Below are positions 1 to 64,000 of a stretch of 64,000 nucleotides of DNA, in pieces; position 1 is the stretch's first letter, and every line of letters starts with the position of its first letter. The position numbers were made by a program, and so were the translations under genes. Source of the stretch: Leptotrichia sp. HSP-342 (GTDB lineage Bacteria > Fusobacteriota > Fusobacteriia > Fusobacteriales > Leptotrichiaceae); the NCBI RefSeq assembly GCF_041199995.1, contig NZ_CP165646.1:186001-250000 (forward strand), written 5' to 3'. The notes beneath the pieces are model-generated. The model had not been told where the DNA came from and searched no databases. It was given only the letters and a program-made list of their open reading frames with translations.

Positions 1-2
1 CT

Positions 3-89
3 ATAAAATATTTTAATAAGTGGGGATGGTTTTTTGATAAGGAGAGAAAAGAGAAAAATAGAGAATGTATGAAAAAATATAAAAAATAA
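3..89 (+). CDS. C-terminal end of an upstream gene (partial)
   Basis: An open frame runs in from the window edge and stops at TAA 87-89, giving 28 codons ending in a lysine-rich tail (ECMKKYKK). A basic tail like this is common at the end of AT-rich genes, but the piece is too short to assign a family. It could also be chance coding in intergenic DNA. Confidence 0.35.
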   Translation: MKYFNKWGWFFDKERKEKNRECMKKYKK

Positions 90-243
90 ATTATTATAGA
101 AATTATTTTTGTATTTATATGAAATAAAATAGAATATATTTGGAAATAATCAAAATCAAATATTTTAAAGTTTATAAAATTGACCTAATTCGATAATACT
201 GTTTAAAGAATAATATTAGGGGATAATAATACTGGTAATAAAA

Positions 244-520
244 ATGATAAATAATATTAAAGAAATAAAAAAATATCAGAGAATTTTTGGTATTAAAAAA
301 TTCCTTTGATAAAATGATGGAACTTTTGAATAAAGCATACAGGGTTGAACATTTAAGATATGGATATCTGCAAAAGTTGCCTGTGTCTAACAGGCTTGTA
401 ATTATGATTTTGTATTATCGTGGCTATAGGATTATGAAAAATAAGAAGTTTCTCTGCTTCAAAAAGAGAACTTATAAAGAGTATCTTTATCGTGTCATTT
501 ATAAAAACGTGAAAACATAG
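244..520 (+). pseudogene. Unrecognised relic, two overlapping frames
   Basis: An ATG at 244 opens a 21-codon frame (MINNIKEIKKYQ...) that stops near 309, and a second frame with a TTG at 287 runs on to 520 (77 residues, rich in Tyr, Arg and Lys, with the segment NRLVIMILYYRGYR). Reading across the frame change gives one plausible basic polypeptide, so this may be a frameshifted gene fragment. I do not recognise the family. The rest of 90-1032 holds no gene I can support, only AT-rich DNA and one GC-richer patch with interleaved inverted repeats at about 570-615. Confidence 0.3.
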
Positions 521-1032
521 TTTTCAGTGAACCAAAATGTTTAGGAAAATCTCTACAGGGCGTACTACTGCAGGCAATCCGAAGGACAGCATTGGAAATA
601 TTTGCCTGGATGTCCTGTTTTAGTTTTAGGAAATGTATGTTTTTTATTCCATTAATTCTTTGAGATTTCATATTTTCTTTGCGTGCTTCTTCTATGCTTT
701 TTCTTTATATTGTAGTAGATATGACAGCAATGTTTCAACTGATTATGAGTATTTTATTTGACAATCATTAAAAATATTACTGATTTTAGAGTTTTAAGAC
801 ATGTTTTAGAAAAGATTTTTTTAGGAATTTTAGTATTTATTATCAGTTAATGTTTAGTCGAGGAGAGATATGTATAAAAAATAAGGTTATTTTAATGAAA
901 TTATCTATTTTTAAGAAAAGTTTTCTAATTGATTTTCCTTTTAAATTAGTATAAAATATTTAGGTATATAACTTTGCATAAGAATTATTTAATGGAAGAT
1001 TTGAGTATAATTTAAAAAGGAGAATATGACAT

Positions 1033-2061
1033 ATGAAAAAAATGTTTTTGGGAGCAATTCTGCTGATAATAATAGGAAATACTGTGTTTGCAGCAGGAGA
1101 AGAAAATATTGGAGTAAAAAATGAAGGTAGGATGGAAGTTAGAGAAAAGGAAATGCAAGATATTAGTAGAAAGACTGAAAACATCGAAATTGTAAAAGAG
1201 GAAGGAAGAAAGAAATCTAAAAAAAATAAAATAAATTCTTTTATTTCAAAAATTAAGGGTAAAGAATGGAAATTAGTGTGGTATGATGAATTTAACGGAA
1301 GTCAGTTAGATACAAAAAAATGGGATTATTGGGATTATGGAAACCCATGGAATCCCGGAAATTATCTAGATGAAAATGGAAACTTAGTTAATCAGTATGG
1401 GTTTGATGCAAAGCACTATTATCTTAAGGACAATGTAAAAATTGAAAATGGGAATATGGTTATTAAATTGAAAAAGGAGACTAATAAAAAGGTTAATGTA
1501 AATGGAACAGAGAGACGAATTCTTTACAGTTCAGGGGCAGTACATACGAGAAATACTTACAATATTCAATATGGAAAAATTGAAATGAGGGCGGCTATGC
1601 CAGAAGGTGTAGGAACTTGGCCTGCGTTTTGGATGTGGCCTGCGGGATATTCTCAAGCGTCAGGAGGACCAGCTATTGGGGAAATAGATATAGTGGAAAC
1701 GTATGGAAACGATATGAGACGTGCGACTGGAACGCTTCACGTACTGAAGAGCGATAACACATATGAAACGTTTGATGGAGATGATTATAAGCTAAGTAAA
1801 TGGCCTAGAGAAAAATTGACTAACTTTAATACTTATGCAGTAGAATGGGATGACAAAGAAATAAAATGGTTATTTAATAATAAAGTATATAAAAAATTCT
1901 CTTACAAGGAACTTGAAAGGAAAGGGCTACAGAATCCATTTAATCAGCCTTACTTTATAATAATAAATGTTGCGTTAAGTAAAATTACTGGTGAAGATGG
2001 GGATGTGGATTTTCCGACAGAAATGAAAGTTGATTATGTAAGGGTTTATCAGAAAAAATAA
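1033..2061 (+). CDS. Secreted glycoside hydrolase family 16 beta-glucanase
   Basis: The 342-residue product starts with a signal peptide (MKKMFLGAILLIIIGNTVFAAG, cleavage near residue 21), followed by a Lys/Glu-rich linker to about residue 75 and a GH16 jelly-roll domain. The GH16 catalytic signature EIDIVE lies at residues 217-222, with E217 as expected nucleophile and E222 as acid/base. The domain begins with KLVWYDEFNGSQLD and ends with VDYVRVYQKK, both typical of laminarinase/licheninase proteins. It should hydrolyse beta-1,3 or mixed-linkage glucans outside the cytoplasm; the exact substrate cannot be read from the sequence. An AAAAGGAG ribosome site precedes the ATG. The small lipoprotein gene follows 35 bases downstream. 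Confidence 0.9.
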   Translation: MKKMFLGAILLIIIGNTVFAAGEENIGVKNEGRMEVREKEMQDISRKTENIEIVKEEGRKKSKKNKINSFISKIKGKEWKLVWYDEFNGSQLDTKKWDYWDYGNPWNPGNYLDENGNLVNQYGFDAKHYYLKDNVKIENGNMVIKLKKETNKKVNVNGTERRILYSSGAVHTRNTYNIQYGKIEMRAAMPEGVGTWPAFWMWPAGYSQASGGPAIGEIDIVETYGNDMRRATGTLHVLKSDNTYETFDGDDYKLSKWPREKLTNFNTYAVEWDDKEIKWLFNNKVYKKFSYKELERKGLQNPFNQPYFIIINVALSKITGEDGDVDFPTEMKVDYVRVYQKK

Positions 2062-2096
2062 AAATCAATAAAAAATGTTGTAGGAGAGTGACTGAC

Positions 2097-2267
2097 ATGA
2101 AAAAATTAGTTAGGATTTTGGTAGTGGTTTTATTTGGATTAAGTGTTGTTGGGTGCAGTGCACGTGATATAGCACTTTGGAAAGAAGTTAAGGCGGAGAG
2201 AGCTAAATATTGTGATCCAACTCCTTGGGGATATAGTTGTATAAGAAAACAACGAGTGTATTATTAA
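2097..2267 (+). CDS. Small lipoprotein, CSARDIALWKE family
   Basis: A 56-residue protein with an N-terminal membrane segment and a lipobox ending VVGC (C20), so it should be cut by signal peptidase II and lipidated. The mature part starts CSARDIALWKE and holds two further cysteines before ending in RVYY. A clear paralogue sits on the opposite strand at 59678-59857 and shares CSARDIALWKE, the two later cysteines and the C-terminal RVY. A GGAGAG ribosome site lies 8 bases before the ATG. Function is unknown. It follows the GH16 gene closely and could be cotranscribed with it. Confidence 0.75.
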   Translation: MKKLVRILVVVLFGLSVVGCSARDIALWKEVKAERAKYCDPTPWGYSCIRKQRVYY

Positions 2268-2290
2268 GTAGAGTAAATAGAAGTGATTTA

Positions 2291-2332
2291 GGCAGGAAGG
2301 CTTTTGAAAAGAAGTTTTTTCTGTCTTTTTTG
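2291..2332 (+). terminator. Probable terminator after the small lipoprotein gene
   Basis: GGCAGGAA at 2291-2298 can pair with TTTTCTGTC near 2317-2326 with two G-U pairs and is followed by a T run. The stem is imperfect. Confidence 0.4.
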
Positions 2333-2364
2333 TAAAAAAAAAGCTATCTCAACAAGAAATAGCT
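2333..2364 (-). terminator. Rho-independent terminator of rfbBC
   Basis: Read on the minus strand, AGCTATTTC (2364-2356) pairs with GAGATAGCT (2350-2342) with one G-U pair across a 5-base loop and is followed by a run of at least eight T. It lies 20 bases after the rfbC stop codon. Confidence 0.8.
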
Positions 2365-2382
2365 AATTTTAGAGTGTTTTTT

Positions 2383-2958
2383 TTATTGTTCAAAATAATT
2401 TTTGTTTTCATCAAATTTCTGCTGAACTTTGTCTTTTTCAGAAATTGTTAGTTCATCGAGATTTATTCCAAATTCTTCAAATTTCCAGTCGATATTTAAA
2501 GTTTTGTCGCTCCATAAAAGTCCGCTGTCGTATTCTGGAGCATATAAATCTGTACATCTGTAAACAAATTCTGTTTCATCTTCAAGTGTTAGAAATCCAT
2601 GTGCAAAGCCTTCTGGAACGTAGAATATTAATTTGTTTTCAGCAGATAATTTTACTGCGTACCATTTTCCAAAAGTTTCGCTTCCTTTTCTTAAATCAAC
2701 TGCCACATCGTAGACACTTCCTTTTATTACTCGTACTAATTTTCCTTGAGTGTGTTTTGTCTGGAAGTGAAGTCCACGTAAAACCCCTTTTTTGGATTTT
2801 GAGTGATTGTCTTGGACGAAGTTCATGGTAAGTCCTAATTCCTCAAAGGATTTTTGGTTGTAAGTTTCCATAAAAAATCCTCTTTCATCTCCAAAAACTT
2901 TTGGCTCGATTATTACTAAATCTTTTATTGGGGTTTCTTTTATTGTAAAATTGTTCAT
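2383..2958 (-). CDS. rfbC: dTDP-4-dehydrorhamnose 3,5-epimerase
   Basis: The 191-residue protein matches RmlC/RfbC cupin epimerases in length and motifs: the N-terminal EPKVFGDERGFFMETY block, then KGVLRGLHFQ with the catalytic histidine at H64, and the GFAHGF region near residue 120. RfbC converts dTDP-4-keto-6-deoxyglucose to the L-lyxo isomer for dTDP-rhamnose synthesis in the cytoplasm. It is second in a two-gene minus-strand unit, 30 bases after rfbB, with an AAAGGAG ribosome site. rfbA and rfbD are not adjacent, so the rest of the pathway must be elsewhere. Confidence 0.95.
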   Translation of the reverse strand: MNNFTIKETPIKDLVIIEPKVFGDERGFFMETYNQKSFEELGLTMNFVQDNHSKSKKGVLRGLHFQTKHTQGKLVRVIKGSVYDVAVDLRKGSETFGKWYAVKLSAENKLIFYVPEGFAHGFLTLEDETEFVYRCTDLYAPEYDSGLLWSDKTLNIDWKFEEFGINLDELTISEKDKVQQKFDENKNYFEQ

Positions 2959-2988
2959 TAATTTGCTCCTTTTTTTATATAAATTTGA

Positions 2989-4194
2989 TTATTTATTTCC
3001 GTACATTTCTTCGTAATATTTTTGATAATCTCCTGAGACTACTTCGTTTACCCATTCCTGATGTTCCAAGTACCATTTTACAGTTTTTCTGATACCTGTT
3101 TCAAAATCTGTTTCTGGATACCATCCTAAATCCCTTGCAATTTTAGAAGGGTCAATAGCATATCTCATATCGTGTCCAAGTCTATCTTGAACATAAGTAA
3201 TCAAATCATAATTTATATTTTGCAAGTCAGTTTTTAGAACTTTTTTATATTCGTCATTATTTTCAATTTCTTCTTTTAAAATGTCGATAACCAGTTTTAC
3301 AATATTAATATTTTGTTCTTCGTTAAAACCACCAATATTGTAAATTTCGTAAATATTGGCATTTCTTAAAACTAAGTCGATTCCTTTACAGTGATCTTCT
3401 ACGTAAAGCCAATCCCTTACATTGTCCCCTTTTCCGTAAACTGGCAACTTTTTACCTTCCAGTACGTTTTTAATCATAAGTGGGATTAATTTTTCTGGGA
3501 AATGGTAAGGTCCGTAGTTGTTTGAACATCTTGTAATATTTATTGGCATTTTGTAAGTTTCACCGTAGGCAATTACGATGTGGTCGGCACTCGCTTTGGA
3601 AGCTGAATATGGGCTTCTTGGGTCAAGTGAAGTTTTTTCTGTGAAGAAATTTTTTCCGTAAGTTTTTAAATTCGTTCTATTTTTTACAACTTTTTTCACT
3701 TCTTCATCATCAATTACCAAGTCAATCGCTGTGTCATAATCTTTTGAAAGACTTCCGTAAACTTCGTCTGTGGAAACTTGTAAATATTTTACACCTTCTC
3801 TGTAAACTGGATATCCATTTTCATCTTTTGAAACAGTCCATGCTTTTTTAGCATTTTCCAAAAGATTTTGCGTACCAAGAATGTTTGTTTCTAAAAATAT
3901 CTGCGGATTTTCAATAGAACGATCAACGTGTGATTCAGCTGCAAAGTTTACAACAAAGTCAATTTCATTTTCAGAAAAAATTCTCGCAATTTCCTTTTGG
4001 TCACGAATATCAACTTTTTCAAATTTTACTCTTTTATCTTTAATTTCTTCAGCAATTGTACCTAAATTTCCAGCATAAGTTAGCACGTCTACGACAATTA
4101 CCTTAATTTCATCATTTTTATATTTATTTAAAATATATTTTAAATAATTGGCACCGATAAAGCCTGCGGCACCTGTCACTAAATATGTTTTCAT
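2989..4194 (-). CDS. rfbB: dTDP-glucose 4,6-dehydratase
   Basis: A short-chain dehydrogenase/reductase with the NAD-binding motif TGAAGFIG at residues 7-14, the STDEVYG block at 141-147 containing the catalytic acid pair, and the YSASK catalytic Tyr/Lys at 196-200. It removes water from dTDP-glucose to give dTDP-4-keto-6-deoxyglucose, the substrate for RfbC encoded next to it. At 401 residues it is longer than the usual 330-360; most of the excess is an Asp/Lys-rich insertion at about residues 149-188, between the active-site acid motif and YxxxK, plus extra residues near 305-330. An AGGAGG ribosome site precedes the ATG. Confidence 0.95.
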   Translation of the reverse strand: MKTYLVTGAAGFIGANYLKYILNKYKNDEIKVIVVDVLTYAGNLGTIAEEIKDKRVKFEKVDIRDQKEIARIFSENEIDFVVNFAAESHVDRSIENPQIFLETNILGTQNLLENAKKAWTVSKDENGYPVYREGVKYLQVSTDEVYGSLSKDYDTAIDLVIDDEEVKKVVKNRTNLKTYGKNFFTEKTSLDPRSPYSASKASADHIVIAYGETYKMPINITRCSNNYGPYHFPEKLIPLMIKNVLEGKKLPVYGKGDNVRDWLYVEDHCKGIDLVLRNANIYEIYNIGGFNEEQNINIVKLVIDILKEEIENNDEYKKVLKTDLQNINYDLITYVQDRLGHDMRYAIDPSKIARDLGWYPETDFETGIRKTVKWYLEHQEWVNEVVSGDYQKYYEEMYGNK

Positions 4195-4255
4195 ATTTCC
4201 TCCTAATTAATTTATTTATTTACATATAGTTTTCTATATTAATAACATCAGTTAA

Positions 4256-4261
4256 ATTATA
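4256..4261 (-). promoter_or_regulatory. Likely -10 box for rfbBC
   Basis: On the minus strand TATAAT reads from 4261 to 4256, about 60 bases before the rfbB start. No strong -35 hexamer is seen 16-18 bases upstream. Confidence 0.45.
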
Positions 4262-4311
4262 CAATTTTTTTTAGTTTTTTCCAAACAAAATTATTAAGTT
4301 TGAAAATATGC

Positions 4312-4339
4312 TTGACATAATTGAAAAAGGTTATATAAT
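4312..4339 (+). promoter_or_regulatory. Sigma-70-type promoter of nagBA
   Basis: A consensus TTGACA at 4312-4317 and a consensus TATAAT at 4334-4339 are separated by 16 bases. They lie about 60 bases before nagB and face the right way. Confidence 0.8.
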
Positions 4340-4400
4340 AGTAATAGATTTGTTTTAATAGAAATTTAAATTTTTAAAATTATTAAGGGAAGTGAATTGA

Positions 4401-5234
4401 ATGCGTGTAATTATTTTGAAAAATGCTGATGAAGTTGCAAAATGGAGTGCATATCAGATAGCTAAGAAAATATTAAAATTTAATCCTACAAAAGAAAAGC
4501 CTTTTGTATTAGGACTTCCTACGGGTTCTACACCGCTTGCAACTTATAAGGAATTGATAAATTTATACAATGAAAAAATATTATCATTTGAAAATATTGT
4601 AACTTTTAATATGGATGAATATGTGGGATTGAAACCAGAAGATCCACAAAGTTATCATTATTTTATGAACGAAAACTTTTTTAAATATATTGATATAAAA
4701 AAAGAAAATATAAATATTCTGAATGGATGTGCCGAGGATTTGGAAAAAGAATGTGAAGATTATGAGAACAAAATAAAGGCAGCAGGTGGAATACAGTTAT
4801 TTCTAGGTGGAGTTGGAGAAGACGGACATATTGCATTTAATGAGCCAGGTTCATCGCTTTCATCACACACACGTGACAAGGATCTGACTTATGATACAAT
4901 CTTGGCAAATTCTAGATTTTTTGACAATGATATTGAAAAAGTACCAAAATGGGCATTAACAATAGGTGTAGGAACACTTATGGATTCAAAGGAAGTTATG
5001 ATTCTTGCAAATGGTTACAAAAAGGCTCGTGCAGTTTATCATGGCGTAGAAGGCGGAGTAAATCATCTTTGGACAATTTCTGCTTTGCAGCTGCATAGAA
5101 GGGCTGTATTAGTAATTGATGAAATGGCAGCTTCGGATATAAAAGTTAAAACGTACAGATATTTTAAGGAAATTGAGGCAAAAAATTTGAATTTGGAAGA
5201 ATATAAAAAATATTTAATAGAATTAGCAAAATAG
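4401..5234 (+). CDS. nagB: Glucosamine-6-phosphate deaminase
   Basis: A 277-residue NagB with the sugar-phosphate motif [12 protein letters not shown] (38-49), catalytic D72 in FNMDEYVGL, and the [14 protein letters not shown] block carrying D141, H143 and E148, which match the numbering of the E. coli enzyme. It converts glucosamine-6-phosphate to fructose-6-phosphate and ammonia, feeding amino sugars into glycolysis. A GGGAAGTG ribosome site lies before the ATG. nagA starts 16 bases after the stop, so the two form an operon for N-acetylglucosamine use. Length is normal for the family and no key residue is missing. Confidence 0.97.
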
Positions 5235-5249
5235 AGAGGAATTATTGAA

Positions 5250-6398
5250 ATGATTATAAAGAATGCAAAGATATTTGATGGAGAAAAGTTTATTGAGGAA
5301 GACACCGTTGTTTTGGAAGGAAAATTTATAAAGAAAGTAACAAATTTTTCATTGATTGATGAAAAAGAATTAGAAAATCAGGAATTGGTCGATGCCAAAG
5401 GGATGGTTTTGTCGCCAGGATTTATTGACTTGCAGATTAATGGATGTGGAGGAGTGCTGTTTAATGATGATATTTCACGAAAGACACTTGAGATAATGAA
5501 TGAAACTAATAAGAGATACGGATGTACTTCGTTTTTGCCAACACTTATAACTTCTCCAGATGAGAAAATAGAAAAAGCTCTAAATCTTATGAATGAAATA
5601 AAAGATAAGGAAGAAATTGGAGTTTTGGGGCTTCACATAGAAGGACCTTATATAAGTGTTGAGAAAAAAGGAATTCATCGTCCTGAATATATAAGGGTTT
5701 TATCTGATGAAATGGTAGAAAAAATAGCGAATGCAGGATCTGAAGCTACAAAAATAATAACAATTGCACCTGAAAAGGCTAAAGTCGAACATCTTGAAAT
5801 ATTAAAAAAAGCAGGGATTAATATCGCTGTGGGGCATACGAATGCAACGTATAAAGAATGTATGGAAAAGAAAGACTATTTTAATTGTGCTACGCATTTG
5901 TATAATGCCATGAGAGCATTGGATTCAAGAGAGCCAGGAGTTGTAGGATTTTTATTCAATAATGACACTACAAACTGTGGGATAATAGTTGATGGGCTTC
6001 ACATGGATTTTGCTTCTGTGGAAATTGCTAAGAAAATATTGAAAGATCGGCTTTATCTTGTGACAGATGCTGTTAGTCCTGCTGGAACTGATAATATGAC
6101 AGAATTTATGTTTGAAGGAAATAGAGTTTTGTATAAGGATGGTAAATGTGTTTCGCCAGAAGGGACGCTAGGTGGATCGGCTTTAGTTATGATTGATGGA
6201 GTAAAAAATCTTGTAGAGAAAGTTCATGTTTCTCTAGAAGAAGCACTTAGAATGGCTACTTCTTATCCAGCAGAGGCTGTAGCTGTGGATGAAAAATATG
6301 GATTTATAAAGGAAGGGTATGTTGCAGATTTGACATATTTTGATGACAAGTTTAATATAAAGGGAACAATTAGTAAAGGAAAATTGACAAATTATTAA
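5250..6398 (+). CDS. nagA: N-acetylglucosamine-6-phosphate deacetylase
   Basis: A 382-residue amidohydrolase. Metal ligands and catalytic residues are visible: E131 in LHIEGPY, H196 in VGHTNAT, H216 in ATHLYNAM and D273 in VTDAVSPAG. It removes acetate from N-acetylglucosamine-6-phosphate, producing the NagB substrate. An AGAGAGG ribosome site precedes the ATG. It is the second gene of the nagBA operon; no nagE or nagC homologue lies in the window. Confidence 0.97.
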   Translation: MIIKNAKIFDGEKFIEEDTVVLEGKFIKKVTNFSLIDEKELENQELVDAKGMVLSPGFIDLQINGCGGVLFNDDISRKTLEIMNETNKRYGCTSFLPTLITSPDEKIEKALNLMNEIKDKEEIGVLGLHIEGPYISVEKKGIHRPEYIRVLSDEMVEKIANAGSEATKIITIAPEKAKVEHLEILKKAGINIAVGHTNATYKECMEKKDYFNCATHLYNAMRALDSREPGVVGFLFNNDTTNCGIIVDGLHMDFASVEIAKKILKDRLYLVTDAVSPAGTDNMTEFMFEGNRVLYKDGKCVSPEGTLGGSALVMIDGVKNLVEKVHVSLEEALRMATSYPAEAVAVDEKYGFIKEGYVADLTYFDDKFNIKGTISKGKLTNY

Positions 6399-6509
6399 TT
6401 GAAATTTTTAATGATTCAATATTGAAATGAATTTTGGAGATGTTGTTATTTTTTTCGTTTTATGATAAACTGTTTGTATAAAGTTTGATATGCATTTTTT
6501 GGGGGGAAA

Positions 6510-7229
6510 ATGATAGAGGATAATAGAGAGATGATATTTGGAAATAAATTGACTGAAGAGCAGGAAAAAGGGCATAGAGAACGGCTTAGGAAGAGATTCC
6601 TTTCAACAGGAGTGAAGGGATTTCTGGATTATGAACTTCTGGAGCTGCTGCTCACGTATACTGTTATTAGAAAGAATTGTAGGGGAATTGCTAAGAATTT
6701 GCTAAAAAAATATGGAGATTTGTATACGCTTCTGAAACAGTCTGAGGAGGAACTAAGAAAAAATAAGTATGTGACTGAAAGAATGATAGTGTTTCTGAAA
6801 CTTCTGTTTGAGATAATCGAAAATGGACTTTACAAAAAAGTACATAATAAAAAAATTACCTTATCCAGTAATGTAAAACTTATGAATTATTTAGAATATT
6901 CGTTACTGAAAAGAGATGTTGAGGTGTTTAAAGTACTCTTTTTAAATACTCAGAATGAACTTCTGAAGGAAGAGGAGCTGTTTCGTGGAACAATTGACAG
7001 AAGTACAGTCTACATACGTGAACTGATAAAAAAAATTTTTGAATACAATGCGAAATCAGTAATTCTAGTGCATAATCATCCAGCAGGTTCACTAAGACCA
7101 TCAGATTCCGATATCAGATTGACAAAAAAAATAAAAGAGGTTTTTGAAAGTCTTGAAATAAGGCTTCTGGATCATCTTATAATAAGTGAGAAGGGATATT
7201 TTAGTTTTTTAGAAGGTGGAATATTGTGA
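6510..7229 (+). CDS. radC: RadC family protein (JAB/MPN domain)
   Basis: The 239-residue product has the N-terminal helix-hairpin-helix-like region (GFLDYELLELLLTY) and a C-terminal JAB1/MPN domain with the zinc motif HNHPAGSLRPSDSD at residues 188-201. RadC was named as a DNA repair gene, but its biochemical role is unsettled; treat it as a conserved JAB-domain protein. An A/G-rich GGGGGG stretch at 6500 acts as ribosome site. The stop overlaps the GTG start of the next gene by four bases, which suggests translational coupling. Confidence 0.9.
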   Translation: MIEDNREMIFGNKLTEEQEKGHRERLRKRFLSTGVKGFLDYELLELLLTYTVIRKNCRGIAKNLLKKYGDLYTLLKQSEEELRKNKYVTERMIVFLKLLFEIIENGLYKKVHNKKITLSSNVKLMNYLEYSLLKRDVEVFKVLFLNTQNELLKEEELFRGTIDRSTVYIRELIKKIFEYNAKSVILVHNHPAGSLRPSDSDIRLTKKIKEVFESLEIRLLDHLIISEKGYFSFLEGGIL

Positions 7230-7732
7230 AGATAATAAATATTAAGTTCAGAAAGACAAAAAAAGTTTATCCGTTTATGATAAACGATACTGAAAATTAT
7301 AAAAAAGGGGATTATGTGCTTGTTGACACTATCCGTGGAGAGCAGATTGGAATAGTTTTAGGAATTGCTTTGAATAAGGAAAATAGCGAACAAGATGACT
7401 TAAAAATTAGGGAAGTTAAAAGAAAGCTTTCAAGCAGAGAGGTTCAAAAATTGATGGAACTGGATAAAAAAGCGGATGATGCTTATTTTAAGTGTAAAAA
7501 AATAGTAAAGGAACTGCTTCCTGAAATGAATCTTGTTATCGGGGAATATACGTTTGATGAAAGCAAGCTTATATTTTATTTTACGGCTAACAACAGACTC
7601 GATTTTAGAGAACTCGTAAAGGAAGTAAACAGAACTTTTAAAAAAAGGGTAGAATTTTATCAGATTAAGACAAATGATGAGGGAAGAATACTTTCTGCCT
7701 TTGGAAAATATGGAAGAGAAATTTACTGGTAG
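7226..7732 (+). CDS. Short PSP1-domain protein (RicT/YaaT-like)
   Basis: A 168-residue protein starting at GTG inside the radC stop. The body follows the PSP1 domain order of RicT/YaaT: GDYVLVDTIRGEQIGIVLG, then KKADDAYFKCKKIVKE, then KLIFYFTANNRLDFRELVKE, and finally GRILSAFGKYGREIYW. In B. subtilis-type RicT this last motif reads GKCGRELCC and continues into a roughly 100-residue cysteine-rich tail that contributes to Fe-S binding. Here the cysteines are replaced and the protein stops at that point, so it is a minimal PSP1 protein. Any role in RNA processing or DNA replication control, as in RicT, is inference. Confidence 0.75.
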   Translation: MKIINIKFRKTKKVYPFMINDTENYKKGDYVLVDTIRGEQIGIVLGIALNKENSEQDDLKIREVKRKLSSREVQKLMELDKKADDAYFKCKKIVKELLPEMNLVIGEYTFDESKLIFYFTANNRLDFRELVKEVNRTFKKRVEFYQIKTNDEGRILSAFGKYGREIYW

Positions 7733-7775
7733 AATATATTGTTATGAAAAAAATTTTTTTTGGGAAAAAAAGTAG

Positions 7776-7804
7776 TTGAAAAATAGAAAAAGATATGCTA
7801 TACT
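7776..7804 (+). promoter_or_regulatory. Promoter of the tRNA array
   Basis: TTGAAA at 7776-7781 and TATACT at 7799-7804 are separated by 17 bases, 20 bases before the first tRNA. Confidence 0.75.
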
Positions 7805-7823
7805 TATTAAGTAATATAAGTGT

Positions 7824-7899
7824 GGTCGCATAGCTCAGTTGGGAGAGCACCTGCCTTACAAGCAGGGGGTCACTGGTTCGAGCCCAGTTGTGACCACCA
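7824..7899 (+). tRNA. tRNA-Val (anticodon TAC)
   Basis: A full cloverleaf: acceptor GGTCGCA pairs with TGTGACC (one G-U), D-arm GCTC/GAGC, anticodon stem CTGC/GCAG with loop holding TAC, T-arm ACTGG/CCAGT, discriminator A and an encoded CCA. First of three tandem tRNA genes. Confidence 0.97.
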
Positions 7900-7906
7900 T
7901 TTATTT

Positions 7907-7983
7907 GGAGGTGTAGCTCAGTTGGTTAGAGTGCTTGCCTGTCACGCAAGATGTCGCGAGTTCGAGTCTCGTCACTTCCGCCA
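7907..7983 (+). tRNA. tRNA-Asp (anticodon GTC)
   Basis: Acceptor GGAGGTG pairs with CACTTCC (one G-U), anticodon GTC sits in CTGTCAC, the T-loop is TTCGAGT, and a discriminator G is followed by encoded CCA. It lies 7 bases after tRNA-Val. Confidence 0.97.
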
Positions 7984-7986
7984 TTT

Positions 7987-8062
7987 GCCCAGATAGCTCA
8001 GTCGGTAGAGCAAGGGACTGAAAATCCCTGTGTCCGTGGTTCGATTCCGCGTCTGGGCACCA
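7987..8062 (+). tRNA. tRNA-Phe (anticodon GAA)
   Basis: Acceptor GCCCAGA pairs with TCTGGGC, anticodon GAA is in ACTGAAAAT, T-loop TTCGATT, and an encoded CCA ends the gene. Its last 14 bases and the following terminator recur in degenerate form at 15404-15488, which suggests an attachment site or a lost duplicate tRNA gene. Confidence 0.97.
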
Positions 8063-8088
8063 TTAGAATAGCTAAAAATGTGATATAT

Positions 8089-8130
8089 AGTGCAAGTCAG
8101 TGTTTATGCTGAAATGCACTTTTTTCTTTT
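8089..8130 (+). terminator. Terminator of the tRNA array
   Basis: AGTGCA (8089-8094) pairs with TGCACT (8115-8120), with an inner stem around CAGT/GCTG, and a T-rich run follows. A related hairpin stands at 15442-15488. Confidence 0.75.
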
Positions 8131-8233
8131 ATTTATGGTACTTTGCAGTTGGAGTGTACCCAAAATCTTGGACAAATAATTTGAAAACTAGTTTCCTATT
8201 TGTTAAAATATAGTTAAGGAGAGGAATTTGATT

Positions 8234-8550
8234 ATGAACAAGAGAAGTAAAAGGTATACAAAGGAATTTAAAATGTTAATTTTAGAATTGCTGGAAGATG
8301 GAAGAACAAAAAAATCATTAGAAAATGAATATGGGGTAGCAACGGCAACAATCAGAAAATGGGAAAAAGAATTTAAAGGAATCATAGATAAAAAATACAA
8401 TGCTAACGAAGCTTTAAATGAAATCATGGACTTAAAAAGGAAACTGCAACAAGAAATGGAAAAAATAAAAAATTAGAAAAAGATCTGGAACAAAAGGAAT
8501 TAGATATTGACATATTAAAAAAGGCATCAGCCATATTGATGAAAAAATAA
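8234..8550 (+). pseudogene. IS3-family OrfA (HTH protein), frameshifted
   Basis: The ATG at 8234 follows an AAGGAGAGG ribosome site. The first 80 residues form the IS3 OrfA helix-turn-helix (TKEFKMLILELLEDGRTKKS, then GVATATIRKWEKEFKG) and stop at TAG 8474-8476. The typical OrfA ending (LEKDLEQKELDIDILKKASA) continues in another frame to TAA 8548-8550. One extra A in the A6 run at 8467-8472 would restore the frame. The AAAAAA at 8542-8547 just before the stop is a suitable -1 slippage site into orfB. Confidence 0.8.
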
Positions 8551-9407
8551 GGACTGTTGACAAGTACGCATTAGTAAAGACTTTATTCAATGAGTTTAAT
8601 GTTTCAAAATCAAGAATAATTAATTTAATAGGCATTAAAAAAAGCAGCTATTACTACTGGGTTAAAGAGGTCAAGACACAGAGGGATATAGAAAATGAAA
8701 TTTTGTATGATATAATAAAATCAATATGGCAAGACAGCAGAAAAACTTACGGAGCAGTAAGAATTCATAAAAAACTAAGAAAGTTAGGATTAGAAGTAAA
8801 CATAAAACGAGTTAGAAGGTTGATGAAGGAAAACCAGATAAAGTCAATAATTCATAAAAAATTTAGAAATTATAACAAATCAGAAGATATAAAAGAAGCA
8901 GCAAGAAATATTTTAAAAAGAAATTTTGATACAGAAAAATTAAATGAAAAATGGGTAAGTGATATAACATATATTTGGACAAGAAAGGACGGGTGGTGTT
9001 ATTTATCAAGTATAATGGATTTGCACAGCAGAAGAATAATATCACATAAGGTTGGAAAATTTATGGATATAAAATTAGTTATCGACACCTTAAAAATGGC
9101 GATATATAAAAGAGGGGATATAACTGATCTGATAATACATACAGATAGAGGAAGCCAGTATATGAGTAAAGAATATCGTAAATTTTGTGCAAAAAAAGGC
9201 ATAAGCATATCTTACAGTAGAAAAGGAAATCCTTATGATAATGCGTGTATAGAATCATTCCATGTAACATTGAAAAAAGAATATGTACATAATGAAAACT
9301 TTGAAAGTCTAGAAAGTTTAAGAAGTAGAATGTACGAGTATATAGAAATATGGTATAATAACAGCAGAATACACAGTAAAATAGGATTTACAAGTCCGAA
9401 TGAATAA
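8547..9407 (+). CDS. IS3-family OrfB transposase (rve/DDE domain)
   Basis: The frame is open from the slippage site at 8547 to 9407. It has the HTH_21 region (WQDSRKTYGAVRIHKKLRKL) and an RNase H-fold integrase core with DDE residues: D in WVSDITYIW, D in IIHTDRGSQY and E in ACIESFHVTLKKE. OrfB is normally made as an OrfAB fusion by -1 frameshifting. The frame stops after FTSPNE, where family members usually continue for a dozen or more residues; the same frame downstream of the stop reads EESIKKGNKEIA, so the TAA is probably a nonsense change. Confidence 0.8.
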   Translation: MRTVDKYALVKTLFNEFNVSKSRIINLIGIKKSSYYYWVKEVKTQRDIENEILYDIIKSIWQDSRKTYGAVRIHKKLRKLGLEVNIKRVRRLMKENQIKSIIHKKFRNYNKSEDIKEAARNILKRNFDTEKLNEKWVSDITYIWTRKDGWCYLSSIMDLHSRRIISHKVGKFMDIKLVIDTLKMAIYKRGDITDLIIHTDRGSQYMSKEYRKFCAKKGISISYSRKGNPYDNACIESFHVTLKKEYVHNENFESLESLRSRMYEYIEIWYNNSRIHSKIGFTSPNE

Positions 9408-9474
9408 GAAGAAAGCATAAAGAAAGGAAACAAAGAAATTGCTTAAAAATAGTCTAAATTTTGGGGGACACTCC

Positions 9475-9593
9475 AGTATAAGTTTCACTATAATATTAAA
9501 TTCAGAAGAATTACCTTCATTAAAAAATTTTCCACAACCAGTTAGAAAACAAAAAAATAGTAATAATAAAAATCCCCCTCTTATACTTTTCAC
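9475..9593 (-). pseudogene. 5' part of a lipoprotein gene cut by the IS3 element
   Basis: A GTG at 9593 opens VKSIRGG, a hydrophobic stretch and the lipobox FLTGC, followed by about 19 residues before the reading frame runs into the IS end at 9475. On the far side of the element (below 8150) only about 20 bases remain before the tRNA terminator, so the original protein was very short or its 3' part is lost. Function cannot be assigned. Confidence 0.55.
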
Positions 9594-9687
9594 AAAATCC
9601 CCCACCTTTTACTTTATTTATTAATATAAGCCTTCCTATTTTTCAAAACATTAAAATTTCAAAAAATATGTCTAAATTTATTATAAC

Positions 9688-9712
9688 AAAAAAGACTGAA
9701 GTATGTCAGTCT
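9688..9712 (-). terminator. Terminator of the peptide-binding protein operon
   Basis: On the minus strand AGACTGA pairs perfectly with TCAGTCT across a short loop and is followed by a T run. It lies about 70 bases after the stop of the binding-protein gene. Confidence 0.8.
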
Positions 9713-9778
9713 AATTTTATTAAATTAAATTAAATTTTTACTTTTTGTTACACTTGACAAAGAGCCTTTTTTAAACTT

Positions 9779-11473
9779 CTATTTAGCTTTATTAACATTT
9801 CTTAAATATAAAATCCCGCCATAAGGAACTAATTTCAGTTCTTTTATTCCTGGTTTTTCAAGAATAATATGAGTAATTTCACCGTAGCCCATTTTTGCTG
9901 CAGGATTTTCTTTCTCATATATATTTTCAGCTTTGATTAGAGCATCCGTTCTGATGTTAATATCTTTTGTTTCAGAGGCAATTTTTATAAGTTTATCATA
10001 TTCAGAATTAGAATAAGAACCGTAATTATAAGGACTGTCTGATACAAATCTTTCAAGGTAAAGTATCGGGTCATTAAATCCTAACAAAATTTCATTTTCA
10101 ATAATATCAAAATCTTTTTTTCTTGATTTTAAAATTAAATCCTTATAAGACATTCTTGTAACTTCGACATCTATTCCAAGATGTTTTTTTAAATTTTCTG
10201 AGAACCCGTCAATGGAATTTTCTTTAATAGCAATATTTAAAACAGGCATTTTACTTATTCCTAATTCTTTTAATCCCTCATCTAATAATTCTTTTATATT
10301 TTTGTAATGATAACTCCTACTTTCAGCTTTTCCATTTTTTGCAGCTAAAACAGAGAAATTTTTGCCATTAATACTGATGTATCCTGGAACAAATCCGTAT
10401 TCTCTCCTTGTTTCTCCTGCCATTACAGCATCTATAGCCTTTCTGACTTTAGGATTACTTAATGTTTTTACTTTAGTATTGAAAACATAATAATAAGAAG
10501 AACCTGCAGATAGTCTCTGTGTTTCTTTCATATCATTTTTCAGTTTGGCTCTTGAAAAGAACTGGGAATATACAACAGTTGCGTCTATTCCTTTGCTTTC
10601 AGCAATTCTTTTATAGTCATTTCCATCCCACAAACCACCATAAATATTGATTTTATTCATTTTTATACTGTTACCGTTCCAGTAATTTTTATTTTTTTCC
10701 AATAATAATTTTCTTTTTCCTATACTTTTTATGATATAAGGTCCTGAATATAAAATATTTTCAGGTATTTTTCCGTATTTTTCTCCTAATTTCCCAAAAA
10801 ATTCCTGATTTAAAGGTGAAAATTCTACTTTTGTCATTAACATATCAAAATATCCTATCGGCTTGGTTAGTTCCAGTTCAATAGTTTCATTATTATCCAA
10901 TATTTTTATCCCTACATTTTCAGCTTTTACCTTTCCTTCATAAAATTCTCTGCCGTTCTTTATAAGAAAAAGGATATCCGTATTCGGAGATATTATCTCA
11001 GGATTCAGCATTCTCAACAATGCAGTTTTAAAATCTTCAGCTTTTATAGGAGTTCCGTCAGAATATTTCAATCCTTTTCTCAGATGAAAAGTCCACTTGG
11101 TTTTATCCTTGCCTGTTTCCCATTTTTCTGCCAGTCCGGGAACTATTTTCCCATTTTCATCAATTCTGACAAGTCCTTCAAATAAAAGGTCAAAAATATC
11201 GGCAGCTTCATAATTTCTGATATTTTCAGGGTGTTTATCATTAAGCAGCTGAGCATCGTAAGATTCAGGAAGAAACAGATGTACTAAATTAAAAGTATCA
11301 GGAGTACTTTCAGCAACATTATATTCAAATTTAGCCCCACTAATTGTGTCTACAATTGTATTAAATATATTTTTTTCTGTCTTATTTTCAGAATATGTTC
11401 CTGTTTTACTTTCAGAACATGATAAATTGAATACTCCTAATAATAATATAAAAATTGTATACATTTTTTTCAT
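9779..11473 (-). CDS. ABC transporter oligopeptide-binding lipoprotein (SBP_bac_5)
   Basis: A 564-residue extracytoplasmic solute-binding protein. The ATG at 11473 is preferred because GAGAGG lies about 10 bases upstream; a GTG at 11482 is the alternative. A signal peptide ends in the lipobox NLSC. Family features include the early block DIFDLLFEGLVRIDENGKIVPGLAEKWE, the motif KWTFHLRKGLKYSDGTPIKAEDF, and the late YLERFVSDSPYNYGSYSNSEYDKL. These proteins deliver peptides (sometimes nickel or heme) to a permease. No permease or ATPase of this type is adjacent; the only partner is the upstream membrane protein, whose 3' end it nearly overlaps. Confidence 0.9.
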   Translation of the reverse strand: MKKMYTIFILLLGVFNLSCSESKTGTYSENKTEKNIFNTIVDTISGAKFEYNVAESTPDTFNLVHLFLPESYDAQLLNDKHPENIRNYEAADIFDLLFEGLVRIDENGKIVPGLAEKWETGKDKTKWTFHLRKGLKYSDGTPIKAEDFKTALLRMLNPEIISPNTDILFLIKNGREFYEGKVKAENVGIKILDNNETIELELTKPIGYFDMLMTKVEFSPLNQEFFGKLGEKYGKIPENILYSGPYIIKSIGKRKLLLEKNKNYWNGNSIKMNKINIYGGLWDGNDYKRIAESKGIDATVVYSQFFSRAKLKNDMKETQRLSAGSSYYYVFNTKVKTLSNPKVRKAIDAVMAGETRREYGFVPGYISINGKNFSVLAAKNGKAESRSYHYKNIKELLDEGLKELGISKMPVLNIAIKENSIDGFSENLKKHLGIDVEVTRMSYKDLILKSRKKDFDIIENEILLGFNDPILYLERFVSDSPYNYGSYSNSEYDKLIKIASETKDINIRTDALIKAENIYEKENPAAKMGYGEITHIILEKPGIKELKLVPYGGILYLRNVNKAK

Positions 11474-11474
11474 T

Positions 11475-12293
11475 TTATTCACCCTCTCTATTTTTTTTAG
11501 AAAAAATCAGCAAAATTCCTAAAAATATTATTACAAATAAATTTACACAGAAATACATATTAAATATCTCAATGTATAAATTTTTATACCTCAATATAAA
11601 TTTTAAGAAATGAATAAAAAGCTTAAACTCATGCCCCACTTTAAAAGAGTAATTTTTATACAAGTTAGAAAGTTCCATTATAAAATTGATTCCTAATAAT
11701 CCTATTATTGAAACAATAGCAGTATAAATTATTCCTATTATTCTGTGTTCATACAATTTCTTTTCGTATGTTTTTACTGAAAATAAAAAGACTACTGAAA
11801 AAAATGCAGTTGCTGATGTTGCTATTACTCCTGAAGGAATTCCGGAAAATAAAAACAGCATTGTTTTCTGAATGAAAGTAAAGTTGAGTTTCATCTGTTT
11901 AAGAACTTCAGATGTTCCAATAATCGAATTTATAATAATTAAAACTCCTATGAAAATTATTACATAATACTTTATTTTATGAGATAATTCCATACTATTT
12001 TCATTAAAATAGTCTTTTATCATTTTTATAAAAATAATAGCTGATACAATTATTACAATAAGAGAAAATAATGTAAATATTGCAGCTAGCATTGTTATTT
12101 TTTCTTTTACATCTGTACCCCTAAATTTCATTATAAAAGAAAGATAATATTGCATATATATCATTCTCTTAAATAATACAAGAAAAACTGCTAAAACGAC
12201 TATACCTGTTATTTTCATCAATCCTTGAAATACACTGCTGATATTCTCTTTTTCAAAATCTTCAAATTTTTCATTTAAATCATTTATTTTCAT
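11475..12293 (-). CDS. Multi-pass membrane protein of unknown function
   Basis: The 272-residue product has about six hydrophobic segments (near residues 25-45, 68-90, 108-125, 143-172, 185-208 and 245-265) and a charged N terminus of about 22 residues. I do not recognise a domain; it has no binding-protein-dependent permease EAA loop. It is directly upstream of the peptide-binding lipoprotein, with the stop codon touching that gene's start region, so the two are cotranscribed. A CCGGAGGT-type ribosome site (minus strand GGAGGTAAGAG) lies before the ATG. Confidence 0.6.
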   Translation of the reverse strand: MKINDLNEKFEDFEKENISSVFQGLMKITGIVVLAVFLVLFKRMIYMQYYLSFIMKFRGTDVKEKITMLAAIFTLFSLIVIIVSAIIFIKMIKDYFNENSMELSHKIKYYVIIFIGVLIIINSIIGTSEVLKQMKLNFTFIQKTMLFLFSGIPSGVIATSATAFFSVVFLFSVKTYEKKLYEHRIIGIIYTAIVSIIGLLGINFIMELSNLYKNYSFKVGHEFKLFIHFLKFILRYKNLYIEIFNMYFCVNLFVIIFLGILLIFSKKNREGE

Positions 12294-12420
12294 ATATTCT
12301 CTTACCTCCGGAAATGCATATTTTTTTATTTATTTTCTATTCTTATGTAATATTAGCAGTAAAAGATTAAAATAAAATGAGATTTTTGATTTTTAAACTT
12401 AGCAAGGATCCTTTTCTCTT

Positions 12421-12448
12421 AAAATAGAAAACCTGTCTTTTCTATTTT
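12421..12448. terminator. Perfect 11-bp hairpin next to the IS630 relic
   Basis: AAAATAGAAAA and TTTTCTATTTT form a perfect inverted repeat with a 6-base loop. It may be the terminator or terminal repeat of the adjacent IS630-type relic. Confidence 0.45.
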
Positions 12449-12464
12449 GTATAGTAAAACCTAT

Positions 12465-12715
12465 TTAAAACTGAACTAATTTATTAAATAAAACAGAAGT
12501 AACTGCTTCTTCTAGTGTATTATATGGGCTATGTCCTTTAATTTTTTCTTCATATTAGCCCATAATTTTTCTATTGGATTTAAATCCGGCGAATATGGCG
12601 GAAGAAATAATAGACAATGCCCCGTTTCCTTAATTATCTTTTCTAACATATTCTTTCTATGAAATCTGGCATTATCCATCTGTTTTGGTAGATATATAAG
12701 TCTTGTTCTTTTCAA
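12465..12715 (-). pseudogene. IS630-family transposase fragment
   Basis: The C-terminal DDE_3 part of an IS630-type transposase: DNARFH (second catalytic Asp) followed by LLFLPPYSPDLNPIEKLWAN with the catalytic Glu. The first frame stops at 12512; the expected ending (TLEEAVTSVLFNKLVQF) continues in a different frame to TAA at 12467-12465. The N-terminal half is absent. The fragment is therefore truncated and frameshifted. Confidence 0.8.
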
Positions 12716-12837
12716 GTATTTACTTATAGAAAAATTTAGTTTATTATTTAAAAATTCAATTATAATTTTTTTATTATTTACTGACTTTTGTTCTTATGTT
12801 ATATGATTTATAACAACAAAAAGGAATTTTTTATATC

Positions 12838-12866
12838 TTGACAAATAGAATAATACTTTGTACAAT
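12838..12866 (+). promoter_or_regulatory. Promoter of the RelB/RelE-type locus
   Basis: Consensus TTGACA (12838-12843) and TACAAT (12861-12866) with a 17-base spacer, about 35 bases before the antitoxin ATG. Confidence 0.8.
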
Positions 12867-12867
12867 T

Positions 12868-12883
12868 GTAATATAAATATTAC
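12868..12883 (+). promoter_or_regulatory. Candidate antitoxin operator
   Basis: GTAATA-TAAA-TATTAC is a perfect inverted repeat placed at the expected transcription start, directly after the -10 box. Ribbon-helix-helix antitoxins commonly autorepress at such palindromes; binding here is inference. Confidence 0.55.
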
Positions 12884-12899
12884 GATTGGAGGGATAAAA

Positions 12900-13127
12900 A
12901 TGCCAACATTATCATTGAGAATGGAAAAGGAAGACTTGGAGTTCTTAAAAGAATATTCAAGTATGAATAATCTTAATATGTCATCTTTTGTCCGTAACTT
13001 AATCTTAGATAAAATATACGATGAAATAACTGAAGAAGATGAAAAAAGAATATTGAAAAGATGGGAAAAATCAAAATCTGAAAAAACTTCTGATGCTGAA
13101 GATGTATTCAAAAGGCTAGGATTATAA
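12900..13127 (+). CDS. RelB-type ribbon-helix-helix antitoxin
   Basis: A 75-residue protein beginning MPTLSLRMEKEDLEFL, a ribbon-helix-helix fold (beta strand TLSLRME, helices EDLEFLKEYSSMN and MSSFVRNLILDKI), with an acidic/basic C-terminal tail ending DVFKRLGL. This resembles small RelB/DUF6290 antitoxins. A TTGGAGGG ribosome site is 7 bases upstream of the ATG. The stop overlaps the toxin ATG (TAATG), the usual coupling in type II toxin-antitoxin operons. It appears intact while the toxin frame is not. Confidence 0.8.
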   Translation: MPTLSLRMEKEDLEFLKEYSSMNNLNMSSFVRNLILDKIYDEITEEDEKRILKRWEKSKSEKTSDAEDVFKRLGL

Positions 13128-13449
13128 TGAAAAAAAATTTTATGAAGTTAGGTTCACTGAATCTGCAGAAAAAGATTTAAAAAAATTAAGCAAATCAAAC
13201 AAGACCATCGCTAAACTTATAAAAAAATGGATTTCAGAAAACTTAATAGATACACAAAATCCAAAACAAAGAGGAAAGGCACTAACAGGAAATTTAAAAG
13301 GATTATGGAGATACAGAGTAGGTTCCTATAGAATTGTAGCTGAAATAAAAAATGATATTTTGTTAATATTAATTATAGAAATTTCAGATAGAAAAGAAAC
13401 TTATAAAGATAAAAGGAGAAAAACATATAAAGATGGAAAAATAAAATAA
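13127..13449 (+). pseudogene. RelE/ParE-family toxin, frame broken at A8 after the start codon
   Basis: The ATG at 13127 is followed by eight A (13130-13137) and soon stops in its own frame. The next frame encodes a complete RelE-type toxin: YEVRFTESAEKDLKKL, then GKALTGNLKGLWRYRVGSYR and an ending ISDRKETYKDKRR. One more A in the run would join the ATG to this body. There is no other start codon in the toxin frame after an upstream TAG. RelE toxins cleave mRNA at the ribosome. Either the gene is dead, or slippage on the A run permits low production. Confidence 0.8.
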
Positions 13450-13470
13450 ATATACAGAGCCACTGATTAA

Positions 13471-13881
13471 CTTCCCCAAAAAGTTGGACAAATTTAATTT
13501 AACTTACTAACAAGAATTGATTTTTATACAGAAATCGATTTTTTTATTTATAAGGAAATTAAATTCATATTTTTTAGGTATTTACTGATATATTTGATAA
13601 TTTTAAAAGAGGCGTCAGCCTCTTTTCCTCTTCTTTTGTCAAAATAACTATATAAATGTCTACGACAAAATATCCAACCTAGTTGGATTAATAAAATATT
13701 AATAGTATTTTTTGAGGGGCGGATATCTGTAATGATAAAATTCCCATACAATCATTTTAACCTTGCTGACTTTTTTTCTTATAAATCATATCTAAAAATA
13801 GAAAATGTATATTATATTTGGAATTTACGTTAAATAAAACTAATTTCCTGTTTAATTGTTCACAGTTTTGGGAACACTCTA
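13471..13881. mobile_element. Degenerate IS3-like remnant
   Basis: The left end CTTCCCCAAAAAGTTGGACA (13471-13490) resembles the IS3/IS150 terminal repeat seen at 8150, and TTTTGGGAACACTCTA (13866-13881) resembles the right end at 9460-9475. Only about 400 bases separate them, and no transposase domain can be recognised inside. A hairpin AATTGATTT/AAATCGATT with a T run lies at 13515-13545. The minus-strand open frame at 13548-13751 is unrecognised and probably not a gene. Confidence 0.45.
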
Positions 13882-13894
13882 ATTTTTAAAATTC

Positions 13895-14806
13895 TTATTT
13901 ATCTAAAATAGATAAATATAAATCTAGTCTCCGATTTAAATATCTAGCAAACATATCTGACATTCCTGATATATTGTGCTTTACATGATATTCATCAAAA
14001 GCTTCATAATATCTCAGTCGATCAGTAAACTTGATATCTATAGGTGGATATCCCTCCTTCATAAGTTCTAAATTTATTAACAATCTTCCAGTCCTTCCAT
14101 TTCCATCAATAAAAGGATGAATACTTTCAAATTCTATATGAAAACGGGCAAGTTTAGTTACAATGTCTTCCTTGCTGTTTTTATACCGTTGCAATAATTC
14201 TTCCATTTTCGGAATAATTAGATATGGTTGTACGGGTTCATGAGCTGCTCACATAATTCTAACAGGAACTCTACAGTATATTCCTCTTTCTTATCAGCCA
14301 ATATCAAATAATGAATATCCTTAATTACTTTTTCGGATATTTCAACATTTTCACTAACAAGTTTTCTTACTACTCAAAAGCTTCCTTGTGTCCAATTACT
14401 TCCAAATGCTCCTTTAATGATTTTTGGTTAATGGTAAGCCCTTTAAGAATCATGTCTGTTTCACGTAAAGTTAAAGTGTTCCCTTCAATTGCATTTGAAT
14501 TATAGGTATATTCTGTTAAAAATTCTTCATTTAATCTTTCCAGTTCCCCTTCTGTTAAAGGTCTCCTTGCTTTAAGATTGCTTAATTTTTCTTCTAATAT
14601 TGGAATGAGCGTTCCTGTAATTTTATATCTTCCATCAGTTGGTTTTATTGCATCATATGGTATTTTCCAAGTGCTTCCTTCTTGATATGCACCAGGTATT
14701 TTCCCTTCAGAGCATAAAACTCTTACTCTTCTATCAGATATTCCCCATTTTTCAGAAACTTGTTTAACTGTAATATATATAAAATCCCTCCAATCTTTTC
14801 ATAGTA
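13895..14806 (-). pseudogene. Fic family AMP-transferase-type protein, multiply broken
   Basis: Read on the minus strand, the N-terminal part has a MerR-like helix-turn-helix (ITVKQVSEKWGISDRRVR) and the Fic_N helix with NSNAIEGNTLTLRET. The C-terminal part (13895-14206) has the Fic core HPFIDGNGRTGR. Between them the frame changes at about 14375 (after GHKEAFE, TAG) and again near 14265, and a TGA replaces the expected Gly in the RIMGAAHEP stretch near 14250. The start region also appears shifted within a TA repeat. Intact relatives are about 300 residues and transfer AMP or similar groups to proteins. This copy cannot make the full enzyme. Confidence 0.8.
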
Positions 14807-14841
14807 TACTATTTTATCGGAATAATATCAATACTATTGGA

Positions 14842-15006
14842 ATGAAATATATTGATTGTCGGAACAGTACTTTTTTTGAAAAATTTGAAACAAAAGTTAA
14901 AATTATTTCTGATGGTATAAAAGAAAGATCAATTCAGGAAGAATTAGCAGAAGATATTATTTCCATAATTCATTTATTTAGTGAAAAACTTTACGGATTG
15001 AGATCT
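14842..15006 (+). pseudogene. Tail of an IS607-type serine recombinase (relic)
   Basis: The segment IQEELAEDIISIIHLFSEKLYGLRS resembles the C-terminal end of IS607-family TnpA resolvases (ELVEDLxxIIxxFSxxLYGLR). No catalytic N-terminal domain is present. After GLRS the frame runs into unrelated sequence. The reverse strand at about 15010-15110 has an open stretch (WWNDFKINLDIELENTVRER) that I do not recognise. Confidence 0.45.
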
Positions 15007-15116
15007 GCTTTTATTTTGATTATGTGCAGCAGTTCTCTCCCTAACCGTATTTTCCAGCTCAATATCCAGATTAATCTTAAAATCATTCCACCAGCCAGTC
15101 GTTTGCTTTAAAATTT

Positions 15117-15150
15117 TGGAGTGTACCCAAATCTTGGACAAATAATTTTT
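15117..15150 (+). repeat. Solo copy of the IS3 left end
   Basis: This stretch repeats bases 8150-8183 of the IS3-family element with one base missing from an A run. No transposase follows, so it marks a lost or rearranged element near the right edge of the island. Up to 15403 I see only a short broken frame (MKRNFKKVTEILLATY then stop, from 15310). Confidence 0.7.
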
Positions 15151-15403
15151 GGTACACTAAAATAGTATTCAAAATGGGACTTTTTCATAATCTATGCTTC
15201 CCAAAGAAAAAATATACATTGTTTAGTTTAATTTCAGATAATCCTTGTTGTAAAAAATAGAGCTTTTTTATTAGGAAAATAAATTTATTTTCAACATAGG
15301 AGTAAAATTATGAAAAGAAATTTTAAAAAAGTAACTGAAATTTTACTGGCAACTTACTGACAACTTTTATATTTCAAATACCCATTTTTAGCGAAATAAT
15401 TAT

Positions 15404-15488
15404 GCGTGGGCACCATTAAAACAATTAAATTTAAAATATATAGTGCAAATCGGCATTTACGCTGGCTTGCACTTTTTTCTTTTTTTTA
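15404..15488 (+). repeat. Degenerate repeat of the tRNA-Phe 3' end and its terminator
   Basis: GCGTGGGCACCATTA at 15404-15418 matches the last bases of tRNA-Phe (GCGTCTGGGCACCATTA at 8049-8065) with two bases missing. Similarity continues through ATATATAGTGCAA and a hairpin ending TTGCACTTTTTTCTTTT, matching 8082-8130. The right hairpin (AGTGCAAATCGGC with GCTGGCTTGCACT) is the better terminator. This defines a direct repeat around the island at 8063-15403. Confidence 0.75.
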
Positions 15489-15707
15489 TGATAACTCACC
15501 CCAATTATGATGTAGTAATTTATCACGGCAATAATAAATAATTGATATTTTATGATTGTTATTAGCAATAACTAAAGAAAGGGAAAAATAATACAGGAAA
15601 AAAGTTTTATAAAGTTACTAAAAAATTATTTAGTATTTCACAACAGAAAAGCAATAGGGTATAGTGAAGAAGAAATTAAGAAAATAGAGAAACTGTATGA
15701 TATTGAA

Positions 15708-16697
15708 GTGAAAGGCGATTTTAAGGAGTTTTTGAGAATTGTGGGGAGGAATAGTAGTGGAATTTTGGGATATGGGTACTTAGTTTTTTATAATCCTTTT
15801 TTTACGCCAAGAAAAAATTTAATATTTCAGGAATTTGATAGAAATGCATTTTGTAAAATAGGAATGAAAAATATTTTAGAAAGCAAAATTTTTGTATTTT
15901 CAGTAGAGGATGAAACAATAGAATACTTTATCAAAACATCAGATGATGATTTTAAGGTTTATAAATACTATGGAAGTTATGATAAAATAGAAGAAGTAAG
16001 CATGAACTTTGATGAATATATGAAATTGCTTATATATATAAAAGAGCCAAATAATGATAATTTTATAGGAGATTTACTACCTAAAGAAATAAAAAATTTG
16101 AATAAAAATATTACACCACAAAAAATAGACAATTATTTATCGGAAGATAAGAAAAATGATAATAATTTTATATATTTACTAAAAAAATATTTAGAAAAAA
16201 ATGGTAAACAATCAACAGGATATAATGATGAGGAAATTAAAGAAATTGAGAAATTTTATGAAATAAGAATAAAAGATGATTTAAAGGATTTTTTTAGAAT
16301 AGCGGGAAGAAGTGATGGTGGGTTATTAAATAAAAATGATTTAATTTTCTATAAAAATTTAACAGTGAGAGAGCATGTAATTTTTCAATGGAATTTTGAC
16401 GAGAAATGTATTATTGATAATGAATTGTATGAAGAAATAAAGGAGTATTTTTTAGTATTTTTGATAAATAAAAGTCTTTATTATTTAATTTCAATTGAAA
16501 AAGATGTGGAAAAATTATATGTGTATTCTTATAATATGGAAACACAGGAATTAACACATACAGGAAAAACATCCAATGAATTTATGGTTGATTTGGTGCG
16601 TAAGACTAATCCTAATCTTGAAGATGAGAAAGAGGAAATAGGGGAAATGATTGATATTAAGATTGATGATGAGGATGTTGCTGGAGAATTGCAATAG
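15708..16697 (+). CDS. Tandem SUKH-like (SMI1/KNR4) domain protein, start codon lost
   Basis: The 329-residue frame holds two SUKH-like domains. Domain 1 starts upstream of the first ATG: homology to the next gene extends in frame to about 15591 (FIKLLKNYLVFHNRKAIGYS), where the only candidate start is ATA. Domain 2 spans about residues 140-310 (TGYNDEEIKEIEKFYEIRI, then DLKDFFRIAGRSDGG). The family pattern is an acidic helix, EIEKFYxI, a FLRIxGR stretch and a later YYFI/YVYSY strand. SUKH proteins are mainly immunity proteins against nuclease or deaminase toxins; that role here is inference. The C-terminal tail MIDIKIDDEDVAGEL is shared with the next gene. Confidence 0.6.
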   Translation: MKGDFKEFLRIVGRNSSGILGYGYLVFYNPFFTPRKNLIFQEFDRNAFCKIGMKNILESKIFVFSVEDETIEYFIKTSDDDFKVYKYYGSYDKIEEVSMNFDEYMKLLIYIKEPNNDNFIGDLLPKEIKNLNKNITPQKIDNYLSEDKKNDNNFIYLLKKYLEKNGKQSTGYNDEEIKEIEKFYEIRIKDDLKDFFRIAGRSDGGLLNKNDLIFYKNLTVREHVIFQWNFDEKCIIDNELYEEIKEYFLVFLINKSLYYLISIEKDVEKLYVYSYNMETQELTHTGKTSNEFMVDLVRKTNPNLEDEKEEIGEMIDIKIDDEDVAGELQ

Positions 16698-16826
16698 ATG
16701 CTCGGTATCAGTGCCTAAATTCATAATAGATAATTTTAATTTTGATATAACTGTTTTTAAAGGGAGTATCTAAAAAAGTTTTTAATATAAATTTAAGTAA
16801 AAATATTGAAAGGAATGTTTAGAAAA

Positions 16827-18062
16827 ATGAATAAAAAAATTTTTAGAAAAAGATTTATAGATTTACTAAAAAATTATTTAGTATTTCACGACAGAAAGGC
16901 GATAGGATATAGTGAAGAGGAAATTAAGAAAATAGAGAAATTGTATGATATTGAAGCGAAAGGGGATTTTAGGGAGTTTTTGAGAATTGCAGGGAGAAGT
17001 AGTGATGGATTATTAACTTCGACATTAACTTTTTATTATTCCCATACGACTGTTGGAGATAAAATAAGAGAGCAAAATTATGGCAGGAAAAAACTTAAAA
17101 ACTTAAAATTTAATAATTTCGATAAATCAAAAATATTTTTATTGGCAGTTGAGCCAGATTCTCAATATTATTATATAGACACAGTAAATTTAAATGTATA
17201 TCTTTATGATGACAACTTAGATGACGAAATAATAGAAGATACAGGGCAAGACTTTGACTCATATATGCTATCTTCAATATATTATTTTAATCCTAAAATG
17301 GTTCCACTTTCAATAATTTGCAGTGGAGAACTATTACCTAAAAATATAATAAATAAAGATAAAAATGTTACATCATATAAGATAGACAATTATTTATCAG
17401 ATGACAAGAAAAATAACAATAGTTTTATATATTTATTGAAAAAATATTTGGAAAAAAATAATAGGCAGGCAATGGGTTATAATGATGAAGAAATCGAAGA
17501 AATTGAGAAATTTTATGAAATAACTATAAAAGATGATTTAAAAGACTTTTTTAGGATGGCAGGAAGAAGTGACGGCGGATTATTAGGCAAGATTGGTTTG
17601 CTTTTTTACAAAAATTGGGAAGTTAGGAAACAATGCATTTTTCAAGATGATTTTAATGGAGAATGCTTAGTAAAAAATAAATACTATACTGAAGCTAACT
17701 GCTATCCATTTATATTTTTTGTAGAGGATAGTTTGTACTATTTTGTGACAACACGAGAGAATAGTGAATTTTTAGAGAGCTATACTAAAAAAGATAGAGT
17801 TCATTGTTATTATATAAAAACACGGGAATTAACACATACAGGAAAAACATTCAATGAATTTATGGTTGATTTAGTGCGTAAGACTAATCCTAGTCTTGAA
17901 GATGAGAAAGAGAAAATAGGGGAAATGATTGATATTAAGATTGATGATGAGGATGTTGCTGGAGAATTGGAAGAGATGAAAATTATTGGAAGTCAGGAAG
18001 AAAAAATATTAGAACAGGAAGACGCAGAAAAATTTGTGCTGACTGAAGATGAAAAATCATAA
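16827..18062 (+). CDS. Tandem SUKH-like (SMI1/KNR4) domain protein
   Basis: About 411 residues from ATG 16827 (in-frame TTG 16806 and ATG 16815 are alternatives; an AAAGGA ribosome site lies at 16809). Domain 1 is at about residues 10-150 (FIDLLKNYLVFHDRKAIGYS, EEIKKIEKLYDI, FLRIAGRSSDG) and domain 2 at about 185-350 (MGYNDEEIEEIEKFYEI, FFRMAGRSDGG). It is a close paralogue of the gene before it. The acidic C-terminal tail is longer. After the TAA the same frame runs on for 24 codons (LIQEELAKKEADKKFDETW...), so the stop may be a recent shortening. No toxin gene is beside it. Confidence 0.7.
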   Translation: MNKKIFRKRFIDLLKNYLVFHDRKAIGYSEEEIKKIEKLYDIEAKGDFREFLRIAGRSSDGLLTSTLTFYYSHTTVGDKIREQNYGRKKLKNLKFNNFDKSKIFLLAVEPDSQYYYIDTVNLNVYLYDDNLDDEIIEDTGQDFDSYMLSSIYYFNPKMVPLSIICSGELLPKNIINKDKNVTSYKIDNYLSDDKKNNNSFIYLLKKYLEKNNRQAMGYNDEEIEEIEKFYEITIKDDLKDFFRMAGRSDGGLLGKIGLLFYKNWEVRKQCIFQDDFNGECLVKNKYYTEANCYPFIFFVEDSLYYFVTTRENSEFLESYTKKDRVHCYYIKTRELTHTGKTFNEFMVDLVRKTNPSLEDEKEKIGEMIDIKIDDEDVAGELEEMKIIGSQEEKILEQEDAEKFVLTEDEKS

Positions 18063-18360
18063 TTAATACAGGAGGAGCTTGCTAAAAAAGAAGCTGATAA
18101 AAAATTTGATGAGACATGGAGCTGGCTAAGCTAAAGAGAAAAAGTATTTGGGGGAAAGAGAGTTCTATTTTTTCCTTATAGGAAAGATTTGCGTAAAGTG
18201 GTGCAGTTTCGCCATTATCTCTAAGCAGTAGCCAGTGATACATGTTTTTAAATGAGGTTTAGTATAAAATTGACAAAATACTATTTCAAGGCATAATAAA
18301 TAATGAGATTAAGCAAATATTAAAATTAATTATTAAAATTTTTTATAGGGAGATGGTATT

Positions 18361-19582
18361 ATGTCAAAAATAAGAAAAATTGTAGTATTTTTGATATTTA
18401 TTTTCTGTAGCTTGATGATATTCTCCAGTGAAAGTTTGCAGCTGGAAAAGGTTGTGATTTTTAGTAGGCATGGGCTGCGTTCACCATTAACATCGCCGGG
18501 GAGCAGATTGTTGAAGGTAACTCCATATGAATGCGAAAACTGGGATGTTCCTGCAAGCTATTTGACAAAAAAAAGGCGCTATTCTGGAAACTTATTTTGG
18601 ACAGTATATAAATGACTGGTTAATACAAAATGAAGTTATAAAAAAAGGAGAGTGCTTAAGTCCTGATAATGTTCAAATTTATACAAATAGCCTGCAAAGA
18701 ACGATTGCAACTGGGGAATCACTTACAACAGGGATGTTTCCGGGATGTGATATTAAAATAGAGCATAAAATGGAAATAGGGAAAATGGATCCTGTATTTA
18801 ATCCGATAATTACAACTGATAATGTGAAATTTAAGGAAGAAGCATTAAAAGGAACGAATTTAAAGAAGCAGAATCAGGAATTGAAAGATTCGTACTCTTT
18901 ATTGAGTAATGTAATTAACTATATAAAATCTGAAGAATGCCTGAAGGAAGGAAAATGTAAATTTTTTAATGAAGAAGGAACGTTAAAAATTGAAAAGGAT
19001 AAGGAGCCAGGAGTAGACGGACCGATAAAATTGGGGACACAGATTGGAGATGCTTTGTTATTGCAATATTATGAAGGATATCCACTAGATAAAATTGCTG
19101 GAAATAATATAAATACGAGGGAAAAATGGCAAAAAATAACAGATATAAAAAATGGATATGAAGATTTACTATTTGCAACAGATAAAGTAGCTAAGAATGT
19201 GGCTGAACCATTGATAAAATACATTTATAATGATATATATTCTTCAAATCACAAAGTAACGGTATTAGTGGGACATGATTCTAATATAGTTGCTATGTTG
19301 GCTGCGTTAGGTTTTAAAGATTATAAGCTGGAAGAGCAGGTTGAAAAAACTCCAATTGGTGGAAAAGTATTCTTTGAAATTTGGAAAGATAAAAAAACAG
19401 GAGAAAGAAAAGTAAAAGTTGAGTACATATATCAGACATTGAGTCAAATAAGGGAAACACAAAAATTGACAAGAGAAAATCCACCAAAACATACAGTTTT
19501 AGAAATGAAAAATTGTAAAATTAACAGAGGAGGATATTGTCCGTATTCTAAATTTATGACAGAATTAAAAAAATTTAATTAA
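18361..19582 (+). pseudogene. Histidine acid phosphatase, frameshifted in A8
   Basis: The first frame (84 residues) has a signal peptide and the phosphohistidine motif SRHGLRSPL typical of histidine acid phosphatases (phytase/glucose-1-phosphatase family). It leaves frame at the A8 run 18567-18574. With seven A the reading continues as GAILETYFGQYINDWLIQ and on to 19582, including the catalytic VGHDSN motif near 19273. The whole would be a periplasmic phosphatase of about 405 residues. As given, the long second part starts only at an internal ATG (18734) and lacks the signal peptide and catalytic histidine. Confidence 0.85.
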
Positions 19583-19602
19583 AAGTTAGAAATTATAAAG
19601 AA

Positions 19603-19634
19603 AGAGTTATTTCGATATAGGATAGCTCTTTTTA
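19603..19634 (+). terminator. Terminator after the acid phosphatase
   Basis: AGAGTTAT (19603-19610) pairs with ATAGCTCT (19622-19629) with one G-U and is followed by TTTTT. Confidence 0.75.
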
Positions 19635-19812
19635 TATTTGATAAAAATAGAAATTTTAGGTAAAAGCAAGTAAAATCCTAAGTTAATTAGAAGAATTAGA
19701 TAAGATATTTAAAATGCTTGAAAATAGGGGAAAAAAATAAAAAAAGTTAAGAATTGGATAAATATAGTTAGAATTTATAAGTTTTATTTTAAGCAATATT
19801 GCCATAAAAAAA

Positions 19813-19841
19813 ATGACAAAATTGAAAAAATATAGTATAAT
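19813..19841 (+). promoter_or_regulatory. Promoter upstream of ftsK with a long leader
   Basis: ATGACA (19813-19818) and TATAAT (19836-19841) with a 17-base spacer. It would give ftsK a leader of roughly 490 bases. The leader includes a weak ACCGC/GTGGT hairpin at about 19859-19880 and, at 19934-19975, a stretch resembling the end of the intergenic repeat family. I see no gene or known riboswitch in 19640-20345. Confidence 0.5.
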
Positions 19842-20345
19842 GTATGATATTATAATAAAACCGCTTTAAAACAGGTGGTATTTTACATAGCTAATTTAAT
19901 CTTTAGTTAAATTTGACTACATTTGAAAATCAATACTAACCCCCATTTAAAAAATAGAAGCAAAATTCGATAATAATTAAGTCGATAGCCTTGTTAAAAA
20001 AATTAAATTTAATTCTTAAAGTATCTGTATAAAAGATTTTCATTTAGATTTTGAAAAATTTCTTATTGTAAAAGAGGGCATGGTGTCTGATGTCCTTACA
20101 TTATAAAAAATTGAATAAAAATTATTACTAATCATAATGCCTGTAAATAAAATTATAAGAGTTTTCAAGGTGGATACTTAATGATAAAATTTAATTAAAG
20201 GGTATTCTAATAGTTACATAGGTTGTATAACAGTATAATCTTATAAAAAATGACTTTGATTGTATGAATTTTTTAATTTCTGCTTTTTAAATGGGAAGTA
20301 GTGTAACATTTTAGTAGATAGGAATTTTTTAGAAAGGATAGCAAA

Positions 20346-22934
20346 ATGAATAAAAGAAAAATCGAAGGTGTAATATGGTTTGCTGCTGGACTTGTATTAA
20401 CAATACTTCTGACAAATAAATCAAGCATGTTGAGTGACAATGTTGGGGAAAATGTTTTTTCACTTATACTGGGTGGAATTATGCTCTTTTTTGGAAAAAT
20501 GACATGGTTTATAGCGATTGTCGCCATGCTATACGGAATAGTTCTGTTTTTTTACGAGAAAATAAGGGTTGATATAACGCAGGGGAAAGTTGTTGCACTT
20601 ATCGGAGTATTTCTGAGTCTATCCATGTTTCTAGTAAAAAGTTCAGTTGGTGAGAATCCTTTGCCGAATGTATTTACTGAAGCGGGAAGAAAACTTCTGG
20701 AAATAGGGTTTAACCGTGAAAGCGGAGGAGTTCCAGGAGCCCTGCTGTCGATGCCGTTTTATAAGATTTTGCATCTGAAATGGATGACTATTGGATTGGT
20801 TGTTGTGCTGGCATTATCTGTCTGCCTTTTGTTAAAGGACTATATAGAGCTTGGTTATGAACTTCTAAGAGAAGTTGTAAGATACTATAAGAGCGACGAC
20901 TATAAGGAAAAAAAGAGAAAGCTGAAAGCAAAAAAATATGCAGAAAACTTGAAAAAGACAGATTACAAACGTTATCAGAGGGAAATGCTCAAGGCAAAAA
21001 TTATTCAGTCGAGAAGTGAAAAGCTGAGTTTTGAAATTGCTAAAAAGCCAAAGGATAACTTTTTGCAGAAAACGGAAGTCTATTCCAAAGAGGAATTAGC
21101 TGAAAAAGAAAAGGAATGGATTGAAATTTTCGAAGAAAAGGAAAAACAGAAAATTTTGGAAAATTCTAAAAAATCTGAGAATAAAGAAAAAGATAATAAG
21201 GAAAAACAGCAAGCTAAAACTGAGAATGTTACAGATTTGTCAGATAATTTAAAAAATAATGAAAATGATGAAAAAAATTTAGATAAAAAAGAACAAGAAG
21301 TATCTGAAATTGAAAATAATGGGAAGATAAAAGAGTCATCTGAAACAGAAGAAAATCAGGAAGAAGAGGAAAAAGAACCAAAACTTGAAATTGTAACGCC
21401 TTTAAGAAGAGAGTCGGTAGTTAATTCGGCTCAAATGGATCCCAATTTTCAGCAGTTTCCGAAACTCGAAGCATTTGAAAACAGTGGAGCTGTGAAAAAG
21501 GTACTAGAAGAAGAACTGAGAGAAGCAAATGCAATGCTTGATAGTAGTCAGGGATATGATGATATTGTGAAAAAGTCTATTGCTGAAATATTTAAGTCTA
21601 AGCCGATGGATTATAAAAAGAAGGAAAAGATTGAAAAGAGTATAAGAGAAAATGTAAGACATCTAGAAAACGTTTTAAAAGAATTCGGAGTGGAAGCAAA
21701 AGTTGTTAACTATGAATATGGACCAACAATTACTAGATATGAGATTGTTATTCCAAAGGGTATAAAAGTAAGTAAAGTTACAGGACTTTCAGATGATATA
21801 GCAATGAATCTTGCAGCGGAAAGTATTCGTATAGAAGCACCAATTCCTGGAAAAAATACTATTGGAATTGAAACACCAAATAAAATTAAAGAATCAGTAC
21901 ATTTTTCAAATATTATAAAAAATAAAGAGCTTGATAATGGGGAGTTAAAAGTGATTCTGGGAAAAGATATAGTTGGAAGAGATAAGCTAATAGATATTGT
22001 AAAAATGCCACATTTGCTAATAGCAGGACAGACAGGTTCAGGAAAGTCTGTAGCAGTAAATACATTAATTTCCACATTAATTTCCAAGAAGTCTGAAAAG
22101 GAAGTAAAATTTATAATGATAGATCCAAAGATGGTAGAGCTTATGCCATATAATGATATTCCACATTTGCTAGTTCCAGTAATAATAGATCCACAGCAGG
22201 CGGCAATTGCACTAAAATGGGCTGTAAATGAAATGGAAAACAGATACAAGAAGCTTATGGAAAATGGTGTAAGAAACATAAAAAAATACAATGATCTTAG
22301 TTATGTGGAAAAAATGCCATATATTGTCATAATTATTGATGAGCTAGCTGATCTTATGATGGTTGCGGCTGGAAGTGTTGAGGAGTCGATTGCAAGAATC
22401 GCACAGAAGGCAAGAGCTGTAGGAATTCATCTAGTTGTAGCGACGCAACGTCCATCTACAGATGTAATAACTGGAATGATAAAAGCAAATTTGCCAAGTA
22501 GAATTTCCTTTGCGTTGAGATCTCAAATTGACTCAAGAACTATATTGGATACAGCTGGTGCTGAAAAACTGTTAGGACAGGGAGATATGCTTCTTCTTGC
22601 CAATGGATCTTCAAAGCTGGAAAGAATTCAAGGAGCATATATTTCGGATGATGAAGTTAAGAACTTGACTGACACATTAAAGTCTGCTAGAAAAGTAAAA
22701 TACAGGAATGAAATTCTGGAAGAGTCACAGGAAGAAATGATAGACGTCGATCCTTTTTTTGAAAATGCAATAAATATTATAAGACAGGAGAACAAGGTAT
22801 CAATTTCATTGTTACAACGTAAATTAAAGGTAGGATTTAACAGGGCTTCAAGGATTTATGAACAGCTTAAGGAACATGGTGTAATAAGCTTTGATGACCA
22901 GATATTAGTTGATAATATTGATGAAATAAATTAA
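20346..22934 (+). CDS. ftsK: DNA translocase FtsK/SpoIIIE
   Basis: An 862-residue protein with four to five N-terminal membrane segments (residues 8-170), a long Lys/Glu-rich linker (about 195-380), then the translocase motor and the DNA-reading gamma domain. Walker A is GQTGSGKS at 561-568, Walker B is IVIIIDELADLM, and the C-terminal winged helix reads SISLLQRKLKVGFNRASRIYEQL. It pumps chromosome DNA through the division septum and helps resolve dimers. A GAAAGGA ribosome site precedes the ATG. It stands alone, followed 250 bases later by mreB with its own promoter. Confidence 0.97.
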   Translation: MNKRKIEGVIWFAAGLVLTILLTNKSSMLSDNVGENVFSLILGGIMLFFGKMTWFIAIVAMLYGIVLFFYEKIRVDITQGKVVALIGVFLSLSMFLVKSSVGENPLPNVFTEAGRKLLEIGFNRESGGVPGALLSMPFYKILHLKWMTIGLVVVLALSVCLLLKDYIELGYELLREVVRYYKSDDYKEKKRKLKAKKYAENLKKTDYKRYQREMLKAKIIQSRSEKLSFEIAKKPKDNFLQKTEVYSKEELAEKEKEWIEIFEEKEKQKILENSKKSENKEKDNKEKQQAKTENVTDLSDNLKNNENDEKNLDKKEQEVSEIENNGKIKESSETEENQEEEEKEPKLEIVTPLRRESVVNSAQMDPNFQQFPKLEAFENSGAVKKVLEEELREANAMLDSSQGYDDIVKKSIAEIFKSKPMDYKKKEKIEKSIRENVRHLENVLKEFGVEAKVVNYEYGPTITRYEIVIPKGIKVSKVTGLSDDIAMNLAAESIRIEAPIPGKNTIGIETPNKIKESVHFSNIIKNKELDNGELKVILGKDIVGRDKLIDIVKMPHLLIAGQTGSGKSVAVNTLISTLISKKSEKEVKFIMIDPKMVELMPYNDIPHLLVPVIIDPQQAAIALKWAVNEMENRYKKLMENGVRNIKKYNDLSYVEKMPYIVIIIDELADLMMVAAGSVEESIARIAQKARAVGIHLVVATQRPSTDVITGMIKANLPSRISFALRSQIDSRTILDTAGAEKLLGQGDMLLLANGSSKLERIQGAYISDDEVKNLTDTLKSARKVKYRNEILEESQEEMIDVDPFFENAINIIRQENKVSISLLQRKLKVGFNRASRIYEQLKEHGVISFDDQILVDNIDEIN

Positions 22935-22982
22935 ATTTATAATAATAATTTGTATATTATTTAAATTCACAGTTAAAGTTAC

Positions 22983-23011
22983 TTGAGTATATTTAAAAAA
23001 AATGGTAAAAT
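22983..23011 (+). promoter_or_regulatory. Promoter of mreB
   Basis: TTGAGT (22983-22988) and TAAAAT (23006-23011) with a 17-base spacer, about 170 bases upstream of mreB. Confidence 0.55.
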
Positions 23012-23184
23012 ACATACAAGAATGAAAAATATAATAATTATTTCATAATAACTAAGTTTAAATTATACAGTAAAAATGTTTAAAACTAGAATTAAGATTT
23101 ATAATATTTAATTTATCTAATTTTAAAAAGTTTGAGCAATTGCTGTAATCAAAAGCAAAAAATAAAATAAAGGAGATAGAATAG

Positions 23185-24231
23185 ATGAAATTTTTGGATA
23201 TTTTTAAAACAAATATAGCACCAAGAGGTACACGTGATATAGCTATTGACTTAGGAACGGCAAATACTGTCGTGTATGTTAAAGGAGAAGGGATTCTGGT
23301 AGATGAGCCAACTTATGTTGCAATTAACAAGAAAACTGAGGAATTAGAGCATATTGGTGAAAAAGCTAAAGAGATAATCGGAAGAACTGCTAAACATACA
23401 AGAATTATACGTCCGTTAAAAAATGGAGTAATCTCAAACTATGAAGTTACAGAAAGAATGCTTGAAGAATTTTTACATAGAATAAAAAAAGATAGATTTC
23501 AAAGTTCGAGAGTTATAATCTGTGTTCCAAGTGGAGTTACACAAGTTGAAAGAAGAGCTGTAATAGAGGTTGTGAAGGATGCTGGAGCAAAAGAGGTTTA
23601 CTTAATTGAAGAGCCAATAGCGGCTGCAATTGGTGTTGGAATTGACTTGTTTGAGCCAAAAGGGCATTTGATAGTTGATATAGGTGGAGGAACTACCGAA
23701 ATTGCATTTATTGTATCTGGTGGAGCGGCATTATCAAGATCAGTAAAAATTGCTGGAGATCACTTAAATGAAGATATTATGGAATTTGTAAAAGAAGAAT
23801 ACAATCTGTTGATTGGTGAAAAAACGGCTGAGGAATTAAAAATAAATACAATAAGCCATGCTGATCCAGATGCTGAATATGAAATAAAAGGACGTGAACT
23901 AGGGGTTGGATTGCCAAAAAGCTTGAAAGTAAAGGCTTCAGATATTGACAAGGCGATTAGAAAACATATTGATGCTATTATTGATGAAATAAGGCTTACG
24001 ATAGAGGAAATAGAACCTGAGATAGCGGCAGATGTTTATGAAACAGGAATTTATCTGTCTGGTGGAGGAGCAGGAATAAGAATTTTGAAAAAGAGAATAG
24101 AAGAAGAATTGTCATTAGATGTGACAGTTGGTGAAGAAGCAATTCACGCAGTTGTGTTAGGAATTGCAGAAGTTCTTACAGACTTTAATAAATATAAGAA
24201 TATTATTATTTCACCAACATACGAATATTAA
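23185..24231 (+). CDS. mreB: Rod shape-determining protein MreB
   Basis: A 348-residue actin homologue with phosphate-1 loop DLGTANTVVY, phosphate-2 loop DIGGGTTEIAF and adenosine motif SGGGAGIRI. It polymerises under the membrane and directs lateral wall synthesis, in keeping with a rod-shaped cell. The ribosome site AAAGGAGA lies before the ATG. mreC and mreD are not adjacent. Confidence 0.97.
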   Translation: MKFLDIFKTNIAPRGTRDIAIDLGTANTVVYVKGEGILVDEPTYVAINKKTEELEHIGEKAKEIIGRTAKHTRIIRPLKNGVISNYEVTERMLEEFLHRIKKDRFQSSRVIICVPSGVTQVERRAVIEVVKDAGAKEVYLIEEPIAAAIGVGIDLFEPKGHLIVDIGGGTTEIAFIVSGGAALSRSVKIAGDHLNEDIMEFVKEEYNLLIGEKTAEELKINTISHADPDAEYEIKGRELGVGLPKSLKVKASDIDKAIRKHIDAIIDEIRLTIEEIEPEIAADVYETGIYLSGGGAGIRILKKRIEEELSLDVTVGEEAIHAVVLGIAEVLTDFNKYKNIIISPTYEY

Positions 24232-24248
24232 TTTAATAATATAAAATT

Positions 24249-24291
24249 TAGGGGAATTTTCTGAAGTTATAGTTAAAGGAGAATTCCCCTA
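24249..24291 (+). terminator. Hairpin after mreB
   Basis: TAGGGGAATT pairs perfectly with AATTCCCCTA across a 23-base loop, starting 18 bases after the stop codon. No strong T run follows, so it may act as a processing or stability element. Confidence 0.55.
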
Positions 24292-24330
24292 TTAATGCAA
24301 TGGAAATAAATTTAAGATAAATGGTAGAAT

Positions 24331-25023
24331 ATGGAAAATTTTGAAAATAAAAAAAATGAAGAAATGGAAGAGATTAAAGAAAATAATAGAATCAATAACA
24401 TTGAAGAAAAAATTGAAACAATAATCTTTTTATCGAAGGAAATGATAAGCATAAAGGAGCTAGCACAGTTTTATGGAATGGAATATTTTGAAATAGAGGA
24501 AATATTGCTTAATTTAAAGGAAAAACGAAAAGATACAGGAATAAATGTAAAAATTGAAAATGGAATCGTATGTCTTGTATCAAATCCACTTTTTGGCTCT
24601 GATGTAAAACGATTTTTTAATCCAGAAATGAAATTAAAGAAATTATCTCGTTCAGCAATGGAAACATTAGCAATCATCGCATATAAAGGGCCTATAACTA
24701 AAGCAGAAATAGAGCAAATCAGAAGTGTTGGTGTGGATAAGACTATGTCAAATCTATTGGAAAGAAAACTAATTTATATTTCTGGACGGAAAAAAACGGC
24801 TGGAACACCGAATTTGTACGAAGTAACAGATGATTTTTATAATTATCTGAATATTCGTGGGAAGCAAGAATTACCAGGAAGTGAGCAGTTTCAAAAAATT
24901 GAGATGCTTTACAAAGAAGATGAGAAGGCAGAAAATGAAGACTCAAAAGAGGGAGAAAAATTAAATTCAGAAGAAAATTCGGAACTAAAAGCAAAAGAAG
25001 AAATTGAAAAAATAAAAGAGTAG
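24331..25023 (+). CDS. scpB: Segregation and condensation protein B
   Basis: The 230-residue product has two winged-helix domains: the first at about 25-95 (IETIIFLSKEMISIKELAQF), the second at about 100-165 with the ScpB signature LSRSAMETLAIIAYKGPITKAEIEQIRSV (shown here in part). The C-terminal 50 residues are a charged tail. ScpB works with ScpA and SMC in chromosome compaction. scpA is not in the window. The rluB-type gene starts 20 bases downstream, an arrangement seen in many bacteria. Confidence 0.93.
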   Translation: MENFENKKNEEMEEIKENNRINNIEEKIETIIFLSKEMISIKELAQFYGMEYFEIEEILLNLKEKRKDTGINVKIENGIVCLVSNPLFGSDVKRFFNPEMKLKKLSRSAMETLAIIAYKGPITKAEIEQIRSVGVDKTMSNLLERKLIYISGRKKTAGTPNLYEVTDDFYNYLNIRGKQELPGSEQFQKIEMLYKEDEKAENEDSKEGEKLNSEENSELKAKEEIEKIKE

Positions 25024-25043
25024 AAAATAAAGAGGTAAATAAA

Positions 25044-25730
25044 ATGAGATTAAATAAATTTATAGCTGAAACGGGATTTTGTTCACGTAGGAAGGCTGAT
25101 GAACTGATAAATGAAGGAAGAGTTACCGTAAATAAGCATGAGGCGATTATTGGAATGGATGTGAAGCCTGAAGATGTGGTTAGAATTGATGGAGAAAGAG
25201 TAAAACTTAATACAAGATATGAATATTATATTTTGAACAAGCCAAAAAGAGTGATTTGCTCAAATGAAGACAAGTTTGGGCGTAGACTTGCAGTAGACTT
25301 TATAAAATCACGTGCCAGACTTTTTACTTATGGAAGATTAGATTTTATGACAGAAGGGTTAATTATAATCAGTAATGATGGCGAAGTTTACAATCACGTA
25401 ATGCATCCACGAAAAAAATTGTATAAAAGCTACATTGCAAAAGTTAGCCGTGAAATTGAAGACAAGGATATTGAGGCACTGCAGCATGGAGTTGTAATTG
25501 ACGGGAAAAGAACTGCACCAGCAAAAGTTAAGAAAATTGACAAAAAGGAACTTAGAATTGCAATTTTTGAAGGAAGAAACAGACAGATAAGAAAAATGCT
25601 GGAAACATTGGGATATAATGTTAATTCATTAAAACGTATTAAAGTGGGAGAACTTACGCTTGGTAATTTACAAGTGGGAGAATATCGTACTTTGAATGAA
25701 GATGAAATTAAATATCTGAAAAGTTTATAA
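25044..25730 (+). CDS. rluB: rRNA pseudouridine synthase, RluB/RsuA family
   Basis: A 228-residue protein with an N-terminal S4 RNA-binding domain (RLNKFIAETGFCSRRKADELI) and the RsuA/RluB catalytic motif GRLDFMTEGLIIISNDG carrying the catalytic Asp. The C-terminal block EGRNRQIRKMLETLG is typical. It isomerises a uridine in rRNA; the large-subunit target of RluB is the best guess by its scpB linkage. An AAAGAGGT ribosome site is present. Confidence 0.9.
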   Translation: MRLNKFIAETGFCSRRKADELINEGRVTVNKHEAIIGMDVKPEDVVRIDGERVKLNTRYEYYILNKPKRVICSNEDKFGRRLAVDFIKSRARLFTYGRLDFMTEGLIIISNDGEVYNHVMHPRKKLYKSYIAKVSREIEDKDIEALQHGVVIDGKRTAPAKVKKIDKKELRIAIFEGRNRQIRKMLETLGYNVNSLKRIKVGELTLGNLQVGEYRTLNEDEIKYLKSL

Positions 25731-25752
25731 ATTTTCTGGCAGGAGGAAAAAA

Positions 25753-26418
25753 TTGGGAAATAATAAAAAATCAATCTTTTTAATAGATTTTGATATAACA
25801 ATCAGTAAAAAAGATTCGACAGATGTTTTGCTTGAAACACATCAGCCTGAATTTAAACAGGAACTGCGAAAAAAATACAGAGCTGGAGAATATTCTATAA
25901 GGGAGTTTATAAAATATGGACTAGGCTCTCTAAATATCACAAAAGAGCAGTATATCCAGACGTTACAGGAAAATGTGACAATTGATGAAACTTTTATAGA
26001 TTTTGTAAAAAGTGGAGAAGAATTTAAAATCGTTAGTGCGGGTGCAAGGCTAAACGTACAGGGAACACTTTCAAAATATGGTATAAACTTGCCAGATAGC
26101 GAAGTTATATCAAATGATTTAAAATTTAGTGGAACTGATAAAAACCAAATTACTGTGGAAAATCCATTTTTGGACAAGGAAGGCTATTACGGCGTTGACA
26201 AGAAAGAAGCTGTAGAAAATTATAAAAAAAAGGGCTACAAAACTTATTTTGTAGGCGATGGCCCGTCTGATTACAAAGCATTGGAAGTGGCTGATTTTGC
26301 TTTTGTGAGAAAAGGGACTAGGGCGGTTAAGTTTTGTGAAGAAAATGGAATTGAGTTTTTTAAGTTTGGGGATTTTGACGAGATTTTGGAGTGGGTAGAA
26401 AATAATAAGAAAGTTTAA
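25753..26418 (+). CDS. HAD-superfamily phosphatase, MtnX-like
   Basis: A 221-residue HAD-IB type protein starting at TTG after AGGAGGA. Motif I is DFDITIS (nucleophile D12, acid/base D14), motif II the VSAGARLNVQG stretch, and motifs III-IV end in VGDGPSDYKAL. The fold resembles MtnX (methionine salvage phosphatase) and phosphoserine phosphatases. No methionine salvage genes lie nearby, so the substrate is open. It follows the rluB-type gene by 22 bases and may be cotranscribed. Confidence 0.8.
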   Translation: MGNNKKSIFLIDFDITISKKDSTDVLLETHQPEFKQELRKKYRAGEYSIREFIKYGLGSLNITKEQYIQTLQENVTIDETFIDFVKSGEEFKIVSAGARLNVQGTLSKYGINLPDSEVISNDLKFSGTDKNQITVENPFLDKEGYYGVDKKEAVENYKKKGYKTYFVGDGPSDYKALEVADFAFVRKGTRAVKFCEENGIEFFKFGDFDEILEWVENNKKV

Positions 26419-26441
26419 TTTAAGAAAAAAGTGCTTTTAAA

Positions 26442-26540
26442 ATGAAAAAATTTAAAATAATAATAGAAGAACATGTTTAAGAAGAATTTGAAGTTGAAGC
26501 AGAAAATATGGAAAAAGCGTTTAATATTGCAAAAAAATAA
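26442..26540 (+). pseudogene. DpnD/PcfM-like small protein with an internal stop
   Basis: A 33-codon frame, KKFKIIIEEHV-stop-EEFEVEAENMEKAFNIAKK, is broken by TAA at 26478-26480. The pattern (an edge strand, then EVEAEN and an amphipathic helix) fits small DpnD/PcfM-like proteins, which usually run about 20 residues further. It is probably a relic. Confidence 0.45.
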
Positions 26541-26570
26541 GGATAAATTCGGAATGGAGGAAAAAATTAA

Positions 26571-26870
26571 ATGTTAAGCAAAGAAGATGTTTTAAAAATA
26601 GCAGCACTTTCTAAATTGGAATTTTCAGAAAGTGAAATTGAGAAATTTAGGGTGGATTTGAATAAGATATTTGAGCATATGGAAGAGTTGAATGGGGTTG
26701 ATACAACTGATGTGGAGCCGCTTTTTAATGTGCTGGACTTAAAAGATAAATTGAGGGAAGACAGGGCTAGGGATGCTGGAATTAAGAAGGAAATTTTAGA
26801 AAATTCGCCTAATAAGGATGAAGAATTTATAATTGTGCCAAAAGTTGTTGGAGAAAATGCGGATAATTAG
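26571..26870 (+). CDS. gatC: Aspartyl/glutamyl-tRNA amidotransferase subunit C
   Basis: A 99-residue GatC with the conserved start SKEDVLKIAALSKLEFSE and the central block LNKIFEHMEELNGVDTTDVEP. GatC holds GatA and GatB together in the enzyme that amidates Glu-tRNA(Gln) and Asp-tRNA(Asn). A GGAGG ribosome site precedes the ATG. It heads a gatC-(DUF4253)-gatA-(relic)-gatB cluster. Confidence 0.95.
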   Translation: MLSKEDVLKIAALSKLEFSESEIEKFRVDLNKIFEHMEELNGVDTTDVEPLFNVLDLKDKLREDRARDAGIKKEILENSPNKDEEFIIVPKVVGENADN

Positions 26871-26890
26871 ATTCTTTTAAGGAGAGAAAA

Positions 26891-27637
26891 ATGTTGGGAA
26901 ATGTAGATTTATTTGCAGATAAAATAAAATGCGATTATGAAAAAATTAATGAAGATAGTGGAATAACAGAAGTTGTAGAAAGATACTTTCAGCTATTGGA
27001 AGAAGGTAAAGAACAAGGTTTTATCCCTGTTTTTGTTGAGGTAAAAGATTATTTCAATGAAGAATTTCCTGAATTCGAGGAATATAAAAGAATAAAAGAT
27101 GAAATTTTAGAAAATTATAAAAAAGTAGACTGTACTCAGTGGTTTAAAGAAAGAAAACAGGAGTATATAGAAAATGAGTATCTGGATGAGGAATATGAAT
27201 TTTCTGATGACAACGATTACTTAGATTATTTTAAAAATTTCAATGAAGATAAAACTTTATATCTAAATTCAATATTTGACATAGAAACTGGAAAAATAAG
27301 AGAAAATGTAGGATTATTTAAAGTTCCGGCAGATAAAGTTTATGAAATTCCAGGATGGTTTTTATTTGGTGGTTTTAATGAATGCCCTTTGCCAGAAGAA
27401 ATCATAGCTATTAGTAAATATTGGTATGAAAAATATGATGCACGAATTGTTGCGATAACTGATTCTGAAATGGAATTTTATTTGGAGAAATTTCCAAAAA
27501 AACAAAAAGAGGCTGAAGAATTGGCAATAGAGCAGTTTTTAGTTAGTGAGGATTTAGTTTTTCAAATTTATGATGAACTGGAGGAACTTTCAAAAGAGTT
27601 ATACAAAGCTAAAAATTGGTATTTTTGGTGGGATTAG
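26891..27637 (+). CDS. DUF4253 family protein
   Basis: A 248-residue acidic protein. The C-terminal half matches DUF4253: PEEIIAISKYWYEKYDARIV, then AEELAIEQFLVSEDLVFQIY and the Trp-rich end AKNWYFWWD. The first half is a less conserved charged region with FIPVFVEVKDYF. The family is found mostly in gene-poor contexts with SUKH-like or immunity proteins and has no proven role. It is inserted between gatC and gatA, 20 bases after gatC and with its own AAGGAGA ribosome site, so it is likely cotranscribed with them. Confidence 0.75.
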   Translation: MLGNVDLFADKIKCDYEKINEDSGITEVVERYFQLLEEGKEQGFIPVFVEVKDYFNEEFPEFEEYKRIKDEILENYKKVDCTQWFKERKQEYIENEYLDEEYEFSDDNDYLDYFKNFNEDKTLYLNSIFDIETGKIRENVGLFKVPADKVYEIPGWFLFGGFNECPLPEEIIAISKYWYEKYDARIVAITDSEMEFYLEKFPKKQKEAEELAIEQFLVSEDLVFQIYDELEELSKELYKAKNWYFWWD

Positions 27638-27658
27638 AAAAGAAGAAAGGTGAAAAAA

Positions 27659-29122
27659 ATGAATTTATACAAAAAAACGGCTAGCGAACTGGCTGAAATG
27701 ATAAAGAATAAAGAGATTACTTCAGAAGAAGTTACAAGAAATTTTTTAGATAGAATAAAAGCAGTTGAAGATAAGGTTGGGGCTTTTTCTAATATTTTTG
27801 AGGAGAAGGCATTGGAACAGGCTCGAAAAATTGATGGGGAAAACAATGAAGAAGGAAGAAAAAATTATGAAAATACAGGACTTTTTGGAGTGCCTGTGGC
27901 GTTGAAGGATAATATTGTTTCAAAGGGAGATTTGACAACGGCGGCTTCACAAATTTTGAAAAATTATGTGGGAGTTTATGATGCTACTGTTGTGAAAAAG
28001 TTAAAGGAAGCTGGAGCAGTACTGGTTGGAAAGGCTAATATGGATGAGTTTGCGATGGGATCTTCAAATGAAAATTCGTCAATAAAGTCAGCATCTAACC
28101 CTTGGGATTTGGAAAGAGTGCCAGGAGGAAGCAGTGGGGGATCGGCAGCTGCGGTTGCGGCTAGTGAAATACCTGTTGCTTTGGGAACAGATACTGGTGG
28201 AAGTATTAGACAGCCTGCGAGCTTGACTGGAACTGTGGGGATAAAGCCAACTTACGGAAGAGTTTCGAGATATGGGCTTATGGCATTCGGTTCTTCGCTG
28301 GATCAGATTGGGGCTTTAGCAAAAAGTTCGCAAGATTTGGCAAGAGTTATGCAGATAATTTCAGGATACGATGAAAATGATCCGACAACTGCGGATGTGG
28401 AAGTGCCAGATTATTTATCTTTGCTTGAAAATGATATAACAGGATTAAAAATTGGGCTTCCAAAAGAATATTTTTCAGATGAACTGGATAAATCAATAAA
28501 GGAAGTTGTGGATAAAACTGTGGAAACATTGAAAAAACTTGGAGCGGAAGTGAAGGAAGTATCGTTGCCTTACACAAAATATGCAATTTCCACTTATTAT
28601 ATAATTTCATCGGCTGAGGCCGCTTCAAACTTGTCAAGATATGACGGAGTGAGATATGGGGTTAGAAAAAGTGATGAAAATATTGAGGAAATGTATGTAA
28701 AATCACGAACAGAAGGTTTTGGAGATGAAGTTAAGCGTAGAATTATGATTGGAAACTATGTGTTAAGTTCTGGATTTTATGATGCTTATTATAAAAAGGC
28801 CTCGCAAGTTAGAAGATTAATAAGAGATGATTTTTCACGAGTTCTTTCAGAAGTTGACTTGATTTTGACACCAGTTTCTCCGACAACAGCATTTAAAAAA
28901 GGTGAAAAAAATACAGATCCTGTCCAAATGTATTTAGCTGATATCTACACAGTTTCAGTAAATATGGCAGGATTGCCTGCAATATCAGTGCCAGGTGGCT
29001 TTGTAAATGGACTTCCTGTGGGAATACAGCTGATTGGAAATTATTTTAGGGAAGATTTGCTGTTTAATGTGGCAAATAAATTTGAGAAAGAACGTGGAGA
29101 GATAGAATATCCTGAGTTGTAA
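27659..29122 (+). CDS. gatA: Aspartyl/glutamyl-tRNA amidotransferase subunit A
   Basis: A 487-residue amidase. The ATG at 27659 is chosen because GAAAGG ends 8 bases before it; a GTG at 27650 would overlap that site. The amidase signature GGSSGGSAAAVAA (about residues 150-165) carries the Ser-Ser-Lys triad with the lysine in ALKDNIVSKG. GatA releases ammonia from glutamine for transfer to mischarged tRNA held by GatB. Confidence 0.97.
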   Translation: MNLYKKTASELAEMIKNKEITSEEVTRNFLDRIKAVEDKVGAFSNIFEEKALEQARKIDGENNEEGRKNYENTGLFGVPVALKDNIVSKGDLTTAASQILKNYVGVYDATVVKKLKEAGAVLVGKANMDEFAMGSSNENSSIKSASNPWDLERVPGGSSGGSAAAVAASEIPVALGTDTGGSIRQPASLTGTVGIKPTYGRVSRYGLMAFGSSLDQIGALAKSSQDLARVMQIISGYDENDPTTADVEVPDYLSLLENDITGLKIGLPKEYFSDELDKSIKEVVDKTVETLKKLGAEVKEVSLPYTKYAISTYYIISSAEAASNLSRYDGVRYGVRKSDENIEEMYVKSRTEGFGDEVKRRIMIGNYVLSSGFYDAYYKKASQVRRLIRDDFSRVLSEVDLILTPVSPTTAFKKGEKNTDPVQMYLADIYTVSVNMAGLPAISVPGGFVNGLPVGIQLIGNYFREDLLFNVANKFEKERGEIEYPEL

Positions 29123-29148
29123 AATTAAAAAGGATGTATATAATAATT

Positions 29149-29590
29149 ATGAATAACTGCTATTTATGTAAACAAGTTTTTTCTAAAGAGAATGAATCAG
29201 TAGAACATATAATTCCTATTAAAAAATATAGTTGAAGTTAGAGAAACAAAAAAAACAAATAATAACTATCATAGTTTATTTCTATTAAAAAATCCTATAA
29301 CGACAAGAATAACTTGTTATGTTTTATATTTTAGCAAGTATTTTAATAATTATTTCAAAGTTGAATTATCAAAAAATTATATAGAAAAAAATTTTGATTT
29401 TGACTTTTATTTGTATAATTTAATAAAAAATACAGAAGAAAAAGAAATTTCAAAAAAGATTCAATATGAAATAGAAACAATGTTAAATAAAGAATTAGAA
29501 AATAAAGAAAATGATTCAAGAGAACTAAATGAAGTGGGAGAAACCATTGAAGAGTTAATGATAAATATGATTATTACTAATATACTATGA
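29149..29590 (+). pseudogene. HNH-type protein relic between gatA and gatB
   Basis: An ATG at 29149 with AGGA upstream opens MNNCYLCKQVFSKENESVEH, a CxxC ... EHIIP start typical of HNH endonucleases, but it stops at TGA after 28 residues. Another frame continues from about 29220 to TGA at 29588-29590 for 120 codons (KNYIEKNFDFDFYLYNLI and a Glu/Asn-rich end). The middle of the gene appears deleted. The final TGA overlaps an ATG in the gatB frame. Confidence 0.6.
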
Positions 29591-29607
29591 AAGGAAAAAT
29601 AAAAAAA

Positions 29608-31044
29608 ATGAGTATGGAATATGAAACAGTCATCGGACTAGAAGTGCATTGTCAATTGAAAACGAATACGAAAGTATGGTGTTCTTGTGATGCGGATTAT
29701 GATAATAAAGAGCCTAATACTGCGGTATGTCCTATTTGTACAGGGCAGCCTGGGGCTTTGCCGAAGTTGAATGAAAAGGTGCTGGATTATGCGATAAAGG
29801 CGGCACTTGCACTTGGGTGTGAGATAAACAGGGAGAGCTATTTTGATAGAAAAAATTATTTTTATCCTGATTCGCCAAAAAATTATCAAATTACACAGTT
29901 TTTTAAGCCTTATGCTGAAAATGGAGTTTTGAAAATTACGACGAATAGCGGGAAGGAAGCAAGTATCGGGATTGAAAGAATACAGATTGAGGAAGATACG
30001 GCGAAAAGTATTCATACGGCTTCTGAAACTTTGCTAAATTATAACAGGGCCTCCGTACCGTTAATCGAGATTATTTCAAAGCCTGAGATAAAAAATGCTG
30101 AGGAAGCGTATGCTTATTTGAATACATTGAAGGATAGGCTGAAATATACAAAAGTCAGTGATGTAAGTATGGAACTTGGATCACTTAGATGCGATGCTAA
30201 TGTTTCTGTTAGAAAAAAAGGTGAAACAAAACTTGGGACTAGAACGGAAACTAAGAACTTGAACTCGTTTAAGGCGGTTGTAAAGGCGATTGAGTATGAA
30301 ACAAACAGACAAATTGAAGTGCTTGAAAATGGCGGGCGTGTAGTTCAGGAAACAAGACTTTGGGATGAGGAAAATGCGGTTACAAAGCCGATGAGAAGCA
30401 AAGAGGAAGCGATGGATTACAGATATTTTCCAGAGCCTGACTTGCCAGCGATTATCATTACTGAATCAAGACTTTCAAATGTAAAGGATGAAATGCCTGA
30501 ATTTGCAGATGAGAAGGCAAAAAGATTTATTAATGAGTATAAATTGAATGAAATGGAAGCGGCTACTCTTTCATCAGAGCAGGAACTGGCTGAGTATTAT
30601 GAGGAAGTTGTAAAAGTTTCGGATGATGCAAGACTTGCGGCAAACTGGGTATTGACAGAAATTTTACGTGTGCTAAAAGAAAAAAATATTTCTATTGAGG
30701 AGTTTTCTGTTGAGCCTGAAAATATTGGAAAATTAATTAAATTGATAAAAGCTAATACGATTAGTTCAAAAATAGCAAAAGATGTGTTTGAAATCTTGCT
30801 TTCAGAAAATAAAGATCCTGAAATTATCGTAAAGGAAAAAGGGCTTGTGCAAATTACAGACAACAGCGAAATTGAAAAGATTGTAGAGCAGGTGCTGGCT
30901 GAAAATCCTCAATCAGTGGAAGATTATAAGGCTGGAAAGAGTAACGCATTAAAATATCTTGTGGGACAGTCCATGAAGCTTTCTAAAGGTAAGGCCAATC
31001 CACAAATGATTAATGAAATGATTTTAGCAAGACTTGAAGGTTAA
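29608..31044 (+). CDS. gatB: Aspartyl/glutamyl-tRNA amidotransferase subunit B
   Basis: About 478 residues, starting MSMEYETVIGLEVHCQLKT; an in-frame ATG at 29587 that overlaps the stop of the HNH relic is the alternative. The four-cysteine zinc site (CSCD and CPICTGQPG) and the cradle-domain block DYRYFPEPDLPAI are visible. The C-terminal helical and YqeY domains follow to the end (SSKIAKDVFEILL, then GQSMKLSKGKANPQMINEMI). GatB binds the tRNA and carries out the kinase and amidation steps with GatA ammonia. Confidence 0.97.
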   Translation: MSMEYETVIGLEVHCQLKTNTKVWCSCDADYDNKEPNTAVCPICTGQPGALPKLNEKVLDYAIKAALALGCEINRESYFDRKNYFYPDSPKNYQITQFFKPYAENGVLKITTNSGKEASIGIERIQIEEDTAKSIHTASETLLNYNRASVPLIEIISKPEIKNAEEAYAYLNTLKDRLKYTKVSDVSMELGSLRCDANVSVRKKGETKLGTRTETKNLNSFKAVVKAIEYETNRQIEVLENGGRVVQETRLWDEENAVTKPMRSKEEAMDYRYFPEPDLPAIIITESRLSNVKDEMPEFADEKAKRFINEYKLNEMEAATLSSEQELAEYYEEVVKVSDDARLAANWVLTEILRVLKEKNISIEEFSVEPENIGKLIKLIKANTISSKIAKDVFEILLSENKDPEIIVKEKGLVQITDNSEIEKIVEQVLAENPQSVEDYKAGKSNALKYLVGQSMKLSKGKANPQMINEMILARLEG

Positions 31045-31066
31045 TATTGGTTAAATTAGGAGAAAA

Positions 31067-33175
31067 ATGAAAAAAGGTAATAAAAAAAGTAGTATTATTG
31101 ACAGAGCAAAGTCAAATGTAGAAAAAAATAGAAAAGAGCAGAAAGTTGAAAAATTTTTCCAAAAGCTGAAAAAATATATAAATACATTTAATGGACGATT
31201 TATATTGTTATTTCTTTTTACAATTACAGGATTTGTAATGCTGCTAGGAAGAGTTTATCATCTTCAGACAAAAGGCGGAAAGAAATACAGGGCAGATGCT
31301 GAAAAGAAATATTCTTCTGAATACTATGTAAAGCCTAAAAGAGGGAAAATATCAACGAGCGATGGACAAGTTCTGGCGTATGACAATGAGCAGTTTATAG
31401 TCATATTGGATCCGACATTGATTGATGAGGAAAATATTGGTACGGTCCTGGATATGCTGAAAAGGTATATAGATCCGTTTGAAACTGATAAGTACAGGGC
31501 AGATTATGCTGAAAAGAAAAGACAGTCTAAACAATATCTAAAAATAGACAGCAAGATTTCCTACCAGACAAGAATGGCGATTGAAGCAGAAATTGATAAT
31601 GACAGGAAAGAAGCCAGAAAAAATAAGGGAAAATATAAGAGAAAATTTAAGGGTGTAACATTTGAAACTGCATTTACAAGAAACTACGTACAAAACGACG
31701 CTTTTCAGGAAACGCTTGGGTATGTGAATAATGAAAACAGAGGTGTTTATGGAATTGAAAAGTATTATGACAAGGAGCTTTCAGGAGAAAGAGGAGTAGT
31801 AAAAGGCCTTAGAATACCAGAGGCATTTTTACGTCTTGTAAAGATAAATAATAAGGAAAATTCACGGAAAGTTAAAGATGGGAATAATATTGTGCTTACG
31901 ATTGACAGCTTTATTCAATATGCGTTGGATGAGGAGCTGAGAACGACTTTTGAAAAGTATAATGCAGACTCTTCAATGGGAATTGTTATGGAAGTGGAAA
32001 CGGGAAAGATAGTTGCAATGTCATCTTATCCAAAGGCAACAGAGAAAGCAAATATAAAAAACAGGACAATTACAGACTTCTTTGAACCAGGATCAATATT
32101 TAAGCCAGTAACAGTTGCGACGGGACTGGAGACCAAAGTGATTAATCCAAGTGCAAGAATCTATTCTCCGGGATCTATTCAGGTGCAGGATAGAATAATA
32201 AAAGATCATGACGGTAAGGCAATGGGAAATCTAAGCCTTATGGATGCGATTGCATATTCTTCAAATGTTGCGATGGTAAAAATTGGACTAATGGTAAATA
32301 GGGATATTTTTCATCATTATCTTACAGATATTGGGCTTGGAGCAAAAACTGGAGTAGATACTTATTTCGAGTCTACCAAAAAGCTATTGAAATTACGTGA
32401 ACTTACAGAAGTTAAGCAGGCAAACATATCTTTTGGGCAAGGAATATCAATGACACAAATTCAAATACTTATGGCACTTAATACAGTTATAAATAATGGA
32501 AAACTTATAAAACCATATATAGTTGATAGAATTGAAGATAGTAATGGGAAAATAGTTGAACAAAACAAGCCTATTGTAATAAAAAAAGTATTTAGTGACG
32601 AAGTTTCAAGACTAAATAGAAAGTATATGGAGGCTGTCGTAAATTATGGAACTGGAAATGATGCATATATTCCAGGTTATAGAATTGGAGGAAAAACAGG
32701 AACGGCTCAGAAATCGGGAATTGGAGGATATGAGAAAGGAAAATATTTCAGTTCGTTTTTTGCGTTCTTTCCAGTAGAAAATCCTAAGTATGCTCTGATT
32801 ATTACGATTAATGAGGCAAAAGGAAAATATTATGGATCAGAGGTTGCATTACCATCAGTAAGAAATATTCTTACAAAATTAATTGAATATAAGCGAATAG
32901 GACCTGATGGTCAATCTAAAAAAGAGGAAACAAGAAAAAAGGCAGAATTCGTACAGAAGGAAAAGAAAAAAGATTTAACTAAGATAAAGAAGGATTTTGA
33001 AAAAAATATTATGCCTGATTTGACAGGAGTTAGTCTAAGGGAATTTTTATCGATTTATCCACAAGGGAAATTTTCACCGTATGAAATTACTGGAAGTGGA
33101 GTAGTAGTATCACAATTTCCTGAAAAAGGTACTAAACTTGATAAACAGACGAAGATACAGATAATGCTGGAGTAA
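31067..33175 (+). CDS. Class B penicillin-binding protein with a PASTA domain (FtsI/SpoVD type)
   Basis: A 702-residue transpeptidase: a basic cytoplasmic start, one membrane segment (about 47-65), a dimerisation domain, and a transpeptidase domain with S343-I-F-K346, S398-S-N and K543-T-G. One PASTA domain fills the last 55 residues (MPDLTGVSLREFLSIYP ... KIQIMLE). It cross-links septal peptidoglycan and is the target of beta-lactams. No mraZ-mraW-ftsL cluster surrounds it; it follows gatB by 22 bases and precedes priA. Confidence 0.92.
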   Translation: MKKGNKKSSIIDRAKSNVEKNRKEQKVEKFFQKLKKYINTFNGRFILLFLFTITGFVMLLGRVYHLQTKGGKKYRADAEKKYSSEYYVKPKRGKISTSDGQVLAYDNEQFIVILDPTLIDEENIGTVLDMLKRYIDPFETDKYRADYAEKKRQSKQYLKIDSKISYQTRMAIEAEIDNDRKEARKNKGKYKRKFKGVTFETAFTRNYVQNDAFQETLGYVNNENRGVYGIEKYYDKELSGERGVVKGLRIPEAFLRLVKINNKENSRKVKDGNNIVLTIDSFIQYALDEELRTTFEKYNADSSMGIVMEVETGKIVAMSSYPKATEKANIKNRTITDFFEPGSIFKPVTVATGLETKVINPSARIYSPGSIQVQDRIIKDHDGKAMGNLSLMDAIAYSSNVAMVKIGLMVNRDIFHHYLTDIGLGAKTGVDTYFESTKKLLKLRELTEVKQANISFGQGISMTQIQILMALNTVINNGKLIKPYIVDRIEDSNGKIVEQNKPIVIKKVFSDEVSRLNRKYMEAVVNYGTGNDAYIPGYRIGGKTGTAQKSGIGGYEKGKYFSSFFAFFPVENPKYALIITINEAKGKYYGSEVALPSVRNILTKLIEYKRIGPDGQSKKEETRKKAEFVQKEKKKDLTKIKKDFEKNIMPDLTGVSLREFLSIYPQGKFSPYEITGSGVVVSQFPEKGTKLDKQTKIQIMLE

Positions 33176-33224
33176 AAGTATTTTTTATAAAAATTAATTG
33201 AGGAAGCAATGTTAAGGGGTAAAA

Positions 33225-35507
33225 ATGTATTATTATGAAATTTATGTGGAAAATAATCAGGGAATATACACGTATAAATCGGAAGAGAAGTATAAAATTG
33301 GGCAATGGTGCATTGTCAATTTTATAAATAAGGATAAAATGGGGCTTATTATAGCAATCGTTAATGAAAATCAGATTCAGTTTGATATTTCAAAAGTGAA
33401 AAAAATTAAGGATGCTGCCCCAGTTTTGTCCATTCCATCCGATATTATGCAGCTTATAAGGTGGATAAAAAATTATTATATAAGTGATTATTATAGCGTA
33501 ATAAAGGCAGTTTATCCAGGAGCATTGAAGTTAAATTATTCTAAAAAAGCCATTTTTCAAAGGGAATTTTCTGAAAATAATGAAATTTTGAAAGTGGAAA
33601 AAATTGAGGAAATAAAAAAATTTAACGAATATATGAAAAAACGTCAGGAAGTTACCATCGCAACTTTGAAAAAGAATTTTTCCAGTAAAATTGTGGAACA
33701 GGCAATAAATGAAAAGGTTATTTCCATTGAAAAGAAAGTTATTTTAAATTCTAAAATTTCAAAAAGAGAAAAGGGAAAAAGTGAAATTGTAGAAAAGGAA
33801 ATTATTTTGAATGATGAGCAGCAAAAGGCTGTGGATACGATAAAAAATAGTGAAAATCAGATTTTTCTGTTAAAGGGGATAACTGGCTCAGGGAAGACGG
33901 AAATTTATATTAACTTGATAAAGGAAGCCTTGAAACAAGGGTTTGGCAGTATTTTCCTAGTGCCTGAAATTTCACTTACAGTTCAGATGATACAAAGGCT
34001 TGAGGAGGAATTTCACAATGAAGTGGCTATTCTTCACAGTAAACTTACAGACAAGGAAAAGCGGGAAGAATGGACTTTTATACGAAATGGCGAAAAGAAA
34101 ATTGTGATTGGAGCAAGATCGGCGGTTTTTGCACCTGTTCAGAACTTGAAATATATTATTGTGGATGAGGAGCATGAAAATACCTATAAGCAGGAGAATA
34201 ATCCACGGTATCACGTAAAAAATGTGGCGATAAAAAGGGCATTTTTGCAAAACGAAAATTTGAAAAAAGATGAAAAACTTGAAAAAAATAATGAATTAGA
34301 GAAAAATGTTAATTTGGAAGAAGTTGAAATTGTAAAAAGTGAAAAGATAAAAGTTATTTTAGGTTCAGCAACTCCATCTTTTGAAACTTATTATCAGGCA
34401 CAGCAGGGCGATATTGAATTAATTGAGCTGACAAAACGGTATAAGAATGCTAAACTTCCAAAATTTGAAATTGTGGATTTGAATGAAACAACAGAAAATT
34501 TTTCAGAAGAATTGCTAAATAGAATTTCTCAGACTTTACAAAAAAATGAGCAGGTTATCTTAATTTTGAACAGGAAGGCATTTTCAAATTTGCTAAAATG
34601 CAAGGATTGTGGAGATATTCCAACTTGTCCGAACTGTAGTATTTCCTTAAACTATTACAAATATGATAATAGTCTCAAATGCCATTACTGTGGATATGAA
34701 AAACGCTTTGATAATATGTGCGATGAATGTGGCGGACATAAAATGAGACAAATTGGGGCTGGAACGGAAAAAATTGAAGAGGAATTAGCGACGGCATTTC
34801 CATCGGCAAGAATCGTGAGAGTAGACTCTGAAAGCATAAAGACAAAGCAGAATTATGAAAAAGCCTACAACGATTTTAAAAATAACAAATATGACATAAT
34901 GCTTGGAACACAGATTATCGCAAAGGGACTGCATTTTTCAAATGTAACATTAGTCGGAGTAATTAATGCTGATATAATTCTAAATTTTCCAGATTTTCGA
35001 GCCTCAGAAAAGACTTTTCAGTTATTGACACAGGCTTCAGGGCGTGCAGGACGTGGAGAAAAGGATGGGGAAGTGATTATTCAGACTTTTAATGGCGAAA
35101 ATGACGTAATAAAAAAAACAATTGAAAGTGATTATGAGGGATATTACAAAAATGAGATGATTATGCGAAAAATGTTAAATTATCCGCCTTTTGGACGAAT
35201 TATAATTTTGGTAATTTCGGCAACTGAAGAAAATTTGGTAATGGAAAAAGCTAAAATTTTACGTGAAGAGATTATAAGAAATGTAAATGAATCTATGAAT
35301 TTAACTCAAAATGATTTTATCTCAGATGCTTTCAAATCTCCGATTTACAAAATAAATGGAAGATACCGATACCAGATATTTTTTAAATTTGAAAGAGAAA
35401 ATATCTTGAAAATTAAAAAAATTATAAAAAAATGTGTAGGCAAATTTCGGGAAAGGGAAAAGAAAGTTAGGGTAACAATTGATGTGGATCCTGTAAATAT
35501 GATGTGA
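33225..35507 (+). CDS. priA: Primosomal protein N' (replication restart helicase)
   Basis: A 760-residue superfamily 2 helicase with an N-terminal DNA-binding domain, Walker A GITGSGKTEIY, Walker B VDEEHE in place of DEAH, and an eight-cysteine zinc region (CKDCGDIPTCPNC, CHYCGYEKRF, CDECGG). PriA reloads the replisome at stalled forks. Length is in the usual range. A Lys/Glu-rich insertion at about 345-370 is low in complexity. An AAGGGG ribosome site precedes the ATG. Confidence 0.96.
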   Translation: MYYYEIYVENNQGIYTYKSEEKYKIGQWCIVNFINKDKMGLIIAIVNENQIQFDISKVKKIKDAAPVLSIPSDIMQLIRWIKNYYISDYYSVIKAVYPGALKLNYSKKAIFQREFSENNEILKVEKIEEIKKFNEYMKKRQEVTIATLKKNFSSKIVEQAINEKVISIEKKVILNSKISKREKGKSEIVEKEIILNDEQQKAVDTIKNSENQIFLLKGITGSGKTEIYINLIKEALKQGFGSIFLVPEISLTVQMIQRLEEEFHNEVAILHSKLTDKEKREEWTFIRNGEKKIVIGARSAVFAPVQNLKYIIVDEEHENTYKQENNPRYHVKNVAIKRAFLQNENLKKDEKLEKNNELEKNVNLEEVEIVKSEKIKVILGSATPSFETYYQAQQGDIELIELTKRYKNAKLPKFEIVDLNETTENFSEELLNRISQTLQKNEQVILILNRKAFSNLLKCKDCGDIPTCPNCSISLNYYKYDNSLKCHYCGYEKRFDNMCDECGGHKMRQIGAGTEKIEEELATAFPSARIVRVDSESIKTKQNYEKAYNDFKNNKYDIMLGTQIIAKGLHFSNVTLVGVINADIILNFPDFRASEKTFQLLTQASGRAGRGEKDGEVIIQTFNGENDVIKKTIESDYEGYYKNEMIMRKMLNYPPFGRIIILVISATEENLVMEKAKILREEIIRNVNESMNLTQNDFISDAFKSPIYKINGRYRYQIFFKFERENILKIKKIIKKCVGKFREREKKVRVTIDVDPVNMM

Positions 35508-35536
35508 TTTTTTTTTAAACATAGATTGTATAATAT

Positions 35537-36581
35537 ATTGCGACAAACTAAAAAAATATAAAAACTCATGATAATTTCGTGTTAAAATGTTAGTAACGAC
35601 AAAAACATTAACGAAAGGAAATATATCATGAGCCATAAATATTTTACCATAAATGAAAGAAATAAACTAGAGGTCCTGCTAAAAGAAAATTACAGAATTT
35701 CTAAAATTGCTGAAATTCTTAACAGGCACAGGGCTACCATTTACCGTGAAATCAAAAGAATTAATGGCGAATACTCTTCTGAGAATGCTCAGGCAGATGC
35801 CAGTACAAAAGCTGCTAATAAAGGAAGAAGCTCAAAAATTACTCCTGAATTGAAAAACCTGATAGAGGACAGGCTCTACAAAACCTGGTCCCCTGAACAA
35901 ATTGCTGGCAGGGAACTAAAGGGGAGACTGTCATTTAAAACTATCTATAACTGGCTGTACAGTAATTTTCTGGATGTTTCCCTGAATGTCTTGAGAAGAA
36001 AGGGGAGGAGAGCGAAAACTAAGGAGACAAGAGGAAAATTCAATATTGGGAAGTCAATTGGCGACAGACCGGAAGAAGTCAGGAAAAAGAAGTTTTTGGG
36101 CATTGGGAGCTGGACTCGGTAGTTTCAGCAAGAGGAGAAAGCAAAGCCTGCTTTGCGACATTTGTGGAATTGAAGACAAGATTTTATGTGGCAATAAAGA
36201 TGAAAGATAGAGGTAAAAGTTCAATGCTGGAAGCAATAAAACGGCTGACAGCCGGTATTCCAAAAGGAGCATTCAAGACTTTCACATCAGACAGGGGCAA
36301 GGAATTTTCGTGCTGGGAAGAGGTGGAGAAGATGGGAATAGATTTCTATTTTGCAGACCCTTACTGCTCATGGCAGAGAGGCTGCAATGAAAACAGCAAC
36401 GGTCTTCTAAGAGAATTTTACCCAAAGAAGACCGACATATCAAAAATAGACACAGAAGACTTGATAAGAACCTTAATGCTGATAAATTCGAGACCAAGAA
36501 AATGTTTAAACTATGCAACGCCATTTGAAAAATTTTTACACGAAATTAGTTTTTAAAAAAAATTTGGTAAAATGTCGCAAT
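35537..36581 (+). mobile_element. IS30-family insertion sequence, frameshifted
   Basis: The ends share an imperfect inverted repeat beginning ATTGCGACA (35537 on plus; 36581 on minus) with further matches including AATTTCGTGT about 40 bases in. One transposase gene fills the element. The frame changes in the A5 run 36084-36088; with six A the first frame (35628-36122) would continue as EVFGHWELDSVVS into the second. It lies between priA and uppS. The copy is likely inactive unless the transposase is made by slippage. Confidence 0.85.
35628..36556 (+). pseudogene. IS30-family transposase, two frames
   Basis: Frame 1 encodes the IS30 helix-turn-helix (YFTINERNKLEVLLKENYRI, then ILNRHRATIYREIKR) and the linker WSPEQIAGRELKG. 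Frame 2 encodes the DDE core: ELDSVV with the first Asp, FTSDRGKEFS with the second, and NENSNGLLREFYPKKTD with the Glu. The two meet at a missing A near 36088. Codon use is GC-richer than the neighbours. Confidence 0.85.
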
Positions 36582-36670
36582 TAATATTGCAATTTATGTA
36601 AACTTAATATATTTTGAAGTGGGATTTTTTGAATTCGGCTTCTTTTTTATGTAATAATTTTACAAACACC

Positions 36671-36699
36671 TTGAAAAATAATGATTTGGCTGTTATAAT
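36671..36699 (+). promoter_or_regulatory. Promoter of uppS-cdsA
   Basis: TTGAAA (36671-36676) and TATAAT (36694-36699) with a 17-base spacer, 36 bases before uppS. Confidence 0.8.
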
Positions 36700-36735
36700 T
36701 ATAGCAATAATATTTTTATTCTTGAAAGGGATAAT

Positions 36736-37554
36736 ATGGATAGAGATGAATTAGTGATTCCTAGGCACATTGCCATTATTATGGATGGAAACGGACGTTG
36801 GGCTAAGGAGCGTGGAAAGATTCGGCTGGAAGGGCATAGGGCTGGGGCTAGCAGTCTTGAGAGGATTTTAAAGTATGCTGGGAACATTGGTGTGGAATAT
36901 TTGACTGTGTATGCATTTTCGACTGAAAACTGGAAGAGGCCTGAAAAGGAAGTAAATGGGCTTATGGACTTGTTTGCAAAGTATTTAGATAAAGAGAAGA
37001 AAAATTTAAAAAAACAAGGTGTAAAATTGCTTGTTACAGGAGCAAAGGAAAATATTTCACAAAAATTGCTAAAGAAGATTGAGGAAACTGAAAATTATTT
37101 GATGGATTGTGAGAATATTGTTTTTAATATAGCATTTAATTATGGCGGACGTAGAGAGATTGTTGATGCTGTGAACAAAGTTTTACAAACTAAACTTTTG
37201 GATAAATCAAGTGAAATAATAAAAGAGCAGTTTAATAATGAAAATAATGGATTAAATGTTACAGAGAAAGTAGTAAATGAGTTTGTAGATAAAAAGAAAA
37301 GTTCGGAAAATATAAAAATTACAGAAGAAGAATTTTCTAAATTTATGTACCGTCCAGAAATTCCAGATCCAGAACTTGTAATCAGAACAAGCGGAGAATT
37401 TAGAATAAGTAATTTTTTGCTTTGGGAAATTGCCTATTCAGAGTTTTACATAACAGATGTTTACTGGCCTGATTTTAACGAAGAGGAATTAGATAAAGCA
37501 ATTTTATCCTTTAATAAAAGGGATAGAAGATACGGAGGACTGAATGTTAAGTAG
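36736..37554 (+). CDS. uppS: Isoprenyl transferase (undecaprenyl diphosphate synthase)
   Basis: A 272-residue cis-prenyltransferase. The substrate motif IAIIMDGNGRWA holds catalytic D17, and the family blocks FSTENWKRP, NIAFNYGGRREI and RTSGEFRISNFLLWE are intact, ending in the usual WPDFNEEEL. It makes the C55 carrier lipid for peptidoglycan and polysaccharide synthesis. A Lys/Glu-rich insertion at about 155-200 makes it slightly longer than usual. The gene overlaps cdsA by 11 bases. Confidence 0.96.
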   Translation: MDRDELVIPRHIAIIMDGNGRWAKERGKIRLEGHRAGASSLERILKYAGNIGVEYLTVYAFSTENWKRPEKEVNGLMDLFAKYLDKEKKNLKKQGVKLLVTGAKENISQKLLKKIEETENYLMDCENIVFNIAFNYGGRREIVDAVNKVLQTKLLDKSSEIIKEQFNNENNGLNVTEKVVNEFVDKKKSSENIKITEEEFSKFMYRPEIPDPELVIRTSGEFRISNFLLWEIAYSEFYITDVYWPDFNEEELDKAILSFNKRDRRYGGLNVK

Positions 37555-38470
37555 ATTATTTATTATTTTGTTATTTGTACCTTTCCTTTTATGGATATTT
37601 TTAAAGGGAAATGTGATGTTTCTAATATTTACACTTGTAATAACTGGAATGTCCCTGTTTGAATTTTATAAAATGCTAAAGGATAAGGGCTTTGAGGTGG
37701 CAAGCAGAATTGGAATGGGACTTGGTCTATTTTTACCAGTTGCAATATATTTTCAGGAAAATTCAAAAAATATTTTTTCATATTTCAGATTTGCTCTTTT
37801 TAAGCAGATTAACTTTGATATGGGTGGATTTATTGTATTTGCAATAATTCTTCTGTCTTTAAGGCAGGTTTTAAAGGTGAAAATTCAAAATGCAATGGCA
37901 GAAATTTCCTATACGTTGTTTGGAATAATCTATGTTTCATATTTATTTTCACATATTTTACTGATAAAATATGAATTTGCAAATGGAAATATTCTGGTTG
38001 TAATGACATTTATGTTAATCTGGGCATGTGATATTTCTGCTTACCTTGTTGGAATGGCAATTGGTGGAAAAATATTTAAGCATAGGCTTGCACCAAAAAT
38101 CAGTCCGAAAAAATCAATTGAAGGTGCGATAGCAGGAATTTTGGGAGTATTTTTAGTAATTTTATTTTTTGACAAAATATATTTATTTATAGCAAATTTT
38201 GTATGTGGAATCTCCTTTTTGTCTTCAAACTGTTCAGTAAATTATGATTATGTGGCGATTAGTGGAGGAAAAGCCTTTATTTTAGCACTTGCAATAGGAA
38301 TTTTTGCAGAATTAGGAGATTTAGTGGAATCTAAGATAAAAAGAGAACTTGAAGTAAAGGATTCTGGGAATTTGCTTTTGGGACATGGTGGATTTTTAGA
38401 TAGATTTGACAGTGCGTTGTTCGTATTGCCAATCGTATATTATTTTATGAAGTATGTGGCATATTTATAA
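37544..38470 (+). CDS. cdsA: Phosphatidate cytidylyltransferase
   Basis: A 308-residue membrane enzyme with seven to eight hydrophobic segments and the CDP-DAG synthase signature KIKRELEVKDSGNLLLGHGG followed by FLDRFDS near the C terminus. It makes CDP-diacylglycerol from CTP and phosphatidic acid for phospholipid synthesis. Its ATG overlaps the end of uppS, the classic uppS-cdsA order. Confidence 0.95.
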   Translation: MLSRLFIILLFVPFLLWIFLKGNVMFLIFTLVITGMSLFEFYKMLKDKGFEVASRIGMGLGLFLPVAIYFQENSKNIFSYFRFALFKQINFDMGGFIVFAIILLSLRQVLKVKIQNAMAEISYTLFGIIYVSYLFSHILLIKYEFANGNILVVMTFMLIWACDISAYLVGMAIGGKIFKHRLAPKISPKKSIEGAIAGILGVFLVILFFDKIYLFIANFVCGISFLSSNCSVNYDYVAISGGKAFILALAIGIFAELGDLVESKIKRELEVKDSGNLLLGHGGFLDRFDSALFVLPIVYYFMKYVAYL

Positions 38471-38689
38471 AAGTTAAGCGTAACTTTAAAACCGTTACAG
38501 AAATTTTTATTTCCAAAAAATCACGACAATTTTTAGTTTAATTACAATACCTTTGCGTTAAAAAACTAATATAATAAAAATAATTAAAGAAATAGATACT
38601 AATCAAAATTAGAATATTTAAGAGTAAAGTTATAAAATTAAGTTATTGAATGGATAAAAAATAAAACAGAAAAAGGAGAAAAAATAAGA

Positions 38690-39928
38690 ATGAGCATAGA
38701 TAGAAATAATGAAATAGAAGTAAAAAATGAAGTAGAAAGACAATTTAATATTTTGAGCCGTGGGTGCGATGAAATAATTAATGAGAATGAATTTAAGAAA
38801 AAGTTGGAAAAATCAATTTCAACTAATACTCCGCTAAGGGTTAAATTGGGGATAGATCCGACAGGTTCGGAGCTGCATTTGGGACATGCTGTACCTTTGA
38901 GAAAATTGAAGCAGTTTCAGGATTTGGGGCATGAAGTGCTGTTTTTGATTGGGACTTTTACTGGGAGAATTGGGGATCCAACTGGAAAATCTGAAACTAG
39001 AAAGATGTTGTCAGAGGAGCAAGTAAACGAAAATATAAAAACATATTTAGATCAAGTAAAATTGATATTGGACTTGGATAAAATAAAAGTTGTTTATAAT
39101 GCTGACTGGCTTGAAAAATTATCACTTTCAGATGCGTTGAATTTATTGTCACAGTTTACTGTATCGCAAATGATTTCGAGAGAAGATTTTTCAAAAAGAT
39201 TGTCTGAAAACAAACCAGTTTCATTGATTGAATTTATGTATCCGATTTTACAAGGATATGATTCAGTTGAACTGAAGGCTGATGTGGAATTGGGAGCAAC
39301 AGAACAAAAATTTAATTTGCTAAGAGGGAGAGATTTACAGAAAAACTTTGGACAGGAGCAGCAAGTCTGTATGATAATGCCAATTCTGGTAGGTCTTGAT
39401 GGAGTGGAAAAAATGTCTAAATCACTTGGAAACTACATTGGTGTAAAGGACACTCCTAACGATATGTTTGGTAAAGTTATGTCAATTTCAGATGAATTAA
39501 TGGAAAATTACTATACAATGATAACAGACGTTCCTTTTGAAAAAATTGAAGAAATCAAGGCTCAAATTGCAGATGGAAGTTTACATCCAATGGAAGCCAA
39601 AAAGCAATTAGGAGCTGAAGTTGTAAAAATTTACTACGGTGAAGAAGCAGCTAAGGAAGCAAGAGACTGGTTTGAAAGCGTATTTAGTAAAAGAAATCTT
39701 GACGTAGATTTGCCAGAAGTGGAAGTTCCTTATGGAGAAATTAATGTAATTGACTTGCTTGTAAAAGAAGCAAAACTACTTGGAGGAACAAGTGAAGCAA
39801 GAAGGTTAATTTCACAAGGTGGATTCAAAATAAATGACGAGCCAATAAAAGATATTAAGGCAAATGTAAATGTCGAAAGCGGAATGATTATTAGGGCTGG
39901 GAAAAAGAAAATTGTGAAAGTGAAATAG
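38690..39928 (+). CDS. tyrS: Tyrosine-tRNA ligase
   Basis: A 412-residue class I synthetase with the HIGH-type motif HLGHA (about residue 62), KMSKS at about residue 243 and a C-terminal S4 RNA-binding domain (LLGGTSEARRLISQGGFKIN). An AAAGGAG ribosome site precedes the ATG. The 220-base upstream region has no T-box motif that I can find. Confidence 0.96.
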   Translation: MSIDRNNEIEVKNEVERQFNILSRGCDEIINENEFKKKLEKSISTNTPLRVKLGIDPTGSELHLGHAVPLRKLKQFQDLGHEVLFLIGTFTGRIGDPTGKSETRKMLSEEQVNENIKTYLDQVKLILDLDKIKVVYNADWLEKLSLSDALNLLSQFTVSQMISREDFSKRLSENKPVSLIEFMYPILQGYDSVELKADVELGATEQKFNLLRGRDLQKNFGQEQQVCMIMPILVGLDGVEKMSKSLGNYIGVKDTPNDMFGKVMSISDELMENYYTMITDVPFEKIEEIKAQIADGSLHPMEAKKQLGAEVVKIYYGEEAAKEARDWFESVFSKRNLDVDLPEVEVPYGEINVIDLLVKEAKLLGGTSEARRLISQGGFKINDEPIKDIKANVNVESGMIIRAGKKKIVKVK

Positions 39929-39951
39929 TAAATTTTAACAAATAAAAAAAT

Positions 39952-39994
39952 CTCTATATTAGGAATTATTTTTTCTTATGTAGAGTTTTTTTTT
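39952..39994 (+). terminator. Terminator of tyrS
   Basis: CTCTATA (39952-39958) pairs with TGTAGAG (39979-39985) and a run of nine T follows. Confidence 0.8.
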
Positions 39995-40006
39995 AATAAA
40001 TATTAA

Positions 40007-40370
40007 TACTAAATTCCATTTAGAAATAGAAATAAATTTTTATAATAAGGTTGTTTAATAGCAAATTCGTAATTATTCAATTAAATTATTTTTTAGATAT
40101 TTTGATTAATAAATATTTTTTCATATTACTATGTTTTTTCTTTTTTATTTTCGTAGGATTGCTCATTGCCGCAAAACCTTATCTTGCAGTAAAGGTTTAT
40201 CCTGATAATTAAAATTGTGGCAAGATTGCTACGCAATAACCTATGGCTAGTCTACGACATTTTACTGCACTGACAAAAAACTCGCTATGCTCAAACAGTT
40301 TTGCCAGCACAGAAAAATGCTCCGACGGATTATTTATGCTAGACTATGTTTGAAAAATGAAAAAAATATA
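40007..40370 (+). repeat. Intergenic hairpin repeat, copy A (type I, long form)
   Basis: Starts with the end motif TACTAAATTCCATTTA (40007) and GGTTGTTTAATAGC. The core is TTCGTAGGATTGCTCATTGC, an extra 60-base insertion with an AAACCTT/AAGGTTT hairpin, the linker CCTATGGCTAGTCTACGAC, and the long type I hairpin with loop AACTCGCTATGCTCAAACAG. Occupies the tyrS-acpS gap. Its outer right part is not well matched to the other copies. Confidence 0.85.
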
Positions 40371-40375
40371 TGTAA

Positions 40376-40415
40376 ACTTATTTAAAATTAAACTACTAAA
40401 ATTATACAAATTTTG
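40376..40415 (-). repeat. Inverted fragment of the 123-bp repeat found near copy D
   Basis: The stretch AAATTAAACTACTAAAATTA and the following TACAAAT match, in reverse, the middle of the direct repeats at 52600-52722 and 53109-53231. It overlaps the region just before the acpS promoter. Confidence 0.5.
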
Positions 40416-40440
40416 TATTTTTAAAAATTTGTAGTATAAT
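40413..40440 (+). promoter_or_regulatory. Likely promoter of acpS
   Basis: TTGTAT (40413-40418) and TATAAT (40435-40440) with a 16-base spacer, about 33 bases before acpS. Confidence 0.55.
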
Positions 40441-40473
40441 CTAACAATAGCAAGTTTCAAAAAGGAGATAAAA

Positions 40474-40842
40474 ATGGAAATATACGGTATTGGGACAGAC
40501 ATTATTGAAATATCCCGAATTGAAAAAGCGATTAACCAGACAAGCCTTTTTAAAAGAAAAGTTTATACAGAAAAAGAAATTGAGCATATTGAAAAAAAGA
40601 AACATCCATATGCTAGTTATGCAGGGAGATTTGCTGCGAAAGAAGCAGTTTCCAAGGCATTTGGAACTGGGGTGCATGGGTTTTCGCTAAGTGATATTGA
40701 GATTTTGAATGATGAGATGGGGAAACCTTATGTAACGCTTTATAATGCGATAAAGGAGAAGGCACAGGGGCTTACAATACAGATTAGTATTTCACATAGC
40801 AGAGAATATGCGGTTAGTACGGTAATTATTTATAAAAAATAA
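40474..40842 (+). CDS. acpS: Holo-[acyl-carrier-protein] synthase
   Basis: A 122-residue AcpS with GIGTDIIEISRIEKA (magnesium ligand D8) and the second motif YAGRFAAKEAVSKAFGTG (ligand Glu). It transfers phosphopantetheine from CoA to ACP. An AAGGAGAT ribosome site precedes the ATG. The next gene starts 21 bases downstream and may be cotranscribed. Confidence 0.95.
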   Translation: MEIYGIGTDIIEISRIEKAINQTSLFKRKVYTEKEIEHIEKKKHPYASYAGRFAAKEAVSKAFGTGVHGFSLSDIEILNDEMGKPYVTLYNAIKEKAQGLTIQISISHSREYAVSTVIIYKK

Positions 40843-40863
40843 AAAAGAAAGGTGTGAAAAAAG

Positions 40864-42153
40864 ATGGTTTGGAGAAAAGATTTTAATATTGGGATAGAGA
40901 AAAGTAGATTTTTTGCGTTGATGATTATGCTTTTTGGTATATTTTGTATAAGTCAGATTAGTTATTCTGCTGGAAATAGTCAGTCAAAGAAAGTAAAAAT
41001 TGAGTACTTTGGTAGAAAAGACTGTAAAAATTGTGCAAATTTGGAGAAATTTTTGAAGGAATTATCTACTAAAAGGGATGATTTTGAATATGTGGAGCAT
41101 AAAATTGATGAAAGCAAGGAAGAAAAAGTGTTTTTTGATGAAACTACATCGAAGTTAAAACTTGTCAAGGGAACTCCGATTATTTACATTGACGGACATA
41201 TTATTCAAGGGTTTAATACAGCTGACACGACTGGGAAAGAAATTGAAAATTTGATAAATTCTGGGAAAACAAAGGACAAGATTTTGACTTTGAAGGAATA
41301 TGTGGAAAGTGGACAGACGGGAAATGTGAGCAGCAATGGTGCAGTCTGTACAGGCGATACAGTATGTGAGGTGCCAGGACTTACGAAAGGTGCTGAGAAT
41401 CAGGTATTTGTAAATATTCCGATTATTAATAAGACTGTTGACTTGACAAATTATTCGCTACTTACAATCTCAATAATTTTGGGAACAATTGATGGATTTA
41501 ATCCTTGTGCAATGTGGGTTCTGGTATTATTTTTGACAGCTTTGATTGCCGTTGGAAATAAGGTGAAAATGTTCCGTGTGGCAGGGCTGTTTATCTTGGC
41601 TGAAGCTGTAATGTATTTTTTCATTTTAAATGCTTGGATTTATGCTTGGGATTTTGTGGGACTTGACAAATGGGTAACCCCGCTTGTTGGAATCGTTGGA
41701 ATTATTGGTGGGATTTTCTTTATTAGAAATTACTTGAAAAAAGGAGATACGCTGGAATGTGAAGTAACAGACTTTGAGCAGAGGGCAAAAATTTCTAAAA
41801 AGATAAAGGATATTGCCAACAAGCCATTTACATTACTGACAGCACTTGCAATTATTGGCTTAGCACTTTCAGTAAATGTAATAGAATTTGCCTGTTCAGT
41901 TGGAATTCCTCAAACATACACAAAAATCCTACAAATAAATGAAGTTCCATTTTGGACTAGACAATTTTACACATTTATTTACATAATTGGCTATATGATA
42001 GATGATATAATAGTTTTTGGATTTGCCTTAATGAGTGTAAATAAATTGCAATTAACCACAAAATATTCTAAATGGGTAAATCTGTTTGGTGGAATTCTTA
42101 TGATAATTTTGGGACTCATAATGCTAATTAAGCCAAGTTTGCTTATAATGTAA
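40864..42153 (+). CDS. Thioredoxin-fold plus DsbD-like membrane protein
   Basis: A 429-residue protein: one N-terminal membrane anchor/signal (about 18-38), an extracytoplasmic thioredoxin/glutaredoxin-like domain with CKNC at C54-C57 and the cis-proline segment KGTPIIYIDG, then six or more membrane segments from about residue 195 (DGFNPCAMWVLVLFLTAL, and FACSVGIPQTY). The membrane part resembles the DsbD/CcdA transporter family and keeps one cysteine in each of the two key helices. It probably carries electrons from the cytoplasm across the membrane to the attached thioredoxin domain. Gene order thioredoxin-then-DsbD is reversed relative to classical DsbD. Confidence 0.75.
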   Translation: MVWRKDFNIGIEKSRFFALMIMLFGIFCISQISYSAGNSQSKKVKIEYFGRKDCKNCANLEKFLKELSTKRDDFEYVEHKIDESKEEKVFFDETTSKLKLVKGTPIIYIDGHIIQGFNTADTTGKEIENLINSGKTKDKILTLKEYVESGQTGNVSSNGAVCTGDTVCEVPGLTKGAENQVFVNIPIINKTVDLTNYSLLTISIILGTIDGFNPCAMWVLVLFLTALIAVGNKVKMFRVAGLFILAEAVMYFFILNAWIYAWDFVGLDKWVTPLVGIVGIIGGIFFIRNYLKKGDTLECEVTDFEQRAKISKKIKDIANKPFTLLTALAIIGLALSVNVIEFACSVGIPQTYTKILQINEVPFWTRQFYTFIYIIGYMIDDIIVFGFALMSVNKLQLTTKYSKWVNLFGGILMIILGLIMLIKPSLLIM

Positions 42154-42181
42154 ACTGGAACTAGAAAAATGAACAATTTAG

Positions 42182-42210
42182 TTTAAAAAATGAGAAAAAT
42201 TTGTTATAAT
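42182..42210 (+). promoter_or_regulatory. Likely promoter of the YwqK-type gene
   Basis: TTTAAA (42182-42187) and TATAAT (42205-42210) with a 17-base spacer. The -35 box is weak. Confidence 0.5.
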
Positions 42211-42271
42211 GTAAAAAGGTAAATTAATAAAATAAAAAAACAAACTTTATAAAATAATAGGAGATATGAAA

Positions 42272-43087
42272 ATGAAAAAAAATAATAGCAAAAAAATATT
42301 ATTTATAGCTGGAATGATGATGTTATCAGCAGTTGCATATGGAAAAGATGTATTTGCAAATTATGGGACAAATTTTGGGAAGGTTAGATTATCGAAGCTT
42401 AGCTCATCAAATATGGAAGATGTAAAAAGAATAGATTCTAGCACTTATGAATTGACAGGAAGCGGAGAATATAGAATTATGGAAGAAGGCGGAAGAAGAC
42501 TTGTTGTTAATTTAAGCAATGGAATACTGAATGGGAAATATGATGAATTTTATGCAAACGGAAATAGATTTACGATAGGAAATTATAAAAATGGAAAAAA
42601 AGAAGGAGAATGGACAGTTTATACTGAAAATGGAAAAGTCTGGAAAAAATATCAATATAAAGATGATCAGTTAAATGGACGTTATTCTTCATATTACGGA
42701 AAAACAGGGTCTCAGGAAACAGTTGGGAACTATGAGAATGGAAAAATGACAGGAACTTGGACTGAGTATTATGAAAATGGCTCGAAAAAATCACAAGGAA
42801 ATTATTCAAATGGACAGAAAAATGGATTATTTACTGAATGGAACACTAATGGAGGTAAAAAATCTGAAATTAATTATGTAAATGATGAAATAAATGGGAA
42901 AATGAATGTATACTACGAAAGCGGAAGACCTTTATATGAAGCAAATATGAATGGGGAAACTGGAACTGTAAGAGGATATCATACAGATGGAAGCCTTGGA
43001 TTTGAGGGAAGCGTTAAAGGTAGAGGAAGAACAGGAACTTGGACTTACTATGATAAATCAGGGAATCCTAGAAAAATGAATTATTAG
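42272..43087 (+). CDS. Exported YwqK/MORN-type repeat protein
   Basis: About 271 residues. ATG 42272 gives better spacing to AGGAGA than ATG 42266. A signal peptide (residues 1-24, AVAYGKD) is followed by at least six repeats of about 23 residues built on GNYKNGKKEGEWTVYTENGK. Such repeats form beta-hairpin ladders in MORN and YwqK-like proteins. Some relatives are annotated as antitoxins, but the exported location here argues for a surface or periplasmic binding role. It stands alone and is followed by repeat copy B. Confidence 0.75.
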   Translation: MKKNNSKKILFIAGMMMLSAVAYGKDVFANYGTNFGKVRLSKLSSSNMEDVKRIDSSTYELTGSGEYRIMEEGGRRLVVNLSNGILNGKYDEFYANGNRFTIGNYKNGKKEGEWTVYTENGKVWKKYQYKDDQLNGRYSSYYGKTGSQETVGNYENGKMTGTWTEYYENGSKKSQGNYSNGQKNGLFTEWNTNGGKKSEINYVNDEINGKMNVYYESGRPLYEANMNGETGTVRGYHTDGSLGFEGSVKGRGRTGTWTYYDKSGNPRKMNY

Positions 43088-43108
43088 GCTTGTTGTAGTT
43101 TTAATTAT

Positions 43109-43502
43109 TAAACCCTATTTAAATAACGAATTTATTACAAACTTTTCTAAGTAAAGGATATAAACCTAATATTTTCAAGTAATTTAAGATATAACTTTCA
43201 TTTTTTAAAAAGAATCTAATATAAATTAATCTGTCGGAGCATTTTTCTGTGCTGGCAAAACTGTTTGAGCATAGCGAGTTTTTTGTCAGTATGGAAAAAT
43301 GTCGTAGACTAGCCATAGGTTATTGCGTAGCAATCTTGCCAAATATTTTGATTGTCAGGATAAACCTTTACTGCAAGATAAGGATTTGCGGCAATGAGCA
43401 ATCCTACGAAAATAAAAAAGAAAAAAGTTGAATGATTATAAATTATCTATTGAACAACCCTATTATAAAAATTTATTTTCATTTTTAAATGGGATTTAGT
43501 AT
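43109..43502 (-). repeat. Intergenic hairpin repeat, copy B (type I, long form, inverted)
   Basis: Read on the minus strand it runs TACTAAATCCCATTTAAA (43502), AATAGGGTTGTTCAATAG, TTCGTAGGATTGCTCATTGC, the long-form insertion, the CCTATGGCTAGTCTACGAC linker, the type I hairpin and a right end at ATTTAAATAGGGTTTAA. Both ends are inverted copies of one another (TACTAAATCCCATTTA / TTAAACCCTATTTA). Lies between the YwqK-type gene and whiA. Confidence 0.9.
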
Positions 43503-43645
43503 TAATAAAAGTCTGAAAGTCCTTATTTTAACGAAATTTTATAAACAAGTGTATAGGTCTTATAAAAATAGAGCAATAATAAACATCAAAAAGTCAAAAA
43601 CTTTAATTTAGGAACAGAGAAAAAAATATAAAGAGAGGGTGAAAA

Positions 43646-44548
43646 ATGTCATATTCAGCAAATGTAAAAAGAGAAATCTTTAATTTAGAAAACACAGATA
43701 AAGATACTATTTATGCAGAGCTTTTTGGAATTTTTATTGCAAAGAATGTAATTACAGAACACGGAATTTATTTCAGCACAGAAAATGTCTCGCTTGCTAA
43801 AAGAATTTATTCAAATTTACGGGCAGTAACAAATATCCCAATTCAACTAAAATACGTTATTAGTAAGCGTCTTGGAACACACAAAATGTATGAAGTGATA
43901 CTTTTTCCCGCTCAGCACAATCAGCAGGAATACAAATCATTTTTAAAAAAAATCTATTTTCACAAAAATTTTTCAGTTGTGGAGAATGAAAAACAATTAG
44001 CTGGGATAATCAGAGGTTTTTTCCTTAGCTGTGGATATATAAAGTCTCCAGAAAAGGCTTATGCAATGGACTTTTTTGTGGATACTGAAGATTCTGCCAC
44101 TTATTTGTATTACTTGTTTAAACAGATGGGAAAAAAAGTTTTTCAGACAGAGAAAAAAAATAAGAGCCTTGTTTATTTAAGAAATTCAGAAGACATTTTG
44201 GATATAATTTTTTTAATTGGGGGAATAAATTCGTTTTTTGAATTTGAAGAAGTTACGATAAATAAGGAAATTCGAAATAAAATTAATAGAAATATGAATT
44301 GGGAAATCGCAAATGAAACAAAAAAATTATCGGCTTCTGAAAAGCAGATTAACATGATAAAGGTAATTGATGAAAAAATGGGTCTTTCAGAATTGACAGA
44401 CGTATTAAGCGAAACAGCAAGAATTCGACTGGAAAATCAGGAAATGTCCCTACAGGAACTAGCAGACTTAATGGAAATTTCCAAATCTGGAATAAAAAAT
44501 AGATTTAGACGGCTGGAAACAATTTATAAAGGACTGTTAGAAAACTAA
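43646..44548 (+). CDS. whiA: WhiA-family regulator (DUF199)
   Basis: A 300-residue protein with the WhiA order: N-terminal SYSANVKREIFNLE, two LAGLIDADG-like halves (GIIRGFFLSCGYIKSPEKAY), and a C-terminal helix-turn-helix ending ARIRLENQEMSLQELADLME. WhiA affects division and chromosome segregation in Gram-positive bacteria and is retained in some Fusobacteria. GAGAGGGTG is the ribosome site. lpxK starts 28 bases downstream. Confidence 0.9.
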   Translation: MSYSANVKREIFNLENTDKDTIYAELFGIFIAKNVITEHGIYFSTENVSLAKRIYSNLRAVTNIPIQLKYVISKRLGTHKMYEVILFPAQHNQQEYKSFLKKIYFHKNFSVVENEKQLAGIIRGFFLSCGYIKSPEKAYAMDFFVDTEDSATYLYYLFKQMGKKVFQTEKKNKSLVYLRNSEDILDIIFLIGGINSFFEFEEVTINKEIRNKINRNMNWEIANETKKLSASEKQINMIKVIDEKMGLSELTDVLSETARIRLENQEMSLQELADLMEISKSGIKNRFRRLETIYKGLLEN

Positions 44549-44576
44549 TTAAGAAAGTTAAGCTGAGGAAGAATTA

Positions 44577-45590
44577 ATGAAATTATTGTCGATTATATAT
44601 GGATTTATTGTCTTTTTACGAAACAAACTTTATGATTTGAATATTTTTAAAGAAAAAAAGGTTGATGGAGTGGAAATAGTTTGCATTGGAAATATTGTGG
44701 CAGGAGGGACTGGGAAAACACCAGCTGTGCAGTATTTTGTGCAAAAATATTTAGAAAAAAATAAAAAAGTTGGAATTCTGAGTCGAGGCTACAAGGGAAA
44801 ACGGGAAACTGATTTACTGCTTGTACGAGATGAAAAAAAGATTTATGCTACTTCAAAGGAATCAGGGGATGAAGCCTATTTGCATGCCTTAAATTTTCAA
44901 ATTCCTGTCGTAGTCTGTAAAAATCGTTATGAAGGTGCAACTTTTTTAAAAGAAAAATGTGGTGTGGAAATAATTATTATGGATGATGGTTTCCAACATA
45001 GAAAATTGAAAAAAAATAAAAATATAATTCTAATTGATGCAACAAATCCTTTTGGAATGGACGATTATTTGCCAAAGGGACGATTACGGGAGTCACTAGA
45101 TGCTTTGAAGCGGGCTGATGAAATTATTATTACAAAAAGTAACTATGTTTCGGTAGAAGAAATTGCGAAAATTAAGGAAAGACTGGCAAAATATCAAAAA
45201 TCGATTTCTGTTGCTACTTTTGAAGAAAGTTATTTTTACAAATTAAATTTTGAAAATGGTAAAAAGTTTGGTAAAATAAATAATGGAAACAAAATGGAAA
45301 ATAAAAAATTTCCATTAGAAATTATTAAGAATAAAAATGTGCTAATTTTTTCTTCAATAGCAAATCCAGCTGTATTTTATCAGACAATAAAAAAACTAAA
45401 TCCAAGTAATATTGATGAAATAAAATTTACAGATCATCACGTTTACACAAACGAAGAAATTTTGGAAATAAAAGAAAAAACCAAAAACTATGATTATGTT
45501 TTAACAACGGAAAAAGATATTGTGAAAATTGATGAAAATATAGAAAACTTAATAATTTTGAAAATGGAATTTAAAATTGTTGAAAAATAA
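44577..45590 (+). CDS. lpxK: Tetraacyldisaccharide 4'-kinase
   Basis: A 337-residue P-loop membrane-associated kinase: an N-terminal hydrophobic helix, Walker A GNIVAGGTGKTPAVQYF, and the LpxK motif IIMDDGFQHRKLKK with its catalytic Asp and DD pair. It phosphorylates the lipid A precursor, so the organism makes an outer membrane with lipid A. It follows whiA closely, an unusual pairing of a Gram-positive-type regulator with an LPS gene. Confidence 0.93.
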   Translation: MKLLSIIYGFIVFLRNKLYDLNIFKEKKVDGVEIVCIGNIVAGGTGKTPAVQYFVQKYLEKNKKVGILSRGYKGKRETDLLLVRDEKKIYATSKESGDEAYLHALNFQIPVVVCKNRYEGATFLKEKCGVEIIIMDDGFQHRKLKKNKNIILIDATNPFGMDDYLPKGRLRESLDALKRADEIIITKSNYVSVEEIAKIKERLAKYQKSISVATFEESYFYKLNFENGKKFGKINNGNKMENKKFPLEIIKNKNVLIFSSIANPAVFYQTIKKLNPSNIDEIKFTDHHVYTNEEILEIKEKTKNYDYVLTTEKDIVKIDENIENLIILKMEFKIVEK

Positions 45591-45728
45591 ATTAAATCTA
45601 AGGTTTTGGTGAAATCAAAATTTTAAAAATAAAAGTTATAAAATCAAATATAAAAAATATTGTAATTATTAAAAAAATTAGGATTTTTACAAAGATTAGA
45701 AAATGAAGCAGAAGGGAGGAATTAAATT

Positions 45729-46517
45729 TTGACTGAAAATAAAAAGCTGGAAAATGAAAATGTATTTTCAAATACAGAAAATTTTTCACAATTTATTCTA
45801 AAATATAAAAATAATTTTGAAAAACGAAAATATTTTCAGCTTGACAAAAATTTTAAGATAACATCTAAAGAACCATCATTTATACTAGAATTGGGATATA
45901 TTTATTTTAGTGAAAACAAAAAAAATGAAAATATAAAGCAAATCATAAGGGAACAATTTTTGGAAACATTTAAGGAAAAAGACAAAAAGATTGAACGGTT
46001 AAGCAAAGTTGAACTTCCCAAATTAATAGACGGATTTCGAAGAAGTATTTTTAATAAAGAATCAATTTATGCTGTAAAATTAGGAAATGAATTGCTGTAT
46101 CGGGATAAAGATAAATTTTTTGAAATTTTATACAATTATTCATTAATTTCAATAGATACAAATAAACTTGTAAAGACTTTTTTTACAAAAAAAATGATAG
46201 AAATAATTGAAGCTGAAAACAGTTCAAAATTTAACGAAATTCGTGATAAAATAGACGAAATAATAAAAAATATTATAAATTATTTCACAAAATCTGATTC
46301 AGCTTTCTTAAATTTTGAAAATGTGGAAAACTTAAACTATTTTGTGGAAAATCAAGCTGATGAACTTTACAAAAAAATTTATGTGGAAAATTACAATAAA
46401 ATTGTGGAAAAATATAATATTCAAAATGTGAAAAAAATAGAATTTAGTAAAAATTATGATTTTGAAAATTTAAGCGAAAGTAAAAAAGTATTGTATGAAT
46501 ATCTTGAAAATATTTAA
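45729..46517 (+). CDS. Hypothetical protein, Lys/Asn/Glu-rich
   Basis: A 262-residue protein starting at TTG with a strong GAAGGGAGG site 9 bases upstream. It has no signal peptide or membrane segment and is predicted mostly helical, with repeated charged stretches (NEIRDKIDEIIKNIINYF). I do not recognise a domain. It may be cotranscribed with lpxK, 138 bases upstream. Confidence 0.6.
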   Translation: MTENKKLENENVFSNTENFSQFILKYKNNFEKRKYFQLDKNFKITSKEPSFILELGYIYFSENKKNENIKQIIREQFLETFKEKDKKIERLSKVELPKLIDGFRRSIFNKESIYAVKLGNELLYRDKDKFFEILYNYSLISIDTNKLVKTFFTKKMIEIIEAENSSKFNEIRDKIDEIIKNIINYFTKSDSAFLNFENVENLNYFVENQADELYKKIYVENYNKIVEKYNIQNVKKIEFSKNYDFENLSESKKVLYEYLENI

Positions 46518-46583
46518 TTTTTATTTTAACTTATTTTAGTTAATAATTGTTTTTTCTCTTTTTTTATGTTATTTATTTTAACG

Positions 46584-46610
46584 TAAGAGTATCAGACGCC
46601 ATACTCTTTT
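46584..46610 (+). terminator. Terminator after the hypothetical gene
   Basis: AAGAGTAT pairs perfectly with ATACTCTT across an 8-base loop and is followed by further T. The rest of the 488-base gap to serS has no supported gene; it contains an 11-base inverted repeat, CTTTCACAATA (46768) and TATTGTGAAAG (46811), and a GC-richer patch at 46665-46700. Confidence 0.75.
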
Positions 46611-47005
46611 TCGCAATAAAAGTTATTTTAACATATTTAACTAATTACTATTTGAAACTGATGGCGAAACGTTCTACGAACTACCCCGCTTACGCAAAAC
46701 TTTTTTATAAAGAAAAAATAAAACTCGATTTTGAATAAAGATTATTTTAAATATACAAAATCTCACTTTCACAATATAAAGGTTAAAATAATTCAAATAA
46801 TAGCAGTTATTGTGAAAGAAACACATTCGTGTTTAGTTATTTTTTCTTTAACAAAATTTTGCTTGTTTTTTGTTTTAGTTAAATTAACTGTTATAATCAA
46901 AAAAAGAAAAAATAGTTATTAAATAATAATTTTTTTAGATTAAAACACTTTAATAATTCAATAAATTTAGATAATAAATATATACAGGAAAGGAAATAAA
47001 AAATT

Positions 47006-48277
47006 ATGCTAGAGATGAGATATATAAGGGAAAATGCTGATAAAGTCAGAGAATATTTAAAAAATAGAAATAGTGACTTTGATTTAGATTCATTGCTGAA
47101 ATTTGATGAAGACAGAAGAAATTTGCTTCAGAAAGTGGAAATGTTAAAGAAAGAAAGAAATGAATCAAGTGCATTGATAGGAAAATATAAACAGGAAGGA
47201 AAAGATCCTGCTGAACTACTTGCGAGAATGCAGACTGTCAGTGCAAAAATTAAGGAACTTGACCAAAAGGTGGCAGAAATTGATGAGAAACAGTTGGAAC
47301 TTGCTTATACGATTCCAAACAAATTAAGCGATACAACTCCAGTTGGAAAAGATGAAGATGATAATGTAGAAGTTAGAAAATGGGGAACTCCAAGAGAGTT
47401 TGACTTTGAAATAAAATCACATGATGAACTAGGAGTAGAACTAGGGATTTTGGACTTTGAAAGAGGGGCAAAACTTGGCGGTTCAAGATTTACAGTTTAT
47501 AAAAATGCAGCTGCAAGATTGGAAAGAGCATTGATTTCGTTTATGATTGATGTTCATACTAGAGAAAATGGGTTTGAGGAAATTTTTACGCCACAATTAG
47601 TTAGACGGGAAATGATGGTGGGAACAGGACAGCTTCCAAAATTTGCTGACGATGCCTATAAAATTGAAGGCGATGAAATGTACTTGATTCCAACGGCAGA
47701 AGTTACACTTACAAATTTACATAACAGCGAAATTCTGGATGAAGAGGAATTGCCTAAATATTACTGTGGATATACAGCTTGCTTCAGAAAGGAAGCTGGT
47801 TCTGGAGGGCGTGATTTGAAGGGTCTTATAAGACAGCATCAGTTTAATAAAGTGGAAATGGTAAAAATTGTAAAACCTGAAACTTCTTACGATGAACTTG
47901 AAAAAATGGTAAACTGTGCGGAGAAAATATTGCAAAAATTGGAATTGCCATATAGGGTACTGGCACTTTGCAGTGGAGATTTAGGATTTAGTGCGGCAAA
48001 AACTTATGATTTGGAAGTTTGGGTTCCAAGTCAAGGAAAATACAGAGAAATTTCTTCTTGCTCAAATACAGAAGACTTTCAAGCTAGACGTGCAATGATC
48101 AAATACAGGGAAAAGGAAACTGGAAAAAGCCATTTTGTGCATACTCTGAATGGATCAGGACTTGCTGTGGGGAGAACATTGCTTGCCATTATGGAAAATT
48201 ATCAGCAAGATGATGGAACTATAAAAGTTCCAGAAGTACTAGTGCCTTATATGGGCGGAATGACAGTTATAAAGTAA
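47006..48277 (+). CDS. serS: Serine-tRNA ligase
   Basis: A 423-residue class II synthetase with the N-terminal coiled-coil arm (about 30-100), motif 2 in [20 protein letters not shown] with the following RQHQFNKVE, and motif 3 in [19 protein letters not shown]. The serine-specific TAEVTLTNL block is present. The ribosome site is AGGAAAGGA. No T-box leader was found upstream. Confidence 0.97.
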
Positions 48278-48426
48278 CAAAAACACTATAACCGTATAAC
48301 TATCATATTAATCTGATTTTTTCCTAAACTGTCAAAAACTGCTCTAAAATTAAGTACAATAATAAAAATAGGTTATTTGAGAATTTTAAAAATAATTTTG
48401 TTATTAAATAACTGAACGGAGAGAAT

Positions 48427-49146
48427 ATGGAAAAATTTATAAAATTTTTGGTAATTATGATAATTGGTGGAGGTATAGTGGGGTTTTTAGAACTTAGTGG
48501 TTATTTATATCATAATGATATTTTGGCGGAATTAGCTGGATATAAAGTTCATGGGCTGGATATTTCACATCATCAGGAAAAAGTGAATTGGACTCTTGTT
48601 GATAAAAAATATAAATTTATCATTTTAAAAGCGACAGAAGGACAGAATTTTCTTGATACGGATTTTTTATATAATTGGAATAACGCCAGGTTAAATGGAT
48701 TTGTAGTTGGAGCATATCATTTTTTTGTAATGACTAGCAGTGGAGAAGCACAAGCGGATTTTTATATAAGTAAAGTGCCTGATTCTGAGAAAACATTACC
48801 TCCAATTATTGATCTTGAAATTTCTACGAAAAAATATAAAAAACCAGATGTAATTGAGCATTTGAGAGTTATGGTTGAAAAACTTGAAAAACATTATAAA
48901 AAAAGAGTAATTTTCTATGTGAATTATAACACTTATAATGCATACATAAAAGGTGAATTTCCTGAAAATAAAATTTGGATTACAGATTATAAATATTTTC
49001 CTAAAATAGACGAAGAGAATAGGTGGATAATTTGGCAAGTTTCAAGACGTGGCAGAATTGAAGGAATTCCAGGATTTACAGATAAAAATGTACTTAGAAA
49101 AGGAATGACAGTGGAAGAACTCATAAATCAAAGTAAAATAAATTAA
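48427..49146 (+). CDS. Glycoside hydrolase family 25 (lysozyme-like)
   Basis: A 239-residue protein with an N-terminal membrane segment (6-26) and a GH25 domain: D45 in HGLDISHHQ, the FIILKATEG stretch, GAYHFF, and the catalytic D129-x-E131 in PIIDLEIS. GH25 enzymes cut the MurNAc-GlcNAc bond in peptidoglycan. The anchor suggests it acts outside the inner membrane, in wall turnover. It lies alone between serS and fba. Confidence 0.9.
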   Translation: MEKFIKFLVIMIIGGGIVGFLELSGYLYHNDILAELAGYKVHGLDISHHQEKVNWTLVDKKYKFIILKATEGQNFLDTDFLYNWNNARLNGFVVGAYHFFVMTSSGEAQADFYISKVPDSEKTLPPIIDLEISTKKYKKPDVIEHLRVMVEKLEKHYKKRVIFYVNYNTYNAYIKGEFPENKIWITDYKYFPKIDEENRWIIWQVSRRGRIEGIPGFTDKNVLRKGMTVEELINQSKIN

Positions 49147-49273
49147 GTAAAGTAGATTAAAAAAATATCTTATTTTTAACATTATTTTTTGTTTTCTATT
49201 GATTTTTATACGAAAATTTGATAACATATAATTAAAGAAGTTAATCTAATTAATAAATATTAGGAGGCGTAAA

Positions 49274-50257
49274 ATGAAATATCATTTTAAAGATTTAGGA
49301 TTAAGCAACACTAAAGAAATGTTTGCTAAAGCAAACAAAGAAGGTTACGCAGTACCTGCTTTTAACTTTAACAACATGGAACAATTACAAGGAATTATCG
49401 AAGCGTGCGTTGAAGAAGGATCACCAGTAATTCTTCAAGTATCAACAGGTGCAAGAAAATATATTGGTAAAGAAATGTTACCTTGGCTTGCAAAAGCTGC
49501 AACAGCTTATGTAGAAGCATCAGGATCAGACATTCCAGTAGCATTGCACTTGGATCATGGTCCAAATTTTGCTGAAGCAAAAGACTGTATCGAATATGGA
49601 TTCTCTTCAGTAATGTACGACGGATCTCACCACCCTTACGATGAAAACGTTGCAGAAGCAAAACAAGTTGCTGATTTCGCTCATCAACACGATGTTACAG
49701 TTGAAGCTGAATTAGGAGTTTTAGCTGGAATCGAAGACGATGTAGTAGCAGCAGAACATGTTTATACTCAACCTGATGAAGTTGAAGACTTCGTAACAAA
49801 AACAGGAGTTGATTCATTAGCAATCGCAATTGGAACTTCTCACGGAGCTCACAAATTCAAACCAGGAGACGATCCTAAATTAAGATTGGATATCTTGGAA
49901 GAAATTGAAAAAAGAATACCTGGATTCCCAATCGTATTACATGGTTCATCAGCAGTACCTCACCAATTTGTTGAAATGATTAACCAATATGGTGGAAAAA
50001 TTGCAGATGCAATTGGTATCCCTGATTCAGAATTAAGAAAAGCGGCTAAATCAGCAGTAGCTAAAATTAACGTAGATACTGATGGAAGATTGGCTTTCAC
50101 AGCAGGAATCAGAGAAGTATTCGCTAAAAACCCAGGAGAATTTGATCCTAGAAAATATGTAGGACCTGCAAAAGACTACATGAAAGAATATTACAAAGAT
50201 AAAATCAGAAATGTATTCGGATCAAATGGAGCTTACAAAGCTGGAGCTGCAAGATAA
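49274..50257 (+). CDS. fba: Fructose-bisphosphate aldolase, class II
   Basis: A 327-residue zinc aldolase. Key residues are visible: HLDHGP (H92, D94, H95), the EAELGVLAGIEDD loop, GTSHGAHKF and VLHGSSAVP. Codon use is strongly biased towards a few preferred codons (GAA, AAA, GCA, GTA), which fits very high expression of a glycolytic gene. A TAGGAGGCG ribosome site and a TATAAT at 49227-49232 precede it. Confidence 0.97.
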   Translation: MKYHFKDLGLSNTKEMFAKANKEGYAVPAFNFNNMEQLQGIIEACVEEGSPVILQVSTGARKYIGKEMLPWLAKAATAYVEASGSDIPVALHLDHGPNFAEAKDCIEYGFSSVMYDGSHHPYDENVAEAKQVADFAHQHDVTVEAELGVLAGIEDDVVAAEHVYTQPDEVEDFVTKTGVDSLAIAIGTSHGAHKFKPGDDPKLRLDILEEIEKRIPGFPIVLHGSSAVPHQFVEMINQYGGKIADAIGIPDSELRKAAKSAVAKINVDTDGRLAFTAGIREVFAKNPGEFDPRKYVGPAKDYMKEYYKDKIRNVFGSNGAYKAGAAR

Positions 50258-50282
50258 TAACAAATAAAAAATGAAAATTAAT

Positions 50283-50325
50283 TTGGACTATCTCAAGTTT
50301 ATTCTCAAACTTGGGATATTCCTTT
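50283..50325 (+). terminator. Terminator after fba
   Basis: GGACTATCTCAAGTTT pairs with AAACTTGGGATATTCC over about 15 bases, followed by CTTTT. The T run is short. Confidence 0.65.
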
Positions 50326-50439
50326 TAAGTTTTACATAAATAAAATTTGTTTAAAAGAGGTGAAAATTTTTTTTTTCCTCTTTTTTTGTGGGAAAAACAA
50401 CATAATTATTTAAAAATATAAATAGAAAAATAGTTATTG

Positions 50440-50759
50440 TTTAAAAATGAGAATAAATTTTATAATAGGGTTGTTCAATAGCTAATTCCTAATCATTCAA
50501 CTTTTTTATTTTCGTAGGATTGCTCATTGCCGCAAATCCTACAACCTATGGCTAGTCTACGACATTTTTCTGCACTGGCAAAAAACTCGCTATGCTCAAA
50601 CAGTTTTGCCAGCACAGAAAAATGCTCCGACGGATTAGTTTATACTAATCTCTATTTAAAAAATGAAAATTATATCTTAAATTACTTGAAAATATTAGGT
50701 TTATATCTTTTATTAGAAAAGTTTATAATAGATTTATTATTTAAATGTGGATTAGTATT
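50440..50759 (+). repeat. Intergenic hairpin repeat, copy C (type I, short form)
   Basis: Contains AATAGGGTTGTTCAATAG, the short hairpin GTAGGATT ... AATCCTAC, the CCTATGGCTAGTCTACGAC linker, the type I long hairpin (21-base arms with two adjacent mismatches) and an ending ATTTAAATGTGGATTAGTA. It lies between fba and pyrG. Confidence 0.9.
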
Positions 50760-50894
50760 AATCAGAATAACTAAAATATAAAAAAAAATTAATAGAATAG
50801 TTTAAAAAATAATAGACTACTAAATTAAGTGATATTTTATAAAATTGCCAAAATATTTAAAACTGAATAAATAAGAATAGAAATAGGAGGAAAA

Positions 50895-52508
50895 ATGGAT
50901 AGACAAAATAACACGACAAAATATATTTTTGTCACAGGTGGAGTTGTTTCATCGCTTGGAAAAGGAATTGTGGCTTCTTCTTTAGGAAGATTGCTAAAAG
51001 AGAGAGGATATAAGGTTACAATTCAGAAATTTGATCCATATATAAATGTGGATCCGGGAACTATGAGTCCTTATCAGCATGGGGAAGTTTTTGTTACAGA
51101 AGATGGAGCAGAAACTGACTTGGATTTGGGGCATTATGAAAGATTTATTAATGAGAATCTGACAAAGTATAATAATTTGACGACTGGAAAAATTATGTCA
51201 AAAATTATTGCAAAAGAGCGTCGTGGGGAATTTTTAGGAGGGACTGTACAAACTGTGCCTCATATGACAGATGAAATTAAGTACAATGTTATAAAAGCTG
51301 CTGAGGAGAATAATTCTGATATTGTAATTACTGAGATTGGTGGGACAATTGGGGATATTGAAAGTGACCCGTTTATTGAAGCAATTCGTCAACTGAAAAG
51401 AGAAGTTGGAAGAGAAAATATTGCCTACATTCATGTAACATTATTGCCTTATTTAAAAGCAGCAGGAGAATTGAAGACAAAACCTACACAACATAGTGTA
51501 AAAATGCTTCAAGGGCTTGGAATCTCGCCAGATGTGATTGTAGTGAGAAGTGAACATCCTGTTGATGAAAATATTAAGAAAAAAATCTCGATTTTCTGTG
51601 ATATTGATGAAGAGGCGGTTATTGAATCACTTGATGCTAAAAGTCTTTATGAAATACCATTAACTATGGAAAAATTAGGACTTGCTGATGTAATTTGTAA
51701 ACATTTTAAAATAAAAAATGAAAAACCGTTATTGACTGAATGGACTAAAATGGTAGAAAAATTCAAAAATCCTAAAAAGATTGTAAAAGTAGCAGTTGTT
51801 GGAAAATATATTGAATTAAAAGATGCTTATATCAGTATTCATGAGTCAATCGAGCATGCTGGGTTTAATCTTAATACAAAAGTTGAAATTGATTATTTTA
51901 AGGCTGGAGAATTTGATGTGAAAAAACTGGCTGATTATGATGGAATTTTAGTGCCGGGAGGATTTGGTGACAGAGGAGTAGACGGAAAAGTTGAAGCGAT
52001 AAAATTTGCAAGAGAAAATAACATTCCATTCTTTGGAATTTGTCTTGGAATGCAAATGGCTTGTGTCGAATTTGCAAGAAATGTACTTGGCTATAAAGAT
52101 GCAACTTCGACAGAATTTGAAAAAGACACTCCATATCCAATTATAAGTCTTATGGAAGAACAAAAAGGATTAAAAGATATGGGAGGGACAATGCGTCTTG
52201 GAGCATATCCATGTGTGTTAAAAGACGACAGCTTGGCTGCAAGTGTTTATGGAAGAACTGAAATAACTGAAAGACATAGACATAGATACGAATTTAATAA
52301 TGCTTATAGAGAAGAATTTGAAAAAAATGGAATGGATATTGTAGGATTATCTCCAGATGGAAATTATGTGGAAGTAATAGAAATAAAAAACCATCCATAT
52401 TTTATAGCATCACAATACCATCCAGAATTTAAAAGCCGTCCAAATCGTCCACATCCATTGTTTAAAGGCTGGATAAAAGCGGCATTAAAAAAACGAAGTG
52501 AAAAATAA
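50895..52508 (+). CDS. pyrG: CTP synthase
   Basis: A 537-residue enzyme: N-terminal synthetase domain ([34 protein letters not shown]) and a class I glutamine amidotransferase domain with nucleophile C383 in [11 protein letters not shown] and the His-Glu pair in YHPEFKSRP. It makes CTP from UTP using glutamine. An AGGAGG ribosome site precedes the ATG. Length is standard. Confidence 0.97.
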
Positions 52509-52533
52509 TAATAATTAATTGAAAAATAAATTA

Positions 52534-52577
52534 AGCAGGAAAATTTGTATTAATTAGGAGTTTTTCTGCTTTTTTTA
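52534..52577 (+). terminator. Terminator of pyrG
   Basis: AGCAGGAAAA pairs with TTTTTCTGCT, followed by a T run. Confidence 0.8.
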
Positions 52578-52599
52578 TAAATTTTAAAATAATTCGATA

Positions 52600-52722
52600 T
52601 AAAACTGCTTTAAAACTGAATTCAAAAGTTATGACTATTTTAATCAAACCTTAAATTTGTATAATTTTTAGTAGTTTAATTTTAAAAAGATTTGAGTATA
52701 AAATTAAGAAAAAACAATTATT
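52600..52722 (+). repeat. 123-bp direct repeat, left copy
   Basis: Closely repeated at 53109-53231, with exact blocks such as CAAAAGTTATGACTATTTTA and AGAAAAAACAATTATTA. The two copies flank hairpin repeat D. Confidence 0.8.
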
Positions 52723-52736
52723 ATATTATCTTCCGT

Positions 52737-53108
52737 TTAAAAATGAGAATAAATTTTTTATAATAGGGTTGTTCAATAGCTAATTCATAAGCTGATTCCT
52801 AATCATTTAAATTTTTAATTTTTTCTTTTCGTAGGATTGCTCATTGCCGCAAATCCTTATCTTGCAATAAAGATTTATCCTAAGAATCAAAATGTATGGC
52901 AAGATTGCTACGCAACACCTATGGCTAGACTACGACTTTTATTTACCCAACTTCGAAACTCCTCCTTTCAGTCGTCAAACAGTCGCAGTTGAACAAATAA
53001 AAGCTCCGTCGGTTTATTAAATTATATTTTAATTATTTTGAAATACTAGGTTTTTATCCTTTATTGGAGAAGTTTGTAATAAATTCGTTATTTAAATAGG
53101 ATTTATAG
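52737..53108 (+). repeat. Intergenic hairpin repeat, copy D (type II, long form)
   Basis: Shares the GTTTAAAAATGAGAATAAAT start, AATAGGGTTGTTCAATAGC, the TTCGTAGGATTGCTCATTGC core and CCTATGGCTAG linker with the other copies, but carries the type II hairpin: arm CTTTTATTTACCCAACTTCG and a matching AAATAAAAG arm around a loop containing AAACTCCTCC and GTCAAACAGT. Ends near TTATTTAAATAGGATTTATA. Confidence 0.85.
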
Positions 53109-53231
53109 TAAAATTGCTTTAAAAATAAACTCAAAAGTTATGACTATTTTAATCAAACCCTAAATCTATATAATTTTTAGCAGTTTAATTTTAAATAGGT
53201 TTGAGTATAGTATAAGAAAAAACAATTATTA
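53109..53231 (+). repeat. 123-bp direct repeat, right copy
   Basis: Counterpart of 52600-52722, placed at the right end of hairpin repeat D. Confidence 0.8.
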
Positions 53232-53287
53232 AACAAAACAATTCAAAATATAAATTCACAGAATAGTTAGTATGAAAATAAATAACA

Positions 53288-53326
53288 AATAAAAAAAGAC
53301 GATCTTAAAAATAAGAAAGTCTTTTT
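53288..53326 (-). terminator. Terminator of ptsH
   Basis: AAAGAC ... GTCTTT with an inner TTA/TAA pairing forms a hairpin flanked by A and T runs, so it can work in both directions. It lies about 80 bases after the ptsH stop on the minus strand. Confidence 0.65.
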
Positions 53327-53405
53327 TTCTAGTTCAATAAAACATATTTTCTATAACAAATCTATAAAAAACAATATTTTTATTTCACTTAATTACTACA
53401 ATTTA

Positions 53406-53666
53406 TTAGTCTCTGATAGTTGCTAATAATTCTCCTAAAACTTCAACTGCTTGATCAGCATCAGGTCCTTCAGCATGAACTGTAACTTCTGAACCATTTT
53501 TGATCCCAATTGATAATAGTTTTAATAAAGATTTTCCGTTTACTTTTTTTCCTTCATTTTCAACTTCTACTGTACTTTCAAATTCTTTTGCTTTAGCAAC
53601 AAATACTCCACCTGGTCTTGTATGTAATCCTGTAGGATTTGTCATAGTAACTGTTTTACTTGCCAT
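53406..53666 (-). CDS. ptsH: Phosphocarrier protein HPr
   Basis: An 86-residue HPr with the active-site histidine H15 in NPTGLHTRPGG and Ser46 in VNGKSLLKL. H15 carries phosphate from enzyme I to sugar-specific EII proteins. The preserved Ser46 and its context suggest regulation by HPr kinase/phosphorylase. GGAGGA precedes the ATG. It has its own promoter and terminator; ptsI is not adjacent. Confidence 0.97.
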   Translation of the reverse strand: MASKTVTMTNPTGLHTRPGGVFVAKAKEFESTVEVENEGKKVNGKSLLKLLSIGIKNGSEVTVHAEGPDADQAVEVLGELLATIRD

Positions 53667-53699
53667 TTATTTATCCTCCTTAATTATATCTCTATCTTA

Positions 53700-53728
53700 A
53701 TTTTACAACAGTTTTCGGTATTTGTCAA
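53700..53728 (-). promoter_or_regulatory. Promoter of ptsH
   Basis: On the minus strand TTGACA (53728-53723) and TAAAAT (53705-53700) stand 17 bases apart, about 35 bases before the ptsH start. Confidence 0.85.
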
Positions 53729-53788
53729 TAAGTGTGAAAACATTTTTTCTGTTAGTCAGTCAAACAATATTTTTTATTTTTAAAAAAT

Positions 53789-55420
53789 TTACTGAACTTC
53801 GATTAATAGAGAGTGAAAGTTTGTATAAATAACATTTCCTGGTTTACTATTTTTTATTTTTTTTACAAATTTTCTTTCACAGTAATCAACAGTAACTTTG
53901 TCGCCTTTTTTCGCTTTAGAATACTCACAGGCAAGGTTTGCAGCATGCAAAAGAACATCGTTTGGAAGTTCTTGATTATTTCGTAAAATAAGGACATGAC
54001 TTCCAGGAATATCCTTTATGTGCAACCAAATGTCATTCGGTTGTCCTTTGGAAAAGGAAATTTCCTCGTTTTCCTTATTGTTTCTTCCAATAAAAATTTG
54101 AAAGCCTTTGTAGTCAAACGACAATAACTCACGTTTTTTCGGTTTGTTCAATTTAATTTTATTTTTTGATTTATTTCCATTATTTGTTAAATTCAGTTCA
54201 TTTTCAATTTCTTCAATTCCAATAAAATCATTTTCTTTTTCGATAAACATTATTATTTCTTCAAAATATTTTATTTCATTTTGAATATCTAAAAATCTAG
54301 AATTTAAGGCGGAAATAGTTCGTTTTCCCTTATTATATTTATTATAATAAAAATTCAGATTATCGTTTGGAGATAAGAGCGGATCCAAATTTATTGTAAT
54401 TTCCTGATTGTTATAAAAGTCAAAAACTGTAACTTTTTTCATTCCATATTTTATTTGGTGCATATTTGCTGCCAAAATATCCCCGATATTTTTATAATTT
54501 TCAAAATTTTCATTTTTTTTCAAGTCAACTTTTATATTTTTTTCAATTTTTTTGAATTTTTTTATTTGAGAATCAACATATTTTAGCAAGTTTTTCTTTT
54601 TTTCGCTAATAACATTGGAAGTAATAGTTGTTTTAAAATAAGCATTTAAACCATCATTTACGGTTTCAAAATATTTTCTTCCATTTTTTAAATTTGTATT
54701 TTCCTTTTGGCTAAATTCAGAAAATTCGTTGTAAGTTAGCACTTTTTGAATTTTTCTACGATTTATGATTTCATACATTACTGGCTTATAGCCAGATAAA
54801 TATTTTTTGAAAGTATCATAATTTTGTGAACACTCTAGTGCAAAAGCACGTCCGACACCTTCAATTTTTTCCATAAAAGATTCTGTTTCAAATGGAAAAT
54901 TTTCAGCTTCTAGATATATAGGTGAAATCTTTTTTTCCTCAAATGGCAATGTATATTTCGCGCCAGTCATAATAACACGGTTCCCAACATCAATTGAAGT
55001 AAAATAAAGAGCAGACAAAATTTTGTCCTTGCTAGTCAGAAAAATATTGCTCGCTTTTCCCATAATCTCAATAATTAACGTATATTTTTCCACATCTCCA
55101 AACTGATTTAACTTCTCGAAGTCAAAATAAACAATCCTGTCAAAACCTTCTTGACGGATATTTATCAAAATTGAATTTTGCAGATATTTTTTTAATGACA
55201 ATAAAAATTTTGACTGAAAATTAGTATTTGGATCTTTTTCATCTTTTAAATAAAAAATTGTTGAATTGTCTTTTACTTGAAAAATTAAGTTATTTTTTCC
55301 AAAAAAGAGTGAAAATGAAACTCTGTCATATTGGAAAATCTTTGTCAGTTTATATCGTAATATTTTTTCTTTTATTTCTTTTATCAAAAATGAAATCCCA
55401 ATTCCATCTAAATAAAGCAT
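53789..55420 (-). CDS. rqcH: RqcH/NFACT-family ribosome quality control protein
   Basis: A 543-residue protein in NFACT order: N-terminal FbpA-like domain (ending in the EIMGKASNIFLTSKDKIL stretch), a coiled-coil middle (about 290-400) and the C-terminal NFACT-R domain with FQIFIGRNNKENEEI, then NDIWLHIKDIPGSHVLIL. RqcH binds stalled 50S-peptidyl-tRNA and adds alanine tails. Older annotation calls this family fibronectin-binding protein. It is the last gene of the minus-strand cluster that starts with the PASTA protein. Confidence 0.9.
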   Translation of the reverse strand: MLYLDGIGISFLIKEIKEKILRYKLTKIFQYDRVSFSLFFGKNNLIFQVKDNSTIFYLKDEKDPNTNFQSKFLLSLKKYLQNSILINIRQEGFDRIVYFDFEKLNQFGDVEKYTLIIEIMGKASNIFLTSKDKILSALYFTSIDVGNRVIMTGAKYTLPFEEKKISPIYLEAENFPFETESFMEKIEGVGRAFALECSQNYDTFKKYLSGYKPVMYEIINRRKIQKVLTYNEFSEFSQKENTNLKNGRKYFETVNDGLNAYFKTTITSNVISEKKKNLLKYVDSQIKKFKKIEKNIKVDLKKNENFENYKNIGDILAANMHQIKYGMKKVTVFDFYNNQEITINLDPLLSPNDNLNFYYNKYNKGKRTISALNSRFLDIQNEIKYFEEIIMFIEKENDFIGIEEIENELNLTNNGNKSKNKIKLNKPKKRELLSFDYKGFQIFIGRNNKENEEISFSKGQPNDIWLHIKDIPGSHVLILRNNQELPNDVLLHAANLACEYSKAKKGDKVTVDYCERKFVKKIKNSKPGNVIYTNFHSLLIEVQ

Positions 55421-55443
55421 ATTTCACTCCCTTTCTACAACTT

Positions 55444-56106
55444 TTAAAGCGTATTTTTTCTAACCATGATATTTTCTGCATCTTCAATATTTAAAACTTT
55501 TTCATCCCCATCAACAATTAAAGTTATTAAATATTTATCAATATTTAAAATTTTTATAAGTGATTTTATCATAACGCCTTTTTCGTTTAGATATTTTCTA
55601 ATTGCAGTACTTCCTTTGATAGAAGAGACTTGCACTAAATCATTTTTTTCAAAATTTAAGATTGATTCGGGTTGAATGTCTTTTTTGACTTTATCTAGGT
55701 TTTTTACGATTCTTTCAAAAACTTCGATAAATGTGTCCAGTTTTTTTTGTGGAATATCATCTGTAATTTTTTCTAGAATGTTTGAGTGAAAATCTCCGTG
55801 ATAGTTTAATGCAACTTTTCCTTTTGAAGTTAGTTTTACAAAAACTTTACGCCTGTCGGTATCTGATCGGGAACGTTCCAAAAATTGCTTATCAGTCAGC
55901 TTATTTACTGCAACTGAGGCAGTTCCCATTGTAATGCCCAATTTATCAGATAATTCATTCATTGTAATTTCATTTTCTCCAATAGCTTCAATAATGTGAA
56001 GTTCAGATGTAGTCAAACATTTAATTACCTGATTTAAATTTATTTCTTCAATTTTGTAATATGTTTTATAAAATTTGTCTAATAGATTTTCTATTTTTTC
56101 ATACAT
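55444..56106 (-). CDS. MarR-type regulator fused to a FeoA-like domain
   Basis: The 220-residue product has a MarR winged helix (about 30-140): LTTSELHIIEAIGENEITMN, then SVAVNKLTDKQFLERSRS and the wing DTDRRKVFVKLTSKG. The last 75 residues (FEKNDLVQVSSIKGSTAIRK to the end) look like an FeoA/SH3-type beta barrel of the sort found at the C terminus of metal-responsive DtxR/MntR proteins. The combination suggests a metal- or redox-responsive repressor; the ligand is not known. A perfect palindrome lies about 85 bases upstream. rqcH starts 23 bases after it. Confidence 0.7.
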   Translation of the reverse strand: MYEKIENLLDKFYKTYYKIEEINLNQVIKCLTTSELHIIEAIGENEITMNELSDKLGITMGTASVAVNKLTDKQFLERSRSDTDRRKVFVKLTSKGKVALNYHGDFHSNILEKITDDIPQKKLDTFIEVFERIVKNLDKVKKDIQPESILNFEKNDLVQVSSIKGSTAIRKYLNEKGVMIKSLIKILNIDKYLITLIVDGDEKVLNIEDAENIMVRKNTL

Positions 56107-56187
56107 TTTATCTGTTCCTTTCTTCTTTTATTTACAATTTTTTATTTTATCTGTTTTTTCATATTTTTTACATTTAATCTTTTTTTA

Positions 56188-56200
56188 TATCTAATAGATA
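56188..56200. promoter_or_regulatory. Candidate operator for the MarR/FeoA regulator
   Basis: TATCTA-A-TAGATA is a perfect 6-1-6 palindrome in the gap between rpe and the regulator gene, about 85 bases before its start. Binding by the regulator is inference. Confidence 0.4.
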
Positions 56201-56268
56201 GATAAATAATTTTAGAATTTGAATAAAGCAGACATAATTTTTGAGTTCAATTTTAAGATACTTTTACA

Positions 56269-56901
56269 TTATTTCAGGGAATCAATTTTTTCTTTATAAT
56301 TTCCGCTAAAAATATAGGAACCTGCAACTAGCACATTTGCCCCAGCTTCTTTTACCAGCTTAGCAGTTTTGTCATTTATTCCACCATCCACTTCAATATC
56401 AATGTTTTTATTAATTTTTCGCAAATCTTTTATTTTCTGTATCATTTCAGGAATGAATTTTTGCCCGCCAAAACCGGGATTCACAGTCATAATTAGAACC
56501 ATATCAATGTTATCCAGGTCATATTTTATAACATCCAGCGGAGTAGATGGATTTAATGCGACACCTACTTTTTTTCCAAAAGATTTTATTAACTGTATTG
56601 TTCTGTTCAAGTGCTTTGTAGCTTCGGCATGGATTGTGATTATGTCTGAAAAATCAGCAAAATCTTTTATTAAATAATCTGGTTCGTTTACCATCAGATG
56701 TACATCAAACACAAGGTTGCTATGTTTTCGTAAAGATGAAATGACAGGAGCTCCAAAGCTGATATTTGGAACAAAATTTCCATCCATAACATCTAAATGC
56801 AGGTATTCTGCTCCAAGTTTTTCCACTTCTGTGATTTCTTCCCTCAGTTTACTAAAGTCTGCAGCAAGTAGCGAAGGTGCTATTATAATTTTTTTATCCA
56901 T
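56269..56901 (-). CDS. rpe: Ribulose-phosphate 3-epimerase
   Basis: A 210-residue TIM-barrel enzyme with IIAPSLLAADFSKL, the metal-binding block HLDVMDGNFVPNISFG, the second block VMTVNPGFGGQKFI (here MTVNPGFGGQ) and the EVDGGI strand. It interconverts ribulose-5-phosphate and xylulose-5-phosphate. It follows rsgA by 37 bases, the same order as in Firmicutes. Confidence 0.96.
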   Translation of the reverse strand: MDKKIIIAPSLLAADFSKLREEITEVEKLGAEYLHLDVMDGNFVPNISFGAPVISSLRKHSNLVFDVHLMVNEPDYLIKDFADFSDIITIHAEATKHLNRTIQLIKSFGKKVGVALNPSTPLDVIKYDLDNIDMVLIMTVNPGFGGQKFIPEMIQKIKDLRKINKNIDIEVDGGINDKTAKLVKEAGANVLVAGSYIFSGNYKEKIDSLK

Positions 56902-56938
56902 AAAAAATCAACTCTTTTCTTTAATTAAATGTCAGGTT

Positions 56939-57835
56939 TTAGGTATATTTTAAAAATCGTATATTTTCAAGCGAGTATAAATAAAAATCATACCGTTCTT
57001 TTGAGATATTGCCATTTTCTATATTTTCCTTAATTGCACAATTTGGCTCATTTACGTGAATACAGTCTCGAAATTTACAGTCAGGAATAAATTCGAGAAA
57101 CTCTGGAAATAATTTTTCCAGTTCTTTTTTTTCTTCCAGCTTAGGAAAATCAAGTGTTGAAAATCCTGGCGTGTCTATTATGTATGAATGTGGAGCTGGC
57201 ATAAAAAATCGACTTTCTATCGTAGTATGTCGTCCTTTTTTAGTTTTCTCGCTAATATCGTTTGTAGTTAGTATTTCTTCTCCAATTAAAGTGTTAATAA
57301 GCGTGGATTTTCCAGCTCCCGACGGTCCTGAAATTACAACAGATTTTTCATTTATATATTGTTGTAATTCGTTAATTCCAGTATTTGTTTCAGTTGAAAT
57401 TGGGAAAATAGAAATTATATCTTTAAAAATTTGTTTAAATTTATTAAAGAATTCCTCCAGTTCTTCTTTTGAAACTAAGTCAATTTTAGATAATATGAGT
57501 ACAACTGGAATATTTTGAGAATTTGCATTTAAGAGCATTTTCTGAAAATTTGTAAAATCAAAATTTGGACTTTTTATTGCAAATAAAATACCGATAAAAT
57601 CAATATTTGCAATTAGTGGACGATATAAAAAGTTTTCTCTTTTTTCAATTTTTTCAATAACTTTTTCCTTTTCGTCAAATTCTACGCAGTCTCCAATAAC
57701 ACAATTCATTTTATCATTTTTCACTTTTAATGTTCCACGTAATTTACATTCATAAATATTTTCTTCATTCAAATTTTTGGAATTTTCATCCAAAACATAG
57801 TAAAATCCTTTTATTTTTCTAATAACTTTTCCTTT
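56939..57835 (-). CDS. rsgA: Ribosome small-subunit GTPase A
   Basis: A circularly permuted GTPase with G4 LSKIDLV, then G1 SGPSGAGKSTL and G3 DTPGF, and a zinc site CKFRDCIHVNEPNC. It helps mature the 30S subunit. A TTG at 57793 gives 284 residues but would cut off the first OB-fold strand. Clear homology (IKGKVIRKIKGFYYVLDENS) extends in frame to 57835, where the only start is ATT. The good ribosome site AAAGGAG near 57890 serves a TTG in a different frame; losing one T at 57836-57840 would join them. So the start is either non-canonical or frameshifted. Confidence 0.85.
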   Translation of the reverse strand, partial: KGKVIRKIKGFYYVLDENSKNLNEENIYECKLRGTLKVKNDKMNCVIGDCVEFDEKEKVIEKIEKRENFLYRPLIANIDFIGILFAIKSPNFDFTNFQKMLLNANSQNIPVVLILSKIDLVSKEELEEFFNKFKQIFKDIISIFPISTETNTGINELQQYINEKSVVISGPSGAGKSTLINTLIGEEILTTNDISEKTKKGRHTTIESRFFMPAPHSYIIDTPGFSTLDFPKLEEKKELEKLFPEFLEFIPDCKFRDCIHVNEPNCAIKENIENGNISKERYDFYLYSLENIRFLKYT

Positions 57836-57914
57836 AATAAAAATATTTGGGAGAAATTTTAAAATAAAAATTCAAAATAACTCCCATCTCCTTTCTAAAT
57901 TTTTGCTGTTTTAG

Positions 57915-58865
57915 CTATTCGTCACCGTCATCGTCACTAGAATCACTATTATTTCCTCCGCCTTGTGTATTGTTACGTGGTGAAGATTGAGTGTTTCCAT
58001 TATTTTTTTGTTCAGTACCTTGCTGATCTATTTTGTTAATTGTATTATCAATAATTCTTTCAATTTCCTGATTATCTATTTCTTCTTGAGATTTATTAAT
58101 AATTTCCTCTGTCGATCTTTCACGTTTTTTCGGAGCTGCTCCAGTATTTAATACAATTGATACCTTCTGTCCTCTCTGAATCTTAGTTCCAGCTGCAGGA
58201 TTTGTAGAAATAATCGTATTTACAGGCAATGTTGGGTCACTTGTACGTGAAATATTTCCAATATCAAGTCCAATTTGTTTTAACAATTCTCTTGCATCAT
58301 TTAAGTCAAGTCCTATTATATTTGGCATAACTGATGGATCTACCATTTGCTGTGAAGAAACTAGTATTGAAATTTTTTGGTTAATTTCAAGTTTTGTACC
58401 TGGTTTTGGATAAACTCCCAAAATCGTATTATATTTCTGATTAGACGGGTAATAATCAATCGTTTCAATCTGAATATTTTGCCCTTTTAATCGAGATCTT
58501 GCTTCAAGTAGTTCCAGTCCAATAATATTAGGTACTTTTACATCTTCTCCGTTATTTACCCAGATTCTTATAACTCTGTTTACTTTAACTTCTTTACCCG
58601 GACGTGGATCTTGGTTATAAACCGTATCCAATGGTACTTTTTCTGTTTTAGAATTAATAACTTTGACTTTTAACCCGGCTTTTTTCAAATATTTTACAGC
58701 ATCCTTTTTATTAAGGTTCATAACATCAGGAATAACTGTAAGTCTAGTGTTAAAAAAATGACGTTCAAAAACATCCTTACCAAATCTTATTAATGCCACT
58801 AAACAAAGCAGTACAATAATAGTTCTAAAAAATTTTCCATAATTAAATTTATATTTTGTGGCCAT
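57915..58865 (-). CDS. Membrane-anchored protein with three PASTA domains, no kinase
   Basis: A 316-residue protein: a short cytoplasmic start, one membrane segment (about 13-28), three PASTA domains (about 40-110, 110-175 and 178-245; each with PNIIGL or PDVMNL and a PxPGTK-type turn), and a low-complexity Asn/Ser/Asp tail. It sits just before rsgA and rpe, the position occupied by the PASTA serine/threonine kinase PrkC in Firmicutes, but the kinase domain is absent. It probably binds peptidoglycan or muropeptides in the periplasm. The start is preceded by GAGGTG. Confidence 0.88.
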   Translation of the reverse strand: MATKYKFNYGKFFRTIIVLLCLVALIRFGKDVFERHFFNTRLTVIPDVMNLNKKDAVKYLKKAGLKVKVINSKTEKVPLDTVYNQDPRPGKEVKVNRVIRIWVNNGEDVKVPNIIGLELLEARSRLKGQNIQIETIDYYPSNQKYNTILGVYPKPGTKLEINQKISILVSSQQMVDPSVMPNIIGLDLNDARELLKQIGLDIGNISRTSDPTLPVNTIISTNPAAGTKIQRGQKVSIVLNTGAAPKKRERSTEEIINKSQEEIDNQEIERIIDNTINKIDQQGTEQKNNGNTQSSPRNNTQGGGNNSDSSDDDGDE

Positions 58866-58937
58866 TTTTCACCTCGTTATTTTTATTGTTAATTCTTTAC
58901 TCTATATAATATCATAAATATTGAAAAAATGATATAA

Positions 58938-59129
58938 ATTTATTTTTTTAGATTGTAATTCGTCTTTTATATTTTTTAAGAAATCTTACCTAGAAGAAAT
59001 TGATTTATGTGACATATTACAAAGCGTAGTTTATACAAATATGGAATTTAATCTAATACAAGATAACGAAGAATTAAATGATGTTAAAAAGGTGACAGGC
59101 AAAATAGAGATGAAATTCTATAACAATTA
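58938..59129 (+). pseudogene. Fragment of an unrecognised gene
   Basis: An open stretch of 63 codons without an early start codon (first ATG at 59041) reads YLEEIDLCDILQSVVYTNME and ends GKIEMKFYNN. It looks coding but lacks its 5' part. Function unknown. Confidence 0.3.
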
Positions 59130-59184
59130 ATTTGGTAGTTTTGTAAATCTAATTTTTAAGTATCCATACAAGATTTTCATGATA

Positions 59185-59538
59185 GGGTTGTTTAATAGCT
59201 AATTCGTAATTATTAAATTAAATTATTTTTTATATATTTTAATTAATAAATATTTTTTCATATTATTATGTTTTTTCTTTTTCTTTTCGTAGGATTGCTC
59301 ATTGCCGCAAATCCTACAACCTATGGCTAGTCTACGACATTTTTCTGCACTGACAAAAAACTCGCTATGCTCAAACAGTTTTGCCAGCACAGAAAAATGC
59401 TCCGACAAATTAATTCATACTAGAATCTATTTAAAAGGTGAAAATTATATCTTAAAATTACTTGAAAAAATTAGGTTTATATACTTTATTAATTAGAAAA
59501 GTTTGTAATAAATTTGTTATTTAAATGGGAAATAGTAT
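59185..59538 (+). repeat. Intergenic hairpin repeat, copy E (type I, short form)
   Basis: Runs from GATAGGGTTGTTTAATAGC through the GTAGGATT/AATCCTAC hairpin, the CCTATGGCTAGTCTACGAC linker and the type I hairpin to the ending TTATTTAAATGGGAAATAGTA. It forms an inverted pair with copy F around the small lipoprotein gene. Confidence 0.9.
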
Positions 59539-59677
59539 CAGACAGAATAGAAAAGAATATTTACTCAAAAAAAGACAGGAGTACATTCCCCTGTATAGGA
59601 AACCCCTGCCTCTCTGTATATATTTCATAGCTTTTAAACCATTTTCATCCATCTTATCTTTTCCATGTCACATGTAT

Positions 59678-59857
59678 CTAATAGACTCTGTTTCCGTATC
59701 TATCCTTGCAGTAATAATATCCACTAGAATCCTTAAAACATCTTCTACCTTCTTCTCTTCTTTCCTGTTCCGCTTCTTTCCATAGGGCAATATCACGTGC
59801 ACTGCATCCTATAATTGCCACAGTAAGTATAATCATAAGTAAAATTTTCTTAAACAT
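59678..59857 (-). CDS. Small lipoprotein, CSARDIALWKE family (second copy)
   Basis: A 59-residue protein on the minus strand with a membrane segment and lipobox AIIGC (C18). The mature start CSARDIALWKEAEQERR, two later cysteines (CFKDSSGYYYC) and the end RVY match the lipoprotein at 2097-2267. A GGAGATGAT ribosome site precedes the ATG. Function unknown. It is the only gene between repeat copies E and F. Confidence 0.8.
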   Translation of the reverse strand: MFKKILLMIILTVAIIGCSARDIALWKEAEQERREEGRRCFKDSSGYYYCKDRYGNRVY

Positions 59858-60117
59858 TTCATATCATCTCCTTCTGTTTTAAATATCTATGTCAAATATT
59901 TATTCTGTTTTATGTATTAACTATTTGTGTTCTTTTTATATTTTTATTATACAATATTTTAAGTTGGAATACAAATTGCTTTTTCTATTTCTGAGGAAAA
60001 TTCAATAAAAAATAAAATTATATCTAAATTACAATGTAATTTAAAATATTTTGATAAAAAACGAATTGCAATTTTTTTAAAACATAGTAGATATTTTATT
60101 TGAGATTTGTACTTTAA

Positions 60118-60360
60118 TACTAAACTCCATTTAAATAACGAATTTATTACAAACTTTTCCAACAAAGGATAAAAACCTAATATTTCAAAATAATTAAAAT
60201 ATAATTTTTTTGTTTTAATAAACCGACGGAGCTTTTATTTGCCCAACTACGACTGTTTGACGACTGAAAGGAGGAGTTTCGGAGTTGGGCAAATAAAAGT
60301 CGGAGTCTAGCCATAGGTTGTAGGATTTGCGGCAATGAGCAATCCTACGAAAAGAAAAAG
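60118..60360 (-). repeat. Intergenic hairpin repeat, copy F (type II, short form, inverted)
   Basis: The plus strand begins TACTAAACTCCATTTAAATA at 60118. On the minus strand the order is TTCGTAGGATTGCTCATTGC, AATCCTAC, CCTATGGCTAGACTCCGAC, then the type II hairpin, whose 20-base arms (CTTTTATTTGCCCAACTCCG) match at 19 of 20 positions around a loop with AAACTCCTCC and GTCAAACAGT. Confidence 0.9.
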
Positions 60361-60569
60361 AAAAAAACTAATATTAAATAAAATAATCTAATACTAAATC
60401 TCATTATAAAATAGAAACGGTATTAAGGACAAAAATTTTTAATTCTTTTGATTAATTTTATTTTGAAATAAAAATAAAAACCCTCATTTAATTTTAATAT
60501 ATGTATGTTATACTTATACAAAATATAAGAATTTTTAAAAAATAATAAATAAAAATTATGGAGGGAAAT

Positions 60570-61691
60570 ATGAAAAAGATAGCAATTGCACTTTTTTCAC
60601 TTATGAGTATTCTTTCGTTTAGTGCGAATGAGAATATTGTGAGAAAGATAAGTGTTACTGGGAATGCAGAAAGGGAAGTTATGCCTGATTTGGCAAAGAT
60701 TAACTTTAAGATTGAGGAAAAGGGGAGTAACTTGAGTCAGACGACTAATGAGGTTAATAAAAAAATTGAGAAGTTTAAAAGTGAATTGAGAGCTAGGAAA
60801 ATATCGCTTGAAAATTTGGAAACAAAGGCATTTTATAACAGGAAAGGGAGCGAATATCAGAATGATGAGGATATTCTGGATGTGAAAACTGTTCCAAATA
60901 AGACTGTCAAAAAGACTGATAAAAAGCCAACTTCTTATGATGTAAATATGTCAATGCTGGTAAAAAATACTGATTTTAACAAGATTTCAGCATTGATTGA
61001 CTTGGAAGACGGGGATAATTTGCAAAGCATTCAGAAAAATTTTGATGAAAATACATTTGCATTTAACATAAATGAAAACGGAACAACGGTTGATCAAGCC
61101 TTAAATAAAGTGTTTAACAAACTTAATACTTCAAGAAGAAAACTGATTTCGGCTGGAATCCCTGAAAGTGATATTATTTTAAGTGATTATACGATAAAAG
61201 AAAATTATACAACAGATAACAAAAATTCAAGAAAAGATGTCTACTATGTTACAAACGAGTTTGTGCTTACGACAAAAAATATAAAGGAGCTTAATACAAT
61301 AATTTCAATTGCTGATAATAATGGAATAAATATAAATGGCTCAATTAACTTTGACTTGTCAGACAAAGACAGAATTGAGTCAGAAATGTATAAAGATGCA
61401 TATAATCAGACAAAACAGAAGGCAGAAAGCATTTTGCGTTCTAGTAAAATGAAATTGGGAACACCGATTATCGTGAGTGAAGATGTGGAATTTCAGCAAA
61501 AGATGATTGACAGGATTGATCAAGACTGGGAAGTGAAGTATGAAGCGGCAGCGGCACCGATTGCGATGGAAGAATATTCAAATAGTGCTGATATGCGAAA
61601 ATCGAGAACAGCAGGGAGAGTCGGAGTTGATTACACTCCAAAACCACTAAAATTAACACAAAATATTTCAGTTATGTATGAAATGAAATAA
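60570..61691 (+). CDS. Exported SIMPL-domain protein
   Basis: About 373 residues. ATG 60570 is chosen because GGAGGG lies just before it; ATG 60558 overlaps that site. A signal peptide (KKIAIALFSLMSILSFSANE) is followed by the SIMPL (DUF541) domain: RKISVTGNAEREVMPDLAKI, ..., KLTQNISVMYEM. SIMPL proteins are periplasmic or surface oligomers with poorly known roles in stress resistance. A second SIMPL gene follows 38 bases downstream. Confidence 0.85.
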   Translation: MKKIAIALFSLMSILSFSANENIVRKISVTGNAEREVMPDLAKINFKIEEKGSNLSQTTNEVNKKIEKFKSELRARKISLENLETKAFYNRKGSEYQNDEDILDVKTVPNKTVKKTDKKPTSYDVNMSMLVKNTDFNKISALIDLEDGDNLQSIQKNFDENTFAFNINENGTTVDQALNKVFNKLNTSRRKLISAGIPESDIILSDYTIKENYTTDNKNSRKDVYYVTNEFVLTTKNIKELNTIISIADNNGININGSINFDLSDKDRIESEMYKDAYNQTKQKAESILRSSKMKLGTPIIVSEDVEFQQKMIDRIDQDWEVKYEAAAAPIAMEEYSNSADMRKSRTAGRVGVDYTPKPLKLTQNISVMYEMK

Positions 61692-61729
61692 GAAAATAAT
61701 TTGAAATTGAGAAAGAAAGGATTTTTAAA

Positions 61730-62791
61730 ATGAAAAGAATAATAGCGTTACTTATGACAATTTTTTCAGTATTATCATTTGCAGATGGTGAAGTTGCTGG
61801 AAAAAGAATACAGGTTAGAGGGGTTTCAAAGAAGGAAATTGCACCAAATTCGGCAAAAATTGATCTTACGATTCAGACTGAGAATGAAAGTTTGGATAAG
61901 GCGAGTGCGGAAAATGCACAAATTCTGGAAAGATACAAAAGATTGCTTGCTCAAACTGGCACAAAATATAACAAGATTAATTCAACAGAGTATTCCACTT
62001 ATGAAACATATAACTGGGACACAGTTGTTGAAAATAAAGGAAAAAAGGAATATCAGACAAAACTTTCAGTAGAAGTTGACAAAATCTCACTTGACACATT
62101 AAAAAACTTTATGAATGTACTTGCAAATGAAAAAGTTTATTCTCTAAACAGAAGCAAAAACGGCACATATATTTTCACTATCGAATCTCAAAATGCAACA
62201 AGCAAGCAGGCTTACCAAAATGCAATGTCAAAATTTAACGACATTCAGCAAAAATTAAATAGAGTTGGAATTTCAGCAAGCACAGTAAAAATCGCAGGAT
62301 ACGACAACAAAGAAGTGAGCCTTGAAAAAAACACAAACAACAAAAAAAATATTCAAGTTGTTTCACACCAAATAGAAGTTGAAACAAGAGATTTGAAAAA
62401 TCTAGGAAATATCATAAATGTAGCAAGTGCATTGGGAATCGGGGCAACTGGACAAATTAAATACGACATTGACAATAAACAGCAATTAGAAAATGAACTT
62501 TACGAAAATGCTTATAAAGAAGCCTTGAAAAAAGCACAAGTTATTCTTGGAAAAACAGATTTAAACTTAAAAAATCCTGTAACAATAACGGATAAATCAA
62601 ACGAAGTTATCCAGCCTTACTACGATTACAACTATAATTACTATAACAAAGCAAATTACGCAACAAATGTAGTGCAATTAAGAAAAAGTGATAGAGAACT
62701 AATTGACGAGTCTACAAGAAGAAATATCGTAATTTCTCCAAAAAAATTAAATATTTCAAAAACTGTCTACATTGAATTTGAAATGGACTAG
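61730..62791 (+). CDS. Exported SIMPL-domain protein (second of pair)
   Basis: A 353-residue protein with a signal peptide (MKRIIALLMTIFSVLSFADG) and a SIMPL domain opening RIQVRGVSKKEIAPNSAKID and closing KLNISKTVYIEFEMD. It is a diverged paralogue of the preceding gene, with the same length and layout, and an AAAGAAAGGA ribosome site. The two probably form an operon and may assemble together. Confidence 0.85.
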   Translation: MKRIIALLMTIFSVLSFADGEVAGKRIQVRGVSKKEIAPNSAKIDLTIQTENESLDKASAENAQILERYKRLLAQTGTKYNKINSTEYSTYETYNWDTVVENKGKKEYQTKLSVEVDKISLDTLKNFMNVLANEKVYSLNRSKNGTYIFTIESQNATSKQAYQNAMSKFNDIQQKLNRVGISASTVKIAGYDNKEVSLEKNTNNKKNIQVVSHQIEVETRDLKNLGNIINVASALGIGATGQIKYDIDNKQQLENELYENAYKEALKKAQVILGKTDLNLKNPVTITDKSNEVIQPYYDYNYNYYNKANYATNVVQLRKSDRELIDESTRRNIVISPKKLNISKTVYIEFEMD

Positions 62792-63133
62792 TAAGTTTAA
62801 AAGTTAATCTGGCAATAAGTAAATTCTTTATAATTGAGGATTACTGCATCTTGAATATAAGATTGGAGGTGCAGTTTTTTATTTATTTAAGAGAAAAAAT
62901 TATTCTTGATGTTTGATAATATCTGATTTTTACTAATTTTTCATCTATCTCTATTTGTACATAAACATTTCCTAAAATAGTTTTATAATAAAAATACTTG
63001 AAAATCAAAATAAATAGTGTTAAAATATACTAATATTATTTTAAAGTTAAACTTAAAAATTATAATAATTCTATTCTAAAGTTTGATTTTGAATAGTTTT
63101 AAATAAATAATTAAAAATTGAGAGGTGTGCTGT

Positions 63134-63910
63134 ATGACAAAAAATAAGATCAGGCTTTTTAGTCTTACACAGATATTTGCAGTAATATTTTGGCTTATTG
63201 TGTGGTTTGTGACTTCAAGGATAATTAATCAGGAACTTATACTTTCTTCTCCTTTGGAAGTTTTACGAAAAATTGAGGAATATATAAAAGAAGCGGATTT
63301 TTGGAAAACTGTGCTCTATTCCTTTACGAAAATATCGTCAGGATTTTTACTGGCTATACTGCTTGGAACTGTGCTTGCTGTGTTGTCATATCGATATGAA
63401 ATAGTAAAAATTCTGTTAAATCCTTTAATAACTGTTATAAAGTCAGTTACGGTAGCATCTCTGATTATACTTTTTCTTGTCTGGTTCCAGCCCGAAAGAC
63501 TGTCTATTATAATTTCAATATTTATGGCGTTTCCCATAATATATACAAATGTCTTGAAAGGACTGCAGGAAGTGGATAAAAATTTATTGGAAATGGCTAA
63601 AATATTTCGCATTACAATTTTAAAAAAGATTGTGTATATTTATGTTTCGCAAGTTATGCCTTACTTTGAATCGGCTGGAACATCTGCTCTGGGACTTGCA
63701 TGGAAAGCTGGAATTGCGGCTGAAGTTATTGGGCTGCCGAAAGGTTCGATTGGAGAAAGCCTTTATGAATCAAAGATTTATCTGAATACTGAAAATTTGT
63801 TTTCGTGGACAATCGTTATAATAATTTTGGGATATATTAGCGAAAAAATATTTTTGTACATTATCAGGTACTGTATAGCAAAAATAATGGGAGATACCTA
63901 TGAATATTAA
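63134..63910 (+). CDS. ABC transporter permease (nitrate/sulfonate/taurine type)
   Basis: About 258 residues from ATG 63134, which has GAGGTG 8 bases upstream; a GTG at 63125 lies inside that site. Six membrane segments and the permease coupling loop (AGTSALGLAWKAGIAAEVIG) identify a BPD_transp_1 protein of the SsuC/TauC/ThiX type. The substrate may be a sulfonate, pyrimidine or other small organic anion; no binding protein is in view. The stop overlaps the start of the ATPase gene. Confidence 0.88.
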   Translation: MTKNKIRLFSLTQIFAVIFWLIVWFVTSRIINQELILSSPLEVLRKIEEYIKEADFWKTVLYSFTKISSGFLLAILLGTVLAVLSYRYEIVKILLNPLITVIKSVTVASLIILFLVWFQPERLSIIISIFMAFPIIYTNVLKGLQEVDKNLLEMAKIFRITILKKIVYIYVSQVMPYFESAGTSALGLAWKAGIAAEVIGLPKGSIGESLYESKIYLNTENLFSWTIVIIILGYISEKIFLYIIRYCIAKIMGDTYEY

Positions 63911-64000
63911 TATAAATAATCTTACTAAGAAATATGGAAAAAAGAAAATTTTTAAAAATTTTTCTTTGGAAATAGAAGTAGGAAAAGTAACGGCTCTTAT
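63900..64000 (+). CDS. ABC transporter ATP-binding protein (partial)
   Basis: The ATG at 63900 overlaps the permease gene by 11 bases. The visible 33 residues (NLTKKYGKKKIFKNFSLEIE) are the start of an ABC ATPase up to just before Walker A; the window ends there. Confidence 0.85.
   Translation, partial: MNININNLTKKYGKKKIFKNFSLEIEVGKVTAL

Follow-up and report, generated by a model that had tools for sequence, protein, structure and literature searches.

The 64,000-nucleotide stretch of Leptotrichia sp. HSP-342 DNA analysed here (the window) contains six copies, A to F, of an intergenic repeat. Its 20-nt core TTCGTAGGATTGCTCATTGC, comprising the 5' arm and loop of a first hairpin (P1), has exactly six exact matches in the window and none in 100 dinucleotide shuffles. 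The copies, two examples of a second hairpin (P2) and two copies of a separate 107-bp MITE ("s107") are located as follows.

40007..~40375, + strand: copy A, with the left terminal inverted repeat (TIR) TACTAAATTC at 40007
40150..40169, + strand: core of copy A, exact match
43106..43501, - strand: copy B, with both TIRs, leader, core with insert, type I P2 and tail
43391..43410, - strand: core of copy B, exact match
50438..50757, + strand: copy C, with core, P1 without insert, type I P2 and full tail
50511..50530, + strand: core of copy C, exact match
50563..50624, + strand: example of a type I P2, apical loop AACTCGCTATGCTCAAACAG
52600..52697, - strand: 107-bp MITE copy, left of D
52724..53105, + strand: copy D, with core with insert, type II P2 and tail
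52828..52847, + strand: core of copy D, exact match
53106..53206, - strand: 107-bp MITE copy, right of D
59172..59537, + strand: copy E, with leader and leader insert, P1 without insert, type I P2 and tail
59286..59305, + strand: core of copy E, exact match
60118..60422, - strand: copy F, with P1 without insert and type II P2
60232..60297, - strand: example of a type II P2, 17-bp perfect stem
60332..60351, - strand: core of copy F, exact match

The element is about 300-430 bp long and is delimited by inverted ends of about 19 bp, TACTAAAC(C/T)CC(A/G)TTTAAA. Its interior follows the order promoter-like leader, P1, optional insert, linker, P2 (in one of two types) and tail; the tail also occurs alone, as an element of about 121 bp with its own TIRs. 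Copy B is the most complete of the six. Copy A runs from its left TIR through the leader, a leader insert, P1 with an insert of about 57 nt and the linker to a type I P2, after which a truncated tail begins with TTTATGCTAGACTATGTTTG and the sequence diverges. The left TIR is damaged in copy C, of which the right TIR reads ..GGATTAGTA, and is lost in copy E, of which the tail ends with ..AAATAGTA. Copy F retains an intact right TIR (TACTAAACTCC) and has a diverged left end and leader. Copy D is flanked on both sides by the 107-bp MITE, and its tail passes directly into one of these repeats. The 57-nt insert, between core and linker, is found in A, B and D and is absent from C, E and F.

A first-pass annotation of this DNA had described a six-copy hairpin family with a common layout. 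The family is borne out by the six cores, but several details of the layout had to be corrected. The linker is indeed present in all six copies. The leader motif is found in five (with at most three mismatches), the exception being the diverged leader of F. The tail, thought to be common to all copies, is not intact in A and runs into another repeat in D. The single long hairpin attributed to all copies is in fact of two sequence types, type I in A, B, C and E and type II in D and F. Short inverted repeats at the ends do exist, but outside B and F at least one of the two is no longer recognisable. The copies do lie between the larger ORFs (considering ORFs of at least 80 aa) and, as had been stated, in both orientations, and they encode no credible protein: an 84-aa ORF (50527-50781) overlapping copy C and an 86-aa ORF (59525-59785) overlapping the right edge of copy E are neither of them gene-like.

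Allowing two mismatches, the core was found in 11 of 13 Leptotrichia genomes (0 to 51 matches each) and in none of 27 other genomes; the backward sequence, used as a control, had no match in any of the 40. The counts reach 51 in G009, 38 in G011, 35 in G012 and 51 in L. hongkongensis (HK), and G006 has none. A wider genome scan returned at least 73 stretches, its Leptotrichia matches coming from just two genomes as against 11 by the core count; eight of the 73 were lone core matches outside Leptotrichia with no surrounding element and were discarded. The element was found neither in viral contigs (exact core pattern) nor in plasmids and phages (blastn with copy B). In L. hongkongensis, 52 of 55 cores are intergenic in a genome that is about 83% coding according to a crude ORF set. 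Two of 52 cores lie in divergent gaps, against 149 of 1189 gaps overall, a difference that is not significant (p = 0.08).

Dispersed copies share their TIRs: in L. hongkongensis and at other loci, copies are enclosed by TIR pairs. The elements are short, present in many copies and devoid of a transposase gene. Comparison with empty alleles of relatives revealed, among the matches listed, three distinct sites at which the net difference is a duplicated TNA of 3 bp: TCA (filled in G001 at L056, empty in L. hongkongensis), TAA (filled at L. hongkongensis 181143 and its G001 ortholog L046, empty in G007) and TTA (filled at L. hongkongensis 1369143, empty in G002). The copy at L. hongkongensis 634612 is nested in a 107-bp MITE, the difference there being 3 bp (TAA/TAG). 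Many other filled/empty comparisons among those listed are nested or paralogous joins and give no clean site. The outer triplets match in 14 of 29 TIR-bounded copies, related copies included, against 10.0 by permutation (p = 0.06); in B and F of the window the triplets differ. Empty-site mapping, which the first-pass annotation had put forward as a check, thus succeeded in relatives but gave no base-exact empty site for the window's own six copies, the corresponding intervals being too different in length. Of 13 genomes with both flanks of the copy B interval, 11 lack the core there and two, G001 and G009, have it. The same two genomes carry the core in opposite orientation in the copy C interval. 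The copy D interval is 193-196 bp long and core-free in G002, G010 and G012, and the copy E interval of G011 shows the same leader followed by a type II module with an insert.

IS630 elements of 1117-1119 bp carrying the same ends as the MITE were identified, two in G003 and one in G006, with the outer edges TTA/TTA, TAA/TAA and TTA/TGA. In the copy at L270 the transposase is split over two overlapping frames carrying HTH and DDE_3 domains, which match NF033545, one at 2-129 with 75.6 bits, under the cut-off of 100, the other at 138-298 with 123.5 bits, over it; in the copies at L281 and L272 it is seen in shorter or separate pieces. The search for a partner covered two transposase families, PF01609 and PF13358. 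PF01609 was rejected: none of its 30 loci is tightly bounded by a TIR pair, some having MITE copies nearby. Also rejected were an ORF between TIRs in the window and another in L. hongkongensis, both of which lie between two separate repeats. No intact partner IS, that is no TIR-bounded ORF of at least 200 aa forming an IS, was found in L. hongkongensis. The two distributions do not match, L. hongkongensis having 51 cores without a partner IS and G006 a partner IS without a core. For IS630 elements a TA duplication of 2 bp is the usual description, whereas the duplication seen here is of 3 bp (TNA), a combination with IS630 that gave no match in the open-access texts searched.

Based on these sequence comparisons, we put at roughly 80% the probability that the element is a non-autonomous DNA transposon (MITE) likely mobilised in trans by an IS630-family transposase, and the six copies very probably belong to one Leptotrichia MITE family. 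Most likely, the transposase from a full-length element would bind the shared ends, excise the MITE and reinsert it at an intergenic TNA target, duplicating that target in the process. The earlier suggestion of a non-autonomous mobile element is in this respect upheld by the shared TIRs, the empty sites of relatives and the IS630-family transposon with the same ends.

Comparable elements are known from other bacteria. RUP (repeat unit of pneumococcus), as described in the cited passages, is a 107-bp, non-coding, intergenic, high-copy repeat with TIRs matching IS630-Spn1, for which trans mobilisation was proposed (PMC2229807, PMC3049150); it inserts at TA targets, with no functional motif reported. 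The Leptotrichia MITE is likewise non-coding, intergenic and high-copy, with TIRs matching an IS630-family element of its host group (in G003 and G006), but differs from RUP so described in its length, its modular build and its target. The separate 107-bp Leptotrichia MITE is a closer look-alike. BOX of Streptococcus (boxA-boxB-boxC) is described as composite: some of its internal modules are optional, and its transcript is predicted to fold (PMC3049150). Compared by description, the Leptotrichia element is similarly composite, but where BOX has tandem boxB arrays it has one or the other of two hairpins and one insert that may be absent. Correia/NEMIS elements, listed as TIR-bounded MITEs with target duplication (PMC2229807), have these two traits in common with the present family, by description, and other hosts. 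A text search of the open-access literature brought up no Leptotrichia MITE family among the matches listed. The element is thus a MITE of an already known, RUP/BOX-like kind; its two-hairpin cargo is undescribed.

The cargo retains its pairing while its sequence changes. Both P1 and P2 keep their stems in copies of different sequence, P2 also across genera. Matched P2 arms bind at -13.5 kcal/mol against -6.5 (sd 0.6) for swapped arms. Of 51 insert-free copies, 49 have either T-A or C-G at a covarying pair of P1; the pattern used in the P1 arm-swap test did not capture F1, which was counted separately. The P2 loop occurs in 25 of 96 Fusobacteriales genomes and in 3 of 293 genomes beyond, and is constant across nine Fusobacteriales genera while the stem sequence changes; Leptotrichia is included among the 25 genomes and the nine genera. 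The two P2 arm types sit between identical linker and end sequences, and the same module architecture is found in F2, a second repeat family of the genus. Since P2 extends across the order and further Leptotrichia repeat families also contain the module, the module was probably captured by the MITE rather than repeatedly lost, and is probably exchanged among copies by recombination. A TATAAT box is found in 30 of 37 leaders (a count without a chance control), and the leader may be transcribed. On a bolder and rather unlikely reading, P1-linker-P2 would represent an undescribed family of structured RNA or single-strand DNA in Fusobacteriota and a few other phyla, with the constant 20-nt P2 loop as a recognition site for a protein or RNA, riding unrelated repeats and transcribed in the MITE by the leader promoter. 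Five spellings of the loop had no match in the open-access texts searched. An Rfam hit, which the first-pass annotation had named as a result that would speak against it, did not appear: the whole window gave three tRNAs only at the gathering threshold, and for copies B, F and C and two relatives no family reached its threshold in a relaxed search.

The copies might instead be mainly mobile structured RNA genes, their leader-promoted two-hairpin RNA acting in trans or on neighbours and transposition only spreading them. The TATAAT boxes, the conserved loops with covarying stems, the F2 architecture and the P2 loops across the order suit such genes, and to this extent the earlier idea of a mobile structured RNA stands; but the few orthologous modules compared show no constraint. 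Module positions differ at 84 of 1371, more than those of leader (26/1217), tail (13/1113) or flanks (126/4455). These values come from nine rows out of 27 loci (five distinct locus pairs, four sites), rows lacking a flanking alignment or containing N having been dropped and those of G001 being weak, with assembly N runs and doubled cores inside elements. At site B, the comparison with L. hongkongensis shows 8 differences over 178 module positions and none over the 265 positions of the arms (p = 0.0006). No host selection on the module was found in the nine rows, and its faster change relative to the arms at these few sites speaks against a fixed host function. No canonical terminator was seen by eye in the element either, and we regard RNA genes as the primary entity as doubtful. 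The same rapid change would be expected if the covarying stems were a product of template switching that repairs imperfect palindromes, with no selection involved and the hairpins being replication by-products. Such correction is known for long inverted repeats. It accounts neither for the P2 loop constant over nine genera nor for two arm types within one unchanged frame of linker and end sequence, and we consider it unlikely.

It is highly improbable that the repeats are palindromes of the REP/BIME type, mobilised by a tyrosine transposase of the Y1 (REP-associated) class. REPs, in the cited account, are 20-40 bp units of which super-families are defined by an unpaired terminal GTAG or CGTC, the GTAG types being hypothesised to be moved by RAYTs (PMC3733652). 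The Leptotrichia repeats are also intergenic palindromes, and the foot of P1 begins with GTAG (in TTCGTAGG), one of these two published tags. Yet this GTAG is part of the P1 stem, where it becomes GCAG as its partner changes too, and is therefore not an unpaired tag. The element is TIR-bounded, and TIRs with a TNA duplication suit a DDE transposase. Y1_Tnp (PF01797) is encoded in 10 of 13 genomes of the genus, other carriers of the element included, but has no match in the core-rich G009, G011 and G012.

With the preferred reading of an IS630-mobilised MITE, the analysis points to what probably drives a repeat family that, in the genomes of many oral Leptotrichia, numbers dozens of copies. The interest of this MITE is that its interior appears to be an exchangeable two-hairpin cassette and not decayed transposon sequence, and the P2 loop offers a concrete target for seeking a binding partner or an RNA function.

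The first-pass annotation had described six copies (A to F) of a hairpin element in the window sharing a 20-nt core, and exactly six core matches were recovered, against 0 in 100 shuffles. In line with its claim that the copies are intergenic, their positions fall between the larger ORFs. The proposed common order (leader, core, linker, long hairpin, tail) holds as a general layout, from which individual copies depart. Relative to mononucleotide shuffles, copies C, E and F, folded singly, are clearly more stable (z -3.6 to -5.8), and A, B and D, which bear an insert of about 57 nt, little more so (z -0.9 to -1.6). Three tRNA genes are clustered at 7824-8059 of the window.

Allowing up to two mismatches, the core pattern was found in 11 of 13 Leptotrichia genomes (G001 to G013) and in 0 of 27 other genomes, with 0 matches for the backward control.

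Core matches per Leptotrichia genome
G001 41; G002 31; G003 12; G004 6; G005 6; G006 0; G007 41
G008 0; G009 51; G010 29; G011 38; G012 35; G013 2

Among these genomes G001 is the closest to the window (50% of sampled 31-mers in common). A scan of a GTDB genome collection returned at least 73 stretches, of which L. hongkongensis JMUB5056 and L. sp. oral taxon 879 contribute 65; it is incomplete, since the core pattern is present in nine further Leptotrichia genomes. The 8 stretches outside those two genomes were rejected as lone core matches with no surrounding element, and no element was found in the viral contigs, plasmids and phages searched. At four loci of the oral taxon 879 draft (L039, L041, L084, L091) the elements contain stretches of N or a doubled core, which suggests collapsed or gap-filled repeats.

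The inverted ends of full copies read TACTAAAC(C/T)CC(A/G)TTTAAA. Flanks were joined and alleles without the element were sought; at least three distinct clean empty sites were obtained among the joins listed, the remaining ones being nested or paralogous.

Empty sites in relatives
Site 1: G001 filled, AATAAACTCA/TACTAAAC...TTAGTA/TCACTAAC; L. hongkongensis empty, AATAAACTCACTAAC
Site 2: L. hongkongensis 181143-181528 filled; G007 empty; TAA (the G001 locus L046 is orthologous, and both are counted once as one insertion)
Site 3: L. hongkongensis 1369143-1369510 filled; G002 empty; TTA

Another copy, at L. hongkongensis 634612, is nested in a 107-bp MITE, and there too the difference is 3 bp (TAA/TAG). 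By these empty sites the net duplication is thus 3 bp, TNA. In 29 copies bounded by terminal inverted repeats (TIRs), related ones included, the outer triplets match in 14 versus 10.0 by permutation (p = 0.06), and the 3-bp point therefore rests on the empty sites, not on the bulk. Precise empty sites, named beforehand as support for mobility, were found at these three sites in relatives; for the window's own copies comparison with relatives' intervals gave absences and no base-exact empty site: the B interval has a core in G001 and G009 and none in 11 of 13 genomes, the D interval is core-free in G002, G010 and G012 (193-196 bp), and E and F are absent from G001.

In mechanism the nearest known system is RUP, a 107-bp MITE with TA target sites that is proposed to be moved by IS630-Spn1 (PMC2229807, PMC3049150). 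Unlike RUP, the Leptotrichia MITE showed no TA duplication when this was tested, and it is therefore not classed as a RUP-type member; by analogy, it appears to work like RUP without belonging to that type. BOX comes nearest in anatomy, as its internal modules are optional and its transcript is predicted to fold (PMC3049150). Identity with GTAG/CGTC REPs (PMC3733652) was rejected: three element-rich genomes lack Y1 transposases, and the GTAG is paired. The words Leptotrichia, Fusobact- and IS630 are absent from a review of MITEs in prokaryotes published in 2024 (PMC10969869), and word searches of one open-access library gave no named family for the element under the words used.

A PF13358 (DDE_3) search gave 19 matches, three of which (two in G003, one in G006) sit in an element of 1117-1119 bp whose two ends are TACTAAACCCCGTTTAAA and a close variant of it. 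At locus L270 the transposase, with HTH and DDE_3 domains, is spread over two overlapping frames, matching the IS630 family model NF033545 (cut-off 100 bits) at positions 2-129 in one frame (75.6 bits) and 138-298 in the other (123.5 bits); in the L281 and L272 copies it lies in shorter or separate pieces. G006 has the IS and 0 core matches, and an intact partner IS with MITE-type ends, sought in L. hongkongensis, was not found there. Judging from the ends, we infer that IS630 enzymes would mobilise the MITEs in trans.

In a second IS630 subfamily of the genus the right end reads ..TTTTAAATAGGTTTTACTATAA and resembles one end of the separate 107-bp MITE, of which L. hongkongensis holds 96 copies (E < 1e-3). 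This MITE is RUP-like in length, and the second subfamily is its possible engine.

Copies of the 107-bp MITE in the window
52600-52697
53106-53206
56201-56267

Window 19934-20303 holds another element between TIRs, 370 bp long and core-free, with remnants resembling the hairpins of two other repeat families, F2 and F3; L. hongkongensis lacks it near 2033429, where the junction differs by 3 bp.

Covarying stems had been named as support for the element, and both hairpins show them. For P1, which contains the core, 96 copies were tabulated (51 without the insert, 42 with it and lacking the pairing partner, 3 unclassed). At the second stem position, 39 of the 51 insert-free copies pair T with A, another 10 pair C with G, and 2 are mismatched (Fisher p = 1e-9 on 50 of them, not a tally of independent events because the copies are related). 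F2 (16 copies) and F3 in L. hongkongensis keep the P1-linker-P2 layout with different stem sequences, and in 12 distinct F2/F3 pairs matched P1 arms bind at -13.0 kcal/mol versus -8.5 (sd 0.8) when swapped. For P2, the long hairpin, 27 distinct arm pairs gave -13.5 matched versus -6.5 swapped (sd 0.6; lowest of 200 swaps -8.4); they come from 62 matches in Leptotrichia and nine other Fusobacteriales genomes, by a pattern that omits type II loops. Of 96 Fusobacteriales genomes, 25 carry the P2 loop AACTCGCTNNGCTCAAACAG; they represent 9 of 27 genera, Leptotrichia among them (backward control 0). In a wider set of 389 genomes the loop is present in 28, with 3 of 293 outside Fusobacteriales and one backward-control match. 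The known Rfam family that might have accounted for the element did not emerge: nothing exceeded threshold, the lowest E-value (0.0025) being a microRNA family with 26 of 80 required bits.

Of the 16 F2 copies, 8 have an inverted F3 on their downstream side, at a distance of about 225-303 bp (e.g. L219 of L. hongkongensis, about 1850-2350). Other Fusobacteriales genera also have long hairpins that share this P2 loop (L286-L296, including L293 of G070); one query further matched 24 places on a replicon of Ilyobacter polytropus and a single place on plasmids of Aureibacter and of Parabacteroides.

Module models were counted across L. hongkongensis at E < 1e-3.

Module matches in L. hongkongensis
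Leader 32; core 55; insert 28; linker 42; tail 70
P2 type II 24; P2 type I 53 (both strands score, the model being nearly palindromic)

The tail starts with an inward TIR copy. Tail-only groups number 18, some of which may carry an undetected leader, and leader plus tail without hairpins also exists (e.g. 1929463-1929670). TATAAT is present in 30 of 37 leaders, a raw count in an AT-rich segment. With a crude set of genes drawn from ORFs, 52 of the 55 cores fall in intergenic DNA, between co-directional (39), convergent (11) or divergent (2) genes.

At four orthologous sites (27 loci gave nine alignments, which represent five distinct locus pairs) the P1-linker-P2 module changes most, with 84/1371 differences versus 26/1217 in the leader, 13/1113 in the tail and 126/4455 in the flanks, the G001 rows being suspect because of assembly quality. 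Between the window and L. hongkongensis alone, the module has 8/178 differences versus 0/265 in the arms at site B (p = 0.0006), and the figures at site A are 11/122 versus 9/265 (p = 0.03). At site E the same leader is followed by type II with the insert in G011, and by type I without it in the window; a rearrangement involving F could conceivably have produced this difference, although F is inverted. Exchange of modules between copies is the simplest reading, and such exchange argues against a fixed host function for each site.
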